DNA from: Myroides odoratus DSM 2801
GTDB taxonomy: Bacteria > Bacteroidota > Bacteroidia > Flavobacteriales > Flavobacteriaceae
Assembly (NCBI RefSeq): GCF_000243275.1
Contig: NZ_CM001437.1
Coordinates: 2,959,750-3,023,749, forward strand
Direction of reading: 5' to 3'
DNA length: 64,000 bases
Within the stretch, counting starts at the first letter, position 1; each line of letters opens with the position of its first letter. The notes under the pieces were generated by a model. The model was not told where the DNA came from. It saw only the letters and a list, made by a program, of their open reading frames with translations, and ran no database searches. Shown piece by piece: positions 1 through 64,000 of the stretch. A program made the translations under genes and the position numbers.

Positions 1-1
1 C

Positions 2-304
2 GCTTCTGTGATGAATAGCTTGAGAATCGCTCTAACGATAGGTGGTGCTTATGCGGCAGTAGCATTCTCTTTTGCAGGATATACTTTCCCACCAGAAGGA
101 ATGAGCGGATTTGTACGTGGCGTAAATTATGTATTTCCCTTTCATTCCTATATGCGTTTTGTTGTGAATTATGCCATTCGTGGTATTTCATTCAATGCTG
201 AGCAAGCAGGCTATTTAATTGCTTTTGCTGTGTTCATCTGTTTAGGATTAATCGGAATTCCGTTTTATTATAAAAAATTACAGAAAGGAGGCTATGATGC
301 TTAA
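2..304 (+). CDS. ABC-2 type transporter permease, C-terminal part (truncated by window edge)
   Basis: Only the last ~100 residues are visible and the frame is open to the left edge, so the true start lies outside. What is seen is three hydrophobic stretches with a short basic C-terminus (YYKKLQKGG), as in the last membrane helices of ABC-2/YhgE-like permeases. The stop overlaps the start of the next permease by 11 bases, so the two are translated together and probably form one export complex. ABC-2 permease pairs of this kind usually accompany an HlyD-type adaptor and an outer-membrane factor upstream, which cannot be seen here. The permease assignment rests mainly on the neighbour. Confidence 0.7.
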   Translation, partial: ASVMNSLRIALTIGGAYAAVAFSFAGYTFPPEGMSGFVRGVNYVFPFHSYMRFVVNYAIRGISFNAEQAGYLIAFAVFICLGLIGIPFYYKKLQKGGYDA

Positions 305-1502
305 GCGATGGATAGAAAATTGGGCCTTGATTATCGAATCGTGTAAGCGAGAGATCCAAATGATTTTTAAAGACTCTGCAATCGTAATCACGTATATTGT
401 CTGTGTACTTCTAGTTGCTTTTGTGTATTCCTATGTGTATTCGAAAGAGGTGATTACAGAATTACCTGTGGCCATTGTCAACCAGGATCAATCGAAAATG
501 AGTTTTCAAATTGATCGCATGTTGGATGCAACACCTCAGCTTAAAGTAGATTTGCGTACAGCGAGTATGGATTTGGCACAAGAAGCGTTTTACCAAGAAA
601 AAATCAAAGGAATAATCGTTATTCCAGAACATTTTGGAAGAGATTTACAAAAGGGGAAAGTACCTACGCTTGGTGCGTATTGCGATGCTTCCTATATGCT
701 ATATTACAAGCAAACCCTAGGGGCTGTTATGCTTACAGCAGGAACTTTGGGAGGGCAAGTTGAAGTGAATAAGATGATGGCTGGAGGAATGCCAATGAAA
801 CAAGCAGCAGCGACGAGACGTCCTTTTGATGTAACGGCGAAACCGTTATTTAATATCAATGGAGGTTATGCTACATTTCTGATGCCCGCTGTTTTCTTAA
901 TTGCGATTCAGACACTACAATTGAATGGAATGGGAATTTTAGCTGGTACGTTACGAGAAAAAAGAAGTTTTGGACAAGCCTTTGCTTATGCAACAGGACG
1001 TTTTTCTAATTTCTTCTTGACTATTGGACGAAGTTTAGCCTACCTCATTCTTTCCATGTTGATGATGTGGATTGTATTGGGTGTTGTGATGCACTTGTTT
1101 ACCTTTCCACAACGCGGAAATCTACTGGAAGTAACGCTGTTTTTGATTCCATTCTTACTCGCAGTTTCCTTTTTAGGGATGACCTTAGCGAATTGTTTTA
1201 AACACAGGGAAGATTCAATTATGACGATTACCCTTTTTTCAATTCCTACTTTGTTGATGACTGGCTTGTCTTGGCCAACAACAGCTTTTCCAACGGCCAT
1301 TAAGGTTATTTCTTTTTTTGTGCCTTCTACTGTAGGAACAAAAGGTTTTGTCGCACTCACTCAGTTTGGGGCTTCGCTACAAGATATCAAGGATTTGTTT
1401 GTGCAAATGTGGTTGGTGTGCCTCTTTTATTTTATGCTAGCCATCTGGACGAATTGGCGCTTAAGAAGAAAAGAAGGGGAAACCATTTCCCAAGAGATAT
1501 AA
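294..1502 (+). CDS. ABC-2 type transporter permease
   Basis: A 402-residue inner-membrane protein. One membrane helix lies near residues 32-50, followed by a large periplasmic domain (about 50-190) with the 'AIVNQDQS' segment common in YhgE/YbhR/YhhJ-type ABC-2 permeases, then five or so helices from about 200 to the end. It probably exports a hydrophobic compound or drug with a separate ATPase; no ATPase gene is in view. It overlaps the preceding permease gene, has a purine-rich AAGGAGG just upstream, and is followed at once by a strong terminator. The substrate is unknown. Confidence 0.85.
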   Translation: MMLKRWIENWALIIESCKREIQMIFKDSAIVITYIVCVLLVAFVYSYVYSKEVITELPVAIVNQDQSKMSFQIDRMLDATPQLKVDLRTASMDLAQEAFYQEKIKGIIVIPEHFGRDLQKGKVPTLGAYCDASYMLYYKQTLGAVMLTAGTLGGQVEVNKMMAGGMPMKQAAATRRPFDVTAKPLFNINGGYATFLMPAVFLIAIQTLQLNGMGILAGTLREKRSFGQAFAYATGRFSNFFLTIGRSLAYLILSMLMMWIVLGVVMHLFTFPQRGNLLEVTLFLIPFLLAVSFLGMTLANCFKHREDSIMTITLFSIPTLLMTGLSWPTTAFPTAIKVISFFVPSTVGTKGFVALTQFGASLQDIKDLFVQMWLVCLFYFMLAIWTNWRLRRKEGETISQEI

Positions 1503-1537
1503 AAAAATAGGATCGTGTAAACGATCCTATTTTTTTA
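1501..1537. terminator. bidirectional intrinsic terminator
   Basis: A perfect 16-bp inverted repeat, AAAAAAATAGGATCGT, with the loop GTAA, and A/T runs on both sides. It lies between convergent genes ending at 1502 (+) and 1527 (-), so it can end transcription from either side. Confidence 0.9.
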
Positions 1538-2366
1538 TAGTTAATTGATAAATTGATGTCGGTAGTTCTGGATTATCAGGGTCTGTACACAAGAAGAAAG
1601 AAACCTCTTTTTTGTTGTTTTTATACACGGTTATACCCTCGAACTTTTGATCTGTACTAATGGTCTTGGTCTTTTCAACTTTCATTTTTTTAGTGTTGAT
1701 TTTTCCAACAATTGAACCTTTGATTTCACCATCTGCATACGTAGAACTAGAATCTTCCGCTGTTGCAATAAAATAAAGATCTTGATCCACTAAAACGGCA
1801 TCTGTAAATCCCGTTTGAACCTGATCTAATTTTGGTAACTTCATGGGAGTATAGGTGATTCTAAAATTATCTAAGATGCTTTCACCTGTTACGACAAATA
1901 CTCCATTTTGTTGTTTAGGACCATTGCCACGATTGAAAAAATACCACGTTTCTGCATCATACACCACCCCTTCAATATTAAAATCAGCATCGTCCATATG
2001 AGCAAAGGCTTTCATGGATTCATATAATAATTCCAAAGATTGTTTACTGACTGGTTCATTCGTCATCTGATGGATTTCATACAAATCAGTTCGATTGGGT
2101 TTGGAACCCGAACCAAATAAATAGTAATTGATTCCATCAAAGGTCATGGATTCCAAATCAGGTTTGTCTGCTTTTGCAATATGCTCTTGTCCGATATAAT
2201 CCTCCGTAAGGGCTGTTTTATTTAGTTTTTTGGACGGTATATCGTAATGATATAAATACGAACTATCGTCTGCAATTAAATGAAGTTTGTCTTCGGCATA
2301 GTACAAACCAGATGCCGCACTTAGGCCAATAATATGATAGAGGAACTCTAATGTCAGTTTTCTCAT
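1527..2366 (-). CDS. propeller-like protein, DUF6929-like
   Basis: A 279-residue protein rich in short beta strands with repeating 'YYLFGSGS', 'WYFFNRGNG' and 'LYFIATAEDSS' segments spaced about 45-50 residues apart, which suggests a small beta-propeller. It resembles the flavobacterial DUF6929 or phytase/esterase-like propeller families, but I cannot place it with certainty. No clear signal peptide is seen, although the N-terminal 20 residues are fairly hydrophobic. It is a single gene, divergent from the polyphosphate kinase gene, and ends at the shared terminator. Function unknown. Confidence 0.7.
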   Translation of the reverse strand: MRKLTLEFLYHIIGLSAASGLYYAEDKLHLIADDSSYLYHYDIPSKKLNKTALTEDYIGQEHIAKADKPDLESMTFDGINYYLFGSGSKPNRTDLYEIHQMTNEPVSKQSLELLYESMKAFAHMDDADFNIEGVVYDAETWYFFNRGNGPKQQNGVFVVTGESILDNFRITYTPMKLPKLDQVQTGFTDAVLVDQDLYFIATAEDSSSTYADGEIKGSIVGKINTKKMKVEKTKTISTDQKFEGITVYKNNKKEVSFFLCTDPDNPELPTSIYQLTIKK

Positions 2367-2428
2367 GGTTACTTGAATTGAATTTTATAAATTTAATACA
2401 TCCGAATTACTTAACGAATTAAATTGAT

Positions 2429-3301
2429 ATGAGTTTTGAAAATAAATATAAGGCAATAGGGAAAACGAAACTAGCCAAGTTAGCTACGGTTCCAGATTTT
2501 GAATTGAGCCCTAAAAAAGCCATACGCAAATTAGAAGAAGTAAGTAGACACTTGAGTAAATTTCAAGAATTGATGTATGCGCACAATCGCTACAGTTTTT
2601 TGATTTGCATTCAGGGGATGGATACGGCGGGCAAAGATAGTTTGATTCGAGAAGTCTTTAAGTCGTTCAATGCTAGGGGAGTGGTGGTTCAGAGTTTTAA
2701 GAAACCGACTGCTACCGAATTGGAACATGATTATTTATGGAGACATTATATCGCTTTGCCAGAGAAAGGAAAATTTACCGTTTTTAATCGCACGCATTAT
2801 GAAAATGTACTTGTTTCTCGTGTACATCCAGAAATTGTATTACATGAGCGACTGCCACAAATTACGAGTACCGATCAACTAGACGAACAGTTCTGGGAAA
2901 AGCGCTATAAAGAAATCAGCAATTTTGAAGAGCATATCAGCAACAATGGAGTAGTGGTGCTTAAATTCTTCTTGCATTTGGGGAAAGATGAGCAAAAAAA
3001 ACGCATTTTACGTCGATTGGGGAAAGAGAAGCACCATTGGAAATTTGCGCCAGAAGATGTTCGCGAGCGCGAGTTTTGGGATGAATATCAAACGTATTAT
3101 GAAGAAGCCATTGAGAAAACCTCAACAAAAGCATGTCCGTGGTATGTGATTCCCGCTGATAATAAAGAGCTATGTCGCTATATTTTTGCCAGTATTTTAT
3201 TGGAAATAACAGAACAATTAACAGATGTTAGTTTGCCGGAATTGCCGGATAATATTAAAGACAACTTGTCTAAGTATAGAGAGCGATTGCTGAATGAATA
3301 A
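2429..3301 (+). CDS. polyphosphate kinase 2 family protein (polyP:nucleotide phosphotransferase)
   Basis: PPK2 enzymes transfer phosphate between inorganic polyphosphate and nucleotides in the cytoplasm. Seen here: a Walker A loop GMDTAGKDS at residues 63-71, the Walker B-like 'NRTHYENVLVSRVHP' region near 120, and the basic lid 'RLGKEKHHWKF' near 195. The length of 290 residues fits a single-domain PPK2 (about 230-300). The class (AMP-, ADP- or GDP-using) cannot be told from motifs alone. It is a monocistronic gene closed by a terminator. Confidence 0.92.
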   Translation: MSFENKYKAIGKTKLAKLATVPDFELSPKKAIRKLEEVSRHLSKFQELMYAHNRYSFLICIQGMDTAGKDSLIREVFKSFNARGVVVQSFKKPTATELEHDYLWRHYIALPEKGKFTVFNRTHYENVLVSRVHPEIVLHERLPQITSTDQLDEQFWEKRYKEISNFEEHISNNGVVVLKFFLHLGKDEQKKRILRRLGKEKHHWKFAPEDVREREFWDEYQTYYEEAIEKTSTKACPWYVIPADNKELCRYIFASILLEITEQLTDVSLPELPDNIKDNLSKYRERLLNE

Positions 3302-3323
3302 AAAAAGGGCCTAGGCCCTTTTT
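3302..3323. terminator. bidirectional intrinsic terminator
   Basis: AAAAAGGGCC and GGCCCTTTTT form a perfect 10-bp stem between the convergent PPK2 gene and the barrel gene. Confidence 0.85.
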
Positions 3324-3326
3324 ACG

Positions 3327-3848
3327 TTATTTTTTATTTTTGTTCTTCTTTAAGCTAAATCCATAAGCTGCTCGTAAGCCAATTTGATCCACGTGGTAAT
3401 CGTTATAGCGCTCATATCGCAAGCTGATATCGATGTATTTATTCGCATAACCAATAGACGGACTCCAAATAAAGGTGTTACCTGATCCTTGATGTGTTCC
3501 AAATCCAGCACCTACTTCACCCAAGGCATAGAAGTTTTTAGTCATGAAATGTTTGAATCCTGCTTTGACTGGAATAACGCCTAAATCTTGATCGTGTTTT
3601 TCCTTCAAATGAGAATATCCTGTCGTTAAGGTCAAGGACGTTTCTTTACTCAAATCATATTGTAAACGGGCATCCGCACCAAATACAGCATCATAATCGG
3701 AATGAGTTGAAATTCCTCCATTTAATCCAAAACCAATTCGAAAACCTTTCGGGTAATAGGGCTTTGTTTTATTTTGGGCAAAAGCAGTAGGAAGAGTTAG
3801 CGTCCCTAGTGCTAAAAATAGCGCAATTGTTCTTTTTGACTTTAGCAT
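3327..3848 (-). CDS. small outer-membrane beta-barrel protein
   Basis: A 173-residue secreted protein. It has a signal peptide (basic MLKSKR, hydrophobic core, cleavage near TAFAQ at about residue 25). The rest alternates hydrophobic and polar residues with aromatic-rich strands ('IDISLRYERY', 'AAYGFSL') as in eight-stranded porin-like barrels of Bacteroidota. The last residues are the basic tail KKNKNKK, which is unusual because barrels often end in an aromatic residue. The gene is alone, with a terminator downstream. Role unknown. Confidence 0.75.
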   Translation of the reverse strand: MLKSKRTIALFLALGTLTLPTAFAQNKTKPYYPKGFRIGFGLNGGISTHSDYDAVFGADARLQYDLSKETSLTLTTGYSHLKEKHDQDLGVIPVKAGFKHFMTKNFYALGEVGAGFGTHQGSGNTFIWSPSIGYANKYIDISLRYERYNDYHVDQIGLRAAYGFSLKKNKNKK

Positions 3849-3942
3849 AGCTTGTGTTTTTAGTTTTGTTTTGAAAAAAAATAAAACAAATAGTTTGCCG
3901 TTGTTTCGTCATTCTTTTAAAAGAATTTGTTAACCCAACAGA

Positions 3943-3970
3943 TTGTTTCGTTTTCAAGTCTGTATATTTG
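3943..3970 (+). promoter_or_regulatory. sigma-A promoter of the MATE gene
   Basis: TTG at 3943-3945, a 17-nt spacer, and TATATTTG at 3963-3970, an exact match to the Bacteroidota -7 consensus TAnnTTTG. It lies 17 nt upstream of the ATG at 3988. Confidence 0.7.
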
Positions 3971-3987
3971 CACAAATTTTTTAGTAC

Positions 3988-5367
3988 ATGAACCTGTCAA
4001 TCTATATCAAAGAGTTTCGTTATAATATTCAATTGGCCTATCCTATTATCTTAGCTATGCTAGGACATACGGTAGTTGGGGTAATTGATAATATTATGGT
4101 GGGTAAGATTGGACCTACAGAATTAGCTGCTGCCTCATTGGCCAATAGCTTCGTATTTATTGCGATTTCATTGGGGGTAGGGTTTTCTACAGCCATCACG
4201 CCTTTTGTCGCTAAAAGTGACGCAGCCAATGATTTAGAAGGTGGTCGATCAACCTTTGTCAATGGACTTTTCCTTTGTACCGTGGTCGGTGTGGTCTTGT
4301 TTACCATTATCTTTTTAGCTAAACCCTTTTTACAGTATATGGGGCAGCCAGAAGAAGTTACAGTATTGGCAAAACCCTTTTTAGATATTGTCGCTTTGTC
4401 GATTATTCCTTTGGTGATGTACCAAGGATACAAGCAGTTTGCAGATGGAAAATCTCAAACAAAAAATTCGATGTATGCTACCTTAATTTGTAATGCAGTA
4501 AATTTATTGTTTAACTATTTATTGATTTACGGTGTGTGGTTTTTCCCCACATTGGGCATGTTAGGGGCGGCATATGGTACATTAATTTCGCGTGTTGTCA
4601 TGATTATTTACATGCATTTTGCATTGACAAGACAAGACATGTTCAAGCCTTTTATGCTTAACCTGCGTTTTAGTGAAATAAAGAGAAATGTATTGACGCA
4701 GATTGCAAAAATTGGAATTCCTTCGGGGTTAATGAGCTTTTTTGAAGTCGCTTTATTCGTTGGTGCAGTATGGCTTTCGGGAATGTTGGGAACAGTTTCT
4801 CAAGCAGCCAACCAAATTGCACTTAGTATGTCTTCCATGACTTTTATGTTTGCTAGTGGGTTAGGAGTTGCCGCTACGATTCGCGTCGGAAATCAAATGG
4901 GATTGAAAAATTATACCTATTTAAAAACGGTAGCGCGTTCTATTATGCTCATGGCACTCCTTATTTATATCATTTTTGCTTTACTATTTGTGGCGTTCCA
5001 CAACTATATTCCGCTGTTGTTCTTAGATGCGAAAGACAGTATGAATGCCGTGATGAATGAAGAAGTAATTCGAATCGCAGGACAATTGTTGTTAGTGGCA
5101 GCCATCTTTCAGATCTCAGATTGTTTGCAAGTGGTAACGCTAGGAGCTTTACGTGGATTACAGGATGTAAACGTACCGATGATTATTACCTTTATTTCCT
5201 ATTGGATTGTAGGATTTCCAATGTCAATTTACTTAAGTTTGTATACAGATATAGGAACACCAGGTATTTGGATCGGATTATTAGCCGGATTAACAACGGC
5301 AGCTATTTTGCTTTATACGCGTTTCCATCATATATCAAATCGATTGATTAATACTAATATAAAATAA
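3988..5367 (+). CDS. MATE family efflux transporter (NorM-like)
   Basis: A 459-residue inner-membrane protein with about twelve membrane helices in two halves of six. The first half contains 'AYPIILAMLGHTVVGVIDNIMVGKIGPTELAAASLANS', the usual MATE opening (quoted here as two overlapping motifs: a P in helix 1 and MVG at its end). The second half begins near residue 240 with 'GIPSGLMSFFE'. MATE proteins expel cationic drugs or metabolites using Na+ or H+ gradients. It has its own promoter and is followed after 7 nt by a small acidic protein gene, probably co-transcribed. Substrate not predictable. Confidence 0.93.
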   Translation: MNLSIYIKEFRYNIQLAYPIILAMLGHTVVGVIDNIMVGKIGPTELAAASLANSFVFIAISLGVGFSTAITPFVAKSDAANDLEGGRSTFVNGLFLCTVVGVVLFTIIFLAKPFLQYMGQPEEVTVLAKPFLDIVALSIIPLVMYQGYKQFADGKSQTKNSMYATLICNAVNLLFNYLLIYGVWFFPTLGMLGAAYGTLISRVVMIIYMHFALTRQDMFKPFMLNLRFSEIKRNVLTQIAKIGIPSGLMSFFEVALFVGAVWLSGMLGTVSQAANQIALSMSSMTFMFASGLGVAATIRVGNQMGLKNYTYLKTVARSIMLMALLIYIIFALLFVAFHNYIPLLFLDAKDSMNAVMNEEVIRIAGQLLLVAAIFQISDCLQVVTLGALRGLQDVNVPMIITFISYWIVGFPMSIYLSLYTDIGTPGIWIGLLAGLTTAAILLYTRFHHISNRLINTNIK

Positions 5368-5374
5368 TAAAATC

Positions 5375-5620
5375 ATGCAATTACCAAAATTTGTTTTAGC
5401 TGATAATACAGACCATTTAGATGATATCTTTATTATACACTTAGAGTTTCCACGCTTTATCATTAACTTAAATACAGACGAAATCGAGTTCTTAGAAACA
5501 ATCGAAGAATCAGAAGAGTCAGAAGTAGAAGAAGAGATGGAAGCTTTAGTAGTAAAAGCTGGAGAATTCTACGAAAGAGAGATGGCTAGATATGTTGAAA
5601 GTGAAGAATTAGAAGACTAA
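5375..5620 (+). CDS. small acidic protein of unknown function
   Basis: An 81-residue protein, unrecognised by name. The second half is highly acidic (a run of Glu, Ser and Val near residues 40-60, ending EELED); the first half has alternating hydrophobic residues ('DIFIIHLEFPRFIINLN'). No signal peptide or membrane helix is seen. It starts 7 nt after the MATE stop and ends just before a strong terminator, so it is the second gene of a two-gene unit. Small acidic proteins of this sort are common in flavobacteria; I infer a cytoplasmic location only. Confidence 0.8.
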   Translation: MQLPKFVLADNTDHLDDIFIIHLEFPRFIINLNTDEIEFLETIEESEESEVEEEMEALVVKAGEFYEREMARYVESEELED

Positions 5621-5643
5621 TTCCGCGTTCAAATTAGAATAGA

Positions 5644-5692
5644 AACAGCTGTAAAGGAGAAAATGATTCTCCCTTACAGCTGTTTTTTTATA
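5644..5692 (+). terminator. intrinsic terminator
   Basis: AACAGCTGTAA pairs with TTACAGCTGTT, with further pairing of GGAGA and TCTCC inside, followed by a T run. It closes the MATE/small-protein unit. Confidence 0.85.
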
Positions 5693-5899
5693 TGAATTTA
5701 TCAGTAAAAGGAGCCCATTTTGTCTGTTTGTTGAGGAAAGTGGATTTCTTTGGCTTATTGTTTTGGTGCAAATGATGCATTTAAAGAAGGGTTTTGGTGT
5801 ATTATTTTAGATATTGAAATGATTGCAAACAAAAGATAACGCTTTTGGCAGTAATGATATTCTGGAAGTGTAAAAATCAGTGAACGGATGAAAAAACCT

Positions 5900-5907
5900 T
5901 ACCTTTG
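5900..5907 (+). promoter_or_regulatory. -7 box of the MFS transporter gene
   Basis: TACCTTTG is an exact match to TAnnTTTG. It overlaps an upstream in-frame GTG at 5907, so the transcript cannot include that codon. This decides the start of the next gene in favour of the ATG at 5928. Confidence 0.65.
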
Positions 5908-5927
5908 TGTACTTTAAAATTGAGGGT

Positions 5928-7169
5928 ATGAACAAAATTTTAAGTATCCAACATAAAGTGTTGGATAAGGTTAATAAACAAACATTATCGCAACAGACAG
6001 TTTATCCAATTTTGTTAGCGATTAGTTTTGGACACTTGTGTAACGATTTATTACAAGCAATCGTACCAGCAACGTATCCACTATTGAAAGAAAACTATCA
6101 GTTGAGTTTCGCGCAGATTGGATTGATTACTTTCTTTTATCAAATGTCTTCTTCTTTATTACAACCACTAGTAGGAAATTATACCGACAAAAGACCTCAA
6201 CCATATTCTCAAATATACGGGATGTTGTGTACCACATTAGGAGTGATTTTACTTGCTTTTGCGCCAAGTTATATTTGGGTGTTGGTTGCCGTAACCTGTA
6301 TTGGTATCGGATCTTCTATTTTCCATCCAGAGTCATCGCGTGTTTCGTATGTTGCATCTGGTGGAAAGCGTAGTTTGGCTCAATCCATCTTTCAAATTGG
6401 AGGAAATACAGGAACTGCATTAGCACCGTTATTGGTGGCTTGGGTTGTCCTGCCTAAAGGACAACAACACTTGCTGTGGTTTGTTGTAGTGGCCATTATT
6501 GCTCAATTTGTGTACTATTTTATTGGAACGTGGTATAAGGGAATTTTGCGTCATGCAGCTACTAAACAGAAAAAGAAAATACTCATTCCAGAATTATCTT
6601 CACTTCGAGTGAATAGTGCGATTGTCGTTCTATTGCTGTTGATTTTCTCGAAGTATTTCTATGTGGCCAGTATTTCAAGCTACTTCCAATTCTACACCAT
6701 GGATAAGTTTGGTATTACAGAAGTTCAAGCACAGGTATATTTATTTTACTTCCTAATTGCTGTAGCTTTAGGTACATTGATTGGTGGTTTCTTAGGAGAT
6801 AAAGTAGGACGTAAATACATCATTTGGTTCTCTGTTCTTGGAGCAGCGCCATTTACGCTATTGTTGCCTCATGTCGACTTAGCTTGGACGGGTATTCTGA
6901 TTGTCGTTATTGGATTTATTATCTCTTCTGCTTTCCCTTCTATTTTGGTGTATGCCCAAGAGTTGTTACCAAAGAAAATAGGGATGGTATCTGGGTTATT
7001 TTACGGTTTTGCCTTTGGAATGGGCGGATTAGGTTCAGCACTTTTAGGTTGGTGGGCCGATCACACTTCGATTGAATACATTTACACTGTATGTGCGTAT
7101 TTGCCTTTAATTGGGATTATTGCTTGTTTCTTACCTAATATGAAAAAAGTGAAATTTAGAGAAGAATAA
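5928..7169 (+). CDS. MFS transporter, fosmidomycin-resistance (Fsr) type
   Basis: A 413-residue inner-membrane exporter with about twelve helices. The N-terminal part has 'GHLCNDLLQAIVPATYPLLK' and 'GLITFFYQMSSSLLQPLVGN', very like Fsr-type MFS proteins, and the A-motif-like 'GGFLGDKVGRK' lies in the second half. Members expel drugs such as fosmidomycin or small metabolites; the substrate here is unknown. The ATG at 5928 was chosen because the -7 promoter box overlaps the earlier GTG at 5907. It is a single gene. Confidence 0.9.
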   Translation: MNKILSIQHKVLDKVNKQTLSQQTVYPILLAISFGHLCNDLLQAIVPATYPLLKENYQLSFAQIGLITFFYQMSSSLLQPLVGNYTDKRPQPYSQIYGMLCTTLGVILLAFAPSYIWVLVAVTCIGIGSSIFHPESSRVSYVASGGKRSLAQSIFQIGGNTGTALAPLLVAWVVLPKGQQHLLWFVVVAIIAQFVYYFIGTWYKGILRHAATKQKKKILIPELSSLRVNSAIVVLLLLIFSKYFYVASISSYFQFYTMDKFGITEVQAQVYLFYFLIAVALGTLIGGFLGDKVGRKYIIWFSVLGAAPFTLLLPHVDLAWTGILIVVIGFIISSAFPSILVYAQELLPKKIGMVSGLFYGFAFGMGGLGSALLGWWADHTSIEYIYTVCAYLPLIGIIACFLPNMKKVKFREE

Positions 7170-7245
7170 ATCTCAAGATAATATAAAAATGACTCTTGTC
7201 TTTATGTATGCGAAGCTACAAATGAGAACAAGAGGTTTTTGAAAT

Positions 7246-7282
7246 AAAAAATCCGATGCATATCATGCATCGGATTTTTTTA
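7246..7282. terminator. bidirectional intrinsic terminator
   Basis: A perfect 16-bp stem, AAAAAATCCGATGCAT, with loop ATC, lies between the convergent MFS gene (+) and the mgtE gene (-). Confidence 0.9.
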
Positions 7283-7298
7283 TAAGGATAAATTTGAT

Positions 7299-8612
7299 TT
7301 ACAGTAGTTTTCCCGTAAGGAACATAGCAGCGATGGTGAAATAGATGATTAAACCCGAAACGTCTACTAAAGTGGCTACAAATGGAGCCGAAGCGGTTGC
7401 GGGGTCCATGCCAAATTTCTTTAAGACAAACGGAATAATCGAACCTGATAAAGTTCCCCAAAGCACAATAAATAGTAAAGAGACCGAAACACTTAACCCT
7501 ACGTACAACCAAAATTCTCCATAGTCGTAGATTCCTGTTTCTTGCCAAATGAAAATGCGGATAAAACCAATAATTCCCAAGATTCCTCCCAACATTAAAC
7601 CAGAAGCAATTTCTTTGCGCATTACATACCACCAATCACCTAGCTTAAGTTCTCCTAAAGCCATAGCACGAATAATTAAAGACGCAGCTTGAGAACCTGA
7701 GTTTCCTCCACTGGAAATAATTAAAGGAACAAATAAAGCTAATACAACTGCTTTTTCAATTTCTTGATCATAGTAACTCATCGCTGAAGCCGTTAACATT
7801 TCCCCTAAAAAGAGGACGATTAACCAACCTGCTCGTTTTTTTACTAATTCATAAAGAGGCGTATGCGTATAGGATAAATCCAACTCTTCCATCCCCCCGA
7901 ATTTTTGAATGTCTTCCGTATCGCGTTCTTTAATTTTATCTAAGATATCATCAAAGGTAACAATACCAACAAGCACTCCTTTTTCTGTGATAATGGGTAA
8001 AGCTGAACGGTCGTATTTTTCAAAATCATCAAACGCATCTTCCATAGGCGTTGTAGTAACTAAGGAAACAAAGTTGTGGTCAATCAGATCCGCAATTAAA
8101 GTCTCTTCATCCGCCAACAACAATTGTCCGATTTGCAAGTCATCAATCAGTACATTGTGATCATCCACAACATAAATATAGTTTAGCGTTTCTGCTTTCT
8201 TACCATATTTTTTAATGTGTTGAAAAACCTGTTTTACTGTTCGATTGGCTTTGGTTTGAATATACAAAGGCGTCATTAAACGCGCAATACTATCCTCTTT
8301 GTATCCTATTAAATTTAAAGCAATTTGCTTTTCAGTATCATTTAATAAGTTGATTGAATATTTAATTAATTCATCAGGGAAGTTTTCTAAAAGTTCCGTT
8401 CTATCATCCGGCTCTAGGTTATTCAGTACCTCAGCATAATCCTCTCGAGTCATACTGCGTACAATTTCCTCCTGAATATTGATATCTAAAAATGAAAACA
8501 CTTCGACCTTCAGCTCGGGGGAAAGCTTTAGAAAATGAAGATTTCGTTCTCTCCTTCTCATTTCTGAAATAGCTTCAGCAATGTCGGCTGGGTGCATATC
8601 TTTAAAAAACAT
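7299..8612 (-). CDS. mgtE: magnesium transporter MgtE
   Basis: A Mg2+ channel of the inner membrane gated by cytoplasmic Mg2+. Domains in order: the MgtE N-terminal superhelical domain (about 1-105, acidic '[14 protein letters not shown]'), two CBS domains (about 110-235, '[14 protein letters not shown]' and '[13 protein letters not shown]'), a connecting helix, and a five-helix pore domain with the family signature '[14 protein letters not shown]' and '[11 protein letters not shown]'. The length of 437 fits the family (about 450). Its own -7 box lies just upstream. It is monocistronic. Confidence 0.95.
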
Positions 8613-8660
8613 AGTTAGAATTTTATAAAGTGTTTAACAATCATTTTTTCATTTCGAATG

Positions 8661-8668
8661 CAAAAGTA
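8661..8668 (-). promoter_or_regulatory. -7 box of mgtE
   Basis: Read on the minus strand the sequence is TACTTTTG, an exact TAnnTTTG match, about 50 nt upstream of the mgtE start codon. No clear -33 TTG was found at the usual distance. Confidence 0.5.
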
Positions 8669-8789
8669 ACGCTTAGATATAGGAAATTAAAATTTCTAAT
8701 CATATTCTAATAATAAAGTTAAACAAAAATATGCAGACTTAAAGTTAGGTGAACATTATAATTTTTACCTCTCATCGCCTCACCCGCTC

Positions 8790-10103
8790 TTACTCTTCTT
8801 CAAGTAAATGAGCGTCGATGGATTTTTTTGCCTTAGCCCCCATATCTTTTAATTTCTGTACAGAAGTCAGCAAATTCCCTTTTCCTTGACTCAGCTTGTT
8901 AAAGGCACTGTCGTATTCATTTCTAGTTTCATCTAGTTTTTTACCTATTTTCGTTAAGTCGTTGATTAATCCTACAAATTTATCGTGTAATAATCCCGCT
9001 TGACGTGCAATTTCATAGGCATTTTCCTGTTGTTTTTGCTGCCTCCAAATGGTTTCTACGGTGCGTAAAGTAGCGAGTAGTGTAGAAGGGGTAACAATCA
9101 CAATATTCTTCTCAAAAGCTTTTGTATAAAGAGTATTATCCGCATTTACAGCTATAGAAAAAGCAGTTTCAATGGGGATAAATAGCAAGACGAAATCAGG
9201 ACTTGTCCCTTTGTATAATTCGTAGTAATTCTTGTCTGATAAGTTTTCGATATGGCGCTTAATAGAGAGAATATGTTCGTGTAAAAAGCGATTTTGCTCT
9301 TGTTTCTCTGTTGTATTGATGTATTGTTCATAAGCGACCAATGATACTTTAGAGTCAACCACTAGGTGGCGGTTATCGGGTAAATAGATAACTACATCAG
9401 GTTGAAGGCGATTGCCGTTATCACTTGTATAACTCGCTTGTGTTTTATATTCTCGATCTTTTTCTAATCCCGATTTTTCCAATACACTTTCCAAAATCAT
9501 TTCCCCCCAGTTTCCTTGCATTTTATTATCTCCCTTCAGGGCCTTGGTCAGGTTTAGGGTTTCTTCACTCATCTTAGCGTGTACTTGTTGAAGTCCAAAA
9601 ATTTGTTGACGTAAGGCTGCGTGATGATCAATACTCTCTTTATGGGTTTGTTCTACTTTCTGCTCAAACAAGCCTATTTTTTCCTGTAAAGGCGTTAAAA
9701 TAGTTTCCATTTGCGCCTTGTTTAGCTGAGTAAATTTATCACTTTTCTCTTCGAGTATTTTATTCGCTAGGTTTTCAAATTGTGTGGTAAACTGCTCTTG
9801 TAAGGCTAGTGTTTGTTTTTGTTGGAATTCGAGTTTCTCTTTGAAGTTGGCTAGTTCCGTTTCTCGAATAGAAATGCGTGCAATCAACTCTTGATTGTCT
9901 TGACGAAGTATTTCCGTTTGTTCTTCTAGTTTTTCTTTTTCTAAGCGTACTTGCTGATTTTGTTGAGCTAAAAACTCCTTTTCTGCTAGTAATTGAATCG
10001 TTTGGGAAGAATCACTAACCTTATTCGATGCTTTTTTTCCAACTATAAAAGCAAGGACAATAAGTAAAAGTGCTACAATAGGTAAGATGATTTCTTGTGA
10101 CAT
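8790..10103 (-). CDS. rmuC: DNA recombination protein RmuC
   Basis: RmuC is a membrane-anchored nuclease-like protein reported to limit inversions at short inverted repeats. Seen: an N-terminal membrane helix (residues 6-22), a long coiled coil (about 35-160, rich in Q, E and K), then the RmuC core with 'NWGEMILESVLEKSGLEK' near 195 and 'PDVVIYLPDNRHLVVDSKVS' near 235, which fits the family's restriction-endonuclease-like fold. The length of 437 is typical. It is a single gene with a TATTTTTG -7 box at 10126-10133 on the minus strand. Confidence 0.93.
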   Translation of the reverse strand: MSQEIILPIVALLLIVLAFIVGKKASNKVSDSSQTIQLLAEKEFLAQQNQQVRLEKEKLEEQTEILRQDNQELIARISIRETELANFKEKLEFQQKQTLALQEQFTTQFENLANKILEEKSDKFTQLNKAQMETILTPLQEKIGLFEQKVEQTHKESIDHHAALRQQIFGLQQVHAKMSEETLNLTKALKGDNKMQGNWGEMILESVLEKSGLEKDREYKTQASYTSDNGNRLQPDVVIYLPDNRHLVVDSKVSLVAYEQYINTTEKQEQNRFLHEHILSIKRHIENLSDKNYYELYKGTSPDFVLLFIPIETAFSIAVNADNTLYTKAFEKNIVIVTPSTLLATLRTVETIWRQQKQQENAYEIARQAGLLHDKFVGLINDLTKIGKKLDETRNEYDSAFNKLSQGKGNLLTSVQKLKDMGAKAKKSIDAHLLEEE

Positions 10104-10125
10104 GAGATTTAATTCGAATGACTTT

Positions 10126-10133
10126 CAAAAATA
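10126..10133 (-). promoter_or_regulatory. -7 box of rmuC
   Basis: The minus-strand sequence TATTTTTG matches TAnnTTTG exactly and lies 23 nt upstream of the rmuC start. Confidence 0.5.
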
Positions 10134-10343
10134 GCGATTATTTAGGAGTAGCTTGGCGTTTTAGTTGCTCTTATTTGTAGCAAAAAAAACAGGTGCTTTT
10201 TGTTAAGTAAGGGTTAATTTTTGTTTTGGCTGTTTCTTTTTAAATGTATATATTTAGTAAATCAATATTTAATTATTTAAAAATAAAATAGATGCGAGGT
10301 TTTGTTTGTTAATTATGTGTTTTTTGTTTCTTTGGAGTAGTTT

Positions 10344-10351
10344 TATTTTTG
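10344..10351 (+). promoter_or_regulatory. -7 box in front of the gene remnant
   Basis: TATTTTTG matches TAnnTTTG exactly. It lies directly upstream of the decayed gene copy (10390-10529) and may be the only promoter for the intact gene at 10701, for which no other -7 box was seen. Confidence 0.45.
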
Positions 10352-10389
10352 CATAATGGAGCAAATAAAGAAAGAGATAAAAAAACACT

Positions 10390-10529
10390 GTAATTATCCG
10401 TACTGAAGTAAAACAAAATTTAGAGGGTAAGGTATGGGATATGGGGGGCTTATTATTATTGTAAGTTTTCCAGAGATGATGAACGTAAAGCTATTTTAGA
10501 TAGGGATTTTTGTGCAAAAAAACTTTAAT
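10390..10529 (+). pseudogene. decayed partial copy of the 10701-11126 gene
   Basis: When the sequence is read with one frame change it gives V-I-I-R-T-E, then LEGKVWDMG, then CKFSRDDERKAILD. This matches residues of the intact downstream protein (VVITTD, LEGKVWDMG, CKFTRDDERKAVID). A changed run of G residues at the 'GGGATATGGGG' point breaks the frame, and no signal peptide or C-terminal part remains. The rest of the 10104-10700 stretch holds AT-rich sequence with the -7 box at 10344 and no other gene that I can support. Confidence 0.75.
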
Positions 10530-10700
10530 TTCTGAATTAGTTGAGTAAATGGCTGGCCTAGTCTAAGTATTGTGATCAATAATGGTTGTCAAAAAAATAA
10601 AAAAGTATAGAGACTGTAAAGTAGGTCTAGAAAGTATTAAAAATATTTATAATTAAAGAGTAGTTAATGATGTTTACTACCAAAAATAAAAGCAAAAGAT

Positions 10701-11126
10701 ATGAAAGATAGTATTATTTTTAGTTGTCAGAAATTACTTATAGGAGGATTATTTCTTTTAGTAAGTAATACTTATGGACAAGAAAAACCAACAACTAATC
10801 AAGTGATTGAAGAGGTGGTAATTACTACAGACGCTCAAGATTTGGAAGGAAAGGTGTGGGATATGGGCTTGTATTATTATTGTAAATTTACTCGAGATGA
10901 TGAGCGAAAAGCAGTTATAGATGGTTATATCAGATTGACTCCTACTCGAATAGAAGAAATTAGAAGAAGAGCTTCAAGAGAACACAATGTAGCTGAAAAA
11001 GATGTAACAATAATTAGTGGAAGTGACAGAAAAGAGTATGGAGCCTATGATGTTTGTGTTGGAGGAACTAAATATTCTTATATTCGAAAAGGAACTGTAT
11101 ATACATACTATAAAAAAGTGAAGTAG
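10701..11126 (+). CDS. small secreted protein of unknown function
   Basis: A 141-residue protein with a signal peptide (hydrophobic core around residues 12-24, likely cleavage after TYGQ, residue ~27). The mature part is charged: 'DLEGKVWDMGLYYYCKF', a helix 'TRIEEIRRRASREH', and a C-terminal Tyr/Lys-rich end. Two Cys residues in the mature part could pair in the periplasm. I do not recognise the family. A broken partial copy lies just upstream, so the gene has been duplicated at least once. It ends at a terminator shared with carB. Confidence 0.75.
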   Translation: MKDSIIFSCQKLLIGGLFLLVSNTYGQEKPTTNQVIEEVVITTDAQDLEGKVWDMGLYYYCKFTRDDERKAVIDGYIRLTPTRIEEIRRRASREHNVAEKDVTIISGSDRKEYGAYDVCVGGTKYSYIRKGTVYTYYKKVK

Positions 11127-11173
11127 GATAGTTTTAGTTTAAGACTTAACGATGCTTCAATTAATGGAATAAA

Positions 11174-11204
11174 AAAATCCCGCTTCATTTTGAAGCGGGA
11201 TTTT
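11174..11204. terminator. bidirectional intrinsic terminator
   Basis: AAAATCCCGCTTCA and its complement form a perfect 14-bp stem with a TTT loop. It lies between the convergent secreted-protein gene (+) and carB (-). Confidence 0.9.
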
Positions 11205-11208
11205 GTAT

Positions 11209-14061
11209 TTATTTACTTAAGTACATTTTTCTACGAGAATAGATTTCATAAAACTGATCATCTCTTAAGTTGTCGATGAATAAGATACTTTCTCCGGTTG
11301 ATTTCATCTCTGGGCCTAAAGCTTTATTCACATTTCTAAACTTATTGAAAGAGAATACAGGTGTTTTGATTGCATATCCTTTCAACTGTGGATTGAATGT
11401 AAAGTCAGTTACTTTGTTTTCACCTAACATTACTTTAGTCGCATAGTTTACATAAGGCTCTCCGTATGCTTTTGCAATAAATGGAACCGTTCTTGAAGCT
11501 CTTGGATTCGCTTCGATGATGTAAACGATATCGTCTTTGATTGCAAACTGAATGTTGATTAAACCTACAGTTTGTAAAGCAACGGCAATCTTTCTTGTAT
11601 GATCTTTGATTTGATTTAATACAAATTCCCCTAAGTTGAATGGTGGCAACATCGCGTGACTATCTCCAGAGTGAACTCCACATGGTTCAATGTGTTCCAT
11701 GATTCCGATAATATACACATTTTCACCATCGCAAATTGCATCTGCTTCTGCTTCGATTGCTCCATCTAAATAGTGGTCAAGTAAAAGCGAGTTACCAGGA
11801 ATTTGGTTTAATAAATCAATAACGTGTTCTTCTAATTCTTTTTTGTTGATGACAATTTTCATCCCTTGTCCTCCCAATACATACGATGGACGAACTAATA
11901 ATGGAAAGTCTAATTGATCTGCTAACTGCAACGCTTGGTCTGCTGTTTTAGCAACTCCGAATTGAGGGAATGGAATGTTTAACTCTTCTAATAAAGTAGA
12001 AAAACGTCCGCGATCTTCAGCTAAGTCTAAAGCGTCAAAGCTCGTTCCGAAAATCTTAATTCCGTGACGGTGTAATTTCTCTGCTAATTTTAAAGCCGTT
12101 TGACCTCCAAGCTGAACGATTACTCCTTCTGGTTTCTCATGACGGATGATGTCGTAAATATGCTCCCAGAATACAGGCTCGAAGTACAATTTGTTTGCTG
12201 TATCAAAATCTGTAGAAACAGTTTCTGGGTTACAGTTAATCATAATTGTTTCATATCCTGCTTCTTCAGCAGCTAATACACCGTGTACACAAGAGTAGTC
12301 AAACTCAATTCCTTGACCAATTCGGTTAGGTCCTGATCCTAATACAACTACTTTTTTCTTCTCTGTTACAACACTTTCATTTGAAACATATCTTGTTCCA
12401 TCTGCTGTTTGAATATCAGCTTCAAAAGTAGAGTAGTAGTAAGGTGTTTTTGCTGGGAATTCAGCCGCACAAGTATCCACTAATTTGAATACGCGTTGAA
12501 TGTCCATTTTATCTCTTAAATCGTGAACTTGACTTTCCAATGTTTTCAACATATGGGCAATTTGTCTATCAGCAAATCCTTTTTGTTTTGCTTCTAACAA
12601 CAAATCTTTAGGTAAAGTTTCGATTGTATAAGTTGAAATCTCTTTTTCTAATAGGTAAAGCTCTTCGTATTGTTTTAAGAACCACATGTCGATTTTTGTA
12701 ATCTCATGGATTCTGCTCAATGGAATACCATGCTGAATCGCATCATAGATTACAAAAACACGATCCCAACTAGCATGCGTTAGTTTTTCGATGATTTGAT
12801 CGTAGTTTGTATATCCTTTTCCATCTGCACCTAAACCATTGCGTTTAATCTCTAACGATTGAGTTGCTTTGTGTAATGCTTCTTGGAATGAACGTCCAAT
12901 TCCCATTACTTCTCCTACCGATTTCATTTGTAATCCTAAGGTTCTATCAGCTCCTTCGAATTTGTCAAAGTTCCAACGTGGAATTTTTACAATTACATAG
13001 TCTAACGTCGGCTCAAATAAAGCAGAAGTAGATTTTGTAATTTGGTTTTGCAATTCATCTAAGGTATAACCTAACGCTAATTTTGTAGCAATTTTAGCAA
13101 TTGGATATCCCGTAGCTTTAGAAGCTAAAGCAGATGAACGAGAAACACGAGGGTTAATCTCAATGGCAACGATATCTTCTTTCTCATCTGGTGATACGGC
13201 AAATTGTACGTTACAACCTCCAGCGAAGTTTCCAATGCTGCGCATCATCTTGATTGATAAGTCACGCATTTTTTGGAACGTTCTGTCAGATAAAGTCATC
13301 GCAGGCGCAACAGTGATACTATCTCCCGTATGGATTCCCATTGGATCCATATTTTCGATGGTACAGATGATAACTACGTTGTCATTTTTATCGCGTAATA
13401 ACTCTAATTCGTATTCTTTCCATCCCAATAAAGCTTTGTCAATTAAAACTTCGTGGATTGGAGAAGCCTCTAAACCTCTAGTTAATAAATCGTCGAAATC
13501 TTCTGCGTGGTGTACAAAAGCAGCACCAGTACCTCCTAAAGTAAATGAAGGACGAATAACTAAAGGAAAACCGAATTCTTGTGCGATTTCTTTTCCTTGA
13601 AGGTAAGAAGTAGCTGTTCTTGCTGGAGCAGCAGGCACATCAATACGCTCTAGTAATTGTTTGAATTGTTCGCGGTCTTCTGTGATATTAATAGCGTTAA
13701 TATCTACACCAATTAAACGAACACCAAAGTCTGCCCAAATTCCCTTTTCATCACATTCCAGACATAAGTTTAAAGCTGTTTGTCCTCCCATAGTCGGTAA
13801 TACAGCATCAATTTCTGGATGAGCAACTAGAATTTCAATAATTGAACGTGCAGTTAATGGCTTTAGATAAATATGATCCGCCATAGAAGGGTCGGTCATA
13901 ATTGTTGCGGGGTTCGAGTTAACTAAGATAACTTTAATTCCCTCTTCTCTTAATGATCTTGCTGACTGTGAACCTGAATAATCAAATTCGCAAGCTTGTC
14001 CGATGATGATTGGTCCCGAACCAATGATTAAAACGGTCTTGATAGAAGTGTCTTTAGGCAT
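11209..14061 (-). CDS. carB: carbamoyl-phosphate synthase large subunit, without the C-terminal regulatory domain
   Basis: It makes carbamoyl phosphate from bicarbonate, ATP and the ammonia supplied by CarA, for pyrimidine and arginine synthesis. Two homologous halves are seen: GSGPIIIGQ at residues 14-22 and GSGPNRIGQG near 572, each followed by an ATP-grasp domain ('PSFTLGGTGAAF' and 'PSYVLGGQGM'), with the oligomerisation domain between. The protein stops at 950 residues, whereas E. coli CarB has about 1073; the C-terminal MGS-like domain that binds UMP and ornithine is absent. carA is not adjacent. It is monocistronic and convergent with the 10701 gene. Confidence 0.95.
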   Translation of the reverse strand: MPKDTSIKTVLIIGSGPIIIGQACEFDYSGSQSARSLREEGIKVILVNSNPATIMTDPSMADHIYLKPLTARSIIEILVAHPEIDAVLPTMGGQTALNLCLECDEKGIWADFGVRLIGVDINAINITEDREQFKQLLERIDVPAAPARTATSYLQGKEIAQEFGFPLVIRPSFTLGGTGAAFVHHAEDFDDLLTRGLEASPIHEVLIDKALLGWKEYELELLRDKNDNVVIICTIENMDPMGIHTGDSITVAPAMTLSDRTFQKMRDLSIKMMRSIGNFAGGCNVQFAVSPDEKEDIVAIEINPRVSRSSALASKATGYPIAKIATKLALGYTLDELQNQITKSTSALFEPTLDYVIVKIPRWNFDKFEGADRTLGLQMKSVGEVMGIGRSFQEALHKATQSLEIKRNGLGADGKGYTNYDQIIEKLTHASWDRVFVIYDAIQHGIPLSRIHEITKIDMWFLKQYEELYLLEKEISTYTIETLPKDLLLEAKQKGFADRQIAHMLKTLESQVHDLRDKMDIQRVFKLVDTCAAEFPAKTPYYYSTFEADIQTADGTRYVSNESVVTEKKKVVVLGSGPNRIGQGIEFDYSCVHGVLAAEEAGYETIMINCNPETVSTDFDTANKLYFEPVFWEHIYDIIRHEKPEGVIVQLGGQTALKLAEKLHRHGIKIFGTSFDALDLAEDRGRFSTLLEELNIPFPQFGVAKTADQALQLADQLDFPLLVRPSYVLGGQGMKIVINKKELEEHVIDLLNQIPGNSLLLDHYLDGAIEAEADAICDGENVYIIGIMEHIEPCGVHSGDSHAMLPPFNLGEFVLNQIKDHTRKIAVALQTVGLINIQFAIKDDIVYIIEANPRASRTVPFIAKAYGEPYVNYATKVMLGENKVTDFTFNPQLKGYAIKTPVFSFNKFRNVNKALGPEMKSTGESILFIDNLRDDQFYEIYSRRKMYLSK

Positions 14062-14153
14062 TTTCTTGTGTTGTTTATTTTGTACTACTTTGTTTAAAAA
14101 AAGTAAGTATAGTGTGTGTGATTGTATTGTGATGCTTCCGACAAAGTATAAAA

Positions 14154-14185
14154 AAAGGCGTTACTACCAAATGAGTAACACCTTT
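14154..14185 (-). terminator. intrinsic terminator of rpmH
   Basis: On the minus strand GGTGTTACT pairs with AGTAACGCC (one G-U pair), flanked by A and T runs ending in TTTTTTT. It lies 22 nt after the rpmH stop. Confidence 0.75.
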
Positions 14186-14206
14186 ATTTATATTTTAATC
14201 AAAACA

Positions 14207-14368
14207 TTAATGTTTATGTTTTGTTTCACAAGAAACAGTTAATTTATGTCTTCCTTTAGCTCTTCTAGCAGCTAATACTTTTCTACCGTTAGGAGTAGAC
14301 ATTCTTTCCATGAAACCATGTTTGTTTCTTCTTTTTCTATTTGAAGGTTGAAACGTTCTCTTGCTCAT
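14207..14368 (-). CDS. rpmH: 50S ribosomal protein L34
   Basis: A 53-residue basic protein beginning [19 protein letters not shown] and continuing with '[20 protein letters not shown]', the standard L34 sequence. L34 is a component of the large ribosomal subunit. The length of 53 is usual for Flavobacteriaceae. One unusual feature is a Cys in the '[10 protein letters not shown]' tail. It has its own promoter (14444-14473) and terminator. The dnaA gene that often lies next to rpmH in other phyla is not here. Confidence 0.97.
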
Positions 14369-14443
14369 TGCGTTTATCTTTAAATCTTAGTATTTTACTT
14401 TTCAAAAAATTCAGCTTTGATATACTTGCGCCAAAACCGAGTG

Positions 14444-14473
14444 CAAATATATAAAGTCATTTGATTCTTACAA
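14444..14473 (-). promoter_or_regulatory. sigma-A promoter of rpmH
   Basis: On the minus strand: TTG at 14473-14471, a 19-nt spacer, and TATATTTG at 14451-14444 (exact TAnnTTTG). The start codon is 76 nt downstream. The rest of the 14369-14718 gap is AT-rich and I see no gene in it. Confidence 0.7.
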
Positions 14474-14718
14474 AGTCTTTTTGTAAAATATTTTTAGAAA
14501 CTTGCGATTTGAACTCATTTAATCCCTATTTCTAAGGATAAAACAACAAGTTATTCTATCAAAGATAAGAAAAATATTTTTTTTAAGGCGGAAAAACAGT
14601 GTTTTGTAGCGCATAAAACTGTTTTTTCTGTTAAGAAAATTAAAAATCTTTTTTACTGCCCAAAAAAAGAACCAACTTATCCAGCTTCCTTGATTATTTA
14701 TCTTGTTATCGATTGTGT

Positions 14719-15351
14719 TTATGCTTTTTTAATCAAACCATATTCAATGGCTAGTGTAATCACGGAACTTAGATTGGACGTTTGAAATTTTTCAATCAAA
14801 TTCTTGCGGTGGCTATCTACGGTATGTGTACTGATAAATAAACGATCCGCAATTTGTTGTGTCGTCAATCCTTGCGCGGCTTCCACTAAAACTTCTTTTT
14901 CACGTCGTGTTAGCTTAGGAATCGTATTCAGCCCGTTTTTATTTTTCTTCTCCAAAACGACTTGCGTTTGGGAACACAAAAAGGTCTGCTGGTTATACAC
15001 AGCATAAATTCCCTGTACAATTTCATCGACAGAAGCATTTTTCTGAATATAGCCCGAAGCCCCTTCTTGTAGGGAACTATTGATTACCGCATATTCATTG
15101 TGTACACTCAACATGATGATTTGCATCTCAGGATGTTTTTTCTTCAATGGTTTGATCCAATCCAAACTATTGATGTCCTCTAAATTAATATCGAGTAATA
15201 AAATGTGAATGGGATTCTTTTTTAATCCTTTTTGCAAGGTATCTATAGAGGGATAACAACCAGTTACCTGAATGTTTTCCTGCTTGTTTAAGATGTTTTT
15301 TAATCCTTCTAATAGCAAAGGATGGTCGTCTGTCAGCGCTACTTTTATCAT
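14719..15351 (-). CDS. LuxR/NarL-family response regulator
   Basis: A 210-residue cytoplasmic DNA-binding regulator. The receiver domain (1-120) has the acidic pair DD at residues 8-9 and the phosphate-accepting Asp54 in 'LLLDINLED'. The LuxR-type helix-turn-helix (about 148-205) has 'LTRREKEVLVEAAQGLTTQQ' and 'STHTVDSHRKNLIEKF'. The gene follows the histidine kinase gene after 3 nt, so the two form a two-component system. Target genes are not evident; the genes downstream are on their own promoters. Confidence 0.93.
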   Translation of the reverse strand: MIKVALTDDHPLLLEGLKNILNKQENIQVTGCYPSIDTLQKGLKKNPIHILLLDINLEDINSLDWIKPLKKKHPEMQIIMLSVHNEYAVINSSLQEGASGYIQKNASVDEIVQGIYAVYNQQTFLCSQTQVVLEKKNKNGLNTIPKLTRREKEVLVEAAQGLTTQQIADRLFISTHTVDSHRKNLIEKFQTSNLSSVITLAIEYGLIKKA

Positions 15352-15354
15352 GGG

Positions 15355-17604
15355 TTATTGTTTTGGGAATTGAAAATCGATACTTGTTCCAAGGTTTAAT
15401 TCTGAGTGAATGTGCAACTCTCCTTTGAGGAATTGTACCCTCGACTGAATGTTGTGTAATCCGGCGGATTGGGTTTGTTGGGCTTGGGTTAACTCAAAAC
15501 CACAACCGTCATCTTCAATGGTAACCATATAGGAATTCTCGTTTTCAACAAGTTGTATAATAATTTGTTGTGGATTTGCATGTTTAAGGGCATTGTTAAC
15601 CAATTCTTGAATAATGCGATAAACCAACAATTGTTTGTCTTGCTCCAAGGTTTGGGTATACCCCAAGAATTGAACGTTAATATCCAATTGATCGGTAGAC
15701 ATGCGATTGGCGTATTCTTTTAATGCTTCTTCTAATCCGTATTTAAGCAGTAAATCGGGCATCAAATTATGAGCTACACGTCTTAGTTCATCTACTGCAT
15801 TATCTAGATGCTCAATTGATTTTGTCATTTCTATTTTGTTGGCATCTGTGATTTTGTGGTGTAGGGTACTCAATTGAATCTTCGTTCCAGAAAGTAATCC
15901 TCCTAAACCATCGTGTAAATCTCGAGCCAAACGCGCGCGCTCTTGTTCCTGCCCATCCAATAAAGCCGTTAGCGTGGCAATTTTAGCATGTTGCTTTTCT
16001 TTTTCCAATGCTAGATTATAGAGCTCTTTTTGTTGATTCATACTCTTTGTACGCTGTTTGTATACATAGAGCAGTACAAAAAGGAGGATAGCAAACACCA
16101 AGGCTAAGGCTAAAAAGTAGGAATTGACCTTTTCTTGATAGGACAATGTTTTCTTGAAGTGTTGAATATCCAACAACTTGTTGTCATTTTCCAACTGAGA
16201 CAATTTCAATGCTTGTGCGTGTGTCTCGGTTTCCAGCTGACTGATTTCTAGTTTTTTTCGCTGATTCTCCTCGGAGAGTTTTAAATTCTCCAATTCTTGT
16301 TGCTGTTGTAACCCCAAGGTTTTCATCAGCCGAATTTGCTGCTCTTTTTTCTCGGAGGCCAACTGCAGGGTTAACAGCTGTTGTTTCTGCTGCTCTTTTT
16401 CATATTGTGCTTCTAGGCGTCTACTAATTTCGAGCTTATCCTGGTTGTAAATGGATTGATAGGTTTGCAGGTAAAGCTTGTGAAAGTGAAGTGCTCCTAG
16501 GTAATTTTCTTCTGTTTCGTTGAGTTGAGCCAAACTTTCGTAAATAGAAAGCAAGGTGTTTTTATCTGGTAAATGCGTGCTATTAATCGCCGATAACGCA
16601 GAAAGCAAATAGGATGTAGCTGTTTTGGTCTTATTTTCTTGTAAGGCAATTTCAGCTAAAATCCCATAAGACGACGCTTGAAAGTTTATCTGATGTGTTT
16701 CTTGTGCTTGTTGTAAAGCGAGGTTGGCATAATAGGTGGCTTGTTCGTTGTATTGTTTGGGAAAGGCACGCAAATAAAGACTTGCTAAATTATTGGCTAC
16801 AAAAGCTAAATCCGAACGAAAAGGAATAACTTCTCGATTGTTTTCATAGGTTTTGATGGCCTTTTTGTAGTAGTTTTCTGCTAAATCACGCGCATAAATA
16901 TTGTTGGTGTTATGAGAAAACTCACTTTCGTACAAATACCCCATCATCATGTACGCATCAAAAAGGGCGTTGGGATTATTTTGTTGGATGGCAATATCCA
17001 ACGTAAGCTTGCTGTACTTCTCTTGTAATTCATAATCATCCCAGCTAGCATATATGCTTGTCAGCTCTTTATATGCAGCAGATAAACGACTTAATTTAGT
17101 AGGCGATTGTGGCGCTTTTTCATAGAGCGAAATAGCAGTTAATAAGGATTGAACTGCTTTGGCTTCTTGATTATCGCGTACATAAATCCACCCTTGACAA
17201 TAGTTGACATACGCCTTGATTTCATTATTTTCAATCTGTTGGGCATAGTCTAAGGCCTTTTTAATGGCTTTATTAGCCTCACTGGTATTTTCATTCAATT
17301 GAGCATTCATCGCCAAAATAGCATAGAGATAGGCCGCATTGGTTTTGTCTCCTTGCTTTTCGGCGATGAGAATGTTCTCTTTTAATAATTGAGTGGCTTC
17401 TTGTTGTTTCTCTTGAAAAAAGAGCGCTTGCGCGTATTTTCCTACAACTTCAAAACGCGCAGGACTTCCTGCTACTGTTTTGTTGTATTGTTCTTTGTAC
17501 GTCGTCAATATTTCTTGTCCATACAGTTGGTTGGATGTACAAAAGAGCAGCACACACCAAAGGAGTGAAACAAAAAATAAAGCAGATTTAGAAGAATAGG
17601 ACAT
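15355..17604 (-). CDS. TPR-repeat sensor histidine kinase (HisKA_3 type)
   Basis: A 749-residue kinase. In order: a signal peptide (about 1-29), a periplasmic region of TPR-like repeats (about 35-380), a coiled coil, one membrane helix near 495-515 ('YFLALALVFAILLFVLLYVY'), then a HisKA_3 domain with the phospho-accepting His in 'ARLARDLHDGLGGLLSGTKI' near 560, and a HATPase domain with 'NNALKHA' and 'DDGCGFE'. This layout is common in Bacteroidota, where the TPR part senses an extracytoplasmic signal. It is co-transcribed with the LuxR regulator downstream. Confidence 0.93.
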   Translation of the reverse strand: MSYSSKSALFFVSLLWCVLLFCTSNQLYGQEILTTYKEQYNKTVAGSPARFEVVGKYAQALFFQEKQQEATQLLKENILIAEKQGDKTNAAYLYAILAMNAQLNENTSEANKAIKKALDYAQQIENNEIKAYVNYCQGWIYVRDNQEAKAVQSLLTAISLYEKAPQSPTKLSRLSAAYKELTSIYASWDDYELQEKYSKLTLDIAIQQNNPNALFDAYMMMGYLYESEFSHNTNNIYARDLAENYYKKAIKTYENNREVIPFRSDLAFVANNLASLYLRAFPKQYNEQATYYANLALQQAQETHQINFQASSYGILAEIALQENKTKTATSYLLSALSAINSTHLPDKNTLLSIYESLAQLNETEENYLGALHFHKLYLQTYQSIYNQDKLEISRRLEAQYEKEQQKQQLLTLQLASEKKEQQIRLMKTLGLQQQQELENLKLSEENQRKKLEISQLETETHAQALKLSQLENDNKLLDIQHFKKTLSYQEKVNSYFLALALVFAILLFVLLYVYKQRTKSMNQQKELYNLALEKEKQHAKIATLTALLDGQEQERARLARDLHDGLGGLLSGTKIQLSTLHHKITDANKIEMTKSIEHLDNAVDELRRVAHNLMPDLLLKYGLEEALKEYANRMSTDQLDINVQFLGYTQTLEQDKQLLVYRIIQELVNNALKHANPQQIIIQLVENENSYMVTIEDDGCGFELTQAQQTQSAGLHNIQSRVQFLKGELHIHSELNLGTSIDFQFPKQ

Positions 17605-17634
17605 GTATATGTAGTTAGGTACGCATAGCGTCCG

Positions 17635-18231
17635 TTATTTTTTAAATGTGATTCGAATTAAATGATGCTCGTCTGGGTCAATGGTATCGTTTAAATTACG
17701 GTCTACTACAAAGTAAAGATATAATTCGCCAATACGGTAGTTTTTCCACGCAATTTCATTTCCGTCAATGTTTACCCCATCAAGGCTCCATTGGTAGATA
17801 TCCCATTCTTTTTGCTGGCCAATTTTGTTGATTCGATGGTCGCTATTCGAAGCAAAATAGAGGTATTGATGTCCGTCTTCACTTAGCATAGGATAACCTT
17901 GACTTTTGCCAAAAGAAGCGGCAAATCCCGTTCCTGGGCTAAAAAATTCAATATCGTCAAAAGACATAGATTCGAAAGTATTCTCAAATTGACTGTTATC
18001 GGTTACTAAAGCCTTAGCAGCGTAAAATAACTCCTTTTTGTCTTGGTAGGGTTTGTTTAAAAACTCAAGGCTAAAACGCTCTGGTTTTAAAGTGATGTTT
18101 TGTGTTTTTTGATCAATAACGATTGTAGTATTCCCTTGTTTTACCAAGATGTTTTTTGTGGTCACTTCTTGTGCTTGTGTCAAGGTAAAAGTACCTAAGC
18201 TCAACGCTAAGGCTAATAATAGCTTCTTCAT
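17635..18231 (-). CDS. secreted protein of unknown function
   Basis: A 198-residue protein with a signal peptide (MKKLLLALALSLGTFTLTQAQ, cleavage near residue 20; motif split here as KKLLLALAL and TQAQ). The mature part is a mixed alpha/beta protein with no Cys and a C-terminal 'DRNLNDTIDPDEHHLIRITF' that looks like a calcium-loop-like acidic turn. I do not recognise the family. It lies 30 nt upstream of the histidine kinase gene and may share its transcript, which would suggest a part in the same signalling path, but this is inference. Confidence 0.75.
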   Translation of the reverse strand: MKKLLLALALSLGTFTLTQAQEVTTKNILVKQGNTTIVIDQKTQNITLKPERFSLEFLNKPYQDKKELFYAAKALVTDNSQFENTFESMSFDDIEFFSPGTGFAASFGKSQGYPMLSEDGHQYLYFASNSDHRINKIGQQKEWDIYQWSLDGVNIDGNEIAWKNYRIGELYLYFVVDRNLNDTIDPDEHHLIRITFKK

Positions 18232-18256
18232 AGATAGAAAGATTGTTAGTTGATTA

Positions 18257-18264
18257 CAAAAGTA
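18257..18264 (-). promoter_or_regulatory. -7 box of the secreted protein/two-component operon
   Basis: The minus-strand sequence TACTTTTG matches TAnnTTTG exactly, 25 nt upstream of the 18231 start codon. It may drive the secreted protein, kinase and regulator genes together. Confidence 0.5.
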
Positions 18265-18325
18265 GCGAATAAGGACTTTTGTTGTACTCCCTAAAAATAA
18301 TGAGTTTGCGTTCTAAAAATGAAAA

Positions 18326-18799
18326 TTAATCTTGCTCCTTCTTGAATTGACCATAATTGACGGCTTCAAAACTTCCATCTTCTTTTTTGATGAATGTTTC
18401 TTTTCCGCTTTGGACTTCTACATTTTGAGCGGCAATACAAAACCAAGTTTCTTCTATTTTTTGGACGACAAATAAAAAGAGTGTATTTCGAATTTGAGGG
18501 GTTTCACTTTCTGCTAAAGCGGTTTGATTACTTAATCTTACACGGGCATGTACGGTAGCAATAGTATCAGATAAGTATCGGACTTTTGTGCGTTTTATTT
18601 CCAGCTTGGAGTGGTTGAAAATAATGCGTAAACCATAGTCATGTGCTTGAAAAATGGCTTCTTTATTGTGCCACCACAATCCTGTAACATTGACAAAATC
18701 CGCATCTTCTATAAAAATAGCAGCTAATTGTTCTGCATCGTATTGATTCCATGCAGTAACAAATTGTTCCGCAATATGTTCAGGCAAAGTTCTGTTCAT
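18326..18799 (-). CDS. SnoaL-like/DUF4440 (SgcJ/EcaC type) protein
   Basis: A 157-residue protein of the NTF2-like fold: 'FVTAWNQYDAEQLAAIFIEDADFVNVTGLWWHNKEAI' near the N-terminus (shown here as the motif WNQYD...ADFVN), then strands 'TIATVHARVRL' and 'NTLFLFVVQKIEETWFCIAAQNV'. This is the pattern of SgcJ/EcaC and DUF4440 proteins, which bind small molecules in a conical barrel. Substrate unknown. It has no signal peptide and stands alone. Confidence 0.8.
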   Translation of the reverse strand: MNRTLPEHIAEQFVTAWNQYDAEQLAAIFIEDADFVNVTGLWWHNKEAIFQAHDYGLRIIFNHSKLEIKRTKVRYLSDTIATVHARVRLSNQTALAESETPQIRNTLFLFVVQKIEETWFCIAAQNVEVQSGKETFIKKEDGSFEAVNYGQFKKEQD

Positions 18800-18864
18800 G
18801 TTGAGTTTTTTTTTGTTATCGTATAAAAATACGCAGATTAGCTGTATTTATATTGCGAATTAAC

Positions 18865-20106
18865 TTACTCGTAACGAAGTGCTTCTACTGGATCCAGTTT
18901 GGACGCTTTTATCGCAGGATATAAACCCGAAATAACAGCAACTACTAAGGTGGTAATGAAAGCGGCTAAGATAGCAGACCAGGGAATCGCAAAAGTAAAA
19001 TGGAGGATAGACGTCAGTAAATACGCCGTTCCAATGCCCAATATAGTGCCCAGTAATCCACCCAATTGACCAATGATAAGGGTTTCCGTAAAGAATTGTT
19101 GGGCAATGGTTTTTCGCTTGGCTCCCAAAGATTTGCGGATGCCAATTTCTTTGGTTCGCTCTGTGACCGAAACGAGCATGATATTCATCAGCGCAATAGA
19201 TGAGCCTAAAATGGTAATCATTCCTATAAGCCAAGCAGCAATGTTTAACATGCCAATTTGCTTTTCTAAAGAGCGAAGCATATCATCACTGCGCTCAATA
19301 CCAAAATTAGAATCATTCACTACCGCTAAGTTTCGACTGATGCGGAAATCAAGGGTAGCTTGATCAATGGCTTGATTCAATAACCCTTCTTGTTGAATCC
19401 CTACTTTGATGGTATAATTGATATTGGCTGTATTGAATATATTACGAGCAATTTGAATCGGAATAAAAACGCGTTGGTCTTCATTTTGACCAAAGGTACT
19501 GCCTTGCTCTTTGAGGATTCCAACAATCTTAAATTTATACCCTCGAATAGAAATTACTTGATCGATAGGGGATTGTTCTTTAAACATGTTTTTTGAAAAA
19601 TCTGACCCCACGACACAAACGAAGTGATTGTTTTTGCAATCTGTATAACTCAATCCACGTCCATTATTGATGAGTAAACCACTGTTAGAGAGGTAATTTT
19701 CATCGCAACCCACAATGCTGATTTCAGGATCCGTTTTTACATAATCATTTTTGATTTCAATATTAGTAGCCGCATTAAAAGAAAGCGATACTGCCGAAAA
19801 AGGATAGCTGTAGCGTTCCTTGAAATCAAGGGCTTGCGCATAGGTAATCGGTGGATTTTCTACTTGATTGGATTGATTTTTCGCTATTCTTCCCGCTGTA
19901 TCATACTGACTAATCGTAAAAGTATTCGCCCCCATAGAAGAGAAATCAGCTAAAATGGTGTTTTTTAAGGCACTTACAACGGATAAAATACCAACAAGCG
20001 CCCATATACCAATAGCAATGATAAACACCGTAATAAAGGTGCGTAGGAGTTGACTTTTAATACTCGTCGTTGCGATTTTGATATTCTCAAGTGTTATTTT
20101 CCACAT
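18865..20106 (-). CDS. MacB/FtsX-type ABC transporter permease
   Basis: A 413-residue inner-membrane protein of the MacB family: an N-terminal helix ('TFITVFIIAIGIWALVGILS'), a large periplasmic MacB_PCD domain (about 50-250), then three C-terminal helices forming the FtsX domain, with 'TKEIGIRKSLGAKRKTIAQQF' and the usual ending 'LDPVEALRYE'. I chose the ATG at 20106 (MWKITLENIKIA) because family members begin in this way; an in-frame ATG at 20133 adds nine residues. No ATPase gene is adjacent, so the partner must be encoded elsewhere. Confidence 0.9.
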   Translation of the reverse strand: MWKITLENIKIATTSIKSQLLRTFITVFIIAIGIWALVGILSVVSALKNTILADFSSMGANTFTISQYDTAGRIAKNQSNQVENPPITYAQALDFKERYSYPFSAVSLSFNAATNIEIKNDYVKTDPEISIVGCDENYLSNSGLLINNGRGLSYTDCKNNHFVCVVGSDFSKNMFKEQSPIDQVISIRGYKFKIVGILKEQGSTFGQNEDQRVFIPIQIARNIFNTANINYTIKVGIQQEGLLNQAIDQATLDFRISRNLAVVNDSNFGIERSDDMLRSLEKQIGMLNIAAWLIGMITILGSSIALMNIMLVSVTERTKEIGIRKSLGAKRKTIAQQFFTETLIIGQLGGLLGTILGIGTAYLLTSILHFTFAIPWSAILAAFITTLVVAVISGLYPAIKASKLDPVEALRYE

Positions 20107-20143
20107 ACTGTATGAGTAGCTTGAATGAAGCAAATGTTACACG

Positions 20144-20151
20144 TAAAGATA
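20144..20151 (-). promoter_or_regulatory. variant -7 box of the MacB-type permease
   Basis: The minus-strand sequence TATCTTTA matches TAnnTTTG in 7 of 8 positions. The same octamer precedes three other genes here (42325-42332 minus, 57477-57484 plus, 60230-60237 plus). Its place 37 nt upstream of the ATG at 20106 fits that start. Confidence 0.4.
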
Positions 20152-20159
20152 GGAATTTT

Positions 20160-20205
20160 TGAGAGGGTGAGACGATGAGGTGGTGAGGTGGTGAGAGGGT
20201 GAGAT
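20160..20205 (+). repeat. purine-rich GTGAG/GATGAG repeat
   Basis: Short imperfect repeats of GTGAGAGGGTGAG, GATGAGG and GTGGTGAGG. Similar tracts occur at 42345-42392 and, on the other strand, near 8764-8785. It is non-coding. Confidence 0.6.
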
Positions 20206-20581
20206 GTAAAATCCTGTAGTGGCAAATGGTAATTTGCCAAGTAACAAGATAATTTATGAAAAAAAAGACGATGCTTCCTGCGTCAGCATACTGAGCAGAT
20301 TGACTGGAATGACTTGCCCAGTACAAATAGCGTATTTCCATTTTAATGGGGTAGACTTTAATTGAAAACCTAACCCAAGCTGTATTTTGAACTTATATAC
20401 TTGCAGAGATCGTGTTTTTTCCTTCGACATTCCTTGGAGTATACTAGGAGTTTACTTGGTAAAAAGGTGGTTTTGTCGAAGGAATGTCCAAGAATACTCC
20501 AAGGAAACTGCAAGAATATTCCAAGGAAACTGCAAGGAAGGCCTATATAAGTATGGAGAGAGGAAATGGGAGGGAGGTGAA

Positions 20582-21478
20582 TTTTCGATTAAAGTAGAGT
20601 TCCTTCTTTCATCGATAAATCTTGCAACTTCACGAAAAAGCAAAAAAGCGATTTCACAAAGAACAAACCTCACAAAGAGCAAAAAAACACAATAATACTC
20701 CGATTAGTTGCTCCATAGCATGGTAAGAGCGCTGGATGCGACCCTTCCTGCGTCAGGGAGACATACTATTCGTGAGCGCGATAGAACGTTTATTCCTTAT
20801 AAAAAAGGAATAAACGTTCTATCTCAGCTAATCTTACAACTTCACAAAGCACAGACCTCACAAATCAACTGGAGAGAGGAGAGCAGTAAATTTTCTAATT
20901 AAAACAGAGTTTCTTCTTTCATCGATAAATCTTACAATTTCACGAAAAAGCAAAAAAGCGATTTCACAAAGAACAGACCTCACAAAGAACAGTTGCGTGA
21001 GCGCGGGATGCGACCCTTCCTGCGTCAGGGAGACATACAATTCGTGAGCGCGATAGGACTGGTAATTCCTTATAAAAAAGGAATAAACGTTCTATCTCAG
21101 CTAATCTTACAACTTCACAAAGCACAGACCTCACAAATCAACTGGAGAGAGGAGAGCAGTAAATTTTCTAATTAAAAAAAGAGTTTCTTCTTTCATCGAT
21201 AAATCTTACGACTTCACGAAAAAGCAAAAAAGCGACCTACGACTCCACAAACCTCACAAAGCACAGTTGCGTGAGCGCTGGATGCGACCCTTCCTGCGTC
21301 AGGGAGACATACAATTCGTGAGCGCGATAGGGCTGGTAATTCCTTATAAAAAAGGAATAAACCTTCTATTTCTGCTAATCTTGCAACTTCACAAAGCACA
21401 AACCTCACAAATAACAAAAAACAAACCTCACAAAGAACAAAGCACAAACCCCCACTCTTCTCCCATATCTAATTAAAA
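20582..21478. repeat. tandem array of three ~270-310 bp units
   Basis: Three head-to-tail copies begin near 20582, 20891 and 21164. Each holds, in order, TTCTTTCATCGATAAATCTT, CACGAAAAAGCAAAAAAGCG, GGATGCGACCCTTCCTGCGT, GAGCGCGATAG, TTCCTTATAAAAAAGGAAT and CTTCACAAAGCACA. Units 2 and 3 are almost identical over most of their length; unit 1 has an extra ~36 bp near 20690-20730 and a perfect hairpin. Short open frames in it repeat with the units and are not credible genes. The whole 20107-21522 gap is otherwise empty apart from the purine-rich tract and short CCAAGGAAACTGCAAG repeats near 20500-20540. Confidence 0.85.
20781..20822. repeat. 18-bp perfect inverted repeat inside repeat unit 1
   Basis: ATAGAACGTTTATTCCTT is followed by a 6-nt loop and its exact complement. 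In units 2 and 3 the left arm has changed (ATAGGACTGG and ATAGGGCTGG) so that only the inner part can pair. It is not followed by a T run, so it is not a standard terminator. Confidence 0.75.
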
Positions 21479-21483
21479 ATACT

Positions 21484-21491
21484 TATTTTTG
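21484..21491 (+). promoter_or_regulatory. -7 box of hisS
   Basis: TATTTTTG is an exact TAnnTTTG match 31 nt upstream of the hisS ATG and just after the end of the repeat array. Confidence 0.5.
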
Positions 21492-21522
21492 TAGCATTAG
21501 ATAATTTGAAAATTAATTGAAA

Positions 21523-22893
21523 ATGGCAAAGAAACCAGGTATTCCAAAAGGGACAAGAGATTTTTCTTCGATTGAAGTAGCAAGAAGACAGTACATTATG
21601 CAAACAATCCGTCATCATTTTGAGCATTTTGGTTTCCATCCTATTGAAACACCTTCCTTTGAGAATTTGGAGACTCTGATGGGGAAATATGGAGAAGAAG
21701 GAGATCGATTGGTTTTTAAAATACTAAATTCAGGAGATTTCTTGAGTAAAGTAGATGAGGCACTTTTAGCAGATAAAAACAGCTTGAAGTTGACGAATCA
21801 AATTTCAGAAAAAGCCTTGCGTTATGACTTAACCGTGCCTTTTGCACGTTATGTAGTGATGCACCAGAATGAATTAGATTTTCCATTTAAGCGTTACCAA
21901 ATGCAGCCTGTTTGGCGTGCGGATCGTCCTCAAAAAGGAAGATATAGAGAATTTTATCAGTGTGATGCCGATGTGGTTGGTTCAAAATCGCTGTGGCAAG
22001 AAGTGGAATTAGTTTTACTTTATGATCGCGTATTTTCGACATTGGGTCTTCATGGGGTAACAATTAAATTAAACAACAGAAAGATATTAGCAGGTATTGC
22101 TGAGGTAATCGGTGCAAGTGATAAGTTGATTGACTTTACCGTTGCTTTAGATAAATTAGACAAGATTGGCGAAGATGGAGTGAAGAAAGAAATGATGGAG
22201 AAAGGTATCGAAGCTGCGGCTATTGAGAAAGTTCAACCGTTGTTTAACTTCACAGGAAGCTTTGAAGAAAAAATTGAAAAATTAGGTCAATTGTTAGCTG
22301 AATCTGAGCAAGGAACAAAAGGAGTAGAAGAATTAGCTTTTGTTGGTAAAGAGATTGCTCAAATCGGATTATCGACAGCTACTTTGAATTTAGATGTGAC
22401 TTTAGCGCGCGGTTTAAACTACTATACAGGAGCTATTTTTGAAATCGGAGCACCTGCAACGGTTCAAATGGGTTCTATTGGTGGTGGTGGACGATATGAT
22501 GACTTAACGGGCATCTTCGGATTGAAAGATGTAAGTGGAGTTGGAATCTCGTTTGGATTAGATCGTATTTACTTGGTAATGGAAGAGTTGGATTTATTCC
22601 CAGCAACAGTAAATGCTTCCTCTCGTGTGATGTTTTTGAATCTAGGAGAAGAAGAGATGAGTTATGCTATGAAAGCTGTAGCTCAATTGAGAGATGCGGG
22701 AATTAAAACAGAAATCTATCCCGATAAAGCAAAAATGGGAAAACAGTTTCAATTCGCCGATAAGAAAAACATTCCATTTGCTGTATTAGCGGGTAGTGAA
22801 GAAATTCAACACCAAAAGTATACAGTGAAGAATCTAGCTTCAGGAGAACAACAAACGGTACGTTTAGAAGAATTAAAAACAATGGTACAATAA
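21523..22893 (+). CDS. hisS: histidyl-tRNA synthetase
   Basis: A 456-residue class II aminoacyl-tRNA synthetase that charges tRNA-His. Seen: the motif 1 region near 15-60, '[11 protein letters not shown]' near 105, motif 2 in '[15 protein letters not shown]' near 145, the histidine-specific '[16 protein letters not shown]' near 298, motif 3 '[15 protein letters not shown]' near 340, and the C-terminal anticodon-binding domain. The ATG at 21523 ([15 protein letters not shown]) fits the family; a TTG six bases upstream is not needed. It is closed by a terminator shared with the tailocin repressor gene. Confidence 0.97.
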
Positions 22894-22912
22894 AAAGGAC
22901 CTGATCAAATAG

Positions 22913-22950
22913 AAAAAGGAGTAATAAACCACGTTTATTACTCCTTTTTT
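22913..22950. terminator. bidirectional intrinsic terminator
   Basis: AAAAAGGAGTAATAAA forms a perfect 16-bp stem with loop CCACG. It separates hisS (+) from the repressor gene (-) and marks the left limit of the tail locus. Confidence 0.9.
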
Positions 22951-22964
22951 GTTGACTGTATTTT

Positions 22965-23684
22965 TTAATTGTGAATTCGGATAGAAGCACGTACAAGCGC
23001 CATAGCTGCGATTTTATTTAGGGGAATGTCTTTATCCTGGTGATGTTGATTCTGGCTCACTAATCGCACATAAGCTTCTCCTTTTTCTGATTTCTGAAGA
23101 AACTTAATCGTTTTGTAAGTGGAATGATCGTCAATATAGATGGATAAGATGTAAATCTCACCAAAGAAAATATTGTTGATATCAACATCCACTTTCTTAA
23201 AAGCAACAATATCACCTGCTTTTAATAGAGGGTACATCGAATCTCCTGTGGCATAGAGTGCTCCATCAACACTTGGAAGATTGGGAACACTTAAGTAATC
23301 TACAATAAACTCATCGTCAAAATCTCCGTTGGATTTTGGCAATAACCCCATGGTTGCCATAGAATTAAATAGAGGGATTTTCTGAAAGTCTTTGATGGGA
23401 TCCGCTGTTTTTCGGAAAGATACAGTGGGTTCCGCAATGAGGTCGTCTGCTTGACCATTATTCTCTTTTAGCATTTGACCCTCACCTGTGATTAGCCATT
23501 CTAAATTTAAATCACTATAAGTCGCGATTATTTTCGCTACAAAAATATCAGAAACGGCAGAATTTAATTTATCTGCGTCTAAAAACCCTCGTTTTATAGC
23601 GGTGCTTCTCAAGAATTCACTAATACTAATTCCTTTGTAATCAATATATTGTAGTATTCTTTCCTTTGTTGTTACTATATTCAT
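22965..23684 (-). CDS. CI/LexA-like repressor with S24 peptidase domain
   Basis: A 239-residue transcription regulator. The N-terminal part (1-75) looks like the helix-turn-helix of Bacteroidota prophage repressors, ending in 'DLNLEWLITGEGQML'. The C-terminal S24 domain has the nucleophile Ser149 in 'YATGDSMYPLLKAGDIV' and a candidate Lys194 in 'TIKFL'. In LexA and CI such domains cut themselves when RecA is activated by DNA damage. The usual Ala-Gly cleavage pair is not seen; 'SMATMG' (109-113) lies where it would be expected. The gene is divergent from the small rightward genes and probably controls the tail locus. Confidence 0.85.
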   Translation of the reverse strand: MNIVTTKERILQYIDYKGISISEFLRSTAIKRGFLDADKLNSAVSDIFVAKIIATYSDLNLEWLITGEGQMLKENNGQADDLIAEPTVSFRKTADPIKDFQKIPLFNSMATMGLLPKSNGDFDDEFIVDYLSVPNLPSVDGALYATGDSMYPLLKAGDIVAFKKVDVDINNIFFGEIYILSIYIDDHSTYKTIKFLQKSEKGEAYVRLVSQNQHHQDKDIPLNKIAAMALVRASIRIHN

Positions 23685-23686
23685 CG

Positions 23687-23694
23687 CAAAATTA
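23687..23694 (-). promoter_or_regulatory. -7 box of the repressor gene
   Basis: The minus-strand sequence TAATTTTG matches TAnnTTTG exactly and ends only 2 nt before the repressor ATG, which suggests a very short or leaderless transcript. Confidence 0.5.
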
Positions 23695-23695
23695 T

Positions 23696-23725
23696 TTGTT
23701 TTTTACTAAAATTGTCGCATATTTG
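23696..23725 (+). promoter_or_regulatory. rightward promoter of the regulatory region
   Basis: TTG at 23696-23698, a 19-nt spacer and CATATTTG at 23718-23725 (7 of 8 to TAnnTTTG). It faces away from the repressor and lies next to the operator palindrome. Confidence 0.45.
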
Positions 23726-23737
23726 TCTTGTACAAGA
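23726..23737. promoter_or_regulatory. candidate operator palindrome
   Basis: TCTTGTACAAGA is a perfect 12-bp palindrome placed directly after the rightward -7 box, over the expected transcription start. It is a good candidate repressor site. A second palindrome, TTTGCGAT-ttat-ATCGCAAA (23879-23898), repeats the ATCGCAAAAT sequence found at the repressor start (23683-23692). Confidence 0.55.
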
Positions 23738-23764
23738 AGATCAAACCTAAAAGCGAGTAAATAT

Positions 23765-23938
23765 ATGGAAAAAATCAACACCACAATGCATTTTAACGAA
23801 GAATTTCGTTCAGCATCTACGAAAAATGACACGATTAGAACCTCTTTGATGCGAAAATATAGGTGCTTTTTAGTTGAATTTGCGATTTATATCGCAAAAT
23901 ATATCAATATTCCATTCCATCTAACACAACGAAGATGA
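23765..23938 (+). CDS. small protein of the tailocin control region
   Basis: A 57-residue basic protein, unrecognised. It starts at the first good ATG after the rightward promoter and its TGA overlaps the next ATG (ATGA, 23935-23938), which supports real translation. It has a hydrophobic middle ('CFLVEFAIYIAKYINIPF') that could be a membrane helix or the core of a small fold. A palindrome (23879-23898) lies inside it. It could be a Cro-like or accessory factor, but no helix-turn-helix is clear. Confidence 0.4.
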   Translation: MEKINTTMHFNEEFRSASTKNDTIRTSLMRKYRCFLVEFAIYIAKYINIPFHLTQRR

Positions 23939-24105
23939 CAGCTAGCCAACTCACACAGAAACTAAGGGAATTAGAAGAATGGCTCAAATACAACGGCAGC
24001 CATCCTAACTACACCCTTATTTTACAAGACAAACAGAAATTAGAAAAACAATTAAAAACACAACAAGATGAATCAAAATCTACAGCGAGAAATGGAGCTT
24101 TATGA
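23935..24105 (+). CDS. small coiled-coil-like protein
   Basis: A 56-residue hydrophilic protein beginning MTASQLTQKLRELEEWLKY and containing 'LILQDKQKLEKQLKTQQDE', which suggests two helices forming a hairpin. It starts in the stop codon of the gene before it and overlaps the next by 38 nt. Such short overlapping genes are typical beside prophage repressors. No function can be assigned. Confidence 0.45.
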   Translation: MTASQLTQKLRELEEWLKYNGSHPNYTLILQDKQKLEKQLKTQQDESKSTARNGAL

Positions 24106-24268
24106 GGTTTTAAAAGCCACAGCTAACACCGGATACTTTACACCAGGTGAACGTATCGTAATCAATCAAGAAAGAGGATACTTATTGAGTATGGGATCAG
24201 AGGAAGAATTACGCCCTTATCAGGTGAATGAAGCAATTGAAGAAAAAATACAGGCACTCAAAAGATAA
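24068..24268 (+). CDS. small protein of the tailocin control region
   Basis: A 66-residue protein, unrecognised, with a helical N-terminus ('LQREMELYEVLKATAN'), a glycine-proline turn ('YFTPGERIVINQERGY') and a helical C-terminus. It overlaps the preceding small gene by 38 nt in another frame. The codon pattern and balanced composition make it credible. After it comes a 263-nt gap with only AT- and purine-rich sequence. Confidence 0.55.
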   Translation: MNQNLQREMELYEVLKATANTGYFTPGERIVINQERGYLLSMGSEEELRPYQVNEAIEEKIQALKR

Positions 24269-24531
24269 AGAGTGAAAGGAAAATGTTTTGATTGATTTGT
24301 CTCGATGTTAATCTAGGAGATAAAAAGCAAGAGAGAAAGAAGCAGAGCAGGAAGTAATAGGTTATTTAATTTTTTGAGGCGTAAGAAAATAAAAAATTAA
24401 AAGGAAAAGAAGGAGAAGAACTGTAGGATTCATGTTGGAGTGTGTCGAGTTGTACAGTTGGAAAGTAAAAATGTTTAATGGGTATAAAAACACAATGAAA
24501 AGTGTTTGATACTGAAAATGATTTTGGTTGT

Positions 24532-24765
24532 ATGAAGTCACAACAATTAGGACGTACATTGAATAAACTACGTCGATACCAACTTATATTAGATTTGTAT
24601 AATGAGCATAAGACGCCTGATATCCCCGTGAGTGTGGTATGGCGTAAATATATATATCCTGTTTACCCTATTTCTCGAACCACATTATATGAGGTTCTAG
24701 GAACAGCAGTACACAAAGAATTAATGCGGGTAGAAGAGGAATGTAAACAATTGAATTTGTTGTAA
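24532..24765 (+). CDS. possible DNA-binding regulator of the tail locus
   Basis: A 77-residue basic protein starting MKSQQLGRTLNKLRRYQLIL. Its middle, 'VSVVWRKYIYPVYPISRTTLYEVLG', resembles the second and third helices of a helix-turn-helix ('ISRTTLYEVL' as recognition helix). It lies between the repressor region and the tail genes and is followed by an exceptionally strong terminator. By analogy with PrtN of Pseudomonas pyocins it could be the activator or antiterminator of the tail operon; this is inference from position. An upstream in-frame ATG at 24502 is less likely. Confidence 0.55.
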   Translation: MKSQQLGRTLNKLRRYQLILDLYNEHKTPDIPVSVVWRKYIYPVYPISRTTLYEVLGTAVHKELMRVEEECKQLNLL

Positions 24766-24808
24766 GGATTAGAAAGAATCAGCTTGCTGATTGTAAAAAT
24801 AAAGACGT

Positions 24809-24874
24809 AAAAAAGAGAAGAATTTCTTTTGTTACTAATGGTAGTAGCAAAAGAAATTCTTCTCTTTTTTTTTT
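24809..24874 (+). terminator. very strong intrinsic terminator between control and tail regions
   Basis: Two 29-nt arms (24809-24837 and 24842-24870) pair with one G-U and no mismatch, with loop ATGG and a run of ten T residues. It separates the control genes from the lysis and tail genes. Confidence 0.92.
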
Positions 24875-25362
24875 ATGTCTTTTTTTAAGTGAGTAAAAGA
24901 AAGTCAGCCCGTTTCTATGTCGTTATTTCTTAGAGGAAATACTTTCTTTTTTTGATTGCTTTTGTGCTTTGAATAGGAGAGAATTGTAGGGAGATTGAAC
25001 ACTATTGTTTTGCAATCGGACACTTGTGTTTGGATGCCAAACAACGAATTGAATACCTACCCAAAATGCCGCAATTTTGTTCTCGAGATGATAAGGAAAT
25101 AGGTGCGGTATACACCAAATAAGCGTGAAGATAAATACGTAATCCAATTGAAATAACTAGAAGATATCATGCTTGGATAAACACCAAGTACTAGGAAGTA
25201 AAAACGGAGTTGTGCTTTTAATCCATGGATTTTAAACAAAGTAAAAGTACAATAAAAAAAGAATCAAAACGCTGTATGAAGGTTTTCGAATTCATGACAA
25301 GAAAATCTAGTGTACCTCGCACTGTTTTTTAAAATCATCTCACTGATAATAACAGTTCATGT
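24875..25362 (+). promoter_or_regulatory. 488-nt untranslated leader of the tail operon
   Basis: No credible gene is present. I found no exact TAnnTTTG box. An inverted repeat TGTTTGG-atg-CCAAACA lies at 25027-25043, and a weaker CTTGG/CCAAG pair near 25173-25186. The late promoter of the tail genes must lie here, or transcription must enter through the terminator before it. Confidence 0.4.
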
Positions 25363-25713
25363 ATGAATGAGACATTTATTGTAGCAGTTGTTGGTTTGGT
25401 TTCTTCTCTTGCCACTTGGTGGGCGACTCGAAAAAAGAAAAAAGTAGAAGTGCAAGCTTCGGAATTGGAAAATGTAGAGAAGTCACTGAAATATTATAGA
25501 GAATATGTAGATGATTTAGGGAATAAGTTGAAGGAAGCAACAGCCGAATTATACAATACCTCTCATTTACACCGAGAAGCTATTGACGAGCTAAATACAG
25601 CAAGGCTAGAGATTAAAAATTTAGAGCAAAGGCTCGAGATTTTAGCAAAGCAAAATAGGGAGTTGATAGCCGAATTGAGAAAGTATAAACAGTTAAATGG
25701 AAAGCGAGAATGA
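25363..25713 (+). CDS. membrane-anchored coiled-coil protein, possible holin-like lysis protein
   Basis: A 116-residue protein with one N-terminal membrane helix (residues 5-21, 'FIVAVVGLVSSLATWW'), a basic stop-transfer RKKKKVE, and a coiled coil from about 32 to 110. It is the first gene of the lysis-tail unit and its stop overlaps the endolysin start (ATGA, 25710-25713). In phage lysis cassettes this place is often held by a holin. The endolysin lacks a signal peptide and therefore needs a holin. The assignment is from position and topology; no family is recognised. Confidence 0.6.
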   Translation: MNETFIVAVVGLVSSLATWWATRKKKKVEVQASELENVEKSLKYYREYVDDLGNKLKEATAELYNTSHLHREAIDELNTARLEIKNLEQRLEILAKQNRELIAELRKYKQLNGKRE

Positions 25714-26168
25714 CAGGATCCAAGCAATTAATCGTACAGGCAAAAAGTCAAGTAAAAGTTCAAGAGTGGCCCTTGAAGAATAACAAAGGCCCGGGAGTGA
25801 AAAAGTATTTAAATAGTGTGGGCCTCGGGGAGGGATATGCTTGGTGTATGGCTTTCGTTTACTGGTGTGTACAAGAAGTTTGTCAAGATTACGGTGTGTC
25901 AAATTCCCTTAAAAAGACAGGAGGCGTTTTGGATCAATGGAACTCACGCGAAAAGCTTCGCGTGACTACTCCTCAACCAGGCGATGTATTTATTATGGAT
26001 TTCGGAAGAGGAATGGGACATACAGGAATTGTGGTAGAGGTAATTGGGGATTCAATCCGAACAATTGAAGGAAATACAAATGATGAGGCCAGTCGAGAAG
26101 GGTATATCGTGGCAGAAAAGACAAGAAAAATTAGTTCAATCAACAAAGGGTTTATCCGACCTTTTTAA
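25710..26168 (+). CDS. CHAP-domain endolysin (TIGR02594-like)
   Basis: A 152-residue cysteine peptidase/amidase that should cut peptidoglycan cross-bridges or stems. Catalytic residues visible: Cys46 in 'YAWCMAFVYWC', His104 in 'GMGHTGIVVEV', and Glu120/Asn122 in 'IEGNTN'. The N-terminal 'QEWPLKNNKGPGVKKYLN' is typical of TIGR02594 proteins of phages. It has no signal peptide, so release depends on a holin. It is flanked by a membrane protein and a spanin-like lipoprotein, a complete lysis cassette. Confidence 0.85.
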   Translation: MTGSKQLIVQAKSQVKVQEWPLKNNKGPGVKKYLNSVGLGEGYAWCMAFVYWCVQEVCQDYGVSNSLKKTGGVLDQWNSREKLRVTTPQPGDVFIMDFGRGMGHTGIVVEVIGDSIRTIEGNTNDEASREGYIVAEKTRKISSINKGFIRPF

Positions 26169-26182
26169 AGAATTGTAAATCC

Positions 26183-26692
26183 ATGAAAAAGAGTAAACGA
26201 AATCTGTTTGTGGTGAGTGTAGCGATGCTTTCTATTGGAGTTTCCAGTTGTTCTAGCAACAAGAAAGTCATCAGTCTCCAACCTACATCCACAGAAAAAG
26301 TAACACGAACAGTTGAAGAAGTAAAAAGGGACACGCTATGGCAAGTAGAAGCAGATCAAAGTCAATATGTAGCGGAACTTGCGATACAAGGCAATAAAAT
26401 CGTTGTGAAAGATGCGAATATCAAGCGCAGTAAACAAAAGGTGTTGCAACCACCAGCCGTCCAAATCCATGGAAATAAGTTGATTGTCGATTGCCATGTG
26501 GAAGCTCAACGACTATTTTTTGAATGGAAAGACCAATACATTCAAGAAAAAACGGTGAAAGAAGTCAGAATTCCCGTGCCTGTACCGCTCGAATTATCTT
26601 GGTGGCAATCTACTCAACTGTGGTTAGGTCGAATCTTTCTGTTGTTGCTTGCAATAGGTAGCGGAGGCTATATTTTCCGATCAAGAAGGTAA
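26183..26692 (+). CDS. lipoprotein with C-terminal membrane helix, unimolecular-spanin-like
   Basis: A 169-residue protein with a lipoprotein signal (lipobox VSSC, Cys23, followed by Ser-Ser, which suggests outer-membrane sorting in other systems), a periplasmic middle of beta strands and a helix, and a C-terminal membrane helix at about 146-164 ('LWLGRIFLLLLAIGSGGYIF') ending in basic RSRR. A lipid in the outer membrane and a helix in the inner membrane joined in one chain is the design of u-spanins such as phage T1 gp11, which fuse the two membranes at lysis. It follows the endolysin gene after 14 nt. Confidence 0.65.
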   Translation: MKKSKRNLFVVSVAMLSIGVSSCSSNKKVISLQPTSTEKVTRTVEEVKRDTLWQVEADQSQYVAELAIQGNKIVVKDANIKRSKQKVLQPPAVQIHGNKLIVDCHVEAQRLFFEWKDQYIQEKTVKEVRIPVPVPLELSWWQSTQLWLGRIFLLLLAIGSGGYIFRSRR

Positions 26693-26695
26693 GCA

Positions 26696-26818
26696 ATGGC
26701 ATTGTGGATAAAAAGGAAAAAGTTGAAAAAGAGAAACGAGCATGAACAGTCACCAGGGGCTGTTAAAAACAGAAAGGAGTGCTACAATACTTCTAACGAA
26801 TTGAATTGTAGTGAATAG
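26696..26818 (+). CDS. possible 40-residue basic protein
   Basis: An open frame starting with ATG 3 nt after the spanin-like stop. It encodes a Lys/Arg-rich N-terminus (MALWIKRKKLKKRNEHE) and two Cys residues. It may be a real small protein or chance; no family is recognised. It fills most of the gap before the sheath gene. Confidence 0.25.
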   Translation: MALWIKRKKLKKRNEHEQSPGAVKNRKECYNTSNELNCSE

Positions 26819-26843
26819 AAAGAAATGAGAAAAAATTAAAGTT

Positions 26844-28049
26844 ATGTTACCAAAGATTAATATACAATTTCAAAATGGAAACCTAGGACAGGTGGTTTCT
26901 TCTCCCGATGGAGTTTTCGGATTATTAGCTTCTGCAGTTGCTGTAGCGGATACATTCGAATTAAATAAAGCTTATCAGTTAAAATCAATGCGCGATTTAG
27001 TAGCGTTGGGGATTTTAGCAGATTCGACCAATAGTAAATTGTACAAAACAGTAAAAGAATTCTACGCAGAAGCTGGTGATGGGGCAGAGTTATGGTTGAT
27101 GGGAATTGACAAGAAAACGAAGCTATCTGATTGGTTTGATGAAAAAGAAGGTATTGTTTTAGCAGAAACCTTATTGAATGCAGCGCAAGGAAAGTTGAGA
27201 GGATTATTTACAGCTTATGATCCAGATGCGACGGTTGAAATTACAGTGGCAAAAGGATTGGATAAAGAGGTGGCATTGGCCATGTCTTTGGCACAACAAG
27301 TAGCTGAAAACTATACCCAACGCGTATATGCTCCTTTCTTTGTTTTACTTGAGGGATATGCCTTTGACGGGGATAAAGTAGCTTTAGAAAACTTAACTGA
27401 GAAAAACTTTAACCGTATTGCTGTGTTGCTTGGAGATACTGAGAAAGACAGTAAAGGGGCTGCCACAGGTGTTGTTATGGGAAGATTGTCTGCTGTTGGC
27501 GTTCAGGTAAATATGGGACGTGTGCGCGATGGTGCATTAAAACCGTTAACGCTATTTATTGGGGATACAGCTGTAGATCAGTATGACGTAGAAGCGTTGA
27601 ACGACAAAGGCTATAATTCTTTCCGTTTCCACCAAGGAAAAGCAGGGTACTTTATGATTGATGATGTGTTGGCAACGAGTGAAACTGATGACTATCACAA
27701 TATTGCAAGAAGAAGAACCATCGACAAAGCGTTTCGTTTAGTGTATATCGCAATGCTAGATTTCTTATTAGACAATAGCAATGTAATGCCCGATGGAACA
27801 ATCAGCGCTATTTATGCTAAAACAATTGAAAATGCAGTAGAATCGACGATTAACAACGCGATGACAGCTGCTGGAGAATTGAGCGTAGATGCAGCAAACC
27901 CAAATGACAGAGGGGTGATTTGTAAAGTGGATTTAAAACACAATGTTGTCAGTACAGGGCAAGTAAAACTGACTGTACAAGTTCGCCCATTAGGGTATAA
28001 TCGTTTCATCAATGTAGAATTGGGTTTTGTACCCGTAAATCAAAAGTAA
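26844..28049 (+). CDS. contractile tail sheath protein (DUF2586-like)
   Basis: A 401-residue structural protein, the outer contractile tube of the particle. The N-terminus 'PKINIQFQNGNLGQVVSSPDG' and 'VFGLLASAVAV' match DUF2586-type sheath proteins of Bacteroidota phages. The C-terminal third has 'RRRTIDKAFRLVYIAMLDFL' and the ending strand pair 'GQVKLTVQVRPLGYNRFINVEL', which is the shared sheath C-terminal domain that links subunits. It is followed after 1 nt by the tube gene, as in P2-like and tailocin loci. Confidence 0.88.
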   Translation: MLPKINIQFQNGNLGQVVSSPDGVFGLLASAVAVADTFELNKAYQLKSMRDLVALGILADSTNSKLYKTVKEFYAEAGDGAELWLMGIDKKTKLSDWFDEKEGIVLAETLLNAAQGKLRGLFTAYDPDATVEITVAKGLDKEVALAMSLAQQVAENYTQRVYAPFFVLLEGYAFDGDKVALENLTEKNFNRIAVLLGDTEKDSKGAATGVVMGRLSAVGVQVNMGRVRDGALKPLTLFIGDTAVDQYDVEALNDKGYNSFRFHQGKAGYFMIDDVLATSETDDYHNIARRRTIDKAFRLVYIAMLDFLLDNSNVMPDGTISAIYAKTIENAVESTINNAMTAAGELSVDAANPNDRGVICKVDLKHNVVSTGQVKLTVQVRPLGYNRFINVELGFVPVNQK

Positions 28050-28050
28050 T

Positions 28051-28470
28051 ATGGTAGTTGTAGGAGGCCGTGAGTATGAATGGGGTGATATTTCACTCGT
28101 ATTAGGTAATCGTGAAGTAGTAGGGATTACAGGAATTAAGTATGGAGAAAAAGTAGAACGCGAAGCAAGCTATGGTAAAGGGCGCTATGCGCATTCCATT
28201 CAAAGTGGAAATATCGCTGTCGATGGGGAGATTACTTTACTGCAAAGCGAGGTAATTGCCTTACAGAAAGCAGGCGTAAATCAAAGCTTATTATCCTTGA
28301 ATTTGGATGCAATCGTGAATTATGGGAATCCATCTGAAGGTGAAGCAATGCGTACGGATCGAATTATCGGTATTCGATTTACAGAAGATGTAAGAGAGTG
28401 GAAACAAGGCGATAAACGCGCTGAAATTACATTGCCATTTTTAGCTTTACGCGTAGTAAGTGGAGTATAA
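28051..28470 (+). CDS. tail tube protein
   Basis: A 139-residue protein of mostly beta structure ('EYEWGDISLVLGNREVVGIT', 'IQSGNIAVDGEITLLQSEV', 'IIGIRFTEDVREWKQGDKRA'). Length, position directly after the sheath gene and the two-layer beta pattern fit the inner tail tube (gp19/Hcp-like fold). It starts 1 nt after the sheath stop and is followed by an internal terminator, so that the two most abundant proteins would be made in excess. The family name is not certain. Confidence 0.75.
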   Translation: MVVVGGREYEWGDISLVLGNREVVGITGIKYGEKVEREASYGKGRYAHSIQSGNIAVDGEITLLQSEVIALQKAGVNQSLLSLNLDAIVNYGNPSEGEAMRTDRIIGIRFTEDVREWKQGDKRAEITLPFLALRVVSGV

Positions 28471-28491
28471 AATAGAATAAAAATCAATTGA

Positions 28492-28523
28492 AAAAGCCTC
28501 CGTAAAGAGGAGGCTTTTCTTTT
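28492..28523 (+). terminator. internal (attenuating) terminator after the tube gene
   Basis: AAAAGCCTCC and GGAGGCTTTT form a perfect 10-bp stem with a 7-nt loop, followed by CTTTT. The operon continues beyond it. Confidence 0.75.
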
Positions 28524-28539
28524 AAAAAAATCACAGAAA

Positions 28540-28854
28540 ATGAATAAAGTTTTTATTGGAGAAGTAACTCCAGAGCAAGTGGAAATGTTTAAACAGCAAC
28601 ATAAGGTTGTACATAAATTAAAATCAGATAGTGGTGTGTATGCTATTGTTCGCAGACCCACGATGAAAGAAATCGAATACGGTCAGACGATGTTGGCACA
28701 AAATAAATTCATTTCTTATAACAAACATCTCTTTGATACTTGTTTGTTAGCACTTAATGAAGATATCCGAGAAGATGAGTATAAAGTCAATGCTTTTGCT
28801 TCTCAGATGATGATGGTTGTTGAAATTGAGCGTGTTGAGGTGGAAAAGCTTTAG
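28540..28854 (+). CDS. tail assembly chaperone (gpG-like)
   Basis: A 104-residue mixed helix/strand protein between the tube and tape-measure genes, the usual place of the tail assembly chaperone that coats the tape measure during assembly. 'LKSDSGVYAIVRRPTMKEIE' and 'FDTCLLALNEDIREDEYKVN' are seen. The end of the gene has GGAAAAG (28842-28848), and the -1 frame is open from 28839 into the next gene, which suggests a frameshifted G-GT fusion as in lambda and P2. Family not recognised by sequence. Confidence 0.7.
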   Translation: MNKVFIGEVTPEQVEMFKQQHKVVHKLKSDSGVYAIVRRPTMKEIEYGQTMLAQNKFISYNKHLFDTCLLALNEDIREDEYKVNAFASQMMMVVEIERVEVEKL

Positions 28855-28877
28855 GAGAAGCACTATTTGAGCGCCAA

Positions 28878-29099
28878 ATGACTTCTCCTACTTCTTCTTC
28901 TGGAAAAGGAAAACAACTAACCCAGGAAGAATATTACAAGGCGTTAGATCAATGGATCAGTAGTATTCGGAAGATACATGGAGCTATTCGATATTATTTG
29001 AAACTAGAACCTTACGATATGGAATTATGGGAATGGGCGCATCGATTTAGAGAGTTGGAATGGATAAGAAAAGAAGAATCAAAAGTAGGACATGGCTAA
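28878..29099 (+). CDS. second tail assembly chaperone part (GT-like)
   Basis: A 73-residue protein with a Ser/Thr-rich start (MTSPTSSSGKGK) and a helical, Trp-rich remainder ('ALDQWISSIRKIHGAIRYYL', 'MELWEWAHRFRELEWIRKEE'). It lies in the -1 frame to the preceding gene, and its frame is open upstream to 28839, past the end of that gene. It may be made alone from its ATG or as a fusion by -1 frameshifting, or both. Its stop overlaps the tape-measure start by 8 nt. Confidence 0.65.
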   Translation: MTSPTSSSGKGKQLTQEEYYKALDQWISSIRKIHGAIRYYLKLEPYDMELWEWAHRFRELEWIRKEESKVGHG

Positions 29100-31023
29100 T
29101 TTATCAGAATATATAGAAGAAGCAAGAGAGAATACATTTAGTGGAATGCAACGATTAGGAGCAGATCGACTAAATAGTACAAATGCAAGACAAGGGGAGG
29201 GACATGATTCGATACAAGAATCACAACAATTGCGTCAGACAGGAGCGACACTTAATGTATTAAAGGAGCGTCAAGGTAAACTTAAAAATGAACGTGCATT
29301 AGTCAATTCCAAGGATTTAACAACTCTTCGTGCCTATAACGATGAAGTAAATGCTTTGGAAAAACAAATAAGTAAGCTTGAAAATATTACCTCGGAAAAT
29401 AAATTGGGCGCATGGTTTAAAAAAACATTCAACGAATCTTCTTTTGGAAAAATGCTCAATAATCCGTTGCTATTACTTCAAAGAACACTTAGTGCAGGAA
29501 TGGAAAATGATTCCTATAAAGTCAGTTTTGAAGTCTTACTTCATTCGGAAAAAGCAGCAAAAAAAATGATGCAAGATCTCAGTGGCATCAAAATGGATCA
29601 AGGCGCTTTGTCAGGTGCAGCTGAGGGCATGTTGAGACAGGGAGTAGATCAAAAGGACGTCACCCCTTTATTAAGTTCAATGGGAGATATTTCCGGAGGA
29701 GATGGGGAATCTTTGGGGCGTTTAGCCGCTGCTTACACACAAGTGAATAATGAGGGGAAACTTTTAAGTGGAACATTAAATCAACTAATTGGCGCTGGTT
29801 TTAATCCTTTGTTGCAAATGTCTCAATCGACCGGAAAATCTATGGAAGAGCTAAAAGCCGAAATGGATCAAGGGTTGATTTCTACTGATAGGTTGAAGCA
29901 GGCGTTTTTTGACGCAACAGGAGAAGGAGGACAATTCCACAATATGCTTGAGAAACAAGCCGATACATTAGGAGGGAAATGGGAGGATTTTATGCGTAAA
30001 ATAAACGGAGGCTTACTTCAACTCTATATCGTTATTGGTCCTGTTGTAGAAAAGTTAGTGGAATTTGGAGGAGCTGCATTTGATGCGGTAGCAAATGGTT
30101 TGGGATGGCTTGTAAATAAAATCGAAGAAGGAAATCCTTTGGTATTGGGTTTTGCCTTAGCAGTAGGTGCAGTTATGTTAGCTCTTGCGGTTATGAAAAC
30201 GGGAATGTTCTTGGCAGCTATAGGGCAAGCTGCTCTAACTACGGTAACGAATTTATCTAGTTTAGCTTGGTGGAAATTGAATGCAGCTATGTTAGCTAAT
30301 CCCATAACCTTGTTTATAGCGGCTTTCATCTTTGTAATTAGTTTAGTAGCATCTGCTATTTATTACTTCGATACTTGGGGTTCTACGATATTAACTATGC
30401 TGGGACCTGTGGGAACTTTGATTAATGCTATTGTTCTAATAGGTAGACATTGGGATAGTATTACAGAAGCGTTTAAAAGTGATGGAATACTCGGAGGATT
30501 TAAGCGAATAGGACAAGTGTTATTAGATACACTTTTACATCCGATACAACGCGTCCTAGGATGGATAGGAGAATTAACAGATTGGGATTGGGCAAAGAAT
30601 GCAGGTAAAGAAGTAGAGGAATTAAGAAAGAAATGGGATTTAGTAACTCCTGAAGAAACGGAGGAAAAGGCGGGGATGTTGAATGATATCAAATTAAAAA
30701 TGGGCTTCGGTGATAACGCTCTACTAAAAGAAATCACAGATCAACAGACTTTTGGTATTGCCGATACTAAAGGAACACCTGGTACGCAGCAAATAGATAC
30801 GTCGATTAACACCAGTCAAGGAGCTCAAAACAATTCAAACGCAGCAGCAACCACTGCAAATGGAGGAACAAAACACAACTATATTACCATTAGTTTAAAT
30901 GATTTAATAGGTGTTGTCAATATTAACAAAGCTGGATTCCAAGAATCAGTAGAAGACATGGAAGGAGAAGTAACCGATGCTTTACTTCGTCTATTGGGAT
31001 CCGCTGTAAATGCAGGAAATTAA
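29092..31023 (+). CDS. tape measure protein
   Basis: A 643-residue protein that sets tail length. A helical N-terminus (1-110) is followed by the conserved tape-measure domain (about 150-310), including 'LNQLIGAGFNPLLQMSQSTG' and 'SMEELKAEMDQGLISTDRLK' (TIGR02675-like), a hydrophobic middle with several membrane-like segments (about 350-460), and a hydrophilic C-terminus. It is short for a myovirus. At the common rule of about 0.15 nm per residue it would give a tail somewhat under 100 nm. It is the longest gene of the locus. Confidence 0.9.
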   Translation: MANLSEYIEEARENTFSGMQRLGADRLNSTNARQGEGHDSIQESQQLRQTGATLNVLKERQGKLKNERALVNSKDLTTLRAYNDEVNALEKQISKLENITSENKLGAWFKKTFNESSFGKMLNNPLLLLQRTLSAGMENDSYKVSFEVLLHSEKAAKKMMQDLSGIKMDQGALSGAAEGMLRQGVDQKDVTPLLSSMGDISGGDGESLGRLAAAYTQVNNEGKLLSGTLNQLIGAGFNPLLQMSQSTGKSMEELKAEMDQGLISTDRLKQAFFDATGEGGQFHNMLEKQADTLGGKWEDFMRKINGGLLQLYIVIGPVVEKLVEFGGAAFDAVANGLGWLVNKIEEGNPLVLGFALAVGAVMLALAVMKTGMFLAAIGQAALTTVTNLSSLAWWKLNAAMLANPITLFIAAFIFVISLVASAIYYFDTWGSTILTMLGPVGTLINAIVLIGRHWDSITEAFKSDGILGGFKRIGQVLLDTLLHPIQRVLGWIGELTDWDWAKNAGKEVEELRKKWDLVTPEETEEKAGMLNDIKLKMGFGDNALLKEITDQQTFGIADTKGTPGTQQIDTSINTSQGAQNNSNAAATTANGGTKHNYITISLNDLIGVVNINKAGFQESVEDMEGEVTDALLRLLGSAVNAGN

Positions 31024-31024
31024 G

Positions 31025-31621
31025 ATGAATGATATGATATTGAGCTCGTTAATGGGAGGTAAAATTATTAAACAAGCACCTCCTTTTATAGCGCTAGAAC
31101 AAGCTTTAGGTATTTCGGTAGTCTCTCATAATTCAGACCCCTCTTGGAATAATGTAAATAGTCGAGTTGCTAAAGAACAACAGTTTTTTCCATTGACTTT
31201 GTCTGTAGATGGAGGAACCGCTTTTACATTACCCTACGAACCTTTAATCAGTATTGAGGGAAAAAATAGTATAGTAAAACGCTCGGTGCTCAAGTATAAC
31301 GAACAATTCTCTGGAAGTACGTATGGTACAGTGAAAGAACGTTGGAGCACTGATGATTATAAAATTTCAATTACAGGTGTTTTACTAGGGGAAAATGAAA
31401 GGGGAACCTATGATCAAGCCTTTCCTAGGGAAGACTTCGAATCGTTAAAGTATTATTTGTTGCAGGGCAAGGAAATTGCCGTTACTTCCCCGATTTTTGA
31501 AATCATGGGTATTCATTATATCGCTATAGAAGATTTTAGCTTTCCCTTTGTAAAAGGCGAAAATGTGTTGGCTTATGAAATCAAAGCCTTATCTGATGTA
31601 CCACTACAATTATTTGAATAA
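31025..31621 (+). CDS. tail/baseplate protein, DUF6046-like
   Basis: A 198-residue protein with 'KNSIVKRSVLKYNEQFSGST', 'GTVKERWSTDDYKISITGVL' and 'VTSPIFEIMGIHYIAIEDF'. The 'GTVKE...DYxIxIxG' pattern is what I recall of DUF6046 proteins from Bacteroidota phages; by place it should link tube and baseplate (gpU/LysM-hub region). I chose the ATG at 31025, just after the tape-measure stop; another in-frame ATG at 31010 overlaps that gene. Confidence 0.7.
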   Translation: MNDMILSSLMGGKIIKQAPPFIALEQALGISVVSHNSDPSWNNVNSRVAKEQQFFPLTLSVDGGTAFTLPYEPLISIEGKNSIVKRSVLKYNEQFSGSTYGTVKERWSTDDYKISITGVLLGENERGTYDQAFPREDFESLKYYLLQGKEIAVTSPIFEIMGIHYIAIEDFSFPFVKGENVLAYEIKALSDVPLQLFE

Positions 31622-31625
31622 TAAG

Positions 31626-32597
31626 ATGGTTACCATGTGTTATCAAGTCAGTTTTAAAACTGAGGAAGAAAAGACCTATAACCTCAATCTTTTGCATGCA
31701 GTAGAAATTGAGAAGTCTGTGGAAAAATTAGCTGCTACTTGTACCATTACCTTACCTCTTTTTCGCTATAACAATCCCTTGTTTGTCCATGAGGATATTA
31801 AACGCGGAACGGAAGTAACGGTATGCTTGGGGTATGATAATCAGCTGGAAGAGGAGTTTAGAGGCTATGTAACTAAGATTGTGTATAACAATAGTTCCAT
31901 TGTAATTGAATGTGAAGATGCCTTATTCTTGTTTAGAAAGAGTTTGAAAAATGAACAACTCCAGGAAATTACGTTGAAAGATCTACTTATTCATATCAGT
32001 AAACAGATAGATCCTACCTATACAATAGATTGTGATTACGAATTTACTTATGAAACCTATACCCTAAACAATAAGACAGGATACGATATTTTGAAGGAGA
32101 TTCAAGATAATCTCACTGCTAATGTTTGGTTTAATACAAAGGAGAAAATTCTATATGTTCACTTGCTTTACACCGATAAATTGGGAAAGGTAAAATATTC
32201 TGCACATAAAAATATAGAATCTTCTACTTTGGAATACGTACTAGGAGAAGATAGAAAAGTAGAGGTTATTGTGGAAATTACAGAGGCTAATGGAAAAGCG
32301 AAACAAATCAAAGTAGGAGAGCATGGAGGAGAGCAGTTTTCGTTAAAAATTGGAAATGCAAAAGGGAAGGATATTCAAAAATTAGCCATGTCCATTTACG
32401 AAAAAAAGAAAGCAGATCGTTTAAATGGATCCTTGACAAGTTGGTTGGTACCTTTTGTATCTCCTGGGTTTACTGTAGAAATTATTGATCAAGAATATCC
32501 AGAACGAAGGGGATCCTACTATGTTGCAAGTGTAAAAACTAGCTTTAGTGATGCAGGGGGAGTGAGAACGATTGAACCTGGAATAAAATTAGGATAG
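31626..32597 (+). CDS. late control gpD-like baseplate hub protein
   Basis: A 323-residue hub protein. The sequence has 'LLHAVEIEKSVEKLAATCTI', 'VCLGYDNQLEEEFRGYVTKI', 'NKTGYDILKEIQDNLTANVW' and 'ERRGSYYVASVKTSFSDAGG', a pattern like P2 gpD and T4 gp27, which form the ring that joins tube and spike. The start at 31626 (MVTMCYQVSF) lies 4 nt after the preceding stop; a longer frame from 31563 would overlap that gene and is unlikely. Confidence 0.8.
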   Translation: MVTMCYQVSFKTEEEKTYNLNLLHAVEIEKSVEKLAATCTITLPLFRYNNPLFVHEDIKRGTEVTVCLGYDNQLEEEFRGYVTKIVYNNSSIVIECEDALFLFRKSLKNEQLQEITLKDLLIHISKQIDPTYTIDCDYEFTYETYTLNNKTGYDILKEIQDNLTANVWFNTKEKILYVHLLYTDKLGKVKYSAHKNIESSTLEYVLGEDRKVEVIVEITEANGKAKQIKVGEHGGEQFSLKIGNAKGKDIQKLAMSIYEKKKADRLNGSLTSWLVPFVSPGFTVEIIDQEYPERRGSYYVASVKTSFSDAGGVRTIEPGIKLG

Positions 32598-33089
32598 ATG
32601 AGTGCAAAAAATGTAAGACAATTCATCCAACAGATTGTTGGAGATATGTGGAACCTCCCATTTACTGCAAAAGTTACGCAAATAAAAGGAGAGACCTGCT
32701 CCATTCAACTCGCTAGTGGATTGGAATTGAATGGTGTCAGGCTCAAGGCAACTCAAACAGGAGCCGAACAAAAATTATTGCTTACGCCTCGAATTGGCAG
32801 TGATGTAATCGTTTTCTCTCAAAGTGGGGACCTGAACAATTTATTTGTTGTGCAAATCAATGAGGTAGATAAAATTGAACTTGTAAATGAGGCAATGCAA
32901 ATTACCTTAGAAGATAAGGTGAGTATAGTAGTGAATGGCGTGGATCTCGGACAAACGTTGGCCAATCTATGTGAGGCGATCAAAACGCTGACTGTTAGCA
33001 CGGGAACCGGTCCTTCCGGAACGCCCCTACCACCCACGCAACAAAAAGTCCAACAGCTAGAACGCGATTTAAAAACATTGTTTAACTAA
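32598..33089 (+). CDS. baseplate spike/OB-fold protein (gpV-like)
   Basis: A 163-residue protein that begins directly after the hub stop. The N-terminal half looks like an OB-fold ('LPFTAKVTQIKGETCSIQLA', 'RIGSDVIVFSQSGDLNNLFV'); after it comes a strand region and a Gly/Pro-rich linker 'GTGPSGTPLPPTQQ', then a helix. Place and fold suggest the spike or its adaptor. I see no obvious HxH metal-binding tip, so the membrane-piercing tip may be elsewhere or different. Confidence 0.6.
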   Translation: MSAKNVRQFIQQIVGDMWNLPFTAKVTQIKGETCSIQLASGLELNGVRLKATQTGAEQKLLLTPRIGSDVIVFSQSGDLNNLFVVQINEVDKIELVNEAMQITLEDKVSIVVNGVDLGQTLANLCEAIKTLTVSTGTGPSGTPLPPTQQKVQQLERDLKTLFN

Positions 33090-33105
33090 TGTAAACGGAT
33101 AAAGT

Positions 33106-33315
33106 ATGGCTTTAGATAAGAGTAAACTAGAAACGGGAATCAAGCAATTGCTTGAAGATATGATGAAAAGAGAGGAAAACTCTTTTAATGAATTTGCAAC
33201 GCGTTTAGCCACTGCGATTGATACATATGTCAAACAAGGTGAAATCGAGTATTTAGGTGGGTTAGCAAATTCAGGTGGTGCAGTAACAGGAACTATACAA
33301 GGAACTATAAAATGA
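33106..33315 (+). CDS. small baseplate-region protein, unknown
   Basis: A 69-residue protein with a helical N-terminus ('KLETGIKQLLEDMMKREENS') and a Gly/Thr-rich C-terminus ('GLANSGGAVTGTIQGTIK'). The stop overlaps the gp25-like start (ATGA), so it is translated with the baseplate genes. It could be a PAAR-like tip adaptor or a baseplate peptide, but it has no PAAR motif; function unknown. Confidence 0.6.
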   Translation: MALDKSKLETGIKQLLEDMMKREENSFNEFATRLATAIDTYVKQGEIEYLGGLANSGGAVTGTIQGTIK

Positions 33316-33656
33316 GTAAAAATATTGGAATACAGATTCAGGGAGATAAAGAGCATCCTGCTTTCATGGACTTGCACGTTGAGGTGCAACGAGATCAACA
33401 AGGCCTCATTACACAAGGAATCGTCGTGAATGATATTGTGGAGCAAAATAAATCCTTGCTTTTGATTACGCATCCAGGCGAGTGGAAAATGAATCCAACC
33501 CTGGGTGTCGGATTGAGTAATATGCTCTTGGAACACGATTACCTCGCGTGGAGACATCGCATTCGCGAACAGTTTGCCCAAGATGAGTTGGTTGTTTATC
33601 GATTGGACTTATTCCCTAATAAACCCTTTGTCATTGATGCAAACTATAAAAAATAA
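33312..33656 (+). CDS. gp25/gpW-like baseplate wedge protein
   Basis: A 114-residue lysozyme-like wedge protein of the gp25/GPW family. Seen: 'VVNDIVEQNKSLLLITHPGE', 'WKMNPTLGVGLSNMLLEHDY', and 'IREQFAQDELVVYRLDLFP'. gp25 proteins start sheath polymerisation on the baseplate and are a hallmark of contractile systems (T4 gp25, P2 gpW, T6SS TssE). It overlaps the genes on both sides. Confidence 0.8.
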   Translation: MSKNIGIQIQGDKEHPAFMDLHVEVQRDQQGLITQGIVVNDIVEQNKSLLLITHPGEWKMNPTLGVGLSNMLLEHDYLAWRHRIREQFAQDELVVYRLDLFPNKPFVIDANYKK

Positions 33657-33915
33657 TCAATCCCTATTCGATATTACCCTACAAGCGTATGGTAATATCA
33701 GTGCCTTATTCGATGTTGCTTTGGCAAATAATATCAGTTGTACGGATCTTTTACCGGTAGGAACCAACTTGGAACTCCCCCCTAGTGAGGGAACAACTAA
33801 AAGTGTGTTGGATTACTATAGGAGAGAGCAGATTGAAATAGCAACAGTAAATGGGGTAAGTCGAGAATTACCTTTAGAGGAATTCCTCCTAAAAGGGATA
33901 ACTCCAGTACTATAA
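33637..33915 (+). CDS. LysM-like tail protein (gpX-like)
   Basis: A 92-residue protein with 'NQSLFDITLQAYGNISALFD', 'VALANNISCTDLLPVGTNLE', a LysM-type pattern like P2 gpX and other hub proteins that hold the sheath initiator to the tube. The start at 33637 overlaps the gp25-like gene by 20 nt; an earlier in-frame ATG at 33574 would overlap it far more and is unlikely. Confidence 0.75.
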   Translation: MQTIKNNQSLFDITLQAYGNISALFDVALANNISCTDLLPVGTNLELPPSEGTTKSVLDYYRREQIEIATVNGVSRELPLEEFLLKGITPVL

Positions 33916-33925
33916 TAAATGAACT

Positions 33926-34813
33926 ATGGCTAGAGAAATTAGAGAAATAAAAAAACAGATTACCGATACCTATATCGCTAATGCTGTGGTAAAAGAAACC
34001 TACAAATTAGACCCTGTAAAAACGTTTGAGCAGCAATTTAGCAAAGTGTCGATAGAAAACCTATTGTTTGAAACGATTGCATTTGCCCTTTGGTTTTTTG
34101 AAAAGTTGTTGGATCAAAACAAAGTAGAAATCAATGAAGAAATTGCAAAATCGCGTATTCACAATCAAAAATGGTACCGAGAAAAAGCGTTAGATTTTAT
34201 GTTTGGGCAATCCTTGACTGAATCTGATCAGTATGATATAACGGGGCTAACAGAAAAGGAAATTCAGCAAGCGAAAATTATTGCCAACGCTGCACCTGTT
34301 AAAATGCAGGGGTATTTGAGAATGAAAGTAGTCAAGCGAAAAAAGGAAGAGTTACATCCGCTATCCCCTGCCGAATTAAAAGCATTTGAAAGCTATATGA
34401 ATAGAGTGACAGACGCAGGAACCTATGTTGTACCGACCACGAATGCAGCAGATGATTTGAAACTTCATTTGGATGTGTACTACAATGAAATGATTTTGGC
34501 ACAAGATGGCTCTCGTTTAGATGGTACACTTCAACACCCTGTGATTGACGTCATTCACGACTATTTAAAGAGTTTGCGTTTCAATGGTGCTTTTGTAGAA
34601 ACCAAATTGATGGATGAAATCCAACAGATTGAAGGAGTTTCTATGGTAAAGATTGTAGCTGCTTGGTCAAAATATGGTTTCTATGATTATGAATCCACTC
34701 AAAACCCTAATGTAGGATTGATTAATGAAGTGCGAACTGCCGATGCGGGTTATATGAAACTCGATGAAACCAATACAGTAATTACCTATAAACCTTTTAT
34801 GGAGTATGAATAA
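33926..34813 (+). CDS. baseplate J-like wedge protein
   Basis: A 295-residue protein in the place of P2 gpJ. It begins with a helical 'REIREIKKQITDTYIANAVV' and contains 'GTLQHPVIDVIHDYLKSLRF' and 'KLMDEIQQIEGVSMVKIVAA', the segments common to J-like wedges ('V...I..YL......G..V...L...I..I.GV'). It forms the iris of the baseplate with the next protein. Its stop overlaps the next start by 8 nt. Confidence 0.75.
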   Translation: MAREIREIKKQITDTYIANAVVKETYKLDPVKTFEQQFSKVSIENLLFETIAFALWFFEKLLDQNKVEINEEIAKSRIHNQKWYREKALDFMFGQSLTESDQYDITGLTEKEIQQAKIIANAAPVKMQGYLRMKVVKRKKEELHPLSPAELKAFESYMNRVTDAGTYVVPTTNAADDLKLHLDVYYNEMILAQDGSRLDGTLQHPVIDVIHDYLKSLRFNGAFVETKLMDEIQQIEGVSMVKIVAAWSKYGFYDYESTQNPNVGLINEVRTADAGYMKLDETNTVITYKPFMEYE

Positions 34814-35288
34814 TGTTTATTACCTGAATTGGAATCGATTAGTTACCTTTTTTATTCCAAAAGTATTGCGAACCCCCTTGCTATTGGCCTTGATTCACAG
34901 TGCTGTTTTACCGCTAAAAGTTAACTATAGTGCCTTTCTTAGTTTTAAGAAAAATGCGGAATACAAAGTCAAACACAACGGACAGGTAGTTTATTTAGAG
35001 AAAATGCTCAACGATAAATTCGACAAGAATTTAAGGCGGATTCAAGTAGAAAATAGCAAACCCAATGTTCCGCTTTGGTTATATCATGTGGAAGATGGTA
35101 AACCTATGTTTACCTATCACATAGCGGATGGCAAGCCTGTGCATTTTTTTAGCAAAGGTGCTCATTACAATGCATTTGATTTCACAGTGTCGATTCCAAA
35201 TGATTTAATTGACTTTGAATTTCAAATACAGGCACAAATTAATTACTACAAATTGTTTTCCAAAAACTATAAAATCAAAACAGAATGA
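34806..35288 (+). CDS. baseplate wedge protein, gpI-like
   Basis: A 160-residue protein with the early segment 'PKVLRTPLLLALIHSAVLPL', which resembles the 'LP..LR......L..A...P' start of Bacteroidota tail proteins placed after J. By gene order it is the partner of the J-like wedge and carries the fibres. Its stop overlaps the following start (ATGA). Assignment is mostly from position. Confidence 0.6.
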   Translation: MNNVYYLNWNRLVTFFIPKVLRTPLLLALIHSAVLPLKVNYSAFLSFKKNAEYKVKHNGQVVYLEKMLNDKFDKNLRRIQVENSKPNVPLWLYHVEDGKPMFTYHIADGKPVHFFSKGAHYNAFDFTVSIPNDLIDFEFQIQAQINYYKLFSKNYKIKTE

Positions 35289-35965
35289 AAAAATTAATAT
35301 TCTCGGGTACAGGGTATCCTGTATCCATCAAAACACTGGAGTTCCTTCAAGATAACACGCTGAATGCAGTTTCCGCCTTTGCTAAATCAAAAGTAAACTA
35401 TGAAGTAGTTTGGGGAATGAATCTCAATTTGACTAAAACACAACTAAGTGATGGGGCATTTGTTTTTAATGGAGAAATTATCCCTTTTGTAGGAGGTCTA
35501 ATCGGAATTAATTCGACACTTACAATAGATGAAATTATTGATAATGAGTCTTTTAATACGAATCCTAATTCCGTTACAGCAGTAGAATCTTTGCCAGCTT
35601 ATAGTGTGAAAACGGCGCGAATAGGAACAGGAGGATTACATTCTTTCCCTATAGCTGCTTTAAAGCGATATAAACAACAAATCGTCATTGATTCAGGTGT
35701 TACAACAAATACAGCTGTTAACGCATATGATGGAGAAAACCACGGTGTAGTTCATTGTGCACATATAAAATTGACAGAAGAGGAATTAGCAAATTCGATG
35801 GTTATCTATACGTTGACTAGAGCTCATCAAAATACATCTTATATGGTGGGAGCTAAACATAATCTTTTGCACCGCAGTTCAGATCATTTTTTAATTAATA
35901 TAACGATGCCATTAAATGGTAATGAAATGCCTATGGTATACTGGCAAATTGTAAGGTTGAAATAG
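35285..35965 (+). CDS. fibre or baseplate-distal protein
   Basis: A 226-residue protein, unrecognised. The N-terminus 'IFSGTGYPVSIKTLEFLQDN' and 'FVFNGEIIPFVGGLIGINST' recall the N-terminal part of phage proteins that begin the fibre network; the C-terminal half is a beta-rich domain with several His residues ('GVVHCAHIKLTEEELANSMV', 'HNLLHRSSDHFLINITMP'), perhaps a jelly-roll or a receptor-binding domain. It could be the first of the fibre set. Confidence 0.55.
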   Translation: MKKLIFSGTGYPVSIKTLEFLQDNTLNAVSAFAKSKVNYEVVWGMNLNLTKTQLSDGAFVFNGEIIPFVGGLIGINSTLTIDEIIDNESFNTNPNSVTAVESLPAYSVKTARIGTGGLHSFPIAALKRYKQQIVIDSGVTTNTAVNAYDGENHGVVHCAHIKLTEEELANSMVIYTLTRAHQNTSYMVGAKHNLLHRSSDHFLINITMPLNGNEMPMVYWQIVRLK

Positions 35966-35966
35966 C

Positions 35967-36482
35967 ATGGAAAAGCTAAGAATAGAAGAAAAGTTTGACA
36001 ATGCGGTCAAGCAGAAGCTGATTGACAAAGAATTAATTGCCTCAGAAGAAACCATTGGTTCTGCCGAGTTTAACGCTTTAGTGGCAAAGACAAATGAACT
36101 TGTTACCATTCTTAATAATACCAAGACGGTTCCTCAAGAGATTGAGGAAATTATAGGAACAGATGCACTTCATCTATTCATTGATAGTTCCGCAGGGGAG
36201 AGTATATCCGCTGATTATATGCAAACCACTTTAACAGTAACAGTAGAACGGTATTTTAATAATTACAGTGCAGAGGTTGTTTCTTGGCAATGGTTTCGCG
36301 AATCGGGGGATACATTAGAAGATCGAGATTCTGATGCTATTTGGAGCCAAGGAAAAACGGAGCCTGTACTTCATTTAACAGCTGAGGATTTTACAGCAAA
36401 TATTCACACAAGACCTATTGTGTTTATTTGTCAGGCAATGGTGCACAATCAACGTTTAACAGCACAAACAAATATAGGATAA
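35967..36482 (+). CDS. fibre-region protein with Ig-like segment
   Basis: A 171-residue protein. The N-terminal half is helical ('IEEKFDNAVKQKLIDKELIA'), as in oligomerisation or attachment parts; the C-terminal half has the Ig-like pattern 'SWQWFRESGDTLEDRDSDAI' and 'IVFICQAMVHNQRL' (W-x-W-F and a Cys strand). The same type of segment occurs in the next fibre genes. It overlaps the next gene in TAATG. Confidence 0.55.
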   Translation: MEKLRIEEKFDNAVKQKLIDKELIASEETIGSAEFNALVAKTNELVTILNNTKTVPQEIEEIIGTDALHLFIDSSAGESISADYMQTTLTVTVERYFNNYSAEVVSWQWFRESGDTLEDRDSDAIWSQGKTEPVLHLTAEDFTANIHTRPIVFICQAMVHNQRLTAQTNIG

Positions 36483-38032
36483 TGAAAAACGGAGTTTTAA
36501 ATATAAAAGTAGATTACAAACCTTTAAACGCCTACAAAAATGTAGTTGTGAAAAGTGGTAGTACCAGACAAAATTACAATGCCAATACGCGTTATTTTGA
36601 ACCAGATCGACGCATTGATCCTTATGTGGTATTGATTGAATGTGGAGTAAATGATACCCATAAATTGGCAGAAGGATTGGTCAATGAACAACTAACTGAT
36701 GTAAGTTGGAAAATTTCTTCTCCTAAAGGGTATACCGAAATTATAGCCACAGACAAAGAGTTTAGAATCGGAACAGGAGCAGATAAAGGGATGATTACCA
36801 TTTTTAAAAATGTCAGCGATTTGGAGCCAGTAACGCTTTTGTTCACAGCGCGATTTATGGAGCCCACCACCAAGCGCGTGGTTAATTTTCAAGAATCGTT
36901 TACCCTGATTACCTTGCCAATTGCAGAAGCTCCTCTTTTGGTGGAAACAGCAGCTCCTGTAGGATATAATCTCTTTCCTACTCAAAACAATCAAGGACTT
37001 ATTTGTCAGGCTGATTTAGTACAAGGCAGTAGTAAAAAACCAACAGCTTACTGGTGGTACAAAGGAACTACCTTACTCACAGAAGCCAACGGGTACAAAG
37101 GAACGGCAAAAAGCCAACTTTTTGTACCTTCAACAGCGTTAACCACAAAAGGAGATGTGTTTAAATGTGAAATTGCCGATTGTTCTGCCTATTTTAATCA
37201 ATTGGTTGACCAAAAGGTCGAAGGAGATGCTCAAGTCAAGGAATGGAGAGATCTGTATCAATTGAATGGAGAGAATTATTATACGAGATCAAATAATTGG
37301 ATTAAAGCATGGATTACAGCTACTCCAGGAATAGCATCTGCTTCCGATTCAGCTTTGTTTGCAATTCCTATACCAAAAGGAGGAGGAAGTTGGGTATTAA
37401 GCGGAGATGTTTCAGGAACTACTATTTTAAGAAGTGGCTATATTAAAACAAACGTAATTATTGGTGCAGAAGTTTTTAATTCTAATCGTGATACCATTTT
37501 ACCTCGAGTAATTGATGTTTCTAATGATGCGACTTATATTGTTGTTCAAGTTGTTCAGTCATATGCTGATAAGTTTAAAGAATCATTGAAGGTAGAAAAA
37601 GGAAATAAAGCCACGCCTTGGTCACCATCCAAAGAAGATTTACAAACGGTATTGGACGATAAAACCAAGCACTATAAAACGACGACTTCACTTCCAGAAA
37701 ACTACCGTCCCAATCCCAAACCAGCCAAATTATACACCGCAGATTTTATGCTCATGAAGAAGCTCCCTGCCTATACAGCTGATGTTTTGTATCCTACAAC
37801 GGTGTCACCTGAATCGACCACAGTACAAATCGAAATGGTGTTAAATACCAATGATGGCGTTATCAAACAGCCAGAGCAATTTTTCTCTGTGGGATGGTTG
37901 AAGCAAGCTAATGGAACCTTTAAGTATAAAGGATTCAAAGTAAAAATTGCCATTGCGGATATCAAAGCATTAAATGATGCCAATAAACAATTGGATTATG
38001 AACTTAGAGAAGATTTAACCCTAAAAGCGTAA
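36482..38032 (+). CDS. tail fibre protein with Ig-like domain
   Basis: A 516-residue protein. It starts in the stop of the preceding gene (TAATG), with N-terminal strands 'VLNIKVDYKPLNAYKNVVVK', an Ig-like domain near 175-230 ('PTAYWWYKGTTLLTEANGYK', 'GDVFKCEIADCSAYF'), a carbohydrate-binding-like region ('GGSWVLSGDVSGTTILRSGY' and 'NKATPWSPSKEDLQ', which recalls lectin-like modules in phage fibres) and a C-terminal domain. It probably links baseplate and receptor-binding fibre. A longer frame from 36428 is unlikely. Confidence 0.65.
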   Translation: MKNGVLNIKVDYKPLNAYKNVVVKSGSTRQNYNANTRYFEPDRRIDPYVVLIECGVNDTHKLAEGLVNEQLTDVSWKISSPKGYTEIIATDKEFRIGTGADKGMITIFKNVSDLEPVTLLFTARFMEPTTKRVVNFQESFTLITLPIAEAPLLVETAAPVGYNLFPTQNNQGLICQADLVQGSSKKPTAYWWYKGTTLLTEANGYKGTAKSQLFVPSTALTTKGDVFKCEIADCSAYFNQLVDQKVEGDAQVKEWRDLYQLNGENYYTRSNNWIKAWITATPGIASASDSALFAIPIPKGGGSWVLSGDVSGTTILRSGYIKTNVIIGAEVFNSNRDTILPRVIDVSNDATYIVVQVVQSYADKFKESLKVEKGNKATPWSPSKEDLQTVLDDKTKHYKTTTSLPENYRPNPKPAKLYTADFMLMKKLPAYTADVLYPTTVSPESTTVQIEMVLNTNDGVIKQPEQFFSVGWLKQANGTFKYKGFKVKIAIADIKALNDANKQLDYELREDLTLKA

Positions 38033-38035
38033 GCA

Positions 38036-38239
38036 ATGAAATACATAATAATGAAGGAGTCGATAGCGGTTGAAAAGGGAGTTATTCCTGAAGATCACTA
38101 TTTTCCAACCCAAGATAATCAAGTGATTTTTAAAAAGGATATGTTGACTATCTACAGTCAAAAGGAACATCACATTGATTTTGAATATGAAGAATTAGAA
38201 ACCGCGCAAGCATTAAATAAAATTGACACATGGAAATAG
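38036..38239 (+). CDS. small protein among fibre genes
   Basis: A 67-residue acidic protein, unrecognised ('MKESIAVEKGVIPEDHYFP', 'QVIFKKDMLTIYSQKEHHID'). It begins 3 nt after one fibre gene and overlaps the start of the next by 10 nt, so it is surely translated with them. It may be a fibre chaperone or a collar piece; this is inference. Confidence 0.6.
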   Translation: MKYIIMKESIAVEKGVIPEDHYFPTQDNQVIFKKDMLTIYSQKEHHIDFEYEELETAQALNKIDTWK

Positions 38240-39270
38240 TAAGAGGATCGAGAACGATTAAATTAGGAAAAAAGGGAGATACCATTTCGAGTTCGTTGAT
38301 TGCTGATAAGCCCTTAGTAGCAAAGTATCAAAATGGTGTGGCTGTAGGAAGTTGGGCAAATGCTGCTGAAAACAGAATGGTGTATGCGCAAGTACTTACT
38401 TCTTTGACGAATACTCCCCTTTCAACGACACAGTTAACAGCTGTGGTTTGGAAGTTCAATGGACAAGTGATTGCTAATACAGATGCGCGATTTGAAAAAA
38501 CAACCTATTCAATTGGTTCCATCCAGGTGCCTGCTTTAAAGATTAAAGCGGATATTATGAATGCCATTGACACAACGAGTTCCATTGAATTTAATGCCAA
38601 TGCTTATACAGGAGGATATACCACGGCAATTGCAGCGTTAATTAATGTGGCTAAAGAAAATATTTCAGCCAATACCTATAGTGCTTATATTTTAGATGCC
38701 AACGGGCGTGGTGCAACTATTACATCCACTTATCCAACAGTTACTTTAAAAGCGATGTTAGAAAAAGGAGGTACGGTTTTAACTGCGGGAATTACATATC
38801 AATGGTATAAATCAACCCTAGATCAAGCACAGGACTTAGCCAATGATAGTATAGCAGATAATCGTATGTTACTCCCAGGAAAAACCGCTCAAACGCTAGC
38901 ATTAACAGCGGCGGATATTCAAACGTATGACACGTATTTGGTGGATATTTTTGAAGGTGGGCAGTTGGTAAAAACAGCGATGATATCTGTGCGTGATGAA
39001 ACGGATTCACTGGAGTTGATGTACAATGTAGAAGGCATTGAAGATGATTTACAACCAGGTGGATCCGTTAAATACACACCTAAGGTAGTTTATAGAGGAA
39101 CAACCACACCTGCTTCAGGTACTTGGACGTATAAGTATCAAAAGATTAAGCTCAATGGGACGAATATCGGCGCCCAAACAACAGGGGCTTCCGTAACAAT
39201 TCGATATACAGATATTGAAGCAGCAGCGGTAAGCGAGATTTGCGTGTTATTTGAGGCACAAGAAAATTAA
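38230..39270 (+). CDS. tail fibre protein with Ig-like repeats
   Basis: A 346-residue beta-rich protein. The first 15 residues, MEIVRGSRTIKLGKK, recur in the next gene (MGQVHGSRTIRLRER), so this is a shared attachment peptide. It then has about three Ig-like segments, the clearest at about 160-260 ('TAGITYQWYKSTLDQAQDLA', 'YDTYLVDIFEGGQLVKTAMI') and at the C-terminus ('GTWTYKYQKIKLNGTNIGAQ'). It is probably a fibre shaft. Confidence 0.65.
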   Translation: MEIVRGSRTIKLGKKGDTISSSLIADKPLVAKYQNGVAVGSWANAAENRMVYAQVLTSLTNTPLSTTQLTAVVWKFNGQVIANTDARFEKTTYSIGSIQVPALKIKADIMNAIDTTSSIEFNANAYTGGYTTAIAALINVAKENISANTYSAYILDANGRGATITSTYPTVTLKAMLEKGGTVLTAGITYQWYKSTLDQAQDLANDSIADNRMLLPGKTAQTLALTAADIQTYDTYLVDIFEGGQLVKTAMISVRDETDSLELMYNVEGIEDDLQPGGSVKYTPKVVYRGTTTPASGTWTYKYQKIKLNGTNIGAQTTGASVTIRYTDIEAAAVSEICVLFEAQEN

Positions 39271-39276
39271 AAAACT

Positions 39277-40422
39277 ATGGGACAAGTTCACGGATCTAGA
39301 ACAATAAGGCTAAGGGAGCGCATCAATTCGGTGCGCATCCAAGCTACAGGAACACAGTTTCAAGGGAATACCCCTGCGAACCTTACGCTTAAGGCAGTAC
39401 CTTATAATTTTACAGCAGTAAGTTATGCTTGGTACAAAGGAACCGGAACAACCGCAGTGGGGACAAATCAAAACCTCATTGTGGCCAATACGCAGGTTGC
39501 TGCCGTAGAAACGTATCGGGTTGTGGTAAAAAATAATCAAAATCAAGAATATGAAGATGTAATCTCTATTTCTAAGGTAATAGATGGAGCTCAAGGGCGT
39601 CCAGGACAATTACCGATTCAACGCGAATGGAAAGTTGGAGAGGTGTATCGCAATAATGACGATGTCGTTGATTATATCTACCATCGTATTACGGATAGTT
39701 GGTGGAAATTAAAGGGAGGATACAACAATGTAACAGCGCAAGAGAATCCAACCAACGAGTTTATTCGTTTAAATGCTATGGAACAATTGGCAGTAAATAT
39801 ATTAATCGCTGAAAATGCAAATATTGCAGGGTTTGTTTTTAAAGATCAAAAAATGATTTCTCAATCTCCTTCCTTATCTAATCCTAATCTTAGTCTTGAT
39901 GGGGTTAATGGAGAATTGAAGGTGATGAAAGGACAGGTAGGAGAATTTACCATTAATGAAGGACTTGAATACAATAAACAAGGACTAAGGTTTGTCAGTA
40001 ATATGCTAAAAACGTATCAAAAATTTTTTCGATTTGATAGAAATGGACTCAAATTAATTAATAATGATTGGTACTCAGGTGCTTTTTGTGGGCAAAATGA
40101 GAATGGTTTCTCATATTGTGCTGGTGGAGATACCCATAGTGTAAAATTTGAAATAGAAACAGGAGGAGTTGATTATTATTTAAAAATATTTAGTGAAGGA
40201 AAATATAGACAAAATGAATATAAAGGAGCTTTATGGATTCAAGCAGTTTCTTCAACAATAGATGCTATTTTAATTGAAAAAGGCGGAGTAACATTGAAAA
40301 AAGGGGATATTAATATTTATGATGGTAATTATAGAGCAAATGGTAAATTTGGAGCTACAGGAACGTTAACTATTGGAAGTGTTCAGGTTCAGGTTAATAA
40401 AGGAATAATCACAGGTTGGTAA
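39277..40422 (+). CDS. tail fibre tip, putative receptor-binding protein
   Basis: A 381-residue protein, last gene of the operon. In order: the shared attachment peptide MGQVHGSRTIRLRER; an Ig-like domain ('AVSYAWYKGTGTTAVGTNQN'); a collagen-like DGAQGRPGQLP; a Trp-rich carbohydrate-binding-like module ('QREWKVGEVYRNNDDVVDYI'); a helical stretch 'AMEQLAVNILIAENANIAGF'; and a beta-rich C-terminal domain. The part from about 39990 to 40420 looks more AT-rich than the rest, which suggests exchange of the tip domain. No fibre chaperone gene follows. Confidence 0.65.
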   Translation: MGQVHGSRTIRLRERINSVRIQATGTQFQGNTPANLTLKAVPYNFTAVSYAWYKGTGTTAVGTNQNLIVANTQVAAVETYRVVVKNNQNQEYEDVISISKVIDGAQGRPGQLPIQREWKVGEVYRNNDDVVDYIYHRITDSWWKLKGGYNNVTAQENPTNEFIRLNAMEQLAVNILIAENANIAGFVFKDQKMISQSPSLSNPNLSLDGVNGELKVMKGQVGEFTINEGLEYNKQGLRFVSNMLKTYQKFFRFDRNGLKLINNDWYSGAFCGQNENGFSYCAGGDTHSVKFEIETGGVDYYLKIFSEGKYRQNEYKGALWIQAVSSTIDAILIEKGGVTLKKGDINIYDGNYRANGKFGATGTLTIGSVQVQVNKGIITGW

Positions 40423-40446
40423 GAACTGGTAAATGATAAAAAATAG

Positions 40447-40478
40447 AAAAGCACATAAATTAACTTATGTGCTTTTTT
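40447..40478 (+). terminator. terminator of the tail operon
   Basis: AAAAGCACATAA pairs perfectly with TTATGTGCTTTT, followed by more T residues. It marks the right limit of the tail locus. Confidence 0.85.
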
Positions 40479-40551
40479 ATTCTATTGTATAATAAATACA
40501 CCTAATATTTTCCTAAAAATAATCGCCCAACAGAAAACAACACCAAAATTT

Positions 40552-41094
40552 ATGTCTTACCTTAGCCCTAGGGGAAAAATAGAATTAAAAAAAGGGAGTA
40601 TGTCGGTAGAGCATGTTGGAATCCAGACGTTTATTACAAATTATAACGCAACAGATCGCGATTGGTTGGAATTAAAATGGAACGGAAAATTTGGCGCGAA
40701 GTTCAAAGATGAGAATTACATCTTTAGACAACAAATTGCAAGCATCGTTTGCGATCAGATTCATACGGTGAATCTTGACTTGATTCGCGATTTATTTATT
40801 GAATTGGGCAAAGTCGCTCAAGTGAGTTTTTCTGTTTTTCAAAACTATCATATTTTAGCCCAAGAACTCTTGGAACGAGGCGGAAAAGAATACCTCTTTG
40901 ACTATGTATGTGCAGCACATATTTCTTTTGATACGTTTTTAAGTACAGCCAATATCCAACTTTCATCAGAGCGAACAGATGAAATATTAACTTATTTTGA
41001 TTTCTTAAAGCAAACAGAATCCGACCCTCAAGTACAGAAAATGCTGTCGGATCACATTCGCAGTCGTTTTGTGAGCTTACAAAAATTGAGTTAA
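40552..41094 (+). CDS. hypothetical cytoplasmic protein
   Basis: A 180-residue, mostly helical protein without signal peptide, unrecognised. It contains 'KWNGKFGAKFKDENYIFRQQ' and a long C-terminal helical region with acidic and aromatic residues. It lies between the tail-operon terminator and the convergent DUF445 gene, with its own 73-nt leader. It could be the chromosomal neighbour at the insertion point, or an accessory or immunity gene of the tailocin; the sequence does not decide. Confidence 0.65.
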   Translation: MSYLSPRGKIELKKGSMSVEHVGIQTFITNYNATDRDWLELKWNGKFGAKFKDENYIFRQQIASIVCDQIHTVNLDLIRDLFIELGKVAQVSFSVFQNYHILAQELLERGGKEYLFDYVCAAHISFDTFLSTANIQLSSERTDEILTYFDFLKQTESDPQVQKMLSDHIRSRFVSLQKLS

Positions 41095-42309
41095 ACAGTA
41101 AATCAGTAAACCTACTAATCCACCAACTAAGGTTCCGTTAATTCGGATAAATTGTAAATCTTTACCCACTTCGAGTTCTAACTTATCACTGAGTTCACGG
41201 CCATCCCATTGATCTACCGTATTTCGAATTAAGGTACTCACTTCTTGGGTGTTGCGCAAAGCTAATCGGTATAAGGTTACTTGCGTCCAGTGATTGAGTC
41301 GCTGTTGTAAATCGAGATCTTGTGCAATGTTTTGCGCGATAGATTGAATCGTTTGTTTGATATAGGTACGCACAGTCGAACCTTCTTCTTGAAGCTGAGT
41401 GAGCAGCGCCTGTTTAGACGTCTGCCAAAAATCGGTTAAGTAGTGATGGATGACCTCTTCCGTAACAAATTGATGTAAGATATCGTGTAATTTCTCTTTC
41501 CAGACAGGTGACGTTTCGAGATCCGTGGCAAGTTGTGTCAATTGCAAGGTGATTTCCTCTCGTACTTTATGCTGTTCATTGGTTTGAATATCCTCCAAGA
41601 ACGCATGTAATCCTTTAATTAATTGATTCGTAACCGTTTTTCCACCTACTAATCCTAAAAGCGGTTTTTTCTCTATAATTTGATTGTAAATTTCTGTGCG
41701 ATGTTCTTCCACATAAATCTGAATTTTGGGTAAAACCAAAGTAATCAAACGGTTGTGTTCATTTTGATCTAGAGCATAACGTACCCCTTGGGCGACAAAC
41801 TGTTGCAGGTTGATTTGATCGATGCCTTGTTGTGCTTTTTTAGTCAAGAAATCAATGATTTGTTTTTCATTGAGATCCTCAATAATGGATTGCATCAAGA
41901 AAACCAGCTCTCGTTCTACGAGTTGTTGGCTTTTAGGTTGATTGAGCCAAGTAGATAAAAAAGGAGCCACTTGTAGCTTATCAATATACGGGCGAATGGT
42001 CGTCGGCGTTAGGAAATTCTCCGTAACGAAGTTGCCTAGATTATCGCCAATGTCATTTTTCTTGTTTTCAATTAAATTGGTATGCGGAATTTTTAATCCC
42101 ATGGGATGTCGAAATAAAGCCGTCACCGCAAACCAATCCGCCAAAGCCCCTACCATAGCTGCTTCAGCAAATGCCTTGACATAGCCCATCCAATTCGCCG
42201 GATTGTATTTTAGCAGATACACCATGACCAAGTATACAATCGCCATGATTAGAAATAGTCCCGTTGCAATTCGTTTGTGTAACCGTAGTTGTGCTTTTTT
42301 ATCTGGCAT
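41077..42309 (-). CDS. DUF445 membrane protein
   Basis: A 410-residue inner-membrane protein. Membrane helices lie at both ends (about 15-50 and 390-408); between them is a long helical region with 'ALADWFAVTALFRHPMGLKI' and 'IPHTNLIENKKNDIGDNLGN', the signature of the DUF445/YheB family. Function is not established. Its 3' end overlaps that of the convergent 40552 gene by 18 nt. A variant -7 box TATCTTTA lies on the minus strand at 42325-42332. Confidence 0.9.
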   Translation of the reverse strand: MPDKKAQLRLHKRIATGLFLIMAIVYLVMVYLLKYNPANWMGYVKAFAEAAMVGALADWFAVTALFRHPMGLKIPHTNLIENKKNDIGDNLGNFVTENFLTPTTIRPYIDKLQVAPFLSTWLNQPKSQQLVERELVFLMQSIIEDLNEKQIIDFLTKKAQQGIDQINLQQFVAQGVRYALDQNEHNRLITLVLPKIQIYVEEHRTEIYNQIIEKKPLLGLVGGKTVTNQLIKGLHAFLEDIQTNEQHKVREEITLQLTQLATDLETSPVWKEKLHDILHQFVTEEVIHHYLTDFWQTSKQALLTQLQEEGSTVRTYIKQTIQSIAQNIAQDLDLQQRLNHWTQVTLYRLALRNTQEVSTLIRNTVDQWDGRELSDKLELEVGKDLQFIRINGTLVGGLVGLLIYCLTQFL

Positions 42310-42344
42310 ACCCTCGTTTTTAGTTAAAGATAGGGAATTTTTTG

Positions 42345-42485
42345 GGATGAGATGATGAGAAGGTGAGGTGATGAGGGGGTGAGAAGGTGAAATCGGATTT
42401 ATCGATTAAAGATAATTTGCAAAGAAAACTCACAAAGTACAAACCTCACAAAGCACAAACCTCACAAAGAACGCTCCTCACAAAT
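42345..42485. repeat. dispersed GTGAG tract and CACAAACCTCACAAAG repeats
   Basis: A purine-rich tract (GATGAGATGATGAGAAGG and following) like that at 20160-20205 is followed by three copies of CACAAAG-type repeats with ACCTCACAAAG, also abundant in the 20.6-21.5 kb array and near 57962-57992. It is non-coding, between DUF445 and the pseudouridine synthase gene. Confidence 0.6.
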
Positions 42486-42497
42486 CTCATTTTCCTA

Positions 42498-44180
42498 TCA
42501 AAATCCCTCTTTCACTTGGAAGTTCACTGTTTCTTGCGTTCTAGGATGTTTGAACGTAATGGATTCAGCGTGTAAAAATAAACGCGTATTCTTACTACCA
42601 TATAAATCATCCCCTATAATAGGGGTATTCAATCCCATCGGATGGGAAGCATGCATGCGCAATTGATGGGTTCTACCCGTAATCGGATAAAAGTATACTT
42701 TGGTTTTTCCGTTTTTTCGTTCGATGACTTCCCATTTCGTTTTAGCGGGTTTACCATGTTCAAAGCATACCATTTGACGCGGGCGATCTTCTAAATCGAC
42801 GCGTAGAGGTAGGTCGATATAGCCTTCATTTCCTGTAACAATTCCATCTAATAAAGCCACATAGCGCTTGGTTACTGTTTTTTTGATAAACTGACTTTGC
42901 AAGGCTTTATGTGCTTCTTTGTTTTTGGCTATGATTAAAATACCAGAAGTCGCCATATCCAAACGGTGAACAATAATCGGTCCTGTTGCTTTGGGGTACC
43001 GTATTTTCATGCGTTCATAAACGGAATCTTGAATATAAATCCCCGGAACACTCAGAAACTCCTCTGGTTTATTGACAATAGCAAAGTCTTCATCTTCATA
43101 GACAATTTCTATAGGACGTTGTAGTTCTGGGTTGATAAGCAGTGGATTGTCATCCACGTTCAATCCCTGTAACATATGCCCTAAGATGGGTTCACATTTA
43201 CCTCGACAAGCAGGGTAGTAATGTTGGTGTTTTCTAATTTCCGATTTAGGGGATTCTCCCCACCAGAATTCAGCCATAGCCAACGGTTTATATCCGTTGA
43301 GGTACGCGTATTGCAATAATTTAGGAGCTGCACAATCCCCCGCTGCTGCAGGAGGCTGTTGAAGCGCTGTTTTTTCGAAAATATCGAGTAAATCTTGTTC
43401 TTCTTGGTTGTAATTGAGAAAGCGATACTGTTGAAAAAGCTGACGTTGTAAGGCATTCGACTTTTGTTTTCGCTCTTCTTTTAGGCTATTGATATGCGTG
43501 TCAAAATCGCGAATAAGCTGTTGAGTCGCTTCGATTTGTTCCTGCCAATAGGTCGTTAATACGCGTAATTCGTGTTTATCGCGTAAACTTTGTTTGATTA
43601 AATCATCATTAAACACTTCAAACTCCAGAGGCGTAAGTTGACTTTCTTGTTGCTCTCGGAGTAGTTTGCGCTCGTTTTTCAATTGCTTGAGCGACTGTTT
43701 TTTATCCGCTATCGCTTTTTTCTCCGAGGCAATTTGGTGTTGGAGTAATTCTTTGGTTTGTTGATAGATGCTGTCCTTTTGCAGTTTTTCAATTTGCGCA
43801 TTGATGGCGTTTAAAACCGCTTCTTCTTTCGTGAAAAAGCTGTCTTTATTCCACAAGTCAAAGACAGGAGGAACAAAACCTTCCAAATGCGTATAAGGAC
43901 CTAATTTTCCTGAAAAACCGCGTAGATAGCCCAGTTCACCTGCTTGATTTTTTACAATCAACACGCCAAACATTTTGCCCGCAGGTAAACATTCCGGATT
44001 TGCTGCATCAAACAAAGGGGCAAGTAAAACATGAGACTCCAATTCGCGTTGTAACTCCTCACTTGCTAATATACTCAAGGAATGAGGTTCATAGTAAAAG
44101 GGAAAAGTAAACTTCTCGGGTTTAGAGATTCGTGAAATATCCGATTGAAATCGTCTAAAAGCTACATCAGGAGTCGACAT
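42498..44180 (-). CDS. RluA-family pseudouridine synthase with long coiled-coil N-terminal region
   Basis: A 560-residue RNA-modifying enzyme that converts uridine to pseudouridine. The catalytic domain is at about 350-555, with the RluA motif 'IIVHRLDMATSGILIIAKNK' (catalytic Asp in HRLD), 'GRTHQLRMHASHPMGLNTPI' and 'DDLYGSKNTRLFLHAESITF'. The first ~340 residues hold a small domain and a long coiled coil (about 130-250), making it twice as long as E. coli RluA (about 220). The target (tRNA U32 or 23S U746, or another) cannot be told. It has its own promoter on the minus strand. Confidence 0.9.
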   Translation of the reverse strand: MSTPDVAFRRFQSDISRISKPEKFTFPFYYEPHSLSILASEELQRELESHVLLAPLFDAANPECLPAGKMFGVLIVKNQAGELGYLRGFSGKLGPYTHLEGFVPPVFDLWNKDSFFTKEEAVLNAINAQIEKLQKDSIYQQTKELLQHQIASEKKAIADKKQSLKQLKNERKLLREQQESQLTPLEFEVFNDDLIKQSLRDKHELRVLTTYWQEQIEATQQLIRDFDTHINSLKEERKQKSNALQRQLFQQYRFLNYNQEEQDLLDIFEKTALQQPPAAAGDCAAPKLLQYAYLNGYKPLAMAEFWWGESPKSEIRKHQHYYPACRGKCEPILGHMLQGLNVDDNPLLINPELQRPIEIVYEDEDFAIVNKPEEFLSVPGIYIQDSVYERMKIRYPKATGPIIVHRLDMATSGILIIAKNKEAHKALQSQFIKKTVTKRYVALLDGIVTGNEGYIDLPLRVDLEDRPRQMVCFEHGKPAKTKWEVIERKNGKTKVYFYPITGRTHQLRMHASHPMGLNTPIIGDDLYGSKNTRLFLHAESITFKHPRTQETVNFQVKEGF

Positions 44181-44202
44181 GATTTTGAATTTGTTTGTCG
44201 TG

Positions 44203-44232
44203 CAAAATTACATATAAATTACAGAGGAGCAA
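44203..44232 (-). promoter_or_regulatory. sigma-A promoter of the RluA-type gene
   Basis: On the minus strand: TTG at 44232-44230, a 19-nt spacer, and TAATTTTG at 44210-44203 (exact TAnnTTTG), 22 nt from the start codon. Confidence 0.65.
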
Positions 44233-44324
44233 TTGGAATATTTGGAGGGGCGAAAACGGTGATACCAAGAAGAGCATTGAGTTGTATTTTTTTTACTAGG
44301 GGAGAACCTAGTAAACCATAAAAG

Positions 44325-44354
44325 TAAAGCCACCCTATAATTAGGATGGCTTTA
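44325..44354 (-). terminator. terminator of the SusCD operon
   Basis: TAAAGCCACCCTA and TAGGATGGCTTTA form a 13-bp stem with one wobble, 30 nt after the last gene of the operon. The T run on the minus strand is short (ACTTTTATGG). Confidence 0.65.
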
Positions 44355-44384
44355 CATGATATAAGTGATAGAAAAAATAATCAG

Positions 44385-46079
44385 TTATAAGCGATAAGCG
44401 CCCATGGTATTGCTACCTTCTCTTGATTTGTTATTTAAATCAGAAGTAAATACATCAATTGGGATAGTTATACCTAATCTATTGCGCAGTTCCATTAATT
44501 CGGTTCCATTCATTCCTTTCGTTGCAATCGGACTAGCTGCACTACTTGGCATGAGTTGTAAAGGATTGGCCGTTTGGAGATCTTGGGCGGTAAAAGATCC
44601 AGACACTACATTTTCCTCCCCAAAGAGTTGAGGTTGTATAGCTGATTGAGTAACAGTTAAAGTACCCGCAGGATTGATTCCATTGTTATTGGCTGTACTA
44701 GGATTGTCAAACAACAAACTGTTATAGAGATAAACCGTATTGTTTGCTTGATTGTTAATGGCACCATATAATTTTTTGGATTCATTTCTGTACAAAGTAC
44801 TGTTTATCAAATGCAATACCGCACCGTCATGCGTAGAAATTCCTCCTCCTTCTGTTGCGGTGTTGTTGTAAAAATAGGAATTGATGACCACCGATTTCGA
44901 ATTTCCTCTGTGATAAAATCCTCCAGCATTGCTATTGGCTTGGTTATTTGTAACCGTTACATTGGTGAGGTTGATTTCCGAATTATTCAAAGTTTGGATT
45001 CCGCCAGATACACCACCTGCTTTGTTGAAAGAAACATCAGTAAAAGATAGCTGCATCATGGAATTGTTGACGAAAATTCCACCCCCGTTGGAGTTGCTGT
45101 TTAGTCCCACATTTTCGTTGATAACACTATGCGTAATTGTTACTGTACTTTTTTGTGTAGCGAAAATTCCCGCTGCATGACGTCCAGATTGGTTTTTAAT
45201 TACTTTACAATTGTTCATTGTTACCGCAGATTCCATGATGATGATACCTGCTCCATGATCGCGAGGAACGCTAAACCCTTTTACGGTTAAATTACTCGCT
45301 CCTGCATCTCCATTTCCTTCTGTAATAGTTAAATTTTCTAAAGTTACCGTTAAACCAGTTATTTTTTGAGCCAAAATCGTCAAAACATGTACACTTTGGT
45401 TCGCTCCAGAAAGAATCGTCTGTGCTTGAGGATTTGGTTTACTTCCCACAGTAGCCTCTTTGGGATAACCACCAATAAGCTTGATATTGGCCTGAATCAA
45501 GAACGTTTTGTCCTTATCAGCTGTATCGGGAATTAGCTCATGTGTGCCAGGATAATGTATTCCCTCTGCAATATGAATGATATCATTGTTGTTTAGAGCA
45601 AGTTGTAGCGCTTGATTTAAGGTTGTCGCTTGTTCCCAACTACTTCCATCACCTGTACCATTTTCTTTTACATAGTAATGAGTATAAGTATCATCAAGAC
45701 TTGCTTTATCCTGTTTAATCGTGATTTTTTCTTTGCTGTCATCCGTAATTTTAAGGGTCAATGATCCTACGCGATCTGCTAAAGCTAAATTCTTGTCGTA
45801 GGTAATTGTTATGGTATGCTTTCCAGCATCACCTCGAAGGAGGTTGGAAGCGATCCAATTGTCATTAGATTCTATGCGCCAAGGTAAGTTGGACTCAAAA
45901 CTCACGGTTAGTTCTCCCTTTTCTTTGCTTACTTCAAAATCCTTTTGTGCCAGTGCTAAATTGGGATTCGTTGGGGTAAAACCATAGCGATTATCATCAG
46001 CACTACACCCGAAGAAGCAAAACAAAATCGCGGAGAGAAATCCTAACAGAAAGGTAGGTTTGATTATCTGTGTCTTCAT
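44385..46079 (-). CDS. beta-helix lipoprotein with BACON-like domain
   Basis: A 564-residue lipoprotein (lipobox FFGC near residue 24, followed by Ser-Ala-Asp-Asp). After it comes a BACON-like Ig domain (about 40-125, 'SFESNLPWRIESNDNWIAS'), then a right-handed parallel beta-helix (about 135-520) with many 'NNSEINLTNVTVTNNQANSN'-type turns as in polymorphic-repeat and pectin-lyase-like proteins. It probably binds or cuts a polysaccharide at the cell surface. It is the last gene of the SusCD operon, 2 nt after the glycosidase gene. Catalytic residues are not apparent. Confidence 0.8.
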   Translation of the reverse strand: MKTQIIKPTFLLGFLSAILFCFFGCSADDNRYGFTPTNPNLALAQKDFEVSKEKGELTVSFESNLPWRIESNDNWIASNLLRGDAGKHTITITYDKNLALADRVGSLTLKITDDSKEKITIKQDKASLDDTYTHYYVKENGTGDGSSWEQATTLNQALQLALNNNDIIHIAEGIHYPGTHELIPDTADKDKTFLIQANIKLIGGYPKEATVGSKPNPQAQTILSGANQSVHVLTILAQKITGLTVTLENLTITEGNGDAGASNLTVKGFSVPRDHGAGIIIMESAVTMNNCKVIKNQSGRHAAGIFATQKSTVTITHSVINENVGLNSNSNGGGIFVNNSMMQLSFTDVSFNKAGGVSGGIQTLNNSEINLTNVTVTNNQANSNAGGFYHRGNSKSVVINSYFYNNTATEGGGISTHDGAVLHLINSTLYRNESKKLYGAINNQANNTVYLYNSLLFDNPSTANNNGINPAGTLTVTQSAIQPQLFGEENVVSGSFTAQDLQTANPLQLMPSSAASPIATKGMNGTELMELRNRLGITIPIDVFTSDLNNKSREGSNTMGAYRL

Positions 46080-46081
46080 GC

Positions 46082-47002
46082 TTATTTTGTTTTTGTAATG
46101 ATAATTCCGTTTCCAACTGCTCGTTCAATTCCTCCATTGTCAGAAGGTAGATTGCGGATAAGGAATTTATTAACAGCAAAATTAGGATTGATGAAGAAGG
46201 TTGAACTTCCTCCACCATCAAGATTTAAAGCTTTTTCGGCTCCAATGCTACGCATAAAATCACCGAGGTCTTCGTAATTCATCCCATTGGACCAAGTGTA
46301 GTTTCGACCATCTACAACCATCAACAGCAATTGATTCTTATTCGTTATACCGACTGCAGTACGCGGGTGGATTTCCTTGTCAGCTTGTACAACGGTCTGT
46401 CCATTTTTAACCAACCAAACACCACCAGATACGGCTTGCTGAAGCTGATTGGCTTGCTGATCAAAGTTTGTTATTTCTTCTAAACTTACTTTGTTTTGTT
46501 TGTCTACTGCTAAATATCCTTCATTTCTAGCGGTATAAGAAGCTCTTAAAATCATTCCGTTAAAAACGAATATACCTCTAGGAACACCAGTAGTCATATC
46601 GTAAAAATCGCCATTAACACCCCCTACAACTTCATAGTTGGGATTTAGTAATGCTGTTGCTTGTCCTGTCATGGGTTGCATCGCAAATTCAGGTTTATTG
46701 TGAGGCATAGAAGCCACGACAGAGATTTGAGGATTGTTTAAATCAAGGGTGTAAACATAGGTTTTCATGGAATATCCTTTTGTAGCCAAATAGGATAATT
46801 CATTGACTTGAACTCCATTTGTTAGGGTATAGGTTGAATCCTTAAATATTTGTGCGATTAAATTGCTGTTTTGAACCAATTGGGTTCCCATTTCTGTTTT
46901 AGGAACTGCCGTATAGGTAGTAAAGTTATCATCCGATTTTGTTTGACACGATACTTGAAAATGGATGAATAGACCAAATAATAATAGTTTTAGAGATCTC
47001 AT
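46082..47002 (-). CDS. phosphodiester glycosidase (NAGPA/DUF2233-like) lipoprotein
   Basis: A 306-residue lipoprotein (lipobox QVSC near residue 19). The NAGPA domain is shown by 'VVGGVNGDFYDMTTGVPRGI', 'HPRTAVGITNKNQLLLMVVD' and 'EKALNLDGGGSSTFFI'. The family includes the human uncovering enzyme, which removes GlcNAc from GlcNAc-1-phospho-6-mannose, and bacterial phosphodiesterases. Here it should release a sugar from a phosphodiester in the periplasm or at the surface. Its start overlaps the SusD stop by 1 nt (TAATG), so it belongs to the uptake operon. Confidence 0.88.
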   Translation of the reverse strand: MRSLKLLLFGLFIHFQVSCQTKSDDNFTTYTAVPKTEMGTQLVQNSNLIAQIFKDSTYTLTNGVQVNELSYLATKGYSMKTYVYTLDLNNPQISVVASMPHNKPEFAMQPMTGQATALLNPNYEVVGGVNGDFYDMTTGVPRGIFVFNGMILRASYTARNEGYLAVDKQNKVSLEEITNFDQQANQLQQAVSGGVWLVKNGQTVVQADKEIHPRTAVGITNKNQLLLMVVDGRNYTWSNGMNYEDLGDFMRSIGAEKALNLDGGGSSTFFINPNFAVNKFLIRNLPSDNGGIERAVGNGIIITKTK

Positions 47003-48264
47003 TAGTAACCAGGATTAGGAGTTAATTTATCATTTAATTGTAGTTCACCACCAGGAATAGGTAGAAGATGTTGGTAGTTCAAAAGACCTAAGTATTTTGT
47101 AGCTGTATGGGTGCGTACATAATCGTAATACGCAAACCCTTCCGCTAAGAATTCTTTTCGTCTCTCTTCAAGTACAAGCGTTTGCATTTCTGCTGAAGAA
47201 GTGGGATGTACTTCAGGTAAACCTCTTGCAGTTCGAACGGCGTTAAGTCGTTCCACACCTAAAGTAAGAGAAGAAGCTTCTGCACTGATCAAATACATCT
47301 CGGCTATTCTCGAGATAATTACCGGATCTGTACCCGTTTGTCCACTTGGGTATTTGTTGATGCAATCTTGACCACCAAAAACGCCAAAAGAAATAGCTCT
47401 GCGTTTATCTGTAGCGGTGATGAGTTCTAAAATTTCTTTGGAAGGAGCATACACATAACTACCTTTATTTGGATGACCATAGTTGTAAAAAAGCGTACTA
47501 ATGGTATTTGATGACTCAGGAGTTAGGTTTTCAAAAGCAAAAATAATTTCAGTATTTGCTTCTTTGCGAAAAATCTTTTCAAAAGTATCCAAAGCGTATT
47601 TGCCATTGGTGATGAGACTTTCTGCTAAGGTAGACGCTTCTTGCATTTTGTTTTGTGAAAGCATCACCCTTGCTTGTAGTGCTGTTACAGCATCCTGTGA
47701 AACGTAATAGTAACTTTTGGAAGCAGCTAAAAATTCTTTGGCAGCCACTAAATCCTTCTCGATTTGTTCCCAAACTAAGGCTTTCGGACTACGCACTGGT
47801 TTTTCTAGGGTGTTTTGAGTGAGTAAAGGAACATCCCCCCATCTTGTTACGAGACTATAATTGATATAGGCTCTAAAGTAATGTGCGGTACCTCTAACTC
47901 GACGGGTGTTTTCATCTAATGGAAGAGCTTCGGCAATAGCAATGACATTATTTACTTGATAAAGTGCACTATAATAGCCTTTCCAACTGCTTACAATGAT
48001 GCTGTTGAGTGGGTTTAAGGTATTGTTGATGACATCTTTGCTTGTTGTGCTAGAGCCTTGTACGTTGCCACCAATGATATCATACATAATCCACGATTCT
48101 CTTTTGGGATCGTTTTGTACATTGTTATACATCCCATTTTCTAATGCTTTGAGATCATTTGGTGTAACGGCTTCTGGAGAAATTCCCGTTCTTGGGTATA
48201 GGTCTAACTCTTTGCTACAAGAAAAAAGAGTGAGACTGAGGCAGAATAATAGTATTTTTTTCAT
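47002..48264 (-). CDS. SusD/RagB-family outer-membrane lipoprotein
   Basis: A 420-residue surface lipoprotein (lipobox LFSC, Cys16) that binds the ligand above the SusC channel as a hinged lid. The N-terminal part has 'LYPRTGISPEAVTPNDLKAL', the middle carries TPR-like helices ('TAHYFRAYINYSLVTRWGDV'), and the C-terminus 'RRKEFLAEGFAYYDYVRTH' and 'LLPIPGGELQLNDKLTPNPG' is the standard SusD end. It starts 12 nt after SusC. It is somewhat shorter than the usual 450-550. Confidence 0.93.
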   Translation of the reverse strand: MKKILLFCLSLTLFSCSKELDLYPRTGISPEAVTPNDLKALENGMYNNVQNDPKRESWIMYDIIGGNVQGSSTTSKDVINNTLNPLNSIIVSSWKGYYSALYQVNNVIAIAEALPLDENTRRVRGTAHYFRAYINYSLVTRWGDVPLLTQNTLEKPVRSPKALVWEQIEKDLVAAKEFLAASKSYYYVSQDAVTALQARVMLSQNKMQEASTLAESLITNGKYALDTFEKIFRKEANTEIIFAFENLTPESSNTISTLFYNYGHPNKGSYVYAPSKEILELITATDKRRAISFGVFGGQDCINKYPSGQTGTDPVIISRIAEMYLISAEASSLTLGVERLNAVRTARGLPEVHPTSSAEMQTLVLEERRKEFLAEGFAYYDYVRTHTATKYLGLLNYQHLLPIPGGELQLNDKLTPNPGY

Positions 48265-48276
48265 TTTGTTGTTTGA

Positions 48277-51200
48277 TTAAAAGTTGACATTTAAACCAAT
48301 AGAGAAATTGCGCGTAGGAGGAACGCCTAAGGCATCATTTCCATAAAAACGAGCATCTAAACTTGGACTTACACTAGGATCCCATCCCGAATACTTCGTC
48401 AATAGCAGTAGGTTCGTTCCTTGAACGTAAACGCGGAGCCCTTTGATTTTAAGGCGATCCAAGACTTTTTGATCAAAATTGTAACTCAGTGTTACCGCTT
48501 GGATTTTGAAATAAGAACCATCTTCCAACCAACGATCTGAATTTCTATTGTTGTTGGTATCGCCCATTAATGCTCTTGGATAGCGATCAGTAGAACCAGG
48601 GCCAGTCCAACGGTTGTCGTAGTATTCTTCCAAAATAGGAAAACGATCTCCTAGTTTACCTAGTACGCCTGGTTTCCATCCTGCATATACATCATTGCCA
48701 TAGGAGAAAGTCGTGAGGATATCGAATTGGAAATTCTTGTATCGGAAACTGTTGTTCCAACCACCAAAGAAATCGGGATTTGAACTGCCTATCACTTCTC
48801 GATCATTGTCGTTGATGATGTTGTTGCCATCTTTATCTCGCCATTTTACATCACCAGCGCGAACACCGCGTTCATATTGTTCTTGCGGGACCTCACCGTC
48901 ATATTGATAGATTCCTTCTTGTACAAATAAATAAAAGGCTCCAATATCTTTGCCTACTTGTAAAGCGCGATTTCCACCAATGGATAAAGGTTCTCCTTTG
49001 TTGTCAATCAATTGGGTGATTTTGTTTTTATTCGTAGCAATGTTGAAGTTAGATTGCCATTGAAAATCTCCAAATGTCAAATCTGTACCTAGAGCGATTT
49101 CAATTCCTTTGTTTTCCATAGAACCAATATTCGTTAAGATACTCGACATTCCAGAGGTGGCGTGAATAGGCATAGAGTAAAGTAAATTGTTGGTTTTCTT
49201 TTTATACATATCCAGGCTAAAGGTCAGCTGCCTATTGAAAAAAGCGACATCCATTCCAAAGTTCGTTTGGTTGGCCTTTTCCCAAGTCAAGGTATTATTC
49301 CCAAAACTAGAAACGGAAATACCACTTTCTAACCCATAATCATTACCTCCAGAGAGTAACGATAAATACCCATAATTGTTAATGCCCTCTTGATTTCCGG
49401 TACTTCCGTAGCTCAATCTTAGTTTTGCATCAATCCCTACTTCTTGCATGAAATCCTCTTGATCAATATTCCAACCTAAGGATACCGAGGGAAACCATCC
49501 CCAACGCGTATCAGGAGCAAATTTGGAAGAACCATCTGTGCGAATGGAAGCATTCAGAATATACTTGCTTTGGTAATCTAACGTAACCCTAGAAAAATAA
49601 GATTCCATCGCGTATTCTGTTACATATCCCGTTGCACCAGTAATTTCAGAAGCTACATTGATTACGTCAAATGAAGGAGATGGGAAACCACGTCCGTCAA
49701 TTCCCGTTGTATTATTCGTTACTTTTTGAAACGTATGACCAGCCATGGCCGTTAATCCAAAATCATTGAAATTTTGGTTATACGTTAAAATATTTTCTGT
49801 TTCTAGATTTAAAATCGTTCGCTTGGAGTCAACCAGACGACCTACTCCTGTACCATAGGGATGTTTTTCATTGTAGTACAAATAATCATAGGTGTAATTA
49901 AAGTCAGTATTGATGCTATTGCGGAATGTCAGATTAGGTAGAATTTTGATATCTGCATAGACATTTCCAATGTAACGAAACAAGTCTAAATACGTCTTTT
50001 GCTCGTTGAGGATTTGAATGGGATTGTGTCGCAGTAACTCCTCTGTACCTCCGATGTAGTAGTCTCCATTAGGTTTGTAAGGGCGGTCAAAAGGACGTTG
50101 TTCAATAGCTCGGGCTATAATTGTAGTTCCTAAATTAGGCCCAGGAACTTGATTATTGCGTACATAGGATAGGTTGTTATTTGTACCAATAGTCAACCAA
50201 GGAGTAACTTCAGTTTGAAGCTTTGTATTTAAGTTATAGCGTTTCATGCTGTTAGTCTTGATTACTCCATCTTGTTGTAAGTAAGAAGCGCCCAGATAGT
50301 AGGTGGTCTTTTCAGAGCCTCCAGAAAAAGATAAATCTACATCCGTAAATGTTCCGCGTTGTGTAATAACGTCTAGCCAATTAGTATCTGGTAGATTGCC
50401 GAAGGGATTGCTAATTGGACTCTTGTAGTCTTTATCGCCAACTTGTAAGTTGTATTGCTTGTTGTAGTTGGATACTCCTTCGTTGTATTGCGCAATATAT
50501 TTTTCTGAATTCGTGATTTTTAACTTGTTTTTATTGGCAAATTCAGAGATTCCAGTATTGATATTAAAACGAACAGCACTGCTGTTTTTCTTTCCTGATT
50601 TTGTTGTGATTATAATCACTCCATTATTTGCACGTGAACCATAGATAGCAGCAGCGGCAGCGTCCTTGAGTACCTCAATGGACTCGATGTCTTTCATGTT
50701 GATGGTATTCAGTGAACTCATCCCTTCTCCCATATTAAACAATTCGGCAGAAGGATTATACAGCGGAATCCCGTCAACCACATACAAGGGCTCATTACTT
50801 GCGCTAATCGAAGAAATTCCACGGATCGAAACGCGCTCGCCTGTTCCTAAGTTTCCAGAACTAGTATTGACATTTACACCGGCCATTTTACCTTGTAGCA
50901 ATTCAACGGGAGAAGCGACGGTACGCATATTTTCTTGGGTAACACTCATCTTATCAATTGCAGTGGTAACCAATCTTTTCTGTTGGGTACCGTATCCCAC
51001 AATAATAATCTCATCTAAATCATTGGTGCTTTCTCCTAATTGGATGGTTAGGTTGTTTTTTGCTGCTACGACTTGTGAGGTAAAACCCACAAAAGAGACT
51101 TGTAAATAATCTTGTCCAGGAACTGCTTTGATGCTGAAGTTTCCATCGACATCACTCAACGTGCTCGCGGTTCCGCCTTGCACCTGAATAATTGCACCTG

Positions 51201-51624
51201 GTAAAGCTTCTCCAGTTGTATCAATGACTTTTCCTCTAATGGTTTGTGCCACTTGCTCTGTCACTTGTATGCGTTGAGCCTCGCGTTTAAAGGAAATTAA
51301 ATTGTTGTTGATGCGATAAGCTGTTGTTGTTTCTTTGGCAATGACATCCAATAAACGGTTGAGTTCTGTTGAGGTATTTGCAAATGAAATAACTGTATTC
51401 GTGTCGATCATTTCAGAAGAGAAAACAACCTTATATGAGGTTTGCTCTTCAATAGCTTTAAAAACATATCCGACATTGGTTTTCTTTGCAGCCAATACGA
51501 TATTCATCGTTTTTGCGCTGTCCATGCGATCTTGACTAAAAGCATAGTTGTATTGAGCACTTAAGAAAATACAACAAGCGATATACAAGCGTATTCGCCT
51601 GCTCAATTTAGCGTTGTGAATCAT
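48277..51624 (-). CDS. SusC/RagA-family TonB-linked outer-membrane transporter with STN domain
   Basis: A 1115-residue outer-membrane transporter. In order: signal peptide (about 1-30), STN domain (about 50-110), which signals to a FecR-type partner, carboxypeptidase-D-like domain ('TIRGKVIDTTGEALPGAIIQ'), plug domain with 'NDLDEIIIVGYGTQQKR' and 'AAAIYGSRANNGVIIITTKS', and a 22-stranded barrel ending in 'IGLNVNF'. The STN domain together with the FecR and sigma genes upstream shows that ligand uptake regulates the operon's own expression. The start overlaps the FecR 3' end by 17 nt. Confidence 0.95.
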   Translation of the reverse strand: MIHNAKLSRRIRLYIACCIFLSAQYNYAFSQDRMDSAKTMNIVLAAKKTNVGYVFKAIEEQTSYKVVFSSEMIDTNTVISFANTSTELNRLLDVIAKETTTAYRINNNLISFKREAQRIQVTEQVAQTIRGKVIDTTGEALPGAIIQVQGGTASTLSDVDGNFSIKAVPGQDYLQVSFVGFTSQVVAAKNNLTIQLGESTNDLDEIIIVGYGTQQKRLVTTAIDKMSVTQENMRTVASPVELLQGKMAGVNVNTSSGNLGTGERVSIRGISSISASNEPLYVVDGIPLYNPSAELFNMGEGMSSLNTINMKDIESIEVLKDAAAAAIYGSRANNGVIIITTKSGKKNSSAVRFNINTGISEFANKNKLKITNSEKYIAQYNEGVSNYNKQYNLQVGDKDYKSPISNPFGNLPDTNWLDVITQRGTFTDVDLSFSGGSEKTTYYLGASYLQQDGVIKTNSMKRYNLNTKLQTEVTPWLTIGTNNNLSYVRNNQVPGPNLGTTIIARAIEQRPFDRPYKPNGDYYIGGTEELLRHNPIQILNEQKTYLDLFRYIGNVYADIKILPNLTFRNSINTDFNYTYDYLYYNEKHPYGTGVGRLVDSKRTILNLETENILTYNQNFNDFGLTAMAGHTFQKVTNNTTGIDGRGFPSPSFDVINVASEITGATGYVTEYAMESYFSRVTLDYQSKYILNASIRTDGSSKFAPDTRWGWFPSVSLGWNIDQEDFMQEVGIDAKLRLSYGSTGNQEGINNYGYLSLLSGGNDYGLESGISVSSFGNNTLTWEKANQTNFGMDVAFFNRQLTFSLDMYKKKTNNLLYSMPIHATSGMSSILTNIGSMENKGIEIALGTDLTFGDFQWQSNFNIATNKNKITQLIDNKGEPLSIGGNRALQVGKDIGAFYLFVQEGIYQYDGEVPQEQYERGVRAGDVKWRDKDGNNIINDNDREVIGSSNPDFFGGWNNSFRYKNFQFDILTTFSYGNDVYAGWKPGVLGKLGDRFPILEEYYDNRWTGPGSTDRYPRALMGDTNNNRNSDRWLEDGSYFKIQAVTLSYNFDQKVLDRLKIKGLRVYVQGTNLLLLTKYSGWDPSVSPSLDARFYGNDALGVPPTRNFSIGLNVNF

Positions 51625-52537
51625 GTGTGTTTGTTTCGTTTATAGTTATTAAATTGTTTTGATTGCTATAGCTTAAGTTGTTGATAAAGCAAAAACTATC
51701 CAGGATATCCTGTAAATTACTATTGCGGTAATCCCCAGTTATCTTGATGTGTTGAATGGCTTTGCTCTCAGATAAAATGATGATGTCAAATTCGCGTTCA
51801 ATACTCGATTTCCAATGCGCAAAAGAGGCATTGACCATATTTAACGATTGATTCCAAGAAGAGATGCGATCGTTTTGCGCATTGTATTTTTGAAGGTGTT
51901 GATTTTCAAAATGAGCAGATTCTTGAGGGAGAAGAATGACGTAATCCGTAGGGGTTTTCGTTTGTACTTTTACTTTTCCCGTGCGAACCTCAATAGCGGT
52001 AGACGTTTTGTTTTCTGCTATAAGAAAGGACGTACCTAAAACGGAAGTTTCTAAATCTTTCGTTTGTACCGTAAAAGCGAGTTGTTTGTTTTTACTAATC
52101 GCAAAAAAAGCTTTTCCTTTCAGTTGAACTTGACGATCCGTTTGATTATACGAGCTAGAAACGGTCAATTCACTATGAGGAAATAGGGTGATTTTAGATT
52201 GATCGGCCAAGGTAATTAGTTGAGTATCCTCAGCTGACGTGTAGGTTTGAGGGAAATCCGTTTGCAAATAGTATCCTAGGGTACCCAGCAGTAGGATTAA
52301 AAAACCACCGATAACTCCTAGGTTTCGCCTCTTTTTTAAACGCCTCTTCTTGGCAGAAGATTGAGCGAGAATGGAGCGATATAAGGTGTTTTTGAGAGGA
52401 AGATTTTGCTGTACTTCTTCCAAAGAAATACCATCCTCCTGCATGTTGTGTACAAACGATTCAATGGCTTCATTTTCTTTAGATGAAGCTGAATCTTGTA
52501 AGTATTGTTGTAAAATTGTTTTGAACTTTTTCTCCAT
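51608..52537 (-). CDS. FecR-family anti-sigma factor
   Basis: A 309-residue inner-membrane regulator that holds the ECF sigma factor until SusC reports ligand. Seen: a cytoplasmic N-terminal helical domain (about 1-75), one membrane helix ('GVIGGFLILLLGTLGYYL'), the FecR domain in the periplasm ('LQLKGKAFFAISKNKQLAF' region and 'SVLGTSFLIAENKTSTAIEV'), and a C-terminal domain contacting STN. The ATG at 52537 (MEKKFKTILQQYL) fits the family; a longer in-frame start at 52567 is unlikely. Confidence 0.9.
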   Translation of the reverse strand: MEKKFKTILQQYLQDSASSKENEAIESFVHNMQEDGISLEEVQQNLPLKNTLYRSILAQSSAKKRRLKKRRNLGVIGGFLILLLGTLGYYLQTDFPQTYTSAEDTQLITLADQSKITLFPHSELTVSSSYNQTDRQVQLKGKAFFAISKNKQLAFTVQTKDLETSVLGTSFLIAENKTSTAIEVRTGKVKVQTKTPTDYVILLPQESAHFENQHLQKYNAQNDRISSWNQSLNMVNASFAHWKSSIEREFDIIILSESKAIQHIKITGDYRNSNLQDILDSFCFINNLSYSNQNNLITINETNTHDSQR

Positions 52538-52616
52538 TGTTTTGGTCTTATATAGGAAAGAGCACAAAACAGGAGCATGCCCCTACGTAACCAAACAATT
52601 CTAACGTTTTCTTAAA

Positions 52617-53192
52617 TTACATTACAATTTGGTAATAATCCGAAGTAGGGAAGAGGTAGAACAATAAAAAATAAAAATCTAACGAATAGGGTAGGGTTGA
52701 TTTTAGTGTTTTTAATGCTTTGGAAATTTGATTCTCCACTGTACTTTCTGAGATTGCTAGTTTAGAGGCTATTTCTTTATAGCTTTGATGGCTGTAAAAG
52801 CGAAGATTAAAAATTTCCAAACATCGTTTAGGTAGTACTTCTTGGGCTTTGTTGTAAATTAATTGCAGCAATTGCTCCTTAAACAGACTTTCCTCTTCGT
52901 TGGTGAGTAATTCGTGTTCAGTTAAAACATGATACACAGATTCTAATTGTATGGTATTGAATGGAACTTTCTTGAGGTAATAGAGACTTTTGTTTTTTAC
53001 GGCTGTAATTAGATACGCTTTAGCATTGTCAATGGCTAAGCTGTCATAGTTGTCCCAAATTGAAATAAAAACATCCTGAACAACATCCGAAGCTAAGGTT
53101 TGATCCCTTAAAATATTATACGAATATTGATAAAGCACATCCCAATGTAAATTGTAATAGGTGGTAATCCATTTGTCTTTTGCTGTATTCAT
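52617..53192 (-). CDS. ECF sigma factor (FecI-like)
   Basis: A 191-residue RNA polymerase sigma factor. Region 2 is at about 10-75 ('QYSYNILRDQTLASDVVQDV', 'FISIWDNYDS') and region 4 at about 120-170 ('LPKRCLEIFNLRFYSHQSYK', 'EIASKLAISESTVENQISKA'). It pairs with the FecR anti-sigma factor encoded 79 nt downstream. It probably directs transcription of the SusCD operon when the ligand is present, and possibly of itself. Confidence 0.92.
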   Translation of the reverse strand: MNTAKDKWITTYYNLHWDVLYQYSYNILRDQTLASDVVQDVFISIWDNYDSLAIDNAKAYLITAVKNKSLYYLKKVPFNTIQLESVYHVLTEHELLTNEEESLFKEQLLQLIYNKAQEVLPKRCLEIFNLRFYSHQSYKEIASKLAISESTVENQISKALKTLKSTLPYSLDFYFLLFYLFPTSDYYQIVM

Positions 53193-53368
53193 ACGAACAA
53201 GTTATTTTAGGCTAAAGTAAAGCTTGTAGTCTATTCTAATATTAAGCGAATATTAAAGCACCGTTATATAAACTGAGGTACATCAAAGAAGAAAAAGAAG
53301 AAAAAAGTAGGGCGAATGGAAAGACAGTTGTAAAAAACAAGTTACCTTGCTTGTTTAAATGAAAAGGC

Positions 53369-53941
53369 ATGAAAAACCCATCTACCTATGCGGCTCCTAC
53401 TTATTTGGCCTCTGTTGTTACCTATGATACTCCACCGTATTTTCAAGAAATGATCGACATCGAATGGCGCGGACAAATCCAATCTGCTACAGGAGGGCGA
53501 ACGTTTAAACTCTATTATTGTGGTACTTATGCCGATGATATTGAGCTGTTGGTTGGTCAAGATGATTTTCCAGTTCTAGTTTATGCGGAAGATTGTGTGA
53601 CAAAAGAGCGTATTTTGCTTTTTGACTATGCGAAACACGGGTATGATGCGCTATTTTGCGATGAATATGAGGAAGAAATATTGGAGCAACGCAAGGATGA
53701 ACTACAATTGTTGCAGTTAAATGGAGAAACGGAGTTTGAAATTCTCGTTTATGCCTATCACAATATTGATTACGAGGAAGAGATGGAGGAGTTCTTGAAT
53801 GAAGAGGGCCAAATTGAATTGATTTCAGGCGATATTATTTCACCAGAAGAATTAAAAAGCAATGGATTTGATTTTTTTGGCATTGATGTGATTAATTCCG
53901 CAGGGCAACGACAAACGATTGTGGAGTTCGAATTGGCTTAA
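53369..53941 (+). CDS. hypothetical acidic protein
   Basis: A 190-residue cytoplasmic protein, unrecognised, rich in Glu/Asp with a beta-rich N-terminal part ('MIDIEWRGQIQSATGGRTFK', 'YYCGTYADDIELLVGQDDFP') and an acidic helical middle ('YDALFCDEYEEEILEQRKDE'). It has no signal peptide. It lies alone between the sigma-factor gene and ffh. Three related flavobacterial immunity-like or lysozyme-inhibitor-like folds come to mind but no motif proves it. Confidence 0.7.
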   Translation: MKNPSTYAAPTYLASVVTYDTPPYFQEMIDIEWRGQIQSATGGRTFKLYYCGTYADDIELLVGQDDFPVLVYAEDCVTKERILLFDYAKHGYDALFCDEYEEEILEQRKDELQLLQLNGETEFEILVYAYHNIDYEEEMEEFLNEEGQIELISGDIISPEELKSNGFDFFGIDVINSAGQRQTIVEFELA

Positions 53942-54050
53942 GCTCATTTTAAACCTAGGAAAACAAAGGGAATTGCAAAACAAATAGCGGGAGAGAAAAA
54001 AAGATTTGGGATATTATTTTTAAAAAAGGCTATTTTCCTGCTTTTGCTTT

Positions 54051-54081
54051 TTGTGACTTAACGAGTTATATAGTATCTTTG
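54051..54081 (+). promoter_or_regulatory. sigma-A promoter of ffh
   Basis: TTG at 54051-54053, a 20-nt spacer and TATCTTTG at 54074-54081 (exact TAnnTTTG), 28 nt upstream of the ATG. Confidence 0.7.
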
Positions 54082-54109
54082 GCGCTTCAAAGTATTAAAT
54101 AATACCGAT

Positions 54110-55447
54110 ATGTTTGATAATTTAAGCGATAAATTAGATAAAGCCTTTCATATTCTTAAGGGACATGGTAAAATTACTGAGGTAAACGTTGCAGATACCT
54201 TAAAAGAGGTGCGTAGAGCCCTTTTAGATGCCGACGTTAACTTTAAGATTGCCAAAGATTTTACGAATAAAGTAAAAGATAAAGCCTTAGGACAAGATGT
54301 ATTGACTACGCTTCAACCAGGCCAATTGATGATTAAGATTGTCAAAGACGAACTTACTCAATTAATGGGAGGTGAAGCAGCTGGAATTAATCTATCGGGT
54401 AACCCATCTGTTATTTTGATGTCTGGTTTACAAGGGTCTGGTAAAACAACCTTTTCTGGTAAATTAGCTAACTTCTTACAAACAAAAAAGAATAAAAAAC
54501 CTTTATTAGTAGCGTGTGACGTATACCGTCCTGCGGCTATTAATCAGTTGCATGTAGTTGGAGAACAATTAGGTGTTGAGGTATATTCGGAAGAAGGAAA
54601 TAATAACCCTGTTCAAATTGCTGAAAACGCAATTAAACACGCAAAAGCAAATGGATTCAACGTAGTTATTGTCGATACTGCAGGTCGTTTGGCTGTAGAT
54701 GAAGAGATGATGACAGAGATTGCTAATATTCACAAAGCAATCGCACCACATGAAACCTTGTTTGTAGTGGATTCCATGACAGGACAAGATGCCGTAAATA
54801 CAGCAAAAGCATTTAACGATCGTTTAAATTTTGATGGGGTAATCCTAACAAAGTTAGACGGGGATACACGAGGTGGAGCTGCCATTTCAATTAAGTCAGT
54901 AGTAAACAAACCAATTAAATTTATTGGTACAGGTGAGAAAATGGACGCAATCGACGTTTTCTACCCAGAGCGTATGGCTGACCGTATTTTGGGAATGGGA
55001 GACGTTATTTCCTTAGTTGAACGTGCACAAGCACAATACGACGAAGAGGAAGCGCGTAAAATCCAAAAGAAAATTGCGAAAAACGAATTCGGATTTGACG
55101 ATTTCTTGACGCAAATTCAACAAGTGAAAAAAATGGGTAGCATGAAAGACTTAGTCGGGATGTTACCAGGCGTTGGAAAAGCATTGAAAGATGTAGAAAT
55201 TGAAGACGACGCGTTTAAACACATCGAAGCGATTATCCACTCGATGACACCAAAAGAAAGAGCGACTCCTTCGGTTCTTGATGCAAAGCGAAAACAACGT
55301 ATCGCTAAAGGGTCAGGGACGGATATTCAACAAGTAAATCAATTGTTGAAACAGTTCGATCAAATGAGCAAAATGATGAAGATGATGCAAGGAGCAAAAG
55401 GAAAGAATTTGATGCGAATGATGGGACAAATGAAAGGAATGCAATAA
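54110..55447 (+). CDS. ffh: signal recognition particle protein Ffh
   Basis: A 445-residue GTPase that binds signal peptides on the ribosome and carries them to FtsY. Domains: N domain (1-90), G domain (about 100-295) with G1 'GLQGSGKTTFSGKLA', 'DTAGRLAVDEEMMTEI', and 'TKLDGDTRGGAAISIK', and the Met-rich M domain (about 300-445, 'KKMGSMKDLVGMLPGVGKAL', 'MSKMMKMMQGAKGKNLMRMM'). Full length for the family. The SRP RNA is not in view. It has its own promoter and terminator. Confidence 0.97.
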   Translation: MFDNLSDKLDKAFHILKGHGKITEVNVADTLKEVRRALLDADVNFKIAKDFTNKVKDKALGQDVLTTLQPGQLMIKIVKDELTQLMGGEAAGINLSGNPSVILMSGLQGSGKTTFSGKLANFLQTKKNKKPLLVACDVYRPAAINQLHVVGEQLGVEVYSEEGNNNPVQIAENAIKHAKANGFNVVIVDTAGRLAVDEEMMTEIANIHKAIAPHETLFVVDSMTGQDAVNTAKAFNDRLNFDGVILTKLDGDTRGGAAISIKSVVNKPIKFIGTGEKMDAIDVFYPERMADRILGMGDVISLVERAQAQYDEEEARKIQKKIAKNEFGFDDFLTQIQQVKKMGSMKDLVGMLPGVGKALKDVEIEDDAFKHIEAIIHSMTPKERATPSVLDAKRKQRIAKGSGTDIQQVNQLLKQFDQMSKMMKMMQGAKGKNLMRMMGQMKGMQ

Positions 55448-55453
55448 GAATAC

Positions 55454-55500
55454 AAAGAAGGTTTAAGGTTCAAAATGAAGTTTAAACCTTCTTTATTTTA
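55454..55500 (+). terminator. terminator of ffh
   Basis: A perfect 13-bp stem (AAAGAAGGTTTAA, 55454-55466; complement 55482-55494) is followed by a T-rich run. A longer in-frame start for folD (55475) would lie inside this hairpin, which supports the ATG at 55532. Confidence 0.75.
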
Positions 55501-55531
55501 CATACAACAACACACTAATTATTACGATTTA

Positions 55532-56419
55532 ATGCAACTACTAGACGGAAAAAAGGTATCGGAAGATATCAAAAATGAAATTGCTGCTGAGGTTCAACAA
55601 ATGAAAGCTCGCGGTGAAAAGGTTCCCCATTTGGCAGCAGTGCTTGTGGGAAGCAATGGCGCAAGTTTAACTTACGTTGGAAGTAAGGTAAAATCATGTG
55701 AACAAATTGGATTTGAATCTACTTTAGTCGCTTTACCTGAAGAAACAACTGAAGTAGAATTATTGGCAAAAATTAAAGAATTGAACGAAAATCCAGCAAT
55801 TGATGGATATATTGTACAATTGCCTTTACCGAAACACATAGACGAACAAAAAATCTTGATGGCTGTAGATGCAGACAAAGACGTGGATGGATTCCATCCA
55901 ACAAACTTTGGAAAAATGGCTTTAGAAATGGAAACGTTCTTACCCGCTACGCCTTACGGAATTATGGAATTATTAGAGCGTTACAAAGTAGAAACAGCAG
56001 GTAAAAATGTAGTGGTAATTGGCCGTTCTCACATTGTAGGTCGTCCAATGAGTATTTTGTTGAGTAGAAAAGGATACCCTGGAGACGCAACAGTAACCCT
56101 GACACATAGCCGTACAAAAGATATTGCTGCTATTACAAGAGAAGCAGATATCATCATCTCTGCCTTAGGAGTACCGTACTTCTTAAAAGCAGATATGGTA
56201 AAAGATGGAGTAACTGTAGTAGACGTGGGAATTACACGTGTTCCAGATGCAAATGCCCCAAGAGGATATGTAATCGCTGGAGACGTTGATTTTGATGAAG
56301 TAAGCAAAAAAGCAGCATTCATTACCCCAGTACCGGGTGGAGTAGGTCCGATGACCATCGCAATGTTACTAAAAAATACACTTTTAGCTCGTTCAAGAAG
56401 AGCAAAAAAAGGAGAATAA
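55532..56419 (+). CDS. folD: methylenetetrahydrofolate dehydrogenase/cyclohydrolase
   Basis: A 295-residue bifunctional enzyme that interconverts 5,10-methylene-, methenyl- and 10-formyl-tetrahydrofolate with NADP. Seen: '[18 protein letters not shown]' with the catalytic Lys, '[13 protein letters not shown]' and '[12 protein letters not shown]', the dinucleotide-binding '[18 protein letters not shown]', and the ending '[18 protein letters not shown]'. The length is normal. The start at 55532 ([14 protein letters not shown]) was chosen over 55475, which lies in the ffh terminator. Confidence 0.97.
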
Positions 56420-56441
56420 TATATTCGATAATAAGAATTAG

Positions 56442-56473
56442 AAAGGGCTATCCAACAGGATGGCCTTTTTTTA
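56442..56473 (+). terminator. terminator of folD
   Basis: An imperfect stem (AAAGGGCTATCC, loop AACA, GGATGGCCTTT) followed by seven T residues. Confidence 0.7.
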
Positions 56474-56557
56474 TACGGTATAAAATTGAAGACTGCTCTA
56501 ATATTAATCCAATAGAATCCGCAAGAACTTCATCCATATCGACTGCTAATACTGGTT

Positions 56558-57226
56558 TCATGGTTCTAGTAATGTTTTAATTTGTTCTAGTAATCCCTCA
56601 ACCTCCTCAATAGGAAAATCTCCTCTCTTTCCATACGTTATAAATCGAAGATATTCGCTCCAAACGAGCGCTCTTCCTTTTTCTGTTTCAAACCAGTCAA
56701 ATTGAGTGATCTCCTGATCACGAAGATTCACAGGAATTGGAATTGGAAAGTTGGAAAAGCTATTGGTTGTGCATACCTTTTTTAAGGTTAAATATGATCG
56801 CTTAGAAGCATAACTATGTGAAAAGAAGGCGATATTTTGTATGCTTGATAAGTCAACGAGTTCATTGGCATAAATTACATTTTCAAGTGTGTTGCGCGAT
56901 TTGTTTTCAACAATAAAATTTACTTGCGGAAATTCACTTTTGGCTATGTGACGAAGGAGGAGCTCTGATTCCGAAACAGGTTCATAATAGGATTCCTTAT
57001 AATTTGCTATGCCTCCAGTTAAGAGTACAGTATTGAAAGAATAAGTTCTTAAGAAGTTGTTTATCTTTTCTCCTATCGCTTGATGTAAAATGTTAGATCC
57101 AAAAACAAATAATAAATCGGCGGATTTCATTGAACTGTTGAAAAAACAAAGGTTGGTTAATAGGTGAATTAATTCCGTAGTTAGCTTCGGTGGAGTCGGT
57201 TGTTTTAAAATTTCTCTTGCATTCAT
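56558..57226 (-). CDS. YdcF/DUF218-family protein
   Basis: A 222-residue protein with the DUF218 pattern: 'ADLLFVFGSNILHQAIGEKI', 'TVLLTGGIANYKESYYEPVS', 'NFIVENKSRNTLENVIYANE' and 'NIAFFSHSYASKRSYLTLKK'. The E-x-x-S-x-N-T-x-E-N segment is the family's conserved core. YdcF-type proteins bind nucleotides such as SAM; here no membrane helix is seen, unlike the ElyC/SanA branch. Function not established. A 267-nt AT-rich gap without a gene lies upstream. Confidence 0.85.
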   Translation of the reverse strand: MNAREILKQPTPPKLTTELIHLLTNLCFFNSSMKSADLLFVFGSNILHQAIGEKINNFLRTYSFNTVLLTGGIANYKESYYEPVSESELLLRHIAKSEFPQVNFIVENKSRNTLENVIYANELVDLSSIQNIAFFSHSYASKRSYLTLKKVCTTNSFSNFPIPIPVNLRDQEITQFDWFETEKGRALVWSEYLRFITYGKRGDFPIEEVEGLLEQIKTLLEP

Positions 57227-57476
57227 TTTTATTTAGGTTTTATTAAATTTAATTCATTTCTATTATTTAAAATGATGATTAATTTTTTTTATTATAATTT
57301 TAACTCATAAAATTAACATTTTAAATATTATTATCTGTTTGATTAAAAAGAGACATAATTTGGTTTTGTATAAAGACATTTAATTTGAAATCAAAGTAGG
57401 AGAATAAACGTTAGAAGTGATAAGATAATCTGTCCTTTCGTTTTAGAATATTAGCTATTCGAGTTGTATCTTTATG

Positions 57477-57484
57477 TTTTTAAT
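57477..57484 (+). promoter_or_regulatory. variant -7 box of the VOC gene
   Basis: TATCTTTA, 7 of 8 to the consensus, lies 9 nt upstream of the ATG at 57494. Confidence 0.35.
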
Positions 57485-57493
57485 TGAAAGAAG

Positions 57494-57943
57494 ATGAGAA
57501 GTGAGCAAATCAAATGGGCGACTTTAGTCCCAGAACTAGTGGTTTCCGATCTAGAAGAAAGCTTGAAATTTTGGTGTGATTACCTCGGATTTTCTATTTT
57601 ATACCAGCGCAAAGAAGATTTATTTGCTTATTTGAAATTAGGCGATGCTCAACTAATGCTGGAACAAGAAGATCCTACAGATCAAAGTTGGCAAACCGGC
57701 GCGATGGAAAAACCATTCGGTAGAGGGATTAATTTCCAAATAGAAGTAGAGGCAATAGCTCCTATTTTAGCTCGATTAGAACAAGCAAATTACTCCGTAT
57801 TTATTCCAGTAGAAGAACGTTGGTATAGAGCCGATGCTGTTGAATTTGGACAGAAACAATTTCTCGTACAAGATCCTGATGGATATTTAGTGCGTTTGAT
57901 TGAAGATCTAGGAGAACGAAAGTGGTGTGAATCACAGGCTTAG
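57494..57943 (+). CDS. VOC-family (bleomycin-resistance-like) protein
   Basis: A 149-residue cytoplasmic protein of the vicinal-oxygen-chelate fold: 'LVPELVVSDLEESLKFWCDY', 'LGFSILYQRKEDLFAYLKLG' in the first half and 'AVEFGQKQFLVQDPDGYLVR' in the second. Such proteins bind bleomycin-type drugs or are glyoxalase-like enzymes. The 'FLVQDPDGYLVRL' end is the common second-half motif; the pattern of metal residues is that of a binding protein rather than a clear enzyme. Confidence 0.88.
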   Translation: MRSEQIKWATLVPELVVSDLEESLKFWCDYLGFSILYQRKEDLFAYLKLGDAQLMLEQEDPTDQSWQTGAMEKPFGRGINFQIEVEAIAPILARLEQANYSVFIPVEERWYRADAVEFGQKQFLVQDPDGYLVRLIEDLGERKWCESQA

Positions 57944-57961
57944 TTTTCCCTATATGATCAT

Positions 57962-57992
57962 GCAAACCTCACAAATTTCACAAACCTCACAA
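57962..57992 (+). repeat. short CACAAACCTCACAA repeat
   Basis: AAACCTCACAAATTTCACAAACCTCACAA-type sequence (three related copies) in the gap between the VOC and MBL genes. The same words fill the 20.6-21.5 kb array and the 42.4 kb gap. Confidence 0.5.
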
Positions 57993-58001
57993 TAATAGAA
58001 A

Positions 58002-58727
58002 ATGCAAATACTAAATTTTACAATCGAACAAGAAGTCGCTGGACAAATTATTTCGCTAGGTCCGACTGTCATCAAAACAGCAAATGAAATCTTGTTAGTG
58101 GATTGTGGTTATGAAGAAACATTCGACCAATTTCAAGTAGAATTGGCAAGATTAGGTATACTAGTAGCTGCCATTACCAAAATAATAATTAGCCACGATG
58201 ATATAGATCATTTGGGAGCATTGCCATTATTCGTAGCAGAAAATCCTGATATTCAGGTGTATTGCAGTACAATCGAAAAAAGTGCAGTGACGGGAGAAAC
58301 AAAATCGGAGCGTTTGGAACAAGCTGAAGCTTCGTTGCAACAGTTGCCCGTAGAATATCGTTCTTGGGCGGAAAACTTTATCAACCGTCTAAATAACATC
58401 AAACGCATACCTGTAGATCATACGCTAGAAGAAGGGGATTATGTGGTGGAGGAGGTTGAAGTGATTCACACACCTGGACATACCAAAGGTCATATTTCAT
58501 TATTTGATCATAAGACAAAGACGTTAATAGCCAATGATGCTTTGGTCATTGAAGAAGATAGACTGAATATTGCCAATCCACAGTTTACGTTGGATATGCG
58601 ACAGGCCGTTGCCTCCGTAAAGAGGATAAAACAATTACAGCCATCTAAAATTATCTGTTATCACGGAGGGATTTTGGAAGAAGGAATCCAAGAGCAATTG
58701 GAAGCAGTAATTCAATACTACCAATAA
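58002..58727 (+). CDS. MBL-fold metallo-hydrolase
   Basis: A 241-residue hydrolase. The metal motif is 'IIISHDDIDHLGALPLF' (HxDxDH form, as in YflN-type members, in place of HxHxDH), followed by 'VIHTPGHTKGHISLFDHKTK', 'IANDALVIEED' and 'IICYHGGILEEG', which supply the remaining metal ligands. It may act as a lactonase-like or thioester-type hydrolase, but the substrate is unknown. No signal peptide. Confidence 0.88.
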   Translation: MQILNFTIEQEVAGQIISLGPTVIKTANEILLVDCGYEETFDQFQVELARLGILVAAITKIIISHDDIDHLGALPLFVAENPDIQVYCSTIEKSAVTGETKSERLEQAEASLQQLPVEYRSWAENFINRLNNIKRIPVDHTLEEGDYVVEEVEVIHTPGHTKGHISLFDHKTKTLIANDALVIEEDRLNIANPQFTLDMRQAVASVKRIKQLQPSKIICYHGGILEEGIQEQLEAVIQYYQ

Positions 58728-58813
58728 ATAGGGAGCTACATGGTATCTTTTGTGATATGTTTCTGACTGATAAACGGATAGGAGTAAAAAAACAAACACA
58801 TCAAAAGATTATT

Positions 58814-58829
58814 TGTAACATTTGTTACA
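58814..58829. promoter_or_regulatory. Crp/Fnr-type operator of the SQR-like gene
   Basis: TGTAAC-ATTT-GTTACA is a perfect inverted repeat with a 4-nt spacer. It resembles the GTAAC-N4-GTTAC site that I recall for HcpR-type regulators. Its centre (58821.5) lies 29.5 nt before the -7-like box TATTTTGG (58851-58858), a class II activator position. Confidence 0.65.
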
Positions 58830-58882
58830 CCTTATTCCGATAGTAATGTCTATTTTGGAGTGTCAAACCAAAAACGAACAAC

Positions 58883-60142
58883 ATGAAAACGCATTATCAA
58901 ATCCTCATTATAGGAGCTGGGACAGCTGGTATTATGACTGCTGCTCAGTTGAAAAAGAAAGATTCAAGTTTAGACATTGCACTTGTTGATCCTGCAACTG
59001 ATCATTATTATCAACCAGCTTGGACGTTGGTTGGAGCAGGTGCTTATGACAAGAAAAAAACAATAAAACCAATGGCTTCTTTGATTCCTCCAGGAGTAAC
59101 GTGGATCAAAGAAGCTGTTACGGGATTCGATGCAGAACACCATGCCATAACAACAACGCAAACGGGAACATTAACCTATGAATATCTGGTTGTATGCCCT
59201 GGTTTGGTGAATGATTATTCATTGATTGAAGGCCTAGCAGAAGCAGTAGAACAAGGAGTAGTGTGTAGTAATTATATTGATCCCGAGTATACGTGGAAAC
59301 AGCTCCAAGCCTTTCAAGGCGGAACCGCTATTTTTACACAACCGAGTACGCCGATTAAATGTGGAGGTGCTCCCCAGAAAATCATGTATTTAGCATGTGA
59401 TTACTTCAAAAAGAAAGGGATTCATACCAAGACAAAAGTGTATTTTCCCATGCCAGGAAGTGTGATTTTTGGCGTAAAGAAAATAGCCGATACCTTATTG
59501 AAAGTGGTTGAGCGTTATCAGATTGATTTTATGCCATTGCATAATCCAATTCGAATTGATGCGGCTGCAAAAATTGCTTATTTCAAACCAACAAATGCAC
59601 AAGATAATCATTGCTTTTTGACCTCTGATGATCAACAAACCCAAGTATTAGCAGATGGGGTAGTAGCCATGCCTTTTGACTTCTTGCATTTGGCACCGCC
59701 TCAAACAGCGCCTAAATTTGTTCAAACCTCCAATTTAGTCAATGCAGCAGGTTGGTTGGATGTGAATCATCATAGTTTACAGCATAATAAGTATAAGCAT
59801 ATTTTTGGTTTAGGCGATGTGGCTGGATTGCCAACGGCGAAAACAGGAGCTGCCATTCGCAAGCAAGTTCCTGTTGTAGTAGACAATCTTATGCGTTTAC
59901 TACAAAATCAAGAAGCAAGTAATACCGACTACAACGGATATTCTTCTTGTCCACTGGTAACAGGCTATGGAAAAATGGTTTTGGCTGAATTTAATTATAA
60001 AAATGAATTTATTCCTGATCCTAAATTGAAGCAAATGTTGGTGTTTTCTAGTCACAAAGAACATTGGCGCTTGTGGATGCTAAAAAAACATCTCTTGCCT
60101 TATCTGTATTGGTCAAAAATGATGAAAGGCGAGCAAGTATAA
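58883..60142 (+). CDS. sulfide:quinone oxidoreductase-like flavoprotein
   Basis: A 419-residue FAD-dependent oxidoreductase. Seen: the FAD-binding 'ILIIGAGTAGIMTAAQLKKK' at the N-terminus, 'VDPATDHYYQPAWTLVGAGA' (typical of type II-like SQR), 'PIKCGGAPQKIMYLACDYFK' with a Cys, 'HIFGLGDVAGLPTAKTGAAI' (second FAD motif), and a C-terminal amphipathic part ('LRLWMLKKHLLPYLYWSKM' region) for membrane binding. It should oxidise sulfide or a related sulfur compound and reduce quinone. An operator palindrome in the promoter suggests Crp/Fnr-type control. Confidence 0.88.
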   Translation: MKTHYQILIIGAGTAGIMTAAQLKKKDSSLDIALVDPATDHYYQPAWTLVGAGAYDKKKTIKPMASLIPPGVTWIKEAVTGFDAEHHAITTTQTGTLTYEYLVVCPGLVNDYSLIEGLAEAVEQGVVCSNYIDPEYTWKQLQAFQGGTAIFTQPSTPIKCGGAPQKIMYLACDYFKKKGIHTKTKVYFPMPGSVIFGVKKIADTLLKVVERYQIDFMPLHNPIRIDAAAKIAYFKPTNAQDNHCFLTSDDQQTQVLADGVVAMPFDFLHLAPPQTAPKFVQTSNLVNAAGWLDVNHHSLQHNKYKHIFGLGDVAGLPTAKTGAAIRKQVPVVVDNLMRLLQNQEASNTDYNGYSSCPLVTGYGKMVLAEFNYKNEFIPDPKLKQMLVFSSHKEHWRLWMLKKHLLPYLYWSKMMKGEQV

Positions 60143-60147
60143 CATAT

Positions 60148-60181
60148 ACGAGAGTTTCTAAAATAGGAACTCTCGTTTTTT
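60148..60181 (+). terminator. terminator of the SQR-like gene
   Basis: ACGAGAGTTTCTA pairs with TAGGAACTCTCGT (one G-U), followed by a T run. Confidence 0.85.
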
Positions 60182-60229
60182 TATGGAATATCCACAATTG
60201 TAGGGATAAAAAGAAATGAGAATTCGAAG

Positions 60230-60237
60230 TATCTTTA
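60230..60237 (+). promoter_or_regulatory. variant -7 box
   Basis: TATCTTTA, 7 of 8 to TAnnTTTG, 18 nt upstream of the ATG at 60256. Confidence 0.35.
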
Positions 60238-60255
60238 AGCCATAAAAAAAGTAAG

Positions 60256-61533
60256 ATGAAATCAGAAGAAAATAATACAACAGCCCTTCAACAAGAATGG
60301 TTTACAAAAGGAGAACGCTATGCCAAAGCGATCAATGAAATGGTTGCTTTCGGTAAAGAGCACGGTTGGGAAAATTGGAAAGGAGAAGAGCCAGAAGACA
60401 AACGAGATCATTTAAGTTCAGCGGTAGTTGAATTGCTGAAACAAGCAAATATGGAAGGAAGTGTTGATGCTTTTAGAACTTCGTTTCCACCAGCTTATCC
60501 TCCTTTAATCCCTTTCTTGGAAGAGAAGTCTCAATATATTGGCGATATGGTTGTTATCGATACTGATATGGTTGCATTCCTAGCAGGAACTTCGTATGAG
60601 CCTCGTACAGCCTATTTGGTAACAGGAACTACTGTTAGCTTGTTAGATGATACCATCAAAGGATTGGGAAAATCAATGCGCAACAACGTATTTGCGATTG
60701 CTTATGCAGATAAAATTATCACGCATCAAGGGTGGAATGGTCCAGTGATTGCTACAGTTGAACTAGGAGAGCTAGCTACTGTAGGAATCTCAAAATTGAT
60801 TCCTTTCAATGATGGAAAACGCATTTTATTTGTTTCATCAGAAGGAGTTTACCTTTTAGAGGAGCAGAACAAACAATTGATTCATCCTGTATTGACAGAA
60901 GAAGAAAAACAAGAGGCTGCAGCAGAAGGATATGATTTCTATATTGATATGGAAAATGCAGCGTTATCACAGGATAATACCTATATTGTTGTAGGAGATC
61001 AAGATCGAGATCACCGTATTTTACATGTAGATGGAAAAGAAGTAGGAAGTGTAGGACCACAGTCGTCTTATCCTCATTTTTGTTTATTTTCGAAAGATGA
61101 TCAACAGTTAATTACTAATTCTTGTCACTTCTACAATGGAGTAACCATTGGAGTAGATGCAACGAAATTAGAAGGCATGGAAGTAGAAGCGTATGAAGAA
61201 AGTGATGACTTTATTTATATGGATGAAGGAATGCGCGTATACCAAGGGGTTGCTATGCAGGACTACTACGTTTTAGGAGATGCTTATGGTTACATTCGCT
61301 TGATTAATAAAGCAGGAGAAGATGTAGGACAGTTTTTTGTCGGTGGAACTATTAGTGGAATTGCAGTGTCTGATGATGAAAAAGTACTTTGGGTAGGAAC
61401 GTATTCAGGGGCTTTACACAAATTAGAAGTAGGAAAAGATATCCGCGATACCCATACGATTGGAACGAGCCAGTTGTATGAACAGTTCCGTCTGTTGATA
61501 TGGAAAGAAGAACCACAAGTGTGGAGATGGTAA
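60256..61533 (+). CDS. hypothetical beta-propeller-like protein
   Basis: A 425-residue cytoplasmic protein without signal peptide, unrecognised. A helical N-terminal part (1-90, 'ERYAKAINEMVAFGKEHGWE') is followed by repeated strand pairs such as 'TAYLVTGTTVSLLDDTIKGL', 'KRILFVSSEGVYLLEEQNKQ' and 'EKVLWVGTYSGALHKLEVGK', with spacing like a WD-type propeller. It is followed by the Crp/Fnr regulator gene after 23 nt, so the two may be co-transcribed. Function unknown. Confidence 0.75.
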   Translation: MKSEENNTTALQQEWFTKGERYAKAINEMVAFGKEHGWENWKGEEPEDKRDHLSSAVVELLKQANMEGSVDAFRTSFPPAYPPLIPFLEEKSQYIGDMVVIDTDMVAFLAGTSYEPRTAYLVTGTTVSLLDDTIKGLGKSMRNNVFAIAYADKIITHQGWNGPVIATVELGELATVGISKLIPFNDGKRILFVSSEGVYLLEEQNKQLIHPVLTEEEKQEAAAEGYDFYIDMENAALSQDNTYIVVGDQDRDHRILHVDGKEVGSVGPQSSYPHFCLFSKDDQQLITNSCHFYNGVTIGVDATKLEGMEVEAYEESDDFIYMDEGMRVYQGVAMQDYYVLGDAYGYIRLINKAGEDVGQFFVGGTISGIAVSDDEKVLWVGTYSGALHKLEVGKDIRDTHTIGTSQLYEQFRLLIWKEEPQVWRW

Positions 61534-61556
61534 TATAAAAAAGAAAAAGAAAGAAT

Positions 61557-62147
61557 ATGGATGTAAATCCCATTGAGGTGTTGGTACAGCATTTACAGCA
61601 AACAATTGCTTTGAATGAGAAGGAAATACAGCGAATAAGTGAAGTTGCCGAAATTGTTTTACTCAAGCGAAAGGAACTTTTATTGCAGCCAGGGCAATTG
61701 TCACAGCATATGCGATTTATTGCTCAAGGAAGTGCGCGTTGTTATTACCTGGATGAAAATACACAAGAACATACCTTGCAAATCGGGATTGAAGAATGGT
61801 GGATCAATGATTTATATAGCTTTTTGACTCAAAAAGAATCCAAGCTGTTTATTCAGTCTATTGAACCTGCTACTATTGTACAAATTAGCAGAGAAAATCT
61901 CGAGCAACTTTATGCTGAGATTCCAGCTATTTCTACGTTCTTTCGATTAAAGATACAGAGTGCTTATGTCGCTTTACAAGAGCGAACGATTGAGCACATG
62001 AGTGCAGATGTCTTTACGCGTTATCAGCGATTCATCAAAGAATACCGCAACATCGAACAACGGGTACCGCAATATATGATTGCCTCATATTTAGGCGTGA
62101 CACCCGAATTTTTGAGTTACCTCAAGAAAAAACAGCACGAAAAATAA
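61557..62147 (+). CDS. Crp/Fnr-family transcriptional regulator
   Basis: A 196-residue regulator with an N-terminal cyclic-nucleotide-binding-like beta-roll (about 20-115, 'LLLQPGQLSQHMRFIAQGSA') and a C-terminal winged helix ('YMIASYLGVTPEFLSYLKKK'), the usual short form in Bacteroidota. No Cys cluster for an Fe-S centre of FNR type is seen. A palindrome placed 41 nt upstream of the expected start of the next gene fits control by this protein. Ligand unknown. Confidence 0.88.
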   Translation: MDVNPIEVLVQHLQQTIALNEKEIQRISEVAEIVLLKRKELLLQPGQLSQHMRFIAQGSARCYYLDENTQEHTLQIGIEEWWINDLYSFLTQKESKLFIQSIEPATIVQISRENLEQLYAEIPAISTFFRLKIQSAYVALQERTIEHMSADVFTRYQRFIKEYRNIEQRVPQYMIASYLGVTPEFLSYLKKKQHEK

Positions 62148-62159
62148 CAGCATATCCTT

Positions 62160-62177
62160 TCTTAAGATAGCTTAAGA
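62160..62177. promoter_or_regulatory. Crp/Fnr-type operator upstream of the barrel gene
   Basis: TCTTAAGATAGCTTAAGA is a perfect 7-4-7 inverted repeat. Its centre (62168.5) is 29.5 nt upstream of the -7 box TACATTTG (62198-62205). Confidence 0.65.
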
Positions 62178-62197
62178 ACCACCTTAGAGCGAGCTAA

Positions 62198-62205
62198 TAC
62201 ATTTG
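62198..62205 (+). promoter_or_regulatory. -7 box of the barrel gene
   Basis: TACATTTG, an exact TAnnTTTG match with no clear -33 TTG, as expected for an activator-dependent promoter. Transcription should begin near 62210-62212, close to the first ATG. Confidence 0.65.
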
Positions 62206-62209
62206 TCCT

Positions 62210-62854
62210 ATGAAAATAAATAAGCATAGACAGATGAAATTAGCTCGTTTTTTTATGGTCCTATTTGGGCTTCTTACACTTCCTGTTTTGGGGCAATCAA
62301 CAACCTATACACCCGATATGATGGTAGGACATCGAGCGTATGGCTATACGCATACAATCAGCCATAAACTGTCAGATAAACTCACCCTTCAAAATCTTGT
62401 CTTATTCGATGCAGAATACGAAGAAGACACTCATAATATCTTTTTTATCCGCAATACGATTGCCTATAAACTACCCAAGAACTTCATTTTAAATGCAGGG
62501 TTTGGGGTAAAGAATCCTGGGAAATTTGCGAGTGTTTACCTCCAATATCAGGTAAAGAGAAAAGACTTTCAACTGATCTATGGAGTGGGAACAACCTATC
62601 AAAAAGGATTCACCTTAGAACAATCGCTTTTAGTGGAATATACCCCACAAATAACACAAGAATGGCAGGGATTATTTCGAATTTCTGCTGTTGGAAATGT
62701 CGATCGACATGAATATACTCGAGGCTTTCAACACATCCGAATAGGAATGAAGAAAGACAAGATTACAATGGGAGTAGCAGCCAATTTAGAACAGTTTGCT
62801 ATGAGTTGGGATCACTTCGAGAATTATGGCGTTTTTGTAAAAGTAACTTTATAA
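62210..62854 (+). CDS. secreted barrel-like protein (DUF2490-like)
   Basis: A 214-residue secreted protein (signal peptide to about residue 29, 'FFMVLFGLLTLPVLGQS') with regular outer-membrane strands: 'KLTLQNLVLFDAEYEEDTHN', 'NFILNAGFGVKNPGKFASVY', 'EWQGLFRISAVGNVDRHEY'. An in-frame ATG at 62234 (MKLARFF) is an equally good start, because transcription should begin near 62210. It lies directly after the Crp/Fnr gene and 9 nt before a DoxX gene, and is probably the regulator's target. Confidence 0.75.
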   Translation: MKINKHRQMKLARFFMVLFGLLTLPVLGQSTTYTPDMMVGHRAYGYTHTISHKLSDKLTLQNLVLFDAEYEEDTHNIFFIRNTIAYKLPKNFILNAGFGVKNPGKFASVYLQYQVKRKDFQLIYGVGTTYQKGFTLEQSLLVEYTPQITQEWQGLFRISAVGNVDRHEYTRGFQHIRIGMKKDKITMGVAANLEQFAMSWDHFENYGVFVKVTL

Positions 62855-62863
62855 CCAGAAATA

Positions 62864-63268
62864 ATGATGAATAGAAAAGTAGACACCGGATTGTTAATTA
62901 GTAGAATTGCCATTGGATTTCCCATGTTGTTTTATGGAATAGGCAAACTTATACACGGTATTGGATTTATCCAACAAACCTTGATCGATAAAGGATTACC
63001 TGGTTTCTTTGGCTATGGTGTATATGTAGGAGAAGTACTTGCCCCTATTTTATTGCTCCTAGGATGGAGAACCCGCTTAGCAGGAGCCGTATTTGCAATT
63101 AATTGTGTAACTGCTATGCTATTGGTTCAAAGTGCAGCTATTTTTAGCCTGAATGAAAACGGAGGATGGCAAGTCGAATTATTGATGATTTATGCTTTAG
63201 TAGCGGTTAGCTTATTTTTTACAGGTGGTGGAAAATATGCCTTATCCACAGCGAATCAATGGGATTAA
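62864..63268 (+). CDS. DoxX-family membrane protein
   Basis: A 134-residue inner-membrane protein with four helices. 'LLISRIAIGFPMLFYGIGKL', 'GVYVGEVLAPILLLLGWRTR' and 'LAGAVFAINCVTAMLLVQSA' are the DoxX/SURF4-type segments. DoxX proteins have been linked to redox or thiosulfate:quinone reactions; the role here is not known. It is 9 nt after the barrel gene and ends at a terminator, so it is part of the same unit. Confidence 0.88.
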   Translation: MMNRKVDTGLLISRIAIGFPMLFYGIGKLIHGIGFIQQTLIDKGLPGFFGYGVYVGEVLAPILLLLGWRTRLAGAVFAINCVTAMLLVQSAAIFSLNENGGWQVELLMIYALVAVSLFFTGGGKYALSTANQWD

Positions 63269-63298
63269 AAAAAAAGCTTCTAGATAGAAGCTTTTTTT
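63269..63298. terminator. bidirectional intrinsic terminator
   Basis: AAAAAAAGCTTCTA pairs perfectly with its complement across a 2-nt GA loop, between the convergent DoxX gene and the dioxygenase gene. Confidence 0.85.
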
Positions 63299-64000
63299 AT
63301 AGAAATAAAGAAGAGTTAAGTTGTTGTTTTTCTGCTTCCGTCGGATGATTGTTTGGATCAATAAAAGGACGAAGGAGCGGAGTATCATCTAAAAAGATAA
63401 GGTCAAAGGAAAAACGATTGTTTCCATACAATCCACGATGAATCATATTCGCCGAAAAAATCAACAAATCCCCACGTTGTAGGCGAATTTGTTTTCCTCG
63501 GGCCAAAGCATCACTCGGTTGTTTTCCATTTTGACCCAAACGGGTATCTTGTTCTGCTGGTAAATCCCAACTGCGATGCGTACCTGGAATTAACTCAATG
63601 CCTTCTTCCTCTTGGAACGGAATGCGGAAGTGAAGTACATTTTGGGTGAGTATGCTTTTCTGTTGATCTTCTATAGGCATACCCGTATACTGAATATCGC
63701 GATGCCAGTAATTTTTCTGCTCCTTGTTGAAAGGATCAAAAAATAATTGGGTATTTAAAAAAAGAGCCTGCTCTGAAAATAGAACAGAAAGAAGCGGTTG
63801 AAAGCGTTCTCCTGCTATAAACTGAAATAAAACCAAACGTTCCTCTTGGGTTAAGACAGTACTCGATGTTAAACTGTGACTATTAATTAATCTCTTTTGA
63901 TACTCTTCCTGATGATCAATTAACCACTGTTGATGAAACTTTTCGAGAATAGGTTCAATTTGTTGTAATTCGTTCGGTTGAAAGAATTGGGGAAGATAAA
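63297..64000 (-). CDS. phytanoyl-CoA dioxygenase (PhyH)-like protein, partial
   Basis: A Fe(II)/2-oxoglutarate-dependent dioxygenase, cut by the right window edge. The frame stays open upstream of the TTG at 63836 to the end of the window, with sensible sequence such as 'NELQQIEPILEKFHQQW', so the true start lies beyond 64000. Seen: the HxD metal pair in 'KNYWHRDIQYTG', the distal His in 'ANMIHRGLYGNNRFS', and 'IELIPGTHRSWD'. The substrate is unknown. Confidence 0.85.
   Translation of the reverse strand, partial: YLPQFFQPNELQQIEPILEKFHQQWLIDHQEEYQKRLINSHSLTSSTVLTQEERLVLFQFIAGERFQPLLSVLFSEQALFLNTQLFFDPFNKEQKNYWHRDIQYTGMPIEDQQKSILTQNVLHFRIPFQEEEGIELIPGTHRSWDLPAEQDTRLGQNGKQPSDALARGKQIRLQRGDLLIFSANMIHRGLYGNNRFSFDLIFLDDTPLLRPFIDPNNHPTEAEKQQLNSSLFL

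Follow-up and report, generated by a model that had tools for sequence, protein, structure and literature searches.

A headless contractile tail locus in the chromosome of Myroides odoratus DSM 2801 is, with a probability of roughly 0.85, an R-type tailocin that derives from a Mu-like, Winoviridae-related phage and has been retained for its tail. It lies between hisS and the host gene o180 in the 64,000-nucleotide stretch of DNA that we analysed (the window), and contains an S24 repressor, a pair of small regulator-like genes, a holin/CHAP/spanin-like lysis cassette and the genes of a contractile tail. The genes, order and coordinates given for it in the earlier note on this DNA agreed with ours, but the right border had to be corrected: a host gene that is conserved occupies positions 40552-41094, which leaves about 22900 to 40550 for the element. 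The two strong terminators described there were both recovered as hairpins with 17-pair stems (no strand assigned), one between hisS and the repressor (22913-22949) and one at the right (40442-40481); terminator-like sites in the region numbered 21 against 11.6 expected. As had also been stated for the flanks, no tRNA was found in the window, and nothing in it reached an Rfam gathering score. The GC content of the locus resembles that of its flanks, and positions 22965-40422 correspond exactly to a virus fragment already in IMG/VR (record 2522572176_000004). The label 'flavobacterium' holds at family level, the genus being Myroides.

The closest full prophage found was G421 (IMGVR_UViG_2838958572), which is Mu-like and complete and comes from a different Myroides; its sheath is identical to P0007, which one source names M. 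odoratimimus. The two share gene order, with identities of 57% for the repressor, 88% for the holin-like protein in the equivalent position, 83% for the CHAP endolysin, 73% for the sheath and 78% for the tube. Unlike the locus, G421 has MuA/MuB-like, packaging, portal and capsid genes, as well as one additional ORF that separates spanin from sheath. Left of its holin, three of 40 ORFs matched the window (E 1e-3), namely the repressor and two regulator-like genes, none of them a head gene. Because G421 combines the same gene order with head genes, it shows the phage origin of the locus. Tail gene order is also shared with the Winoviridae phages lotta8-1 and FPSV-S1 of Flavobacterium (sheath about 26%, J-like protein 39-40%, I-like protein 33-37%), which differ from the locus in being complete, with terminase, portal, protease and capsid genes. 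Homology and synteny further connected the locus to phages carrying MuA/MuB-like, Portal_Mu and Phage_Mu_F genes. On our best reading, the parent would have been a Mu-like, Winoviridae-related temperate myophage, since reduced to a tail locus.

The repressor (22965-23684, reverse strand; all other genes lie on the forward strand) is CI-like and of the S24 family (Peptidase_S24, 6e-10; PHROG repressor, 2e-19). Its presumed cleavage site is ATMG, as in the complete phage, and AMAG in one relative. Downstream, o66 (24068-24268) encodes a small protein of the regulator region that the locus retains from the phage (63% over 54 aa to an early gene of G421), with no family in Pfam or PHROG. The second small protein, o87 (24502-24765; 76% over 74 aa to G421; 95 homologues), is all-helical and a candidate late activator, possibly PrtN-like in role. 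Its AF2 model (pLDDT 88) has helices at 5-36, 43-51, 59-67 and 70-86; fold comparison of this model gave no specific match, and o87 has no Pfam family. A strong terminator-like hairpin (24816-24863, forward strand; 20-pair stem and T run) lies 3' of the regulators, directly following o87, its sequence largely kept across four alleles. The best-conserved part of the gap between o87 and holin in four alleles is an apparently non-coding block (24989-25101, forward strand) that matched nothing in Rfam and is a candidate for controlling the lysis-tail operon.

The lysis cassette proposed earlier was borne out strongly by family for the CHAP gene, and by layout and synteny for holin and spanin. It comprises a holin-like small membrane/coiled-coil protein (25363-25713) with one N-terminal hydrophobic stretch and weak PHROG lysis matches, a CHAP-domain endolysin (25710-26168; PF05257, 7e-16; PHROG endolysin, 1e-12) and a spanin-like protein (26183-26692) that is 67% identical to its G421 counterpart and weakly matches PHROG Rz (0.03). 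The last protein has a lipobox-like sequence at its N terminus and a hydrophobic helix at its C terminus, which is the layout of a u-spanin.

In the contractile tail module, family matches were strong for sheath, tape measure, DUF6046 protein and hub, and synteny contributed to the naming of spike, gp25, J and I. The sheath (26844-28049; DUF2586, 8e-60; PHROG tail sheath, 1e-37) is followed by the tube (28051-28470; PHROG tail protein, 1e-11; 27% to lotta8-1 tail protein gp37), which also matches the first part of a longer PHROG family named 'major head protein' (5e-28). The first ORF of the chaperone region (28540-28854; phrog_19076, 8e-9, no function given; 87% to G421) is called a tail assembly chaperone by its place. 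The second, o73 (28878-29099), is conserved in relatives; in Myroides sp. 1354 and the IMG/VR record L160 its frame is open but has no ATG, GTG or TTG at our start position. The 643-aa tape measure protein (29092-31023; TMP_3, 4e-14; PHROG TMP, 2e-28) precedes a baseplate/hub-associated DUF6046 protein (31010-31621; PF19512, 4e-28; PHROG baseplate hub, 3e-9) and the baseplate hub (31563-32597; PHROG baseplate hub, 5e-59), the start of which is uncertain and overlaps the DUF6046 gene. The gpV-like spike (32598-33089; Phage_base_V, 0.17) is assigned by place, with homologues equally placed in complete phage tails, and the small baseplate-region protein o69 (33106-33315; phrog_5576, 0.001) has homologues in many syntenic tails. 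These are followed by a conserved gp25-like sheath initiator (33312-33656; GPW_gp25, 0.005) and a LysM-like baseplate protein (33574-33915; LysM, 0.18; matching lotta8-1 gp45). The family scores of gp25, spike and LysM are weak alone, each gene being rightly placed within a syntenic tail. The J-like baseplate protein (33926-34813; phrog_38413, 8e-38, no function given) and the I-like baseplate/fibre-attachment protein (34806-35288) have no Pfam family and were named by identity to gp47 (39%) and gp48 (33%) of the myophage lotta8-1. No tail terminator gene was identified, and the gp31-like gene kept by other headless lineages was unmatched in the window.

The fibre region begins with proteins of 226 aa (35285-35965; weak match to lotta8-1 'tail fiber' gp49, 1e-4) and 171 aa (35967-36482; placed here by sequence and allelic variation). 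A 534-aa fibre protein of uncertain start (36428-38032; PHROG tail protein, 7e-11) overlaps the latter ORF. It is followed by a small 67-aa protein (38036-38239), present in two of four other alleles, and a 346-aa fibre protein (38230-39270; PHROG tail protein, 5e-18). The distal fibre (39277-40422; 381 aa) is a candidate receptor-binding protein with 32 homologues, those with names being from Myroides or Flavobacterium; its fold gave PKD/Ig-like domain matches in a model that is poor as a whole (pTM 0.33).

The claim that the locus lacks head genes stood: no head, packaging or transposition gene was found there. When the proteins of relatives were compared with the window, 16 of 62 matched, all of them tail proteins, repressors or o66, and the head, connector, packaging and transposition queries gave zero matches. 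Elsewhere in the genome, head genes were searched with four queries (Portal_Mu, Terminase_6N, the TerL of a relative and, as the one capsid type, that of the closest phage), and none was found. Three of the four had positive controls, the TerL being without one in its own search: Portal_Mu matched six of seven genomes and the capsid four of eight, in neither case our own, and Terminase_6N matched six of 14 controls. The portal and capsid of this phage type were found neither in our genome nor in M. odoratus XSfan. Across the genus, 27 of the 37 sheath rows checked had a portal within 12 kb; the other 10 include those of our genome, XSfan and sp. 1354.

This headless locus also occurs at hisS in XSfan, in sp. 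1354 and in L160, which has hisS attached. Full prophages were not seen at this site; the occupied sites observed (ours and these three) are headless. Close relatives that lack the locus have no tail gene there, and the two nearest of those observed have only 212-230 bp at the site. Among DUF445 neighbourhoods from 15 genomes, two were occupied, 10 had hisS and no tail match, and three (G353, G072 and G286) were unusable because hisS was missing from the stretch. An apparent gap of 1066 bp in sp. 1354 was rejected as a joined-source artefact, the real gap being about 17.7 kb. This strain also carries a complete relative phage. The sheaths of five headless Myroides loci form one group in the tree (support 91/87). 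The right-flank genes o180 and DUF445 fail to group the occupied genomes, and DUF445 places sp. 1354 with a relative whose site is empty (0.96), so the locus may have been gained more than once.

In five alleles, the tail and lysis genes have uninterrupted reading frames. No computed dN/dS value exceeded 0.51 (outputs of 0.00 with an infinite dS were left out), and values were low also where dS was near 1; the locus is under purifying selection. Between our strain and sp. 1354, dS in the tube-gp25 block is mostly 0.09-0.16, versus 0.92 at hisS, and this block was replaced recently between the two. The fibre ends of XSfan and L159 are quite different, and fibre genes and tail blocks have been exchanged between strains.

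What was found is thus what an R-type tailocin would comprise: a contractile tail module, a repressor and lysis genes, no capsid, portal or terminase by the queries run, and a stable chromosomal locus under selection with exchangeable fibres. The packaging, capsid and transposition or integration genes of an intact temperate phage were not found. The headless hisS sites, the absence of head genes by our queries and the origin seen in G421 support the reading of the earlier note, as far as sequence can. Points against it are the ATMG motif of the repressor, the lack of a specific fold match for o87, the weak family scores of spike, gp25 and holin, the missing tail terminator gene and the right-flank genes that do not group the occupied genomes. 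Related strains and species have preserved the locus intact, so its most likely products are tail-like particles with which competing bacteria are killed. Transposition, packaging, capsid and neck genes would have disappeared from an ancestral phage, and its tail would have been retained. DNA damage may inactivate the S24 repressor, upon which o66 and/or o87 would activate the operon for lysis and tail. The tape measure would fix the length to which sheath, tube and baseplate assemble, and the producer would be lysed by the holin, the CHAP endolysin and the spanin-like protein. The fibres would then attach to a surface receptor of related strains, and sheath contraction would drive the tube through the envelope, killing without DNA. 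These steps are inferred, from the route of induction and the role of the activator to the forming of particles, the killing and the range of targets.

We considered whether the locus might be an extracellular contractile injection system (eCIS) delivering a protein effector, perhaps to eukaryotes. Contractile injection systems are abundant in Bacteroidota, according to PMC12210884, and headless contractile tails are compatible with either function. However, Pfam scans of the 25 locus proteins found no AAA+ ATPase, which an eCIS would carry, and no PAAR or toxin family, as an eCIS often has for tip or effector; the matches found in PHROG were phage proteins, and the locus has the repressor and lysis cassette of a phage, making this improbable. 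Slightly less probable still is a cryptic prophage in decay, its tail genes open by chance. Decay does occur among relatives: G395 has two IS21-like genes (named by eye) at the head-gene position and no lysis query match, and the second sheath of G262 has an open frame of only 196 codons. Against this, five alleles keep open tail and lysis frames with low dN/dS even where dS nears 1, and no head match remains, yet regulators and lysis genes are retained. Least probable of all is a tail supplier or satellite obtaining heads from a helper phage. Complete relatives occur in the genus, that of sp. 1354 included, but our genome and XSfan lack the portal and capsid of this phage type, and connector, packaging and transposition queries were unmatched in the window.

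In Flavobacteriales and related viral contigs, we give even odds that Mu-like/Winoviridae-type phages repeatedly became headless tail loci, with four or more origins and probably five, three or four of them besides that of the Myroides locus. Head, packaging and neck genes would have gone each time, and tail, lysis and control genes stayed. Some of these lineages carry a MuA/MuB-like transposase and sit at different places from one species to another, and so would be mobile, transposon-borne tailocins. Such recurrence, with transposase in some cases, makes the genes lost and kept on the way from phage to weapon countable. If confirmed, the Myroides locus would represent a Bacteroidota R-type tailocin lineage with known parent phage, insertion site and empty sites. 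Myroides includes hard-to-treat opportunists, and narrow killing particles there would interest ecologists also. In line with the earlier statement, we found no R-type tailocin of flavobacteria among the matches listed in the open-access full-text literature, which covers few subscription papers.

The locus resembles the eCIS of Algoriphagus machipongonensis in being a headless contractile apparatus of the same phylum, as described in PMC8894135. The AAA+ ATPase typical of eCIS, according to PMC8910223, is absent from the locus, a difference in gene content. With the R-type pyocins of Pseudomonas aeruginosa it shares a repressor and presumed activator, lysis genes, a headless contractile tail and variable fibres; the pyocins differ in their P2-derived tail and PrtR/PrtN regulators, according to PMC10598620 and PMC8910223. 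For o66 and o87, Pfam returned no family. In the BceTMilo tailocin of Burkholderia cenocepacia, which PMC5411513 derives from a P2-like phage (KL3) with an Ogr late regulator, phage tail, lysis and regulator genes are kept, including a CI-like repressor, and induction is RecA-dependent; the heads are gone, the tail-to-head connector gene (P2 S) is lost too, and there are few other changes. The Myroides locus likewise keeps tail, lysis and regulators including a CI-like repressor, with heads gone. It differs from BceTMilo, as described there, in its probable parent, a Mu-like/Winoviridae-type phage of Bacteroidota, and because this parent is Mu-like and not P2-like, the locus would be a separate natural experiment in the change from phage to bacteriocin.

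The genome holding the window is a single contig of 4,301,842 bases, and at the locus it is closest, among named relatives, to Myroides odoratus XSfan (sheath 92%) and Myroides sp. 1354 (sheath 90%). Positions 22965-40422 correspond precisely to one IMG/VR entry, a virus fragment, and are bounded at both ends by hairpin terminators, as the earlier note had described. The leftmost gene, on the minus strand, encodes a repressor of the S24 type. It is followed on the plus strand by two small genes, o66 and o87, by a holin-like protein, a CHAP endolysin and a spanin-like lipoprotein with a hydrophobic helix at its C-terminal end, and by the tail genes in the order sheath, tube, two chaperone-region ORFs, tape measure, DUF6046, hub, spike, o69, gp25-like, LysM-like, J-like, I-like and six fibre-region ORFs. 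The distal fibre has a near-identical protein (98%) named M. odoratus, which together with the sheath identities places the strain in the M. odoratus group of Myroides; genome G058 carries a 72% homologue of this fibre and is not among the sheath matches. Family scores were strong for sheath, tape measure, DUF6046, hub, CHAP and S24. Spike, gp25 and LysM scored weakly on their own and were accepted because their homologues keep the same order in complete phages. J and I are homologues of gp47 (39%) and gp48 (33%) of lotta8-1, a complete Winoviridae phage of Flavobacterium, and are named from this homology, gp47 and gp48 themselves being deposited under names that do not mention J or I. Holin and spanin are named from layout and from synteny with the complete phage. 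The repressor, lysis cassette and full contractile tail set of the earlier note are all present, with spike, gp25, LysM, J, I, holin and spanin recognized partly by synteny or homology.

As queries against the window we used 62 proteins from relatives, taken from lotta8-1, from the G345 locus and from Mu-like prophages in G044, G098, G089 and G053. Sixteen matched, namely tail proteins, repressors and one o66 homologue. Portal, Phage_Mu_F-like, connector, terminase, protease, capsid, transposase, MuB-like and gp31 queries found no match in the window in this search, and the claim that the locus lacks capsid, portal, terminase and protease genes held. Head genes elsewhere in the chromosome were also sought. 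Portal_Mu was absent from the whole genome, the exception among seven genomes in which the same search was otherwise positive, and so was Terminase_6N (6/14 control genomes positive). A relative's TerL had no match in the whole genome in a search run without a positive control, and the capsid of the closest phage, the sole capsid type queried, was found in four of eight genomes and was absent here and in XSfan, G281 and G058.

The sheaths of five headless Myroides loci formed one group (support 91/87) near that of a complete Mu-like prophage of another Myroides (G421, 35,172 bp in IMG/VR); the next branches beyond this group were metagenome proteins (P0003-P0006). A protein named M. odoratimimus is identical to the G421 sheath. 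This prophage carries a repressor, MuA-like and MuB-like genes and homologues of o66 (63%) and o87 (76%), together with Phage_Mu_F, a Mu-type portal, connector, terminases, protease and capsid, family names being read on other members of the lineage. Its holin (88%), CHAP (83%) and spanin (67%) resemble ours and are followed by one extra ORF, then by sheath (73%), tube (78%) and the remaining tail genes in the same order. Left of its holin, 3 of 40 ORFs (mechanical calls of at least 70 codons) matched the window at E 1e-3: the repressor, o66 and o87. Transposition, packaging, capsid and connector genes have therefore been lost, and the control genes kept.

XSfan and sp. 1354 carry the same headless locus, with hisS on one side of it and the host genes o180 (40552-41094 in the window) and DUF445 on the other, and an IMG/VR record (L160/L023) has hisS attached to it, so the proposed search of the hisS neighbourhood in relatives did recover such loci. 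Among 15 genomes compared at DUF445, two were occupied, ten had hisS and no tail match, and three had no hisS in the stretch. Spacing between hisS and o180 was 212 bp (G281) and 230 bp (G058) in the two closest genomes without the locus, and 1.5-1.7 kb in G215, G241, G319 and G180. The hisS tree of nine genomes set the three occupied genomes apart (support 0.92), which fits one gain of the locus. In the DUF445 tree sp. 1354 was joined with G281, whose site is empty (0.96), and the occupied genomes were not grouped by o180 either; because these trees disagree with that of hisS, the site may also have seen recombination nearby, a transfer or a loss.

Across the genus in the GTDB sense, 60 of 398 genomes had a sheath match. 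Among 37 sheath rows from 25 of these genomes, 27 had a portal within 12 kb and ten did not: the present locus, XSfan, sp. 1354, two G206 rows close to the ends of contigs, a fragment in G262, G395, which has an IS21-like insertion and lacks a lysis match, and G345, G408 and G201:C10, which are headless with open tail genes. The G395 element (L166, on C1) is Mu-like, has an IS21-like pair, named by eye, in place of head and lysis genes, and looks decayed. Sheath frames of 443-456 codons occurred in 14 genomes. In G006 another tail locus (L170, L038, L171) has a longer sheath, an M15 peptidase and its genes in a rearranged order; head and tape-measure queries were unmatched in the part listed.

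G345 and G408 keep MuA/MuB-like genes, an o66 homologue, a small protein at the place of o87, an amidase, a spanin-like gene and a full tail, and terminase, portal and capsid queries found no match in them; in G201:C10 the transposase is also missing. In these headless loci gp31-like and gp25-like genes remain on the minus strand, and the portal, connector and terminase that lie around or between them in complete relatives are gone. The elements of G345 (L162, L163) and G408 (L164, L165) belong to two species. The DNA they share begins just ahead of the transposase gene and runs to the fibre end, and their flanks are unlike; therefore this lineage most simply moved or was moved.

Scanning IMG/VR for the G345 sheath yielded 29 loci. 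Of these, 20 have head genes, three are undecidable and six are headless (L175, L176, L181, L182, L194, L197) even though the record includes transposition genes upstream. L175 is identical to G408 across 21 kb, and the short protease match retained in L182 may be a remnant. Another headless locus was found in G109, of another family of the order (L036, C14, about 2081-19713); it has its own repressor, unmatched head queries and host-like flanking genes by appearance (thioredoxin-like on the left, by eye). The headless state needs four changes on each of the sheath (27 rows), hub (26) and J-like (23) trees, from which the Myroides group was treed separately; well-supported branches of the J tree force only two, and the long G109 branch of the sheath tree is possibly misplaced. 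These counts provide good support for three further headless origins besides the Myroides group, and G109 would be a fourth. Distant DUF2586 sheath genes also occur on Aureibacter tunicatorum plasmids typed non-mobilizable (NZ_AP025310, NZ_AP025311).

Comparison with four other alleles gave no computed dN/dS above 0.51, and most ratios were below 0.15 even at dS near 1; the highest were in o66 (one allele), LysM-like, tape measure and fibre-region genes. Reading frames are open throughout the five alleles, L159 stopping within the fibre region, and o73 in sp. 1354 and L160 is open and lacks the usual start codon. Against sp. 1354, dS was 0.09-0.16 in the tube-to-gp25 block (o69 0.35) versus 0.92 in hisS and 1.33 in the repressor. 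L160 and XSfan share 96-98% identity in DUF6046, hub, spike and o69 and 84% in the tape measure, whereas the J and I of L160 match XSfan at 37% and 28% but ours at 98-99%. Most of the fibre end in XSfan and in L159 is unrelated to ours. This patchwork and the dS contrast therefore indicate that whole tail blocks and fibres recombine across strains and across species, with the locus itself keeping its position.

We infer regulation, particles and killing as follows. Most likely, the S24 repressor would keep the locus silent; after damage it would be removed, o66 and/or o87 would switch on the long operon, particles would assemble and the lysis cassette would break the cell open. The templates for this model are the R-pyocins, in which RecA triggers PrtR cleavage and PrtN activation (PMC10598620), and BceTMilo (PMC5411513). 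In the 600-bp gap before the holin there is a strong hairpin, and four alleles share a conserved block of some 110 bp (24989-25101), which in sp. 1354 contains repeats spaced by about 21 bp; the block is a candidate control region and may be an operator of the late operon. The o87 model has four helices (pLDDT 88), and fold comparison gave no informative match. What we take to be the repressor cleavage site reads ATMG here and in G421 versus AMAG in a relative.

A headless phage tail serving as a bacteriocin is a known kind of system. The earlier note knew of no well-described R-type tailocin from the Flavobacteriaceae, and likewise we found no report of a headless-tail bacteriocin from this family in the mainly open-access literature, including the accessible portions of PMC12961389, PMC8910223, PMC12210884, PMC10598620, PMC6391281 and PMC11577772. 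The Mu-like parent, the recurrence of headless loci and the headless forms that bear a transposase seem to be new.
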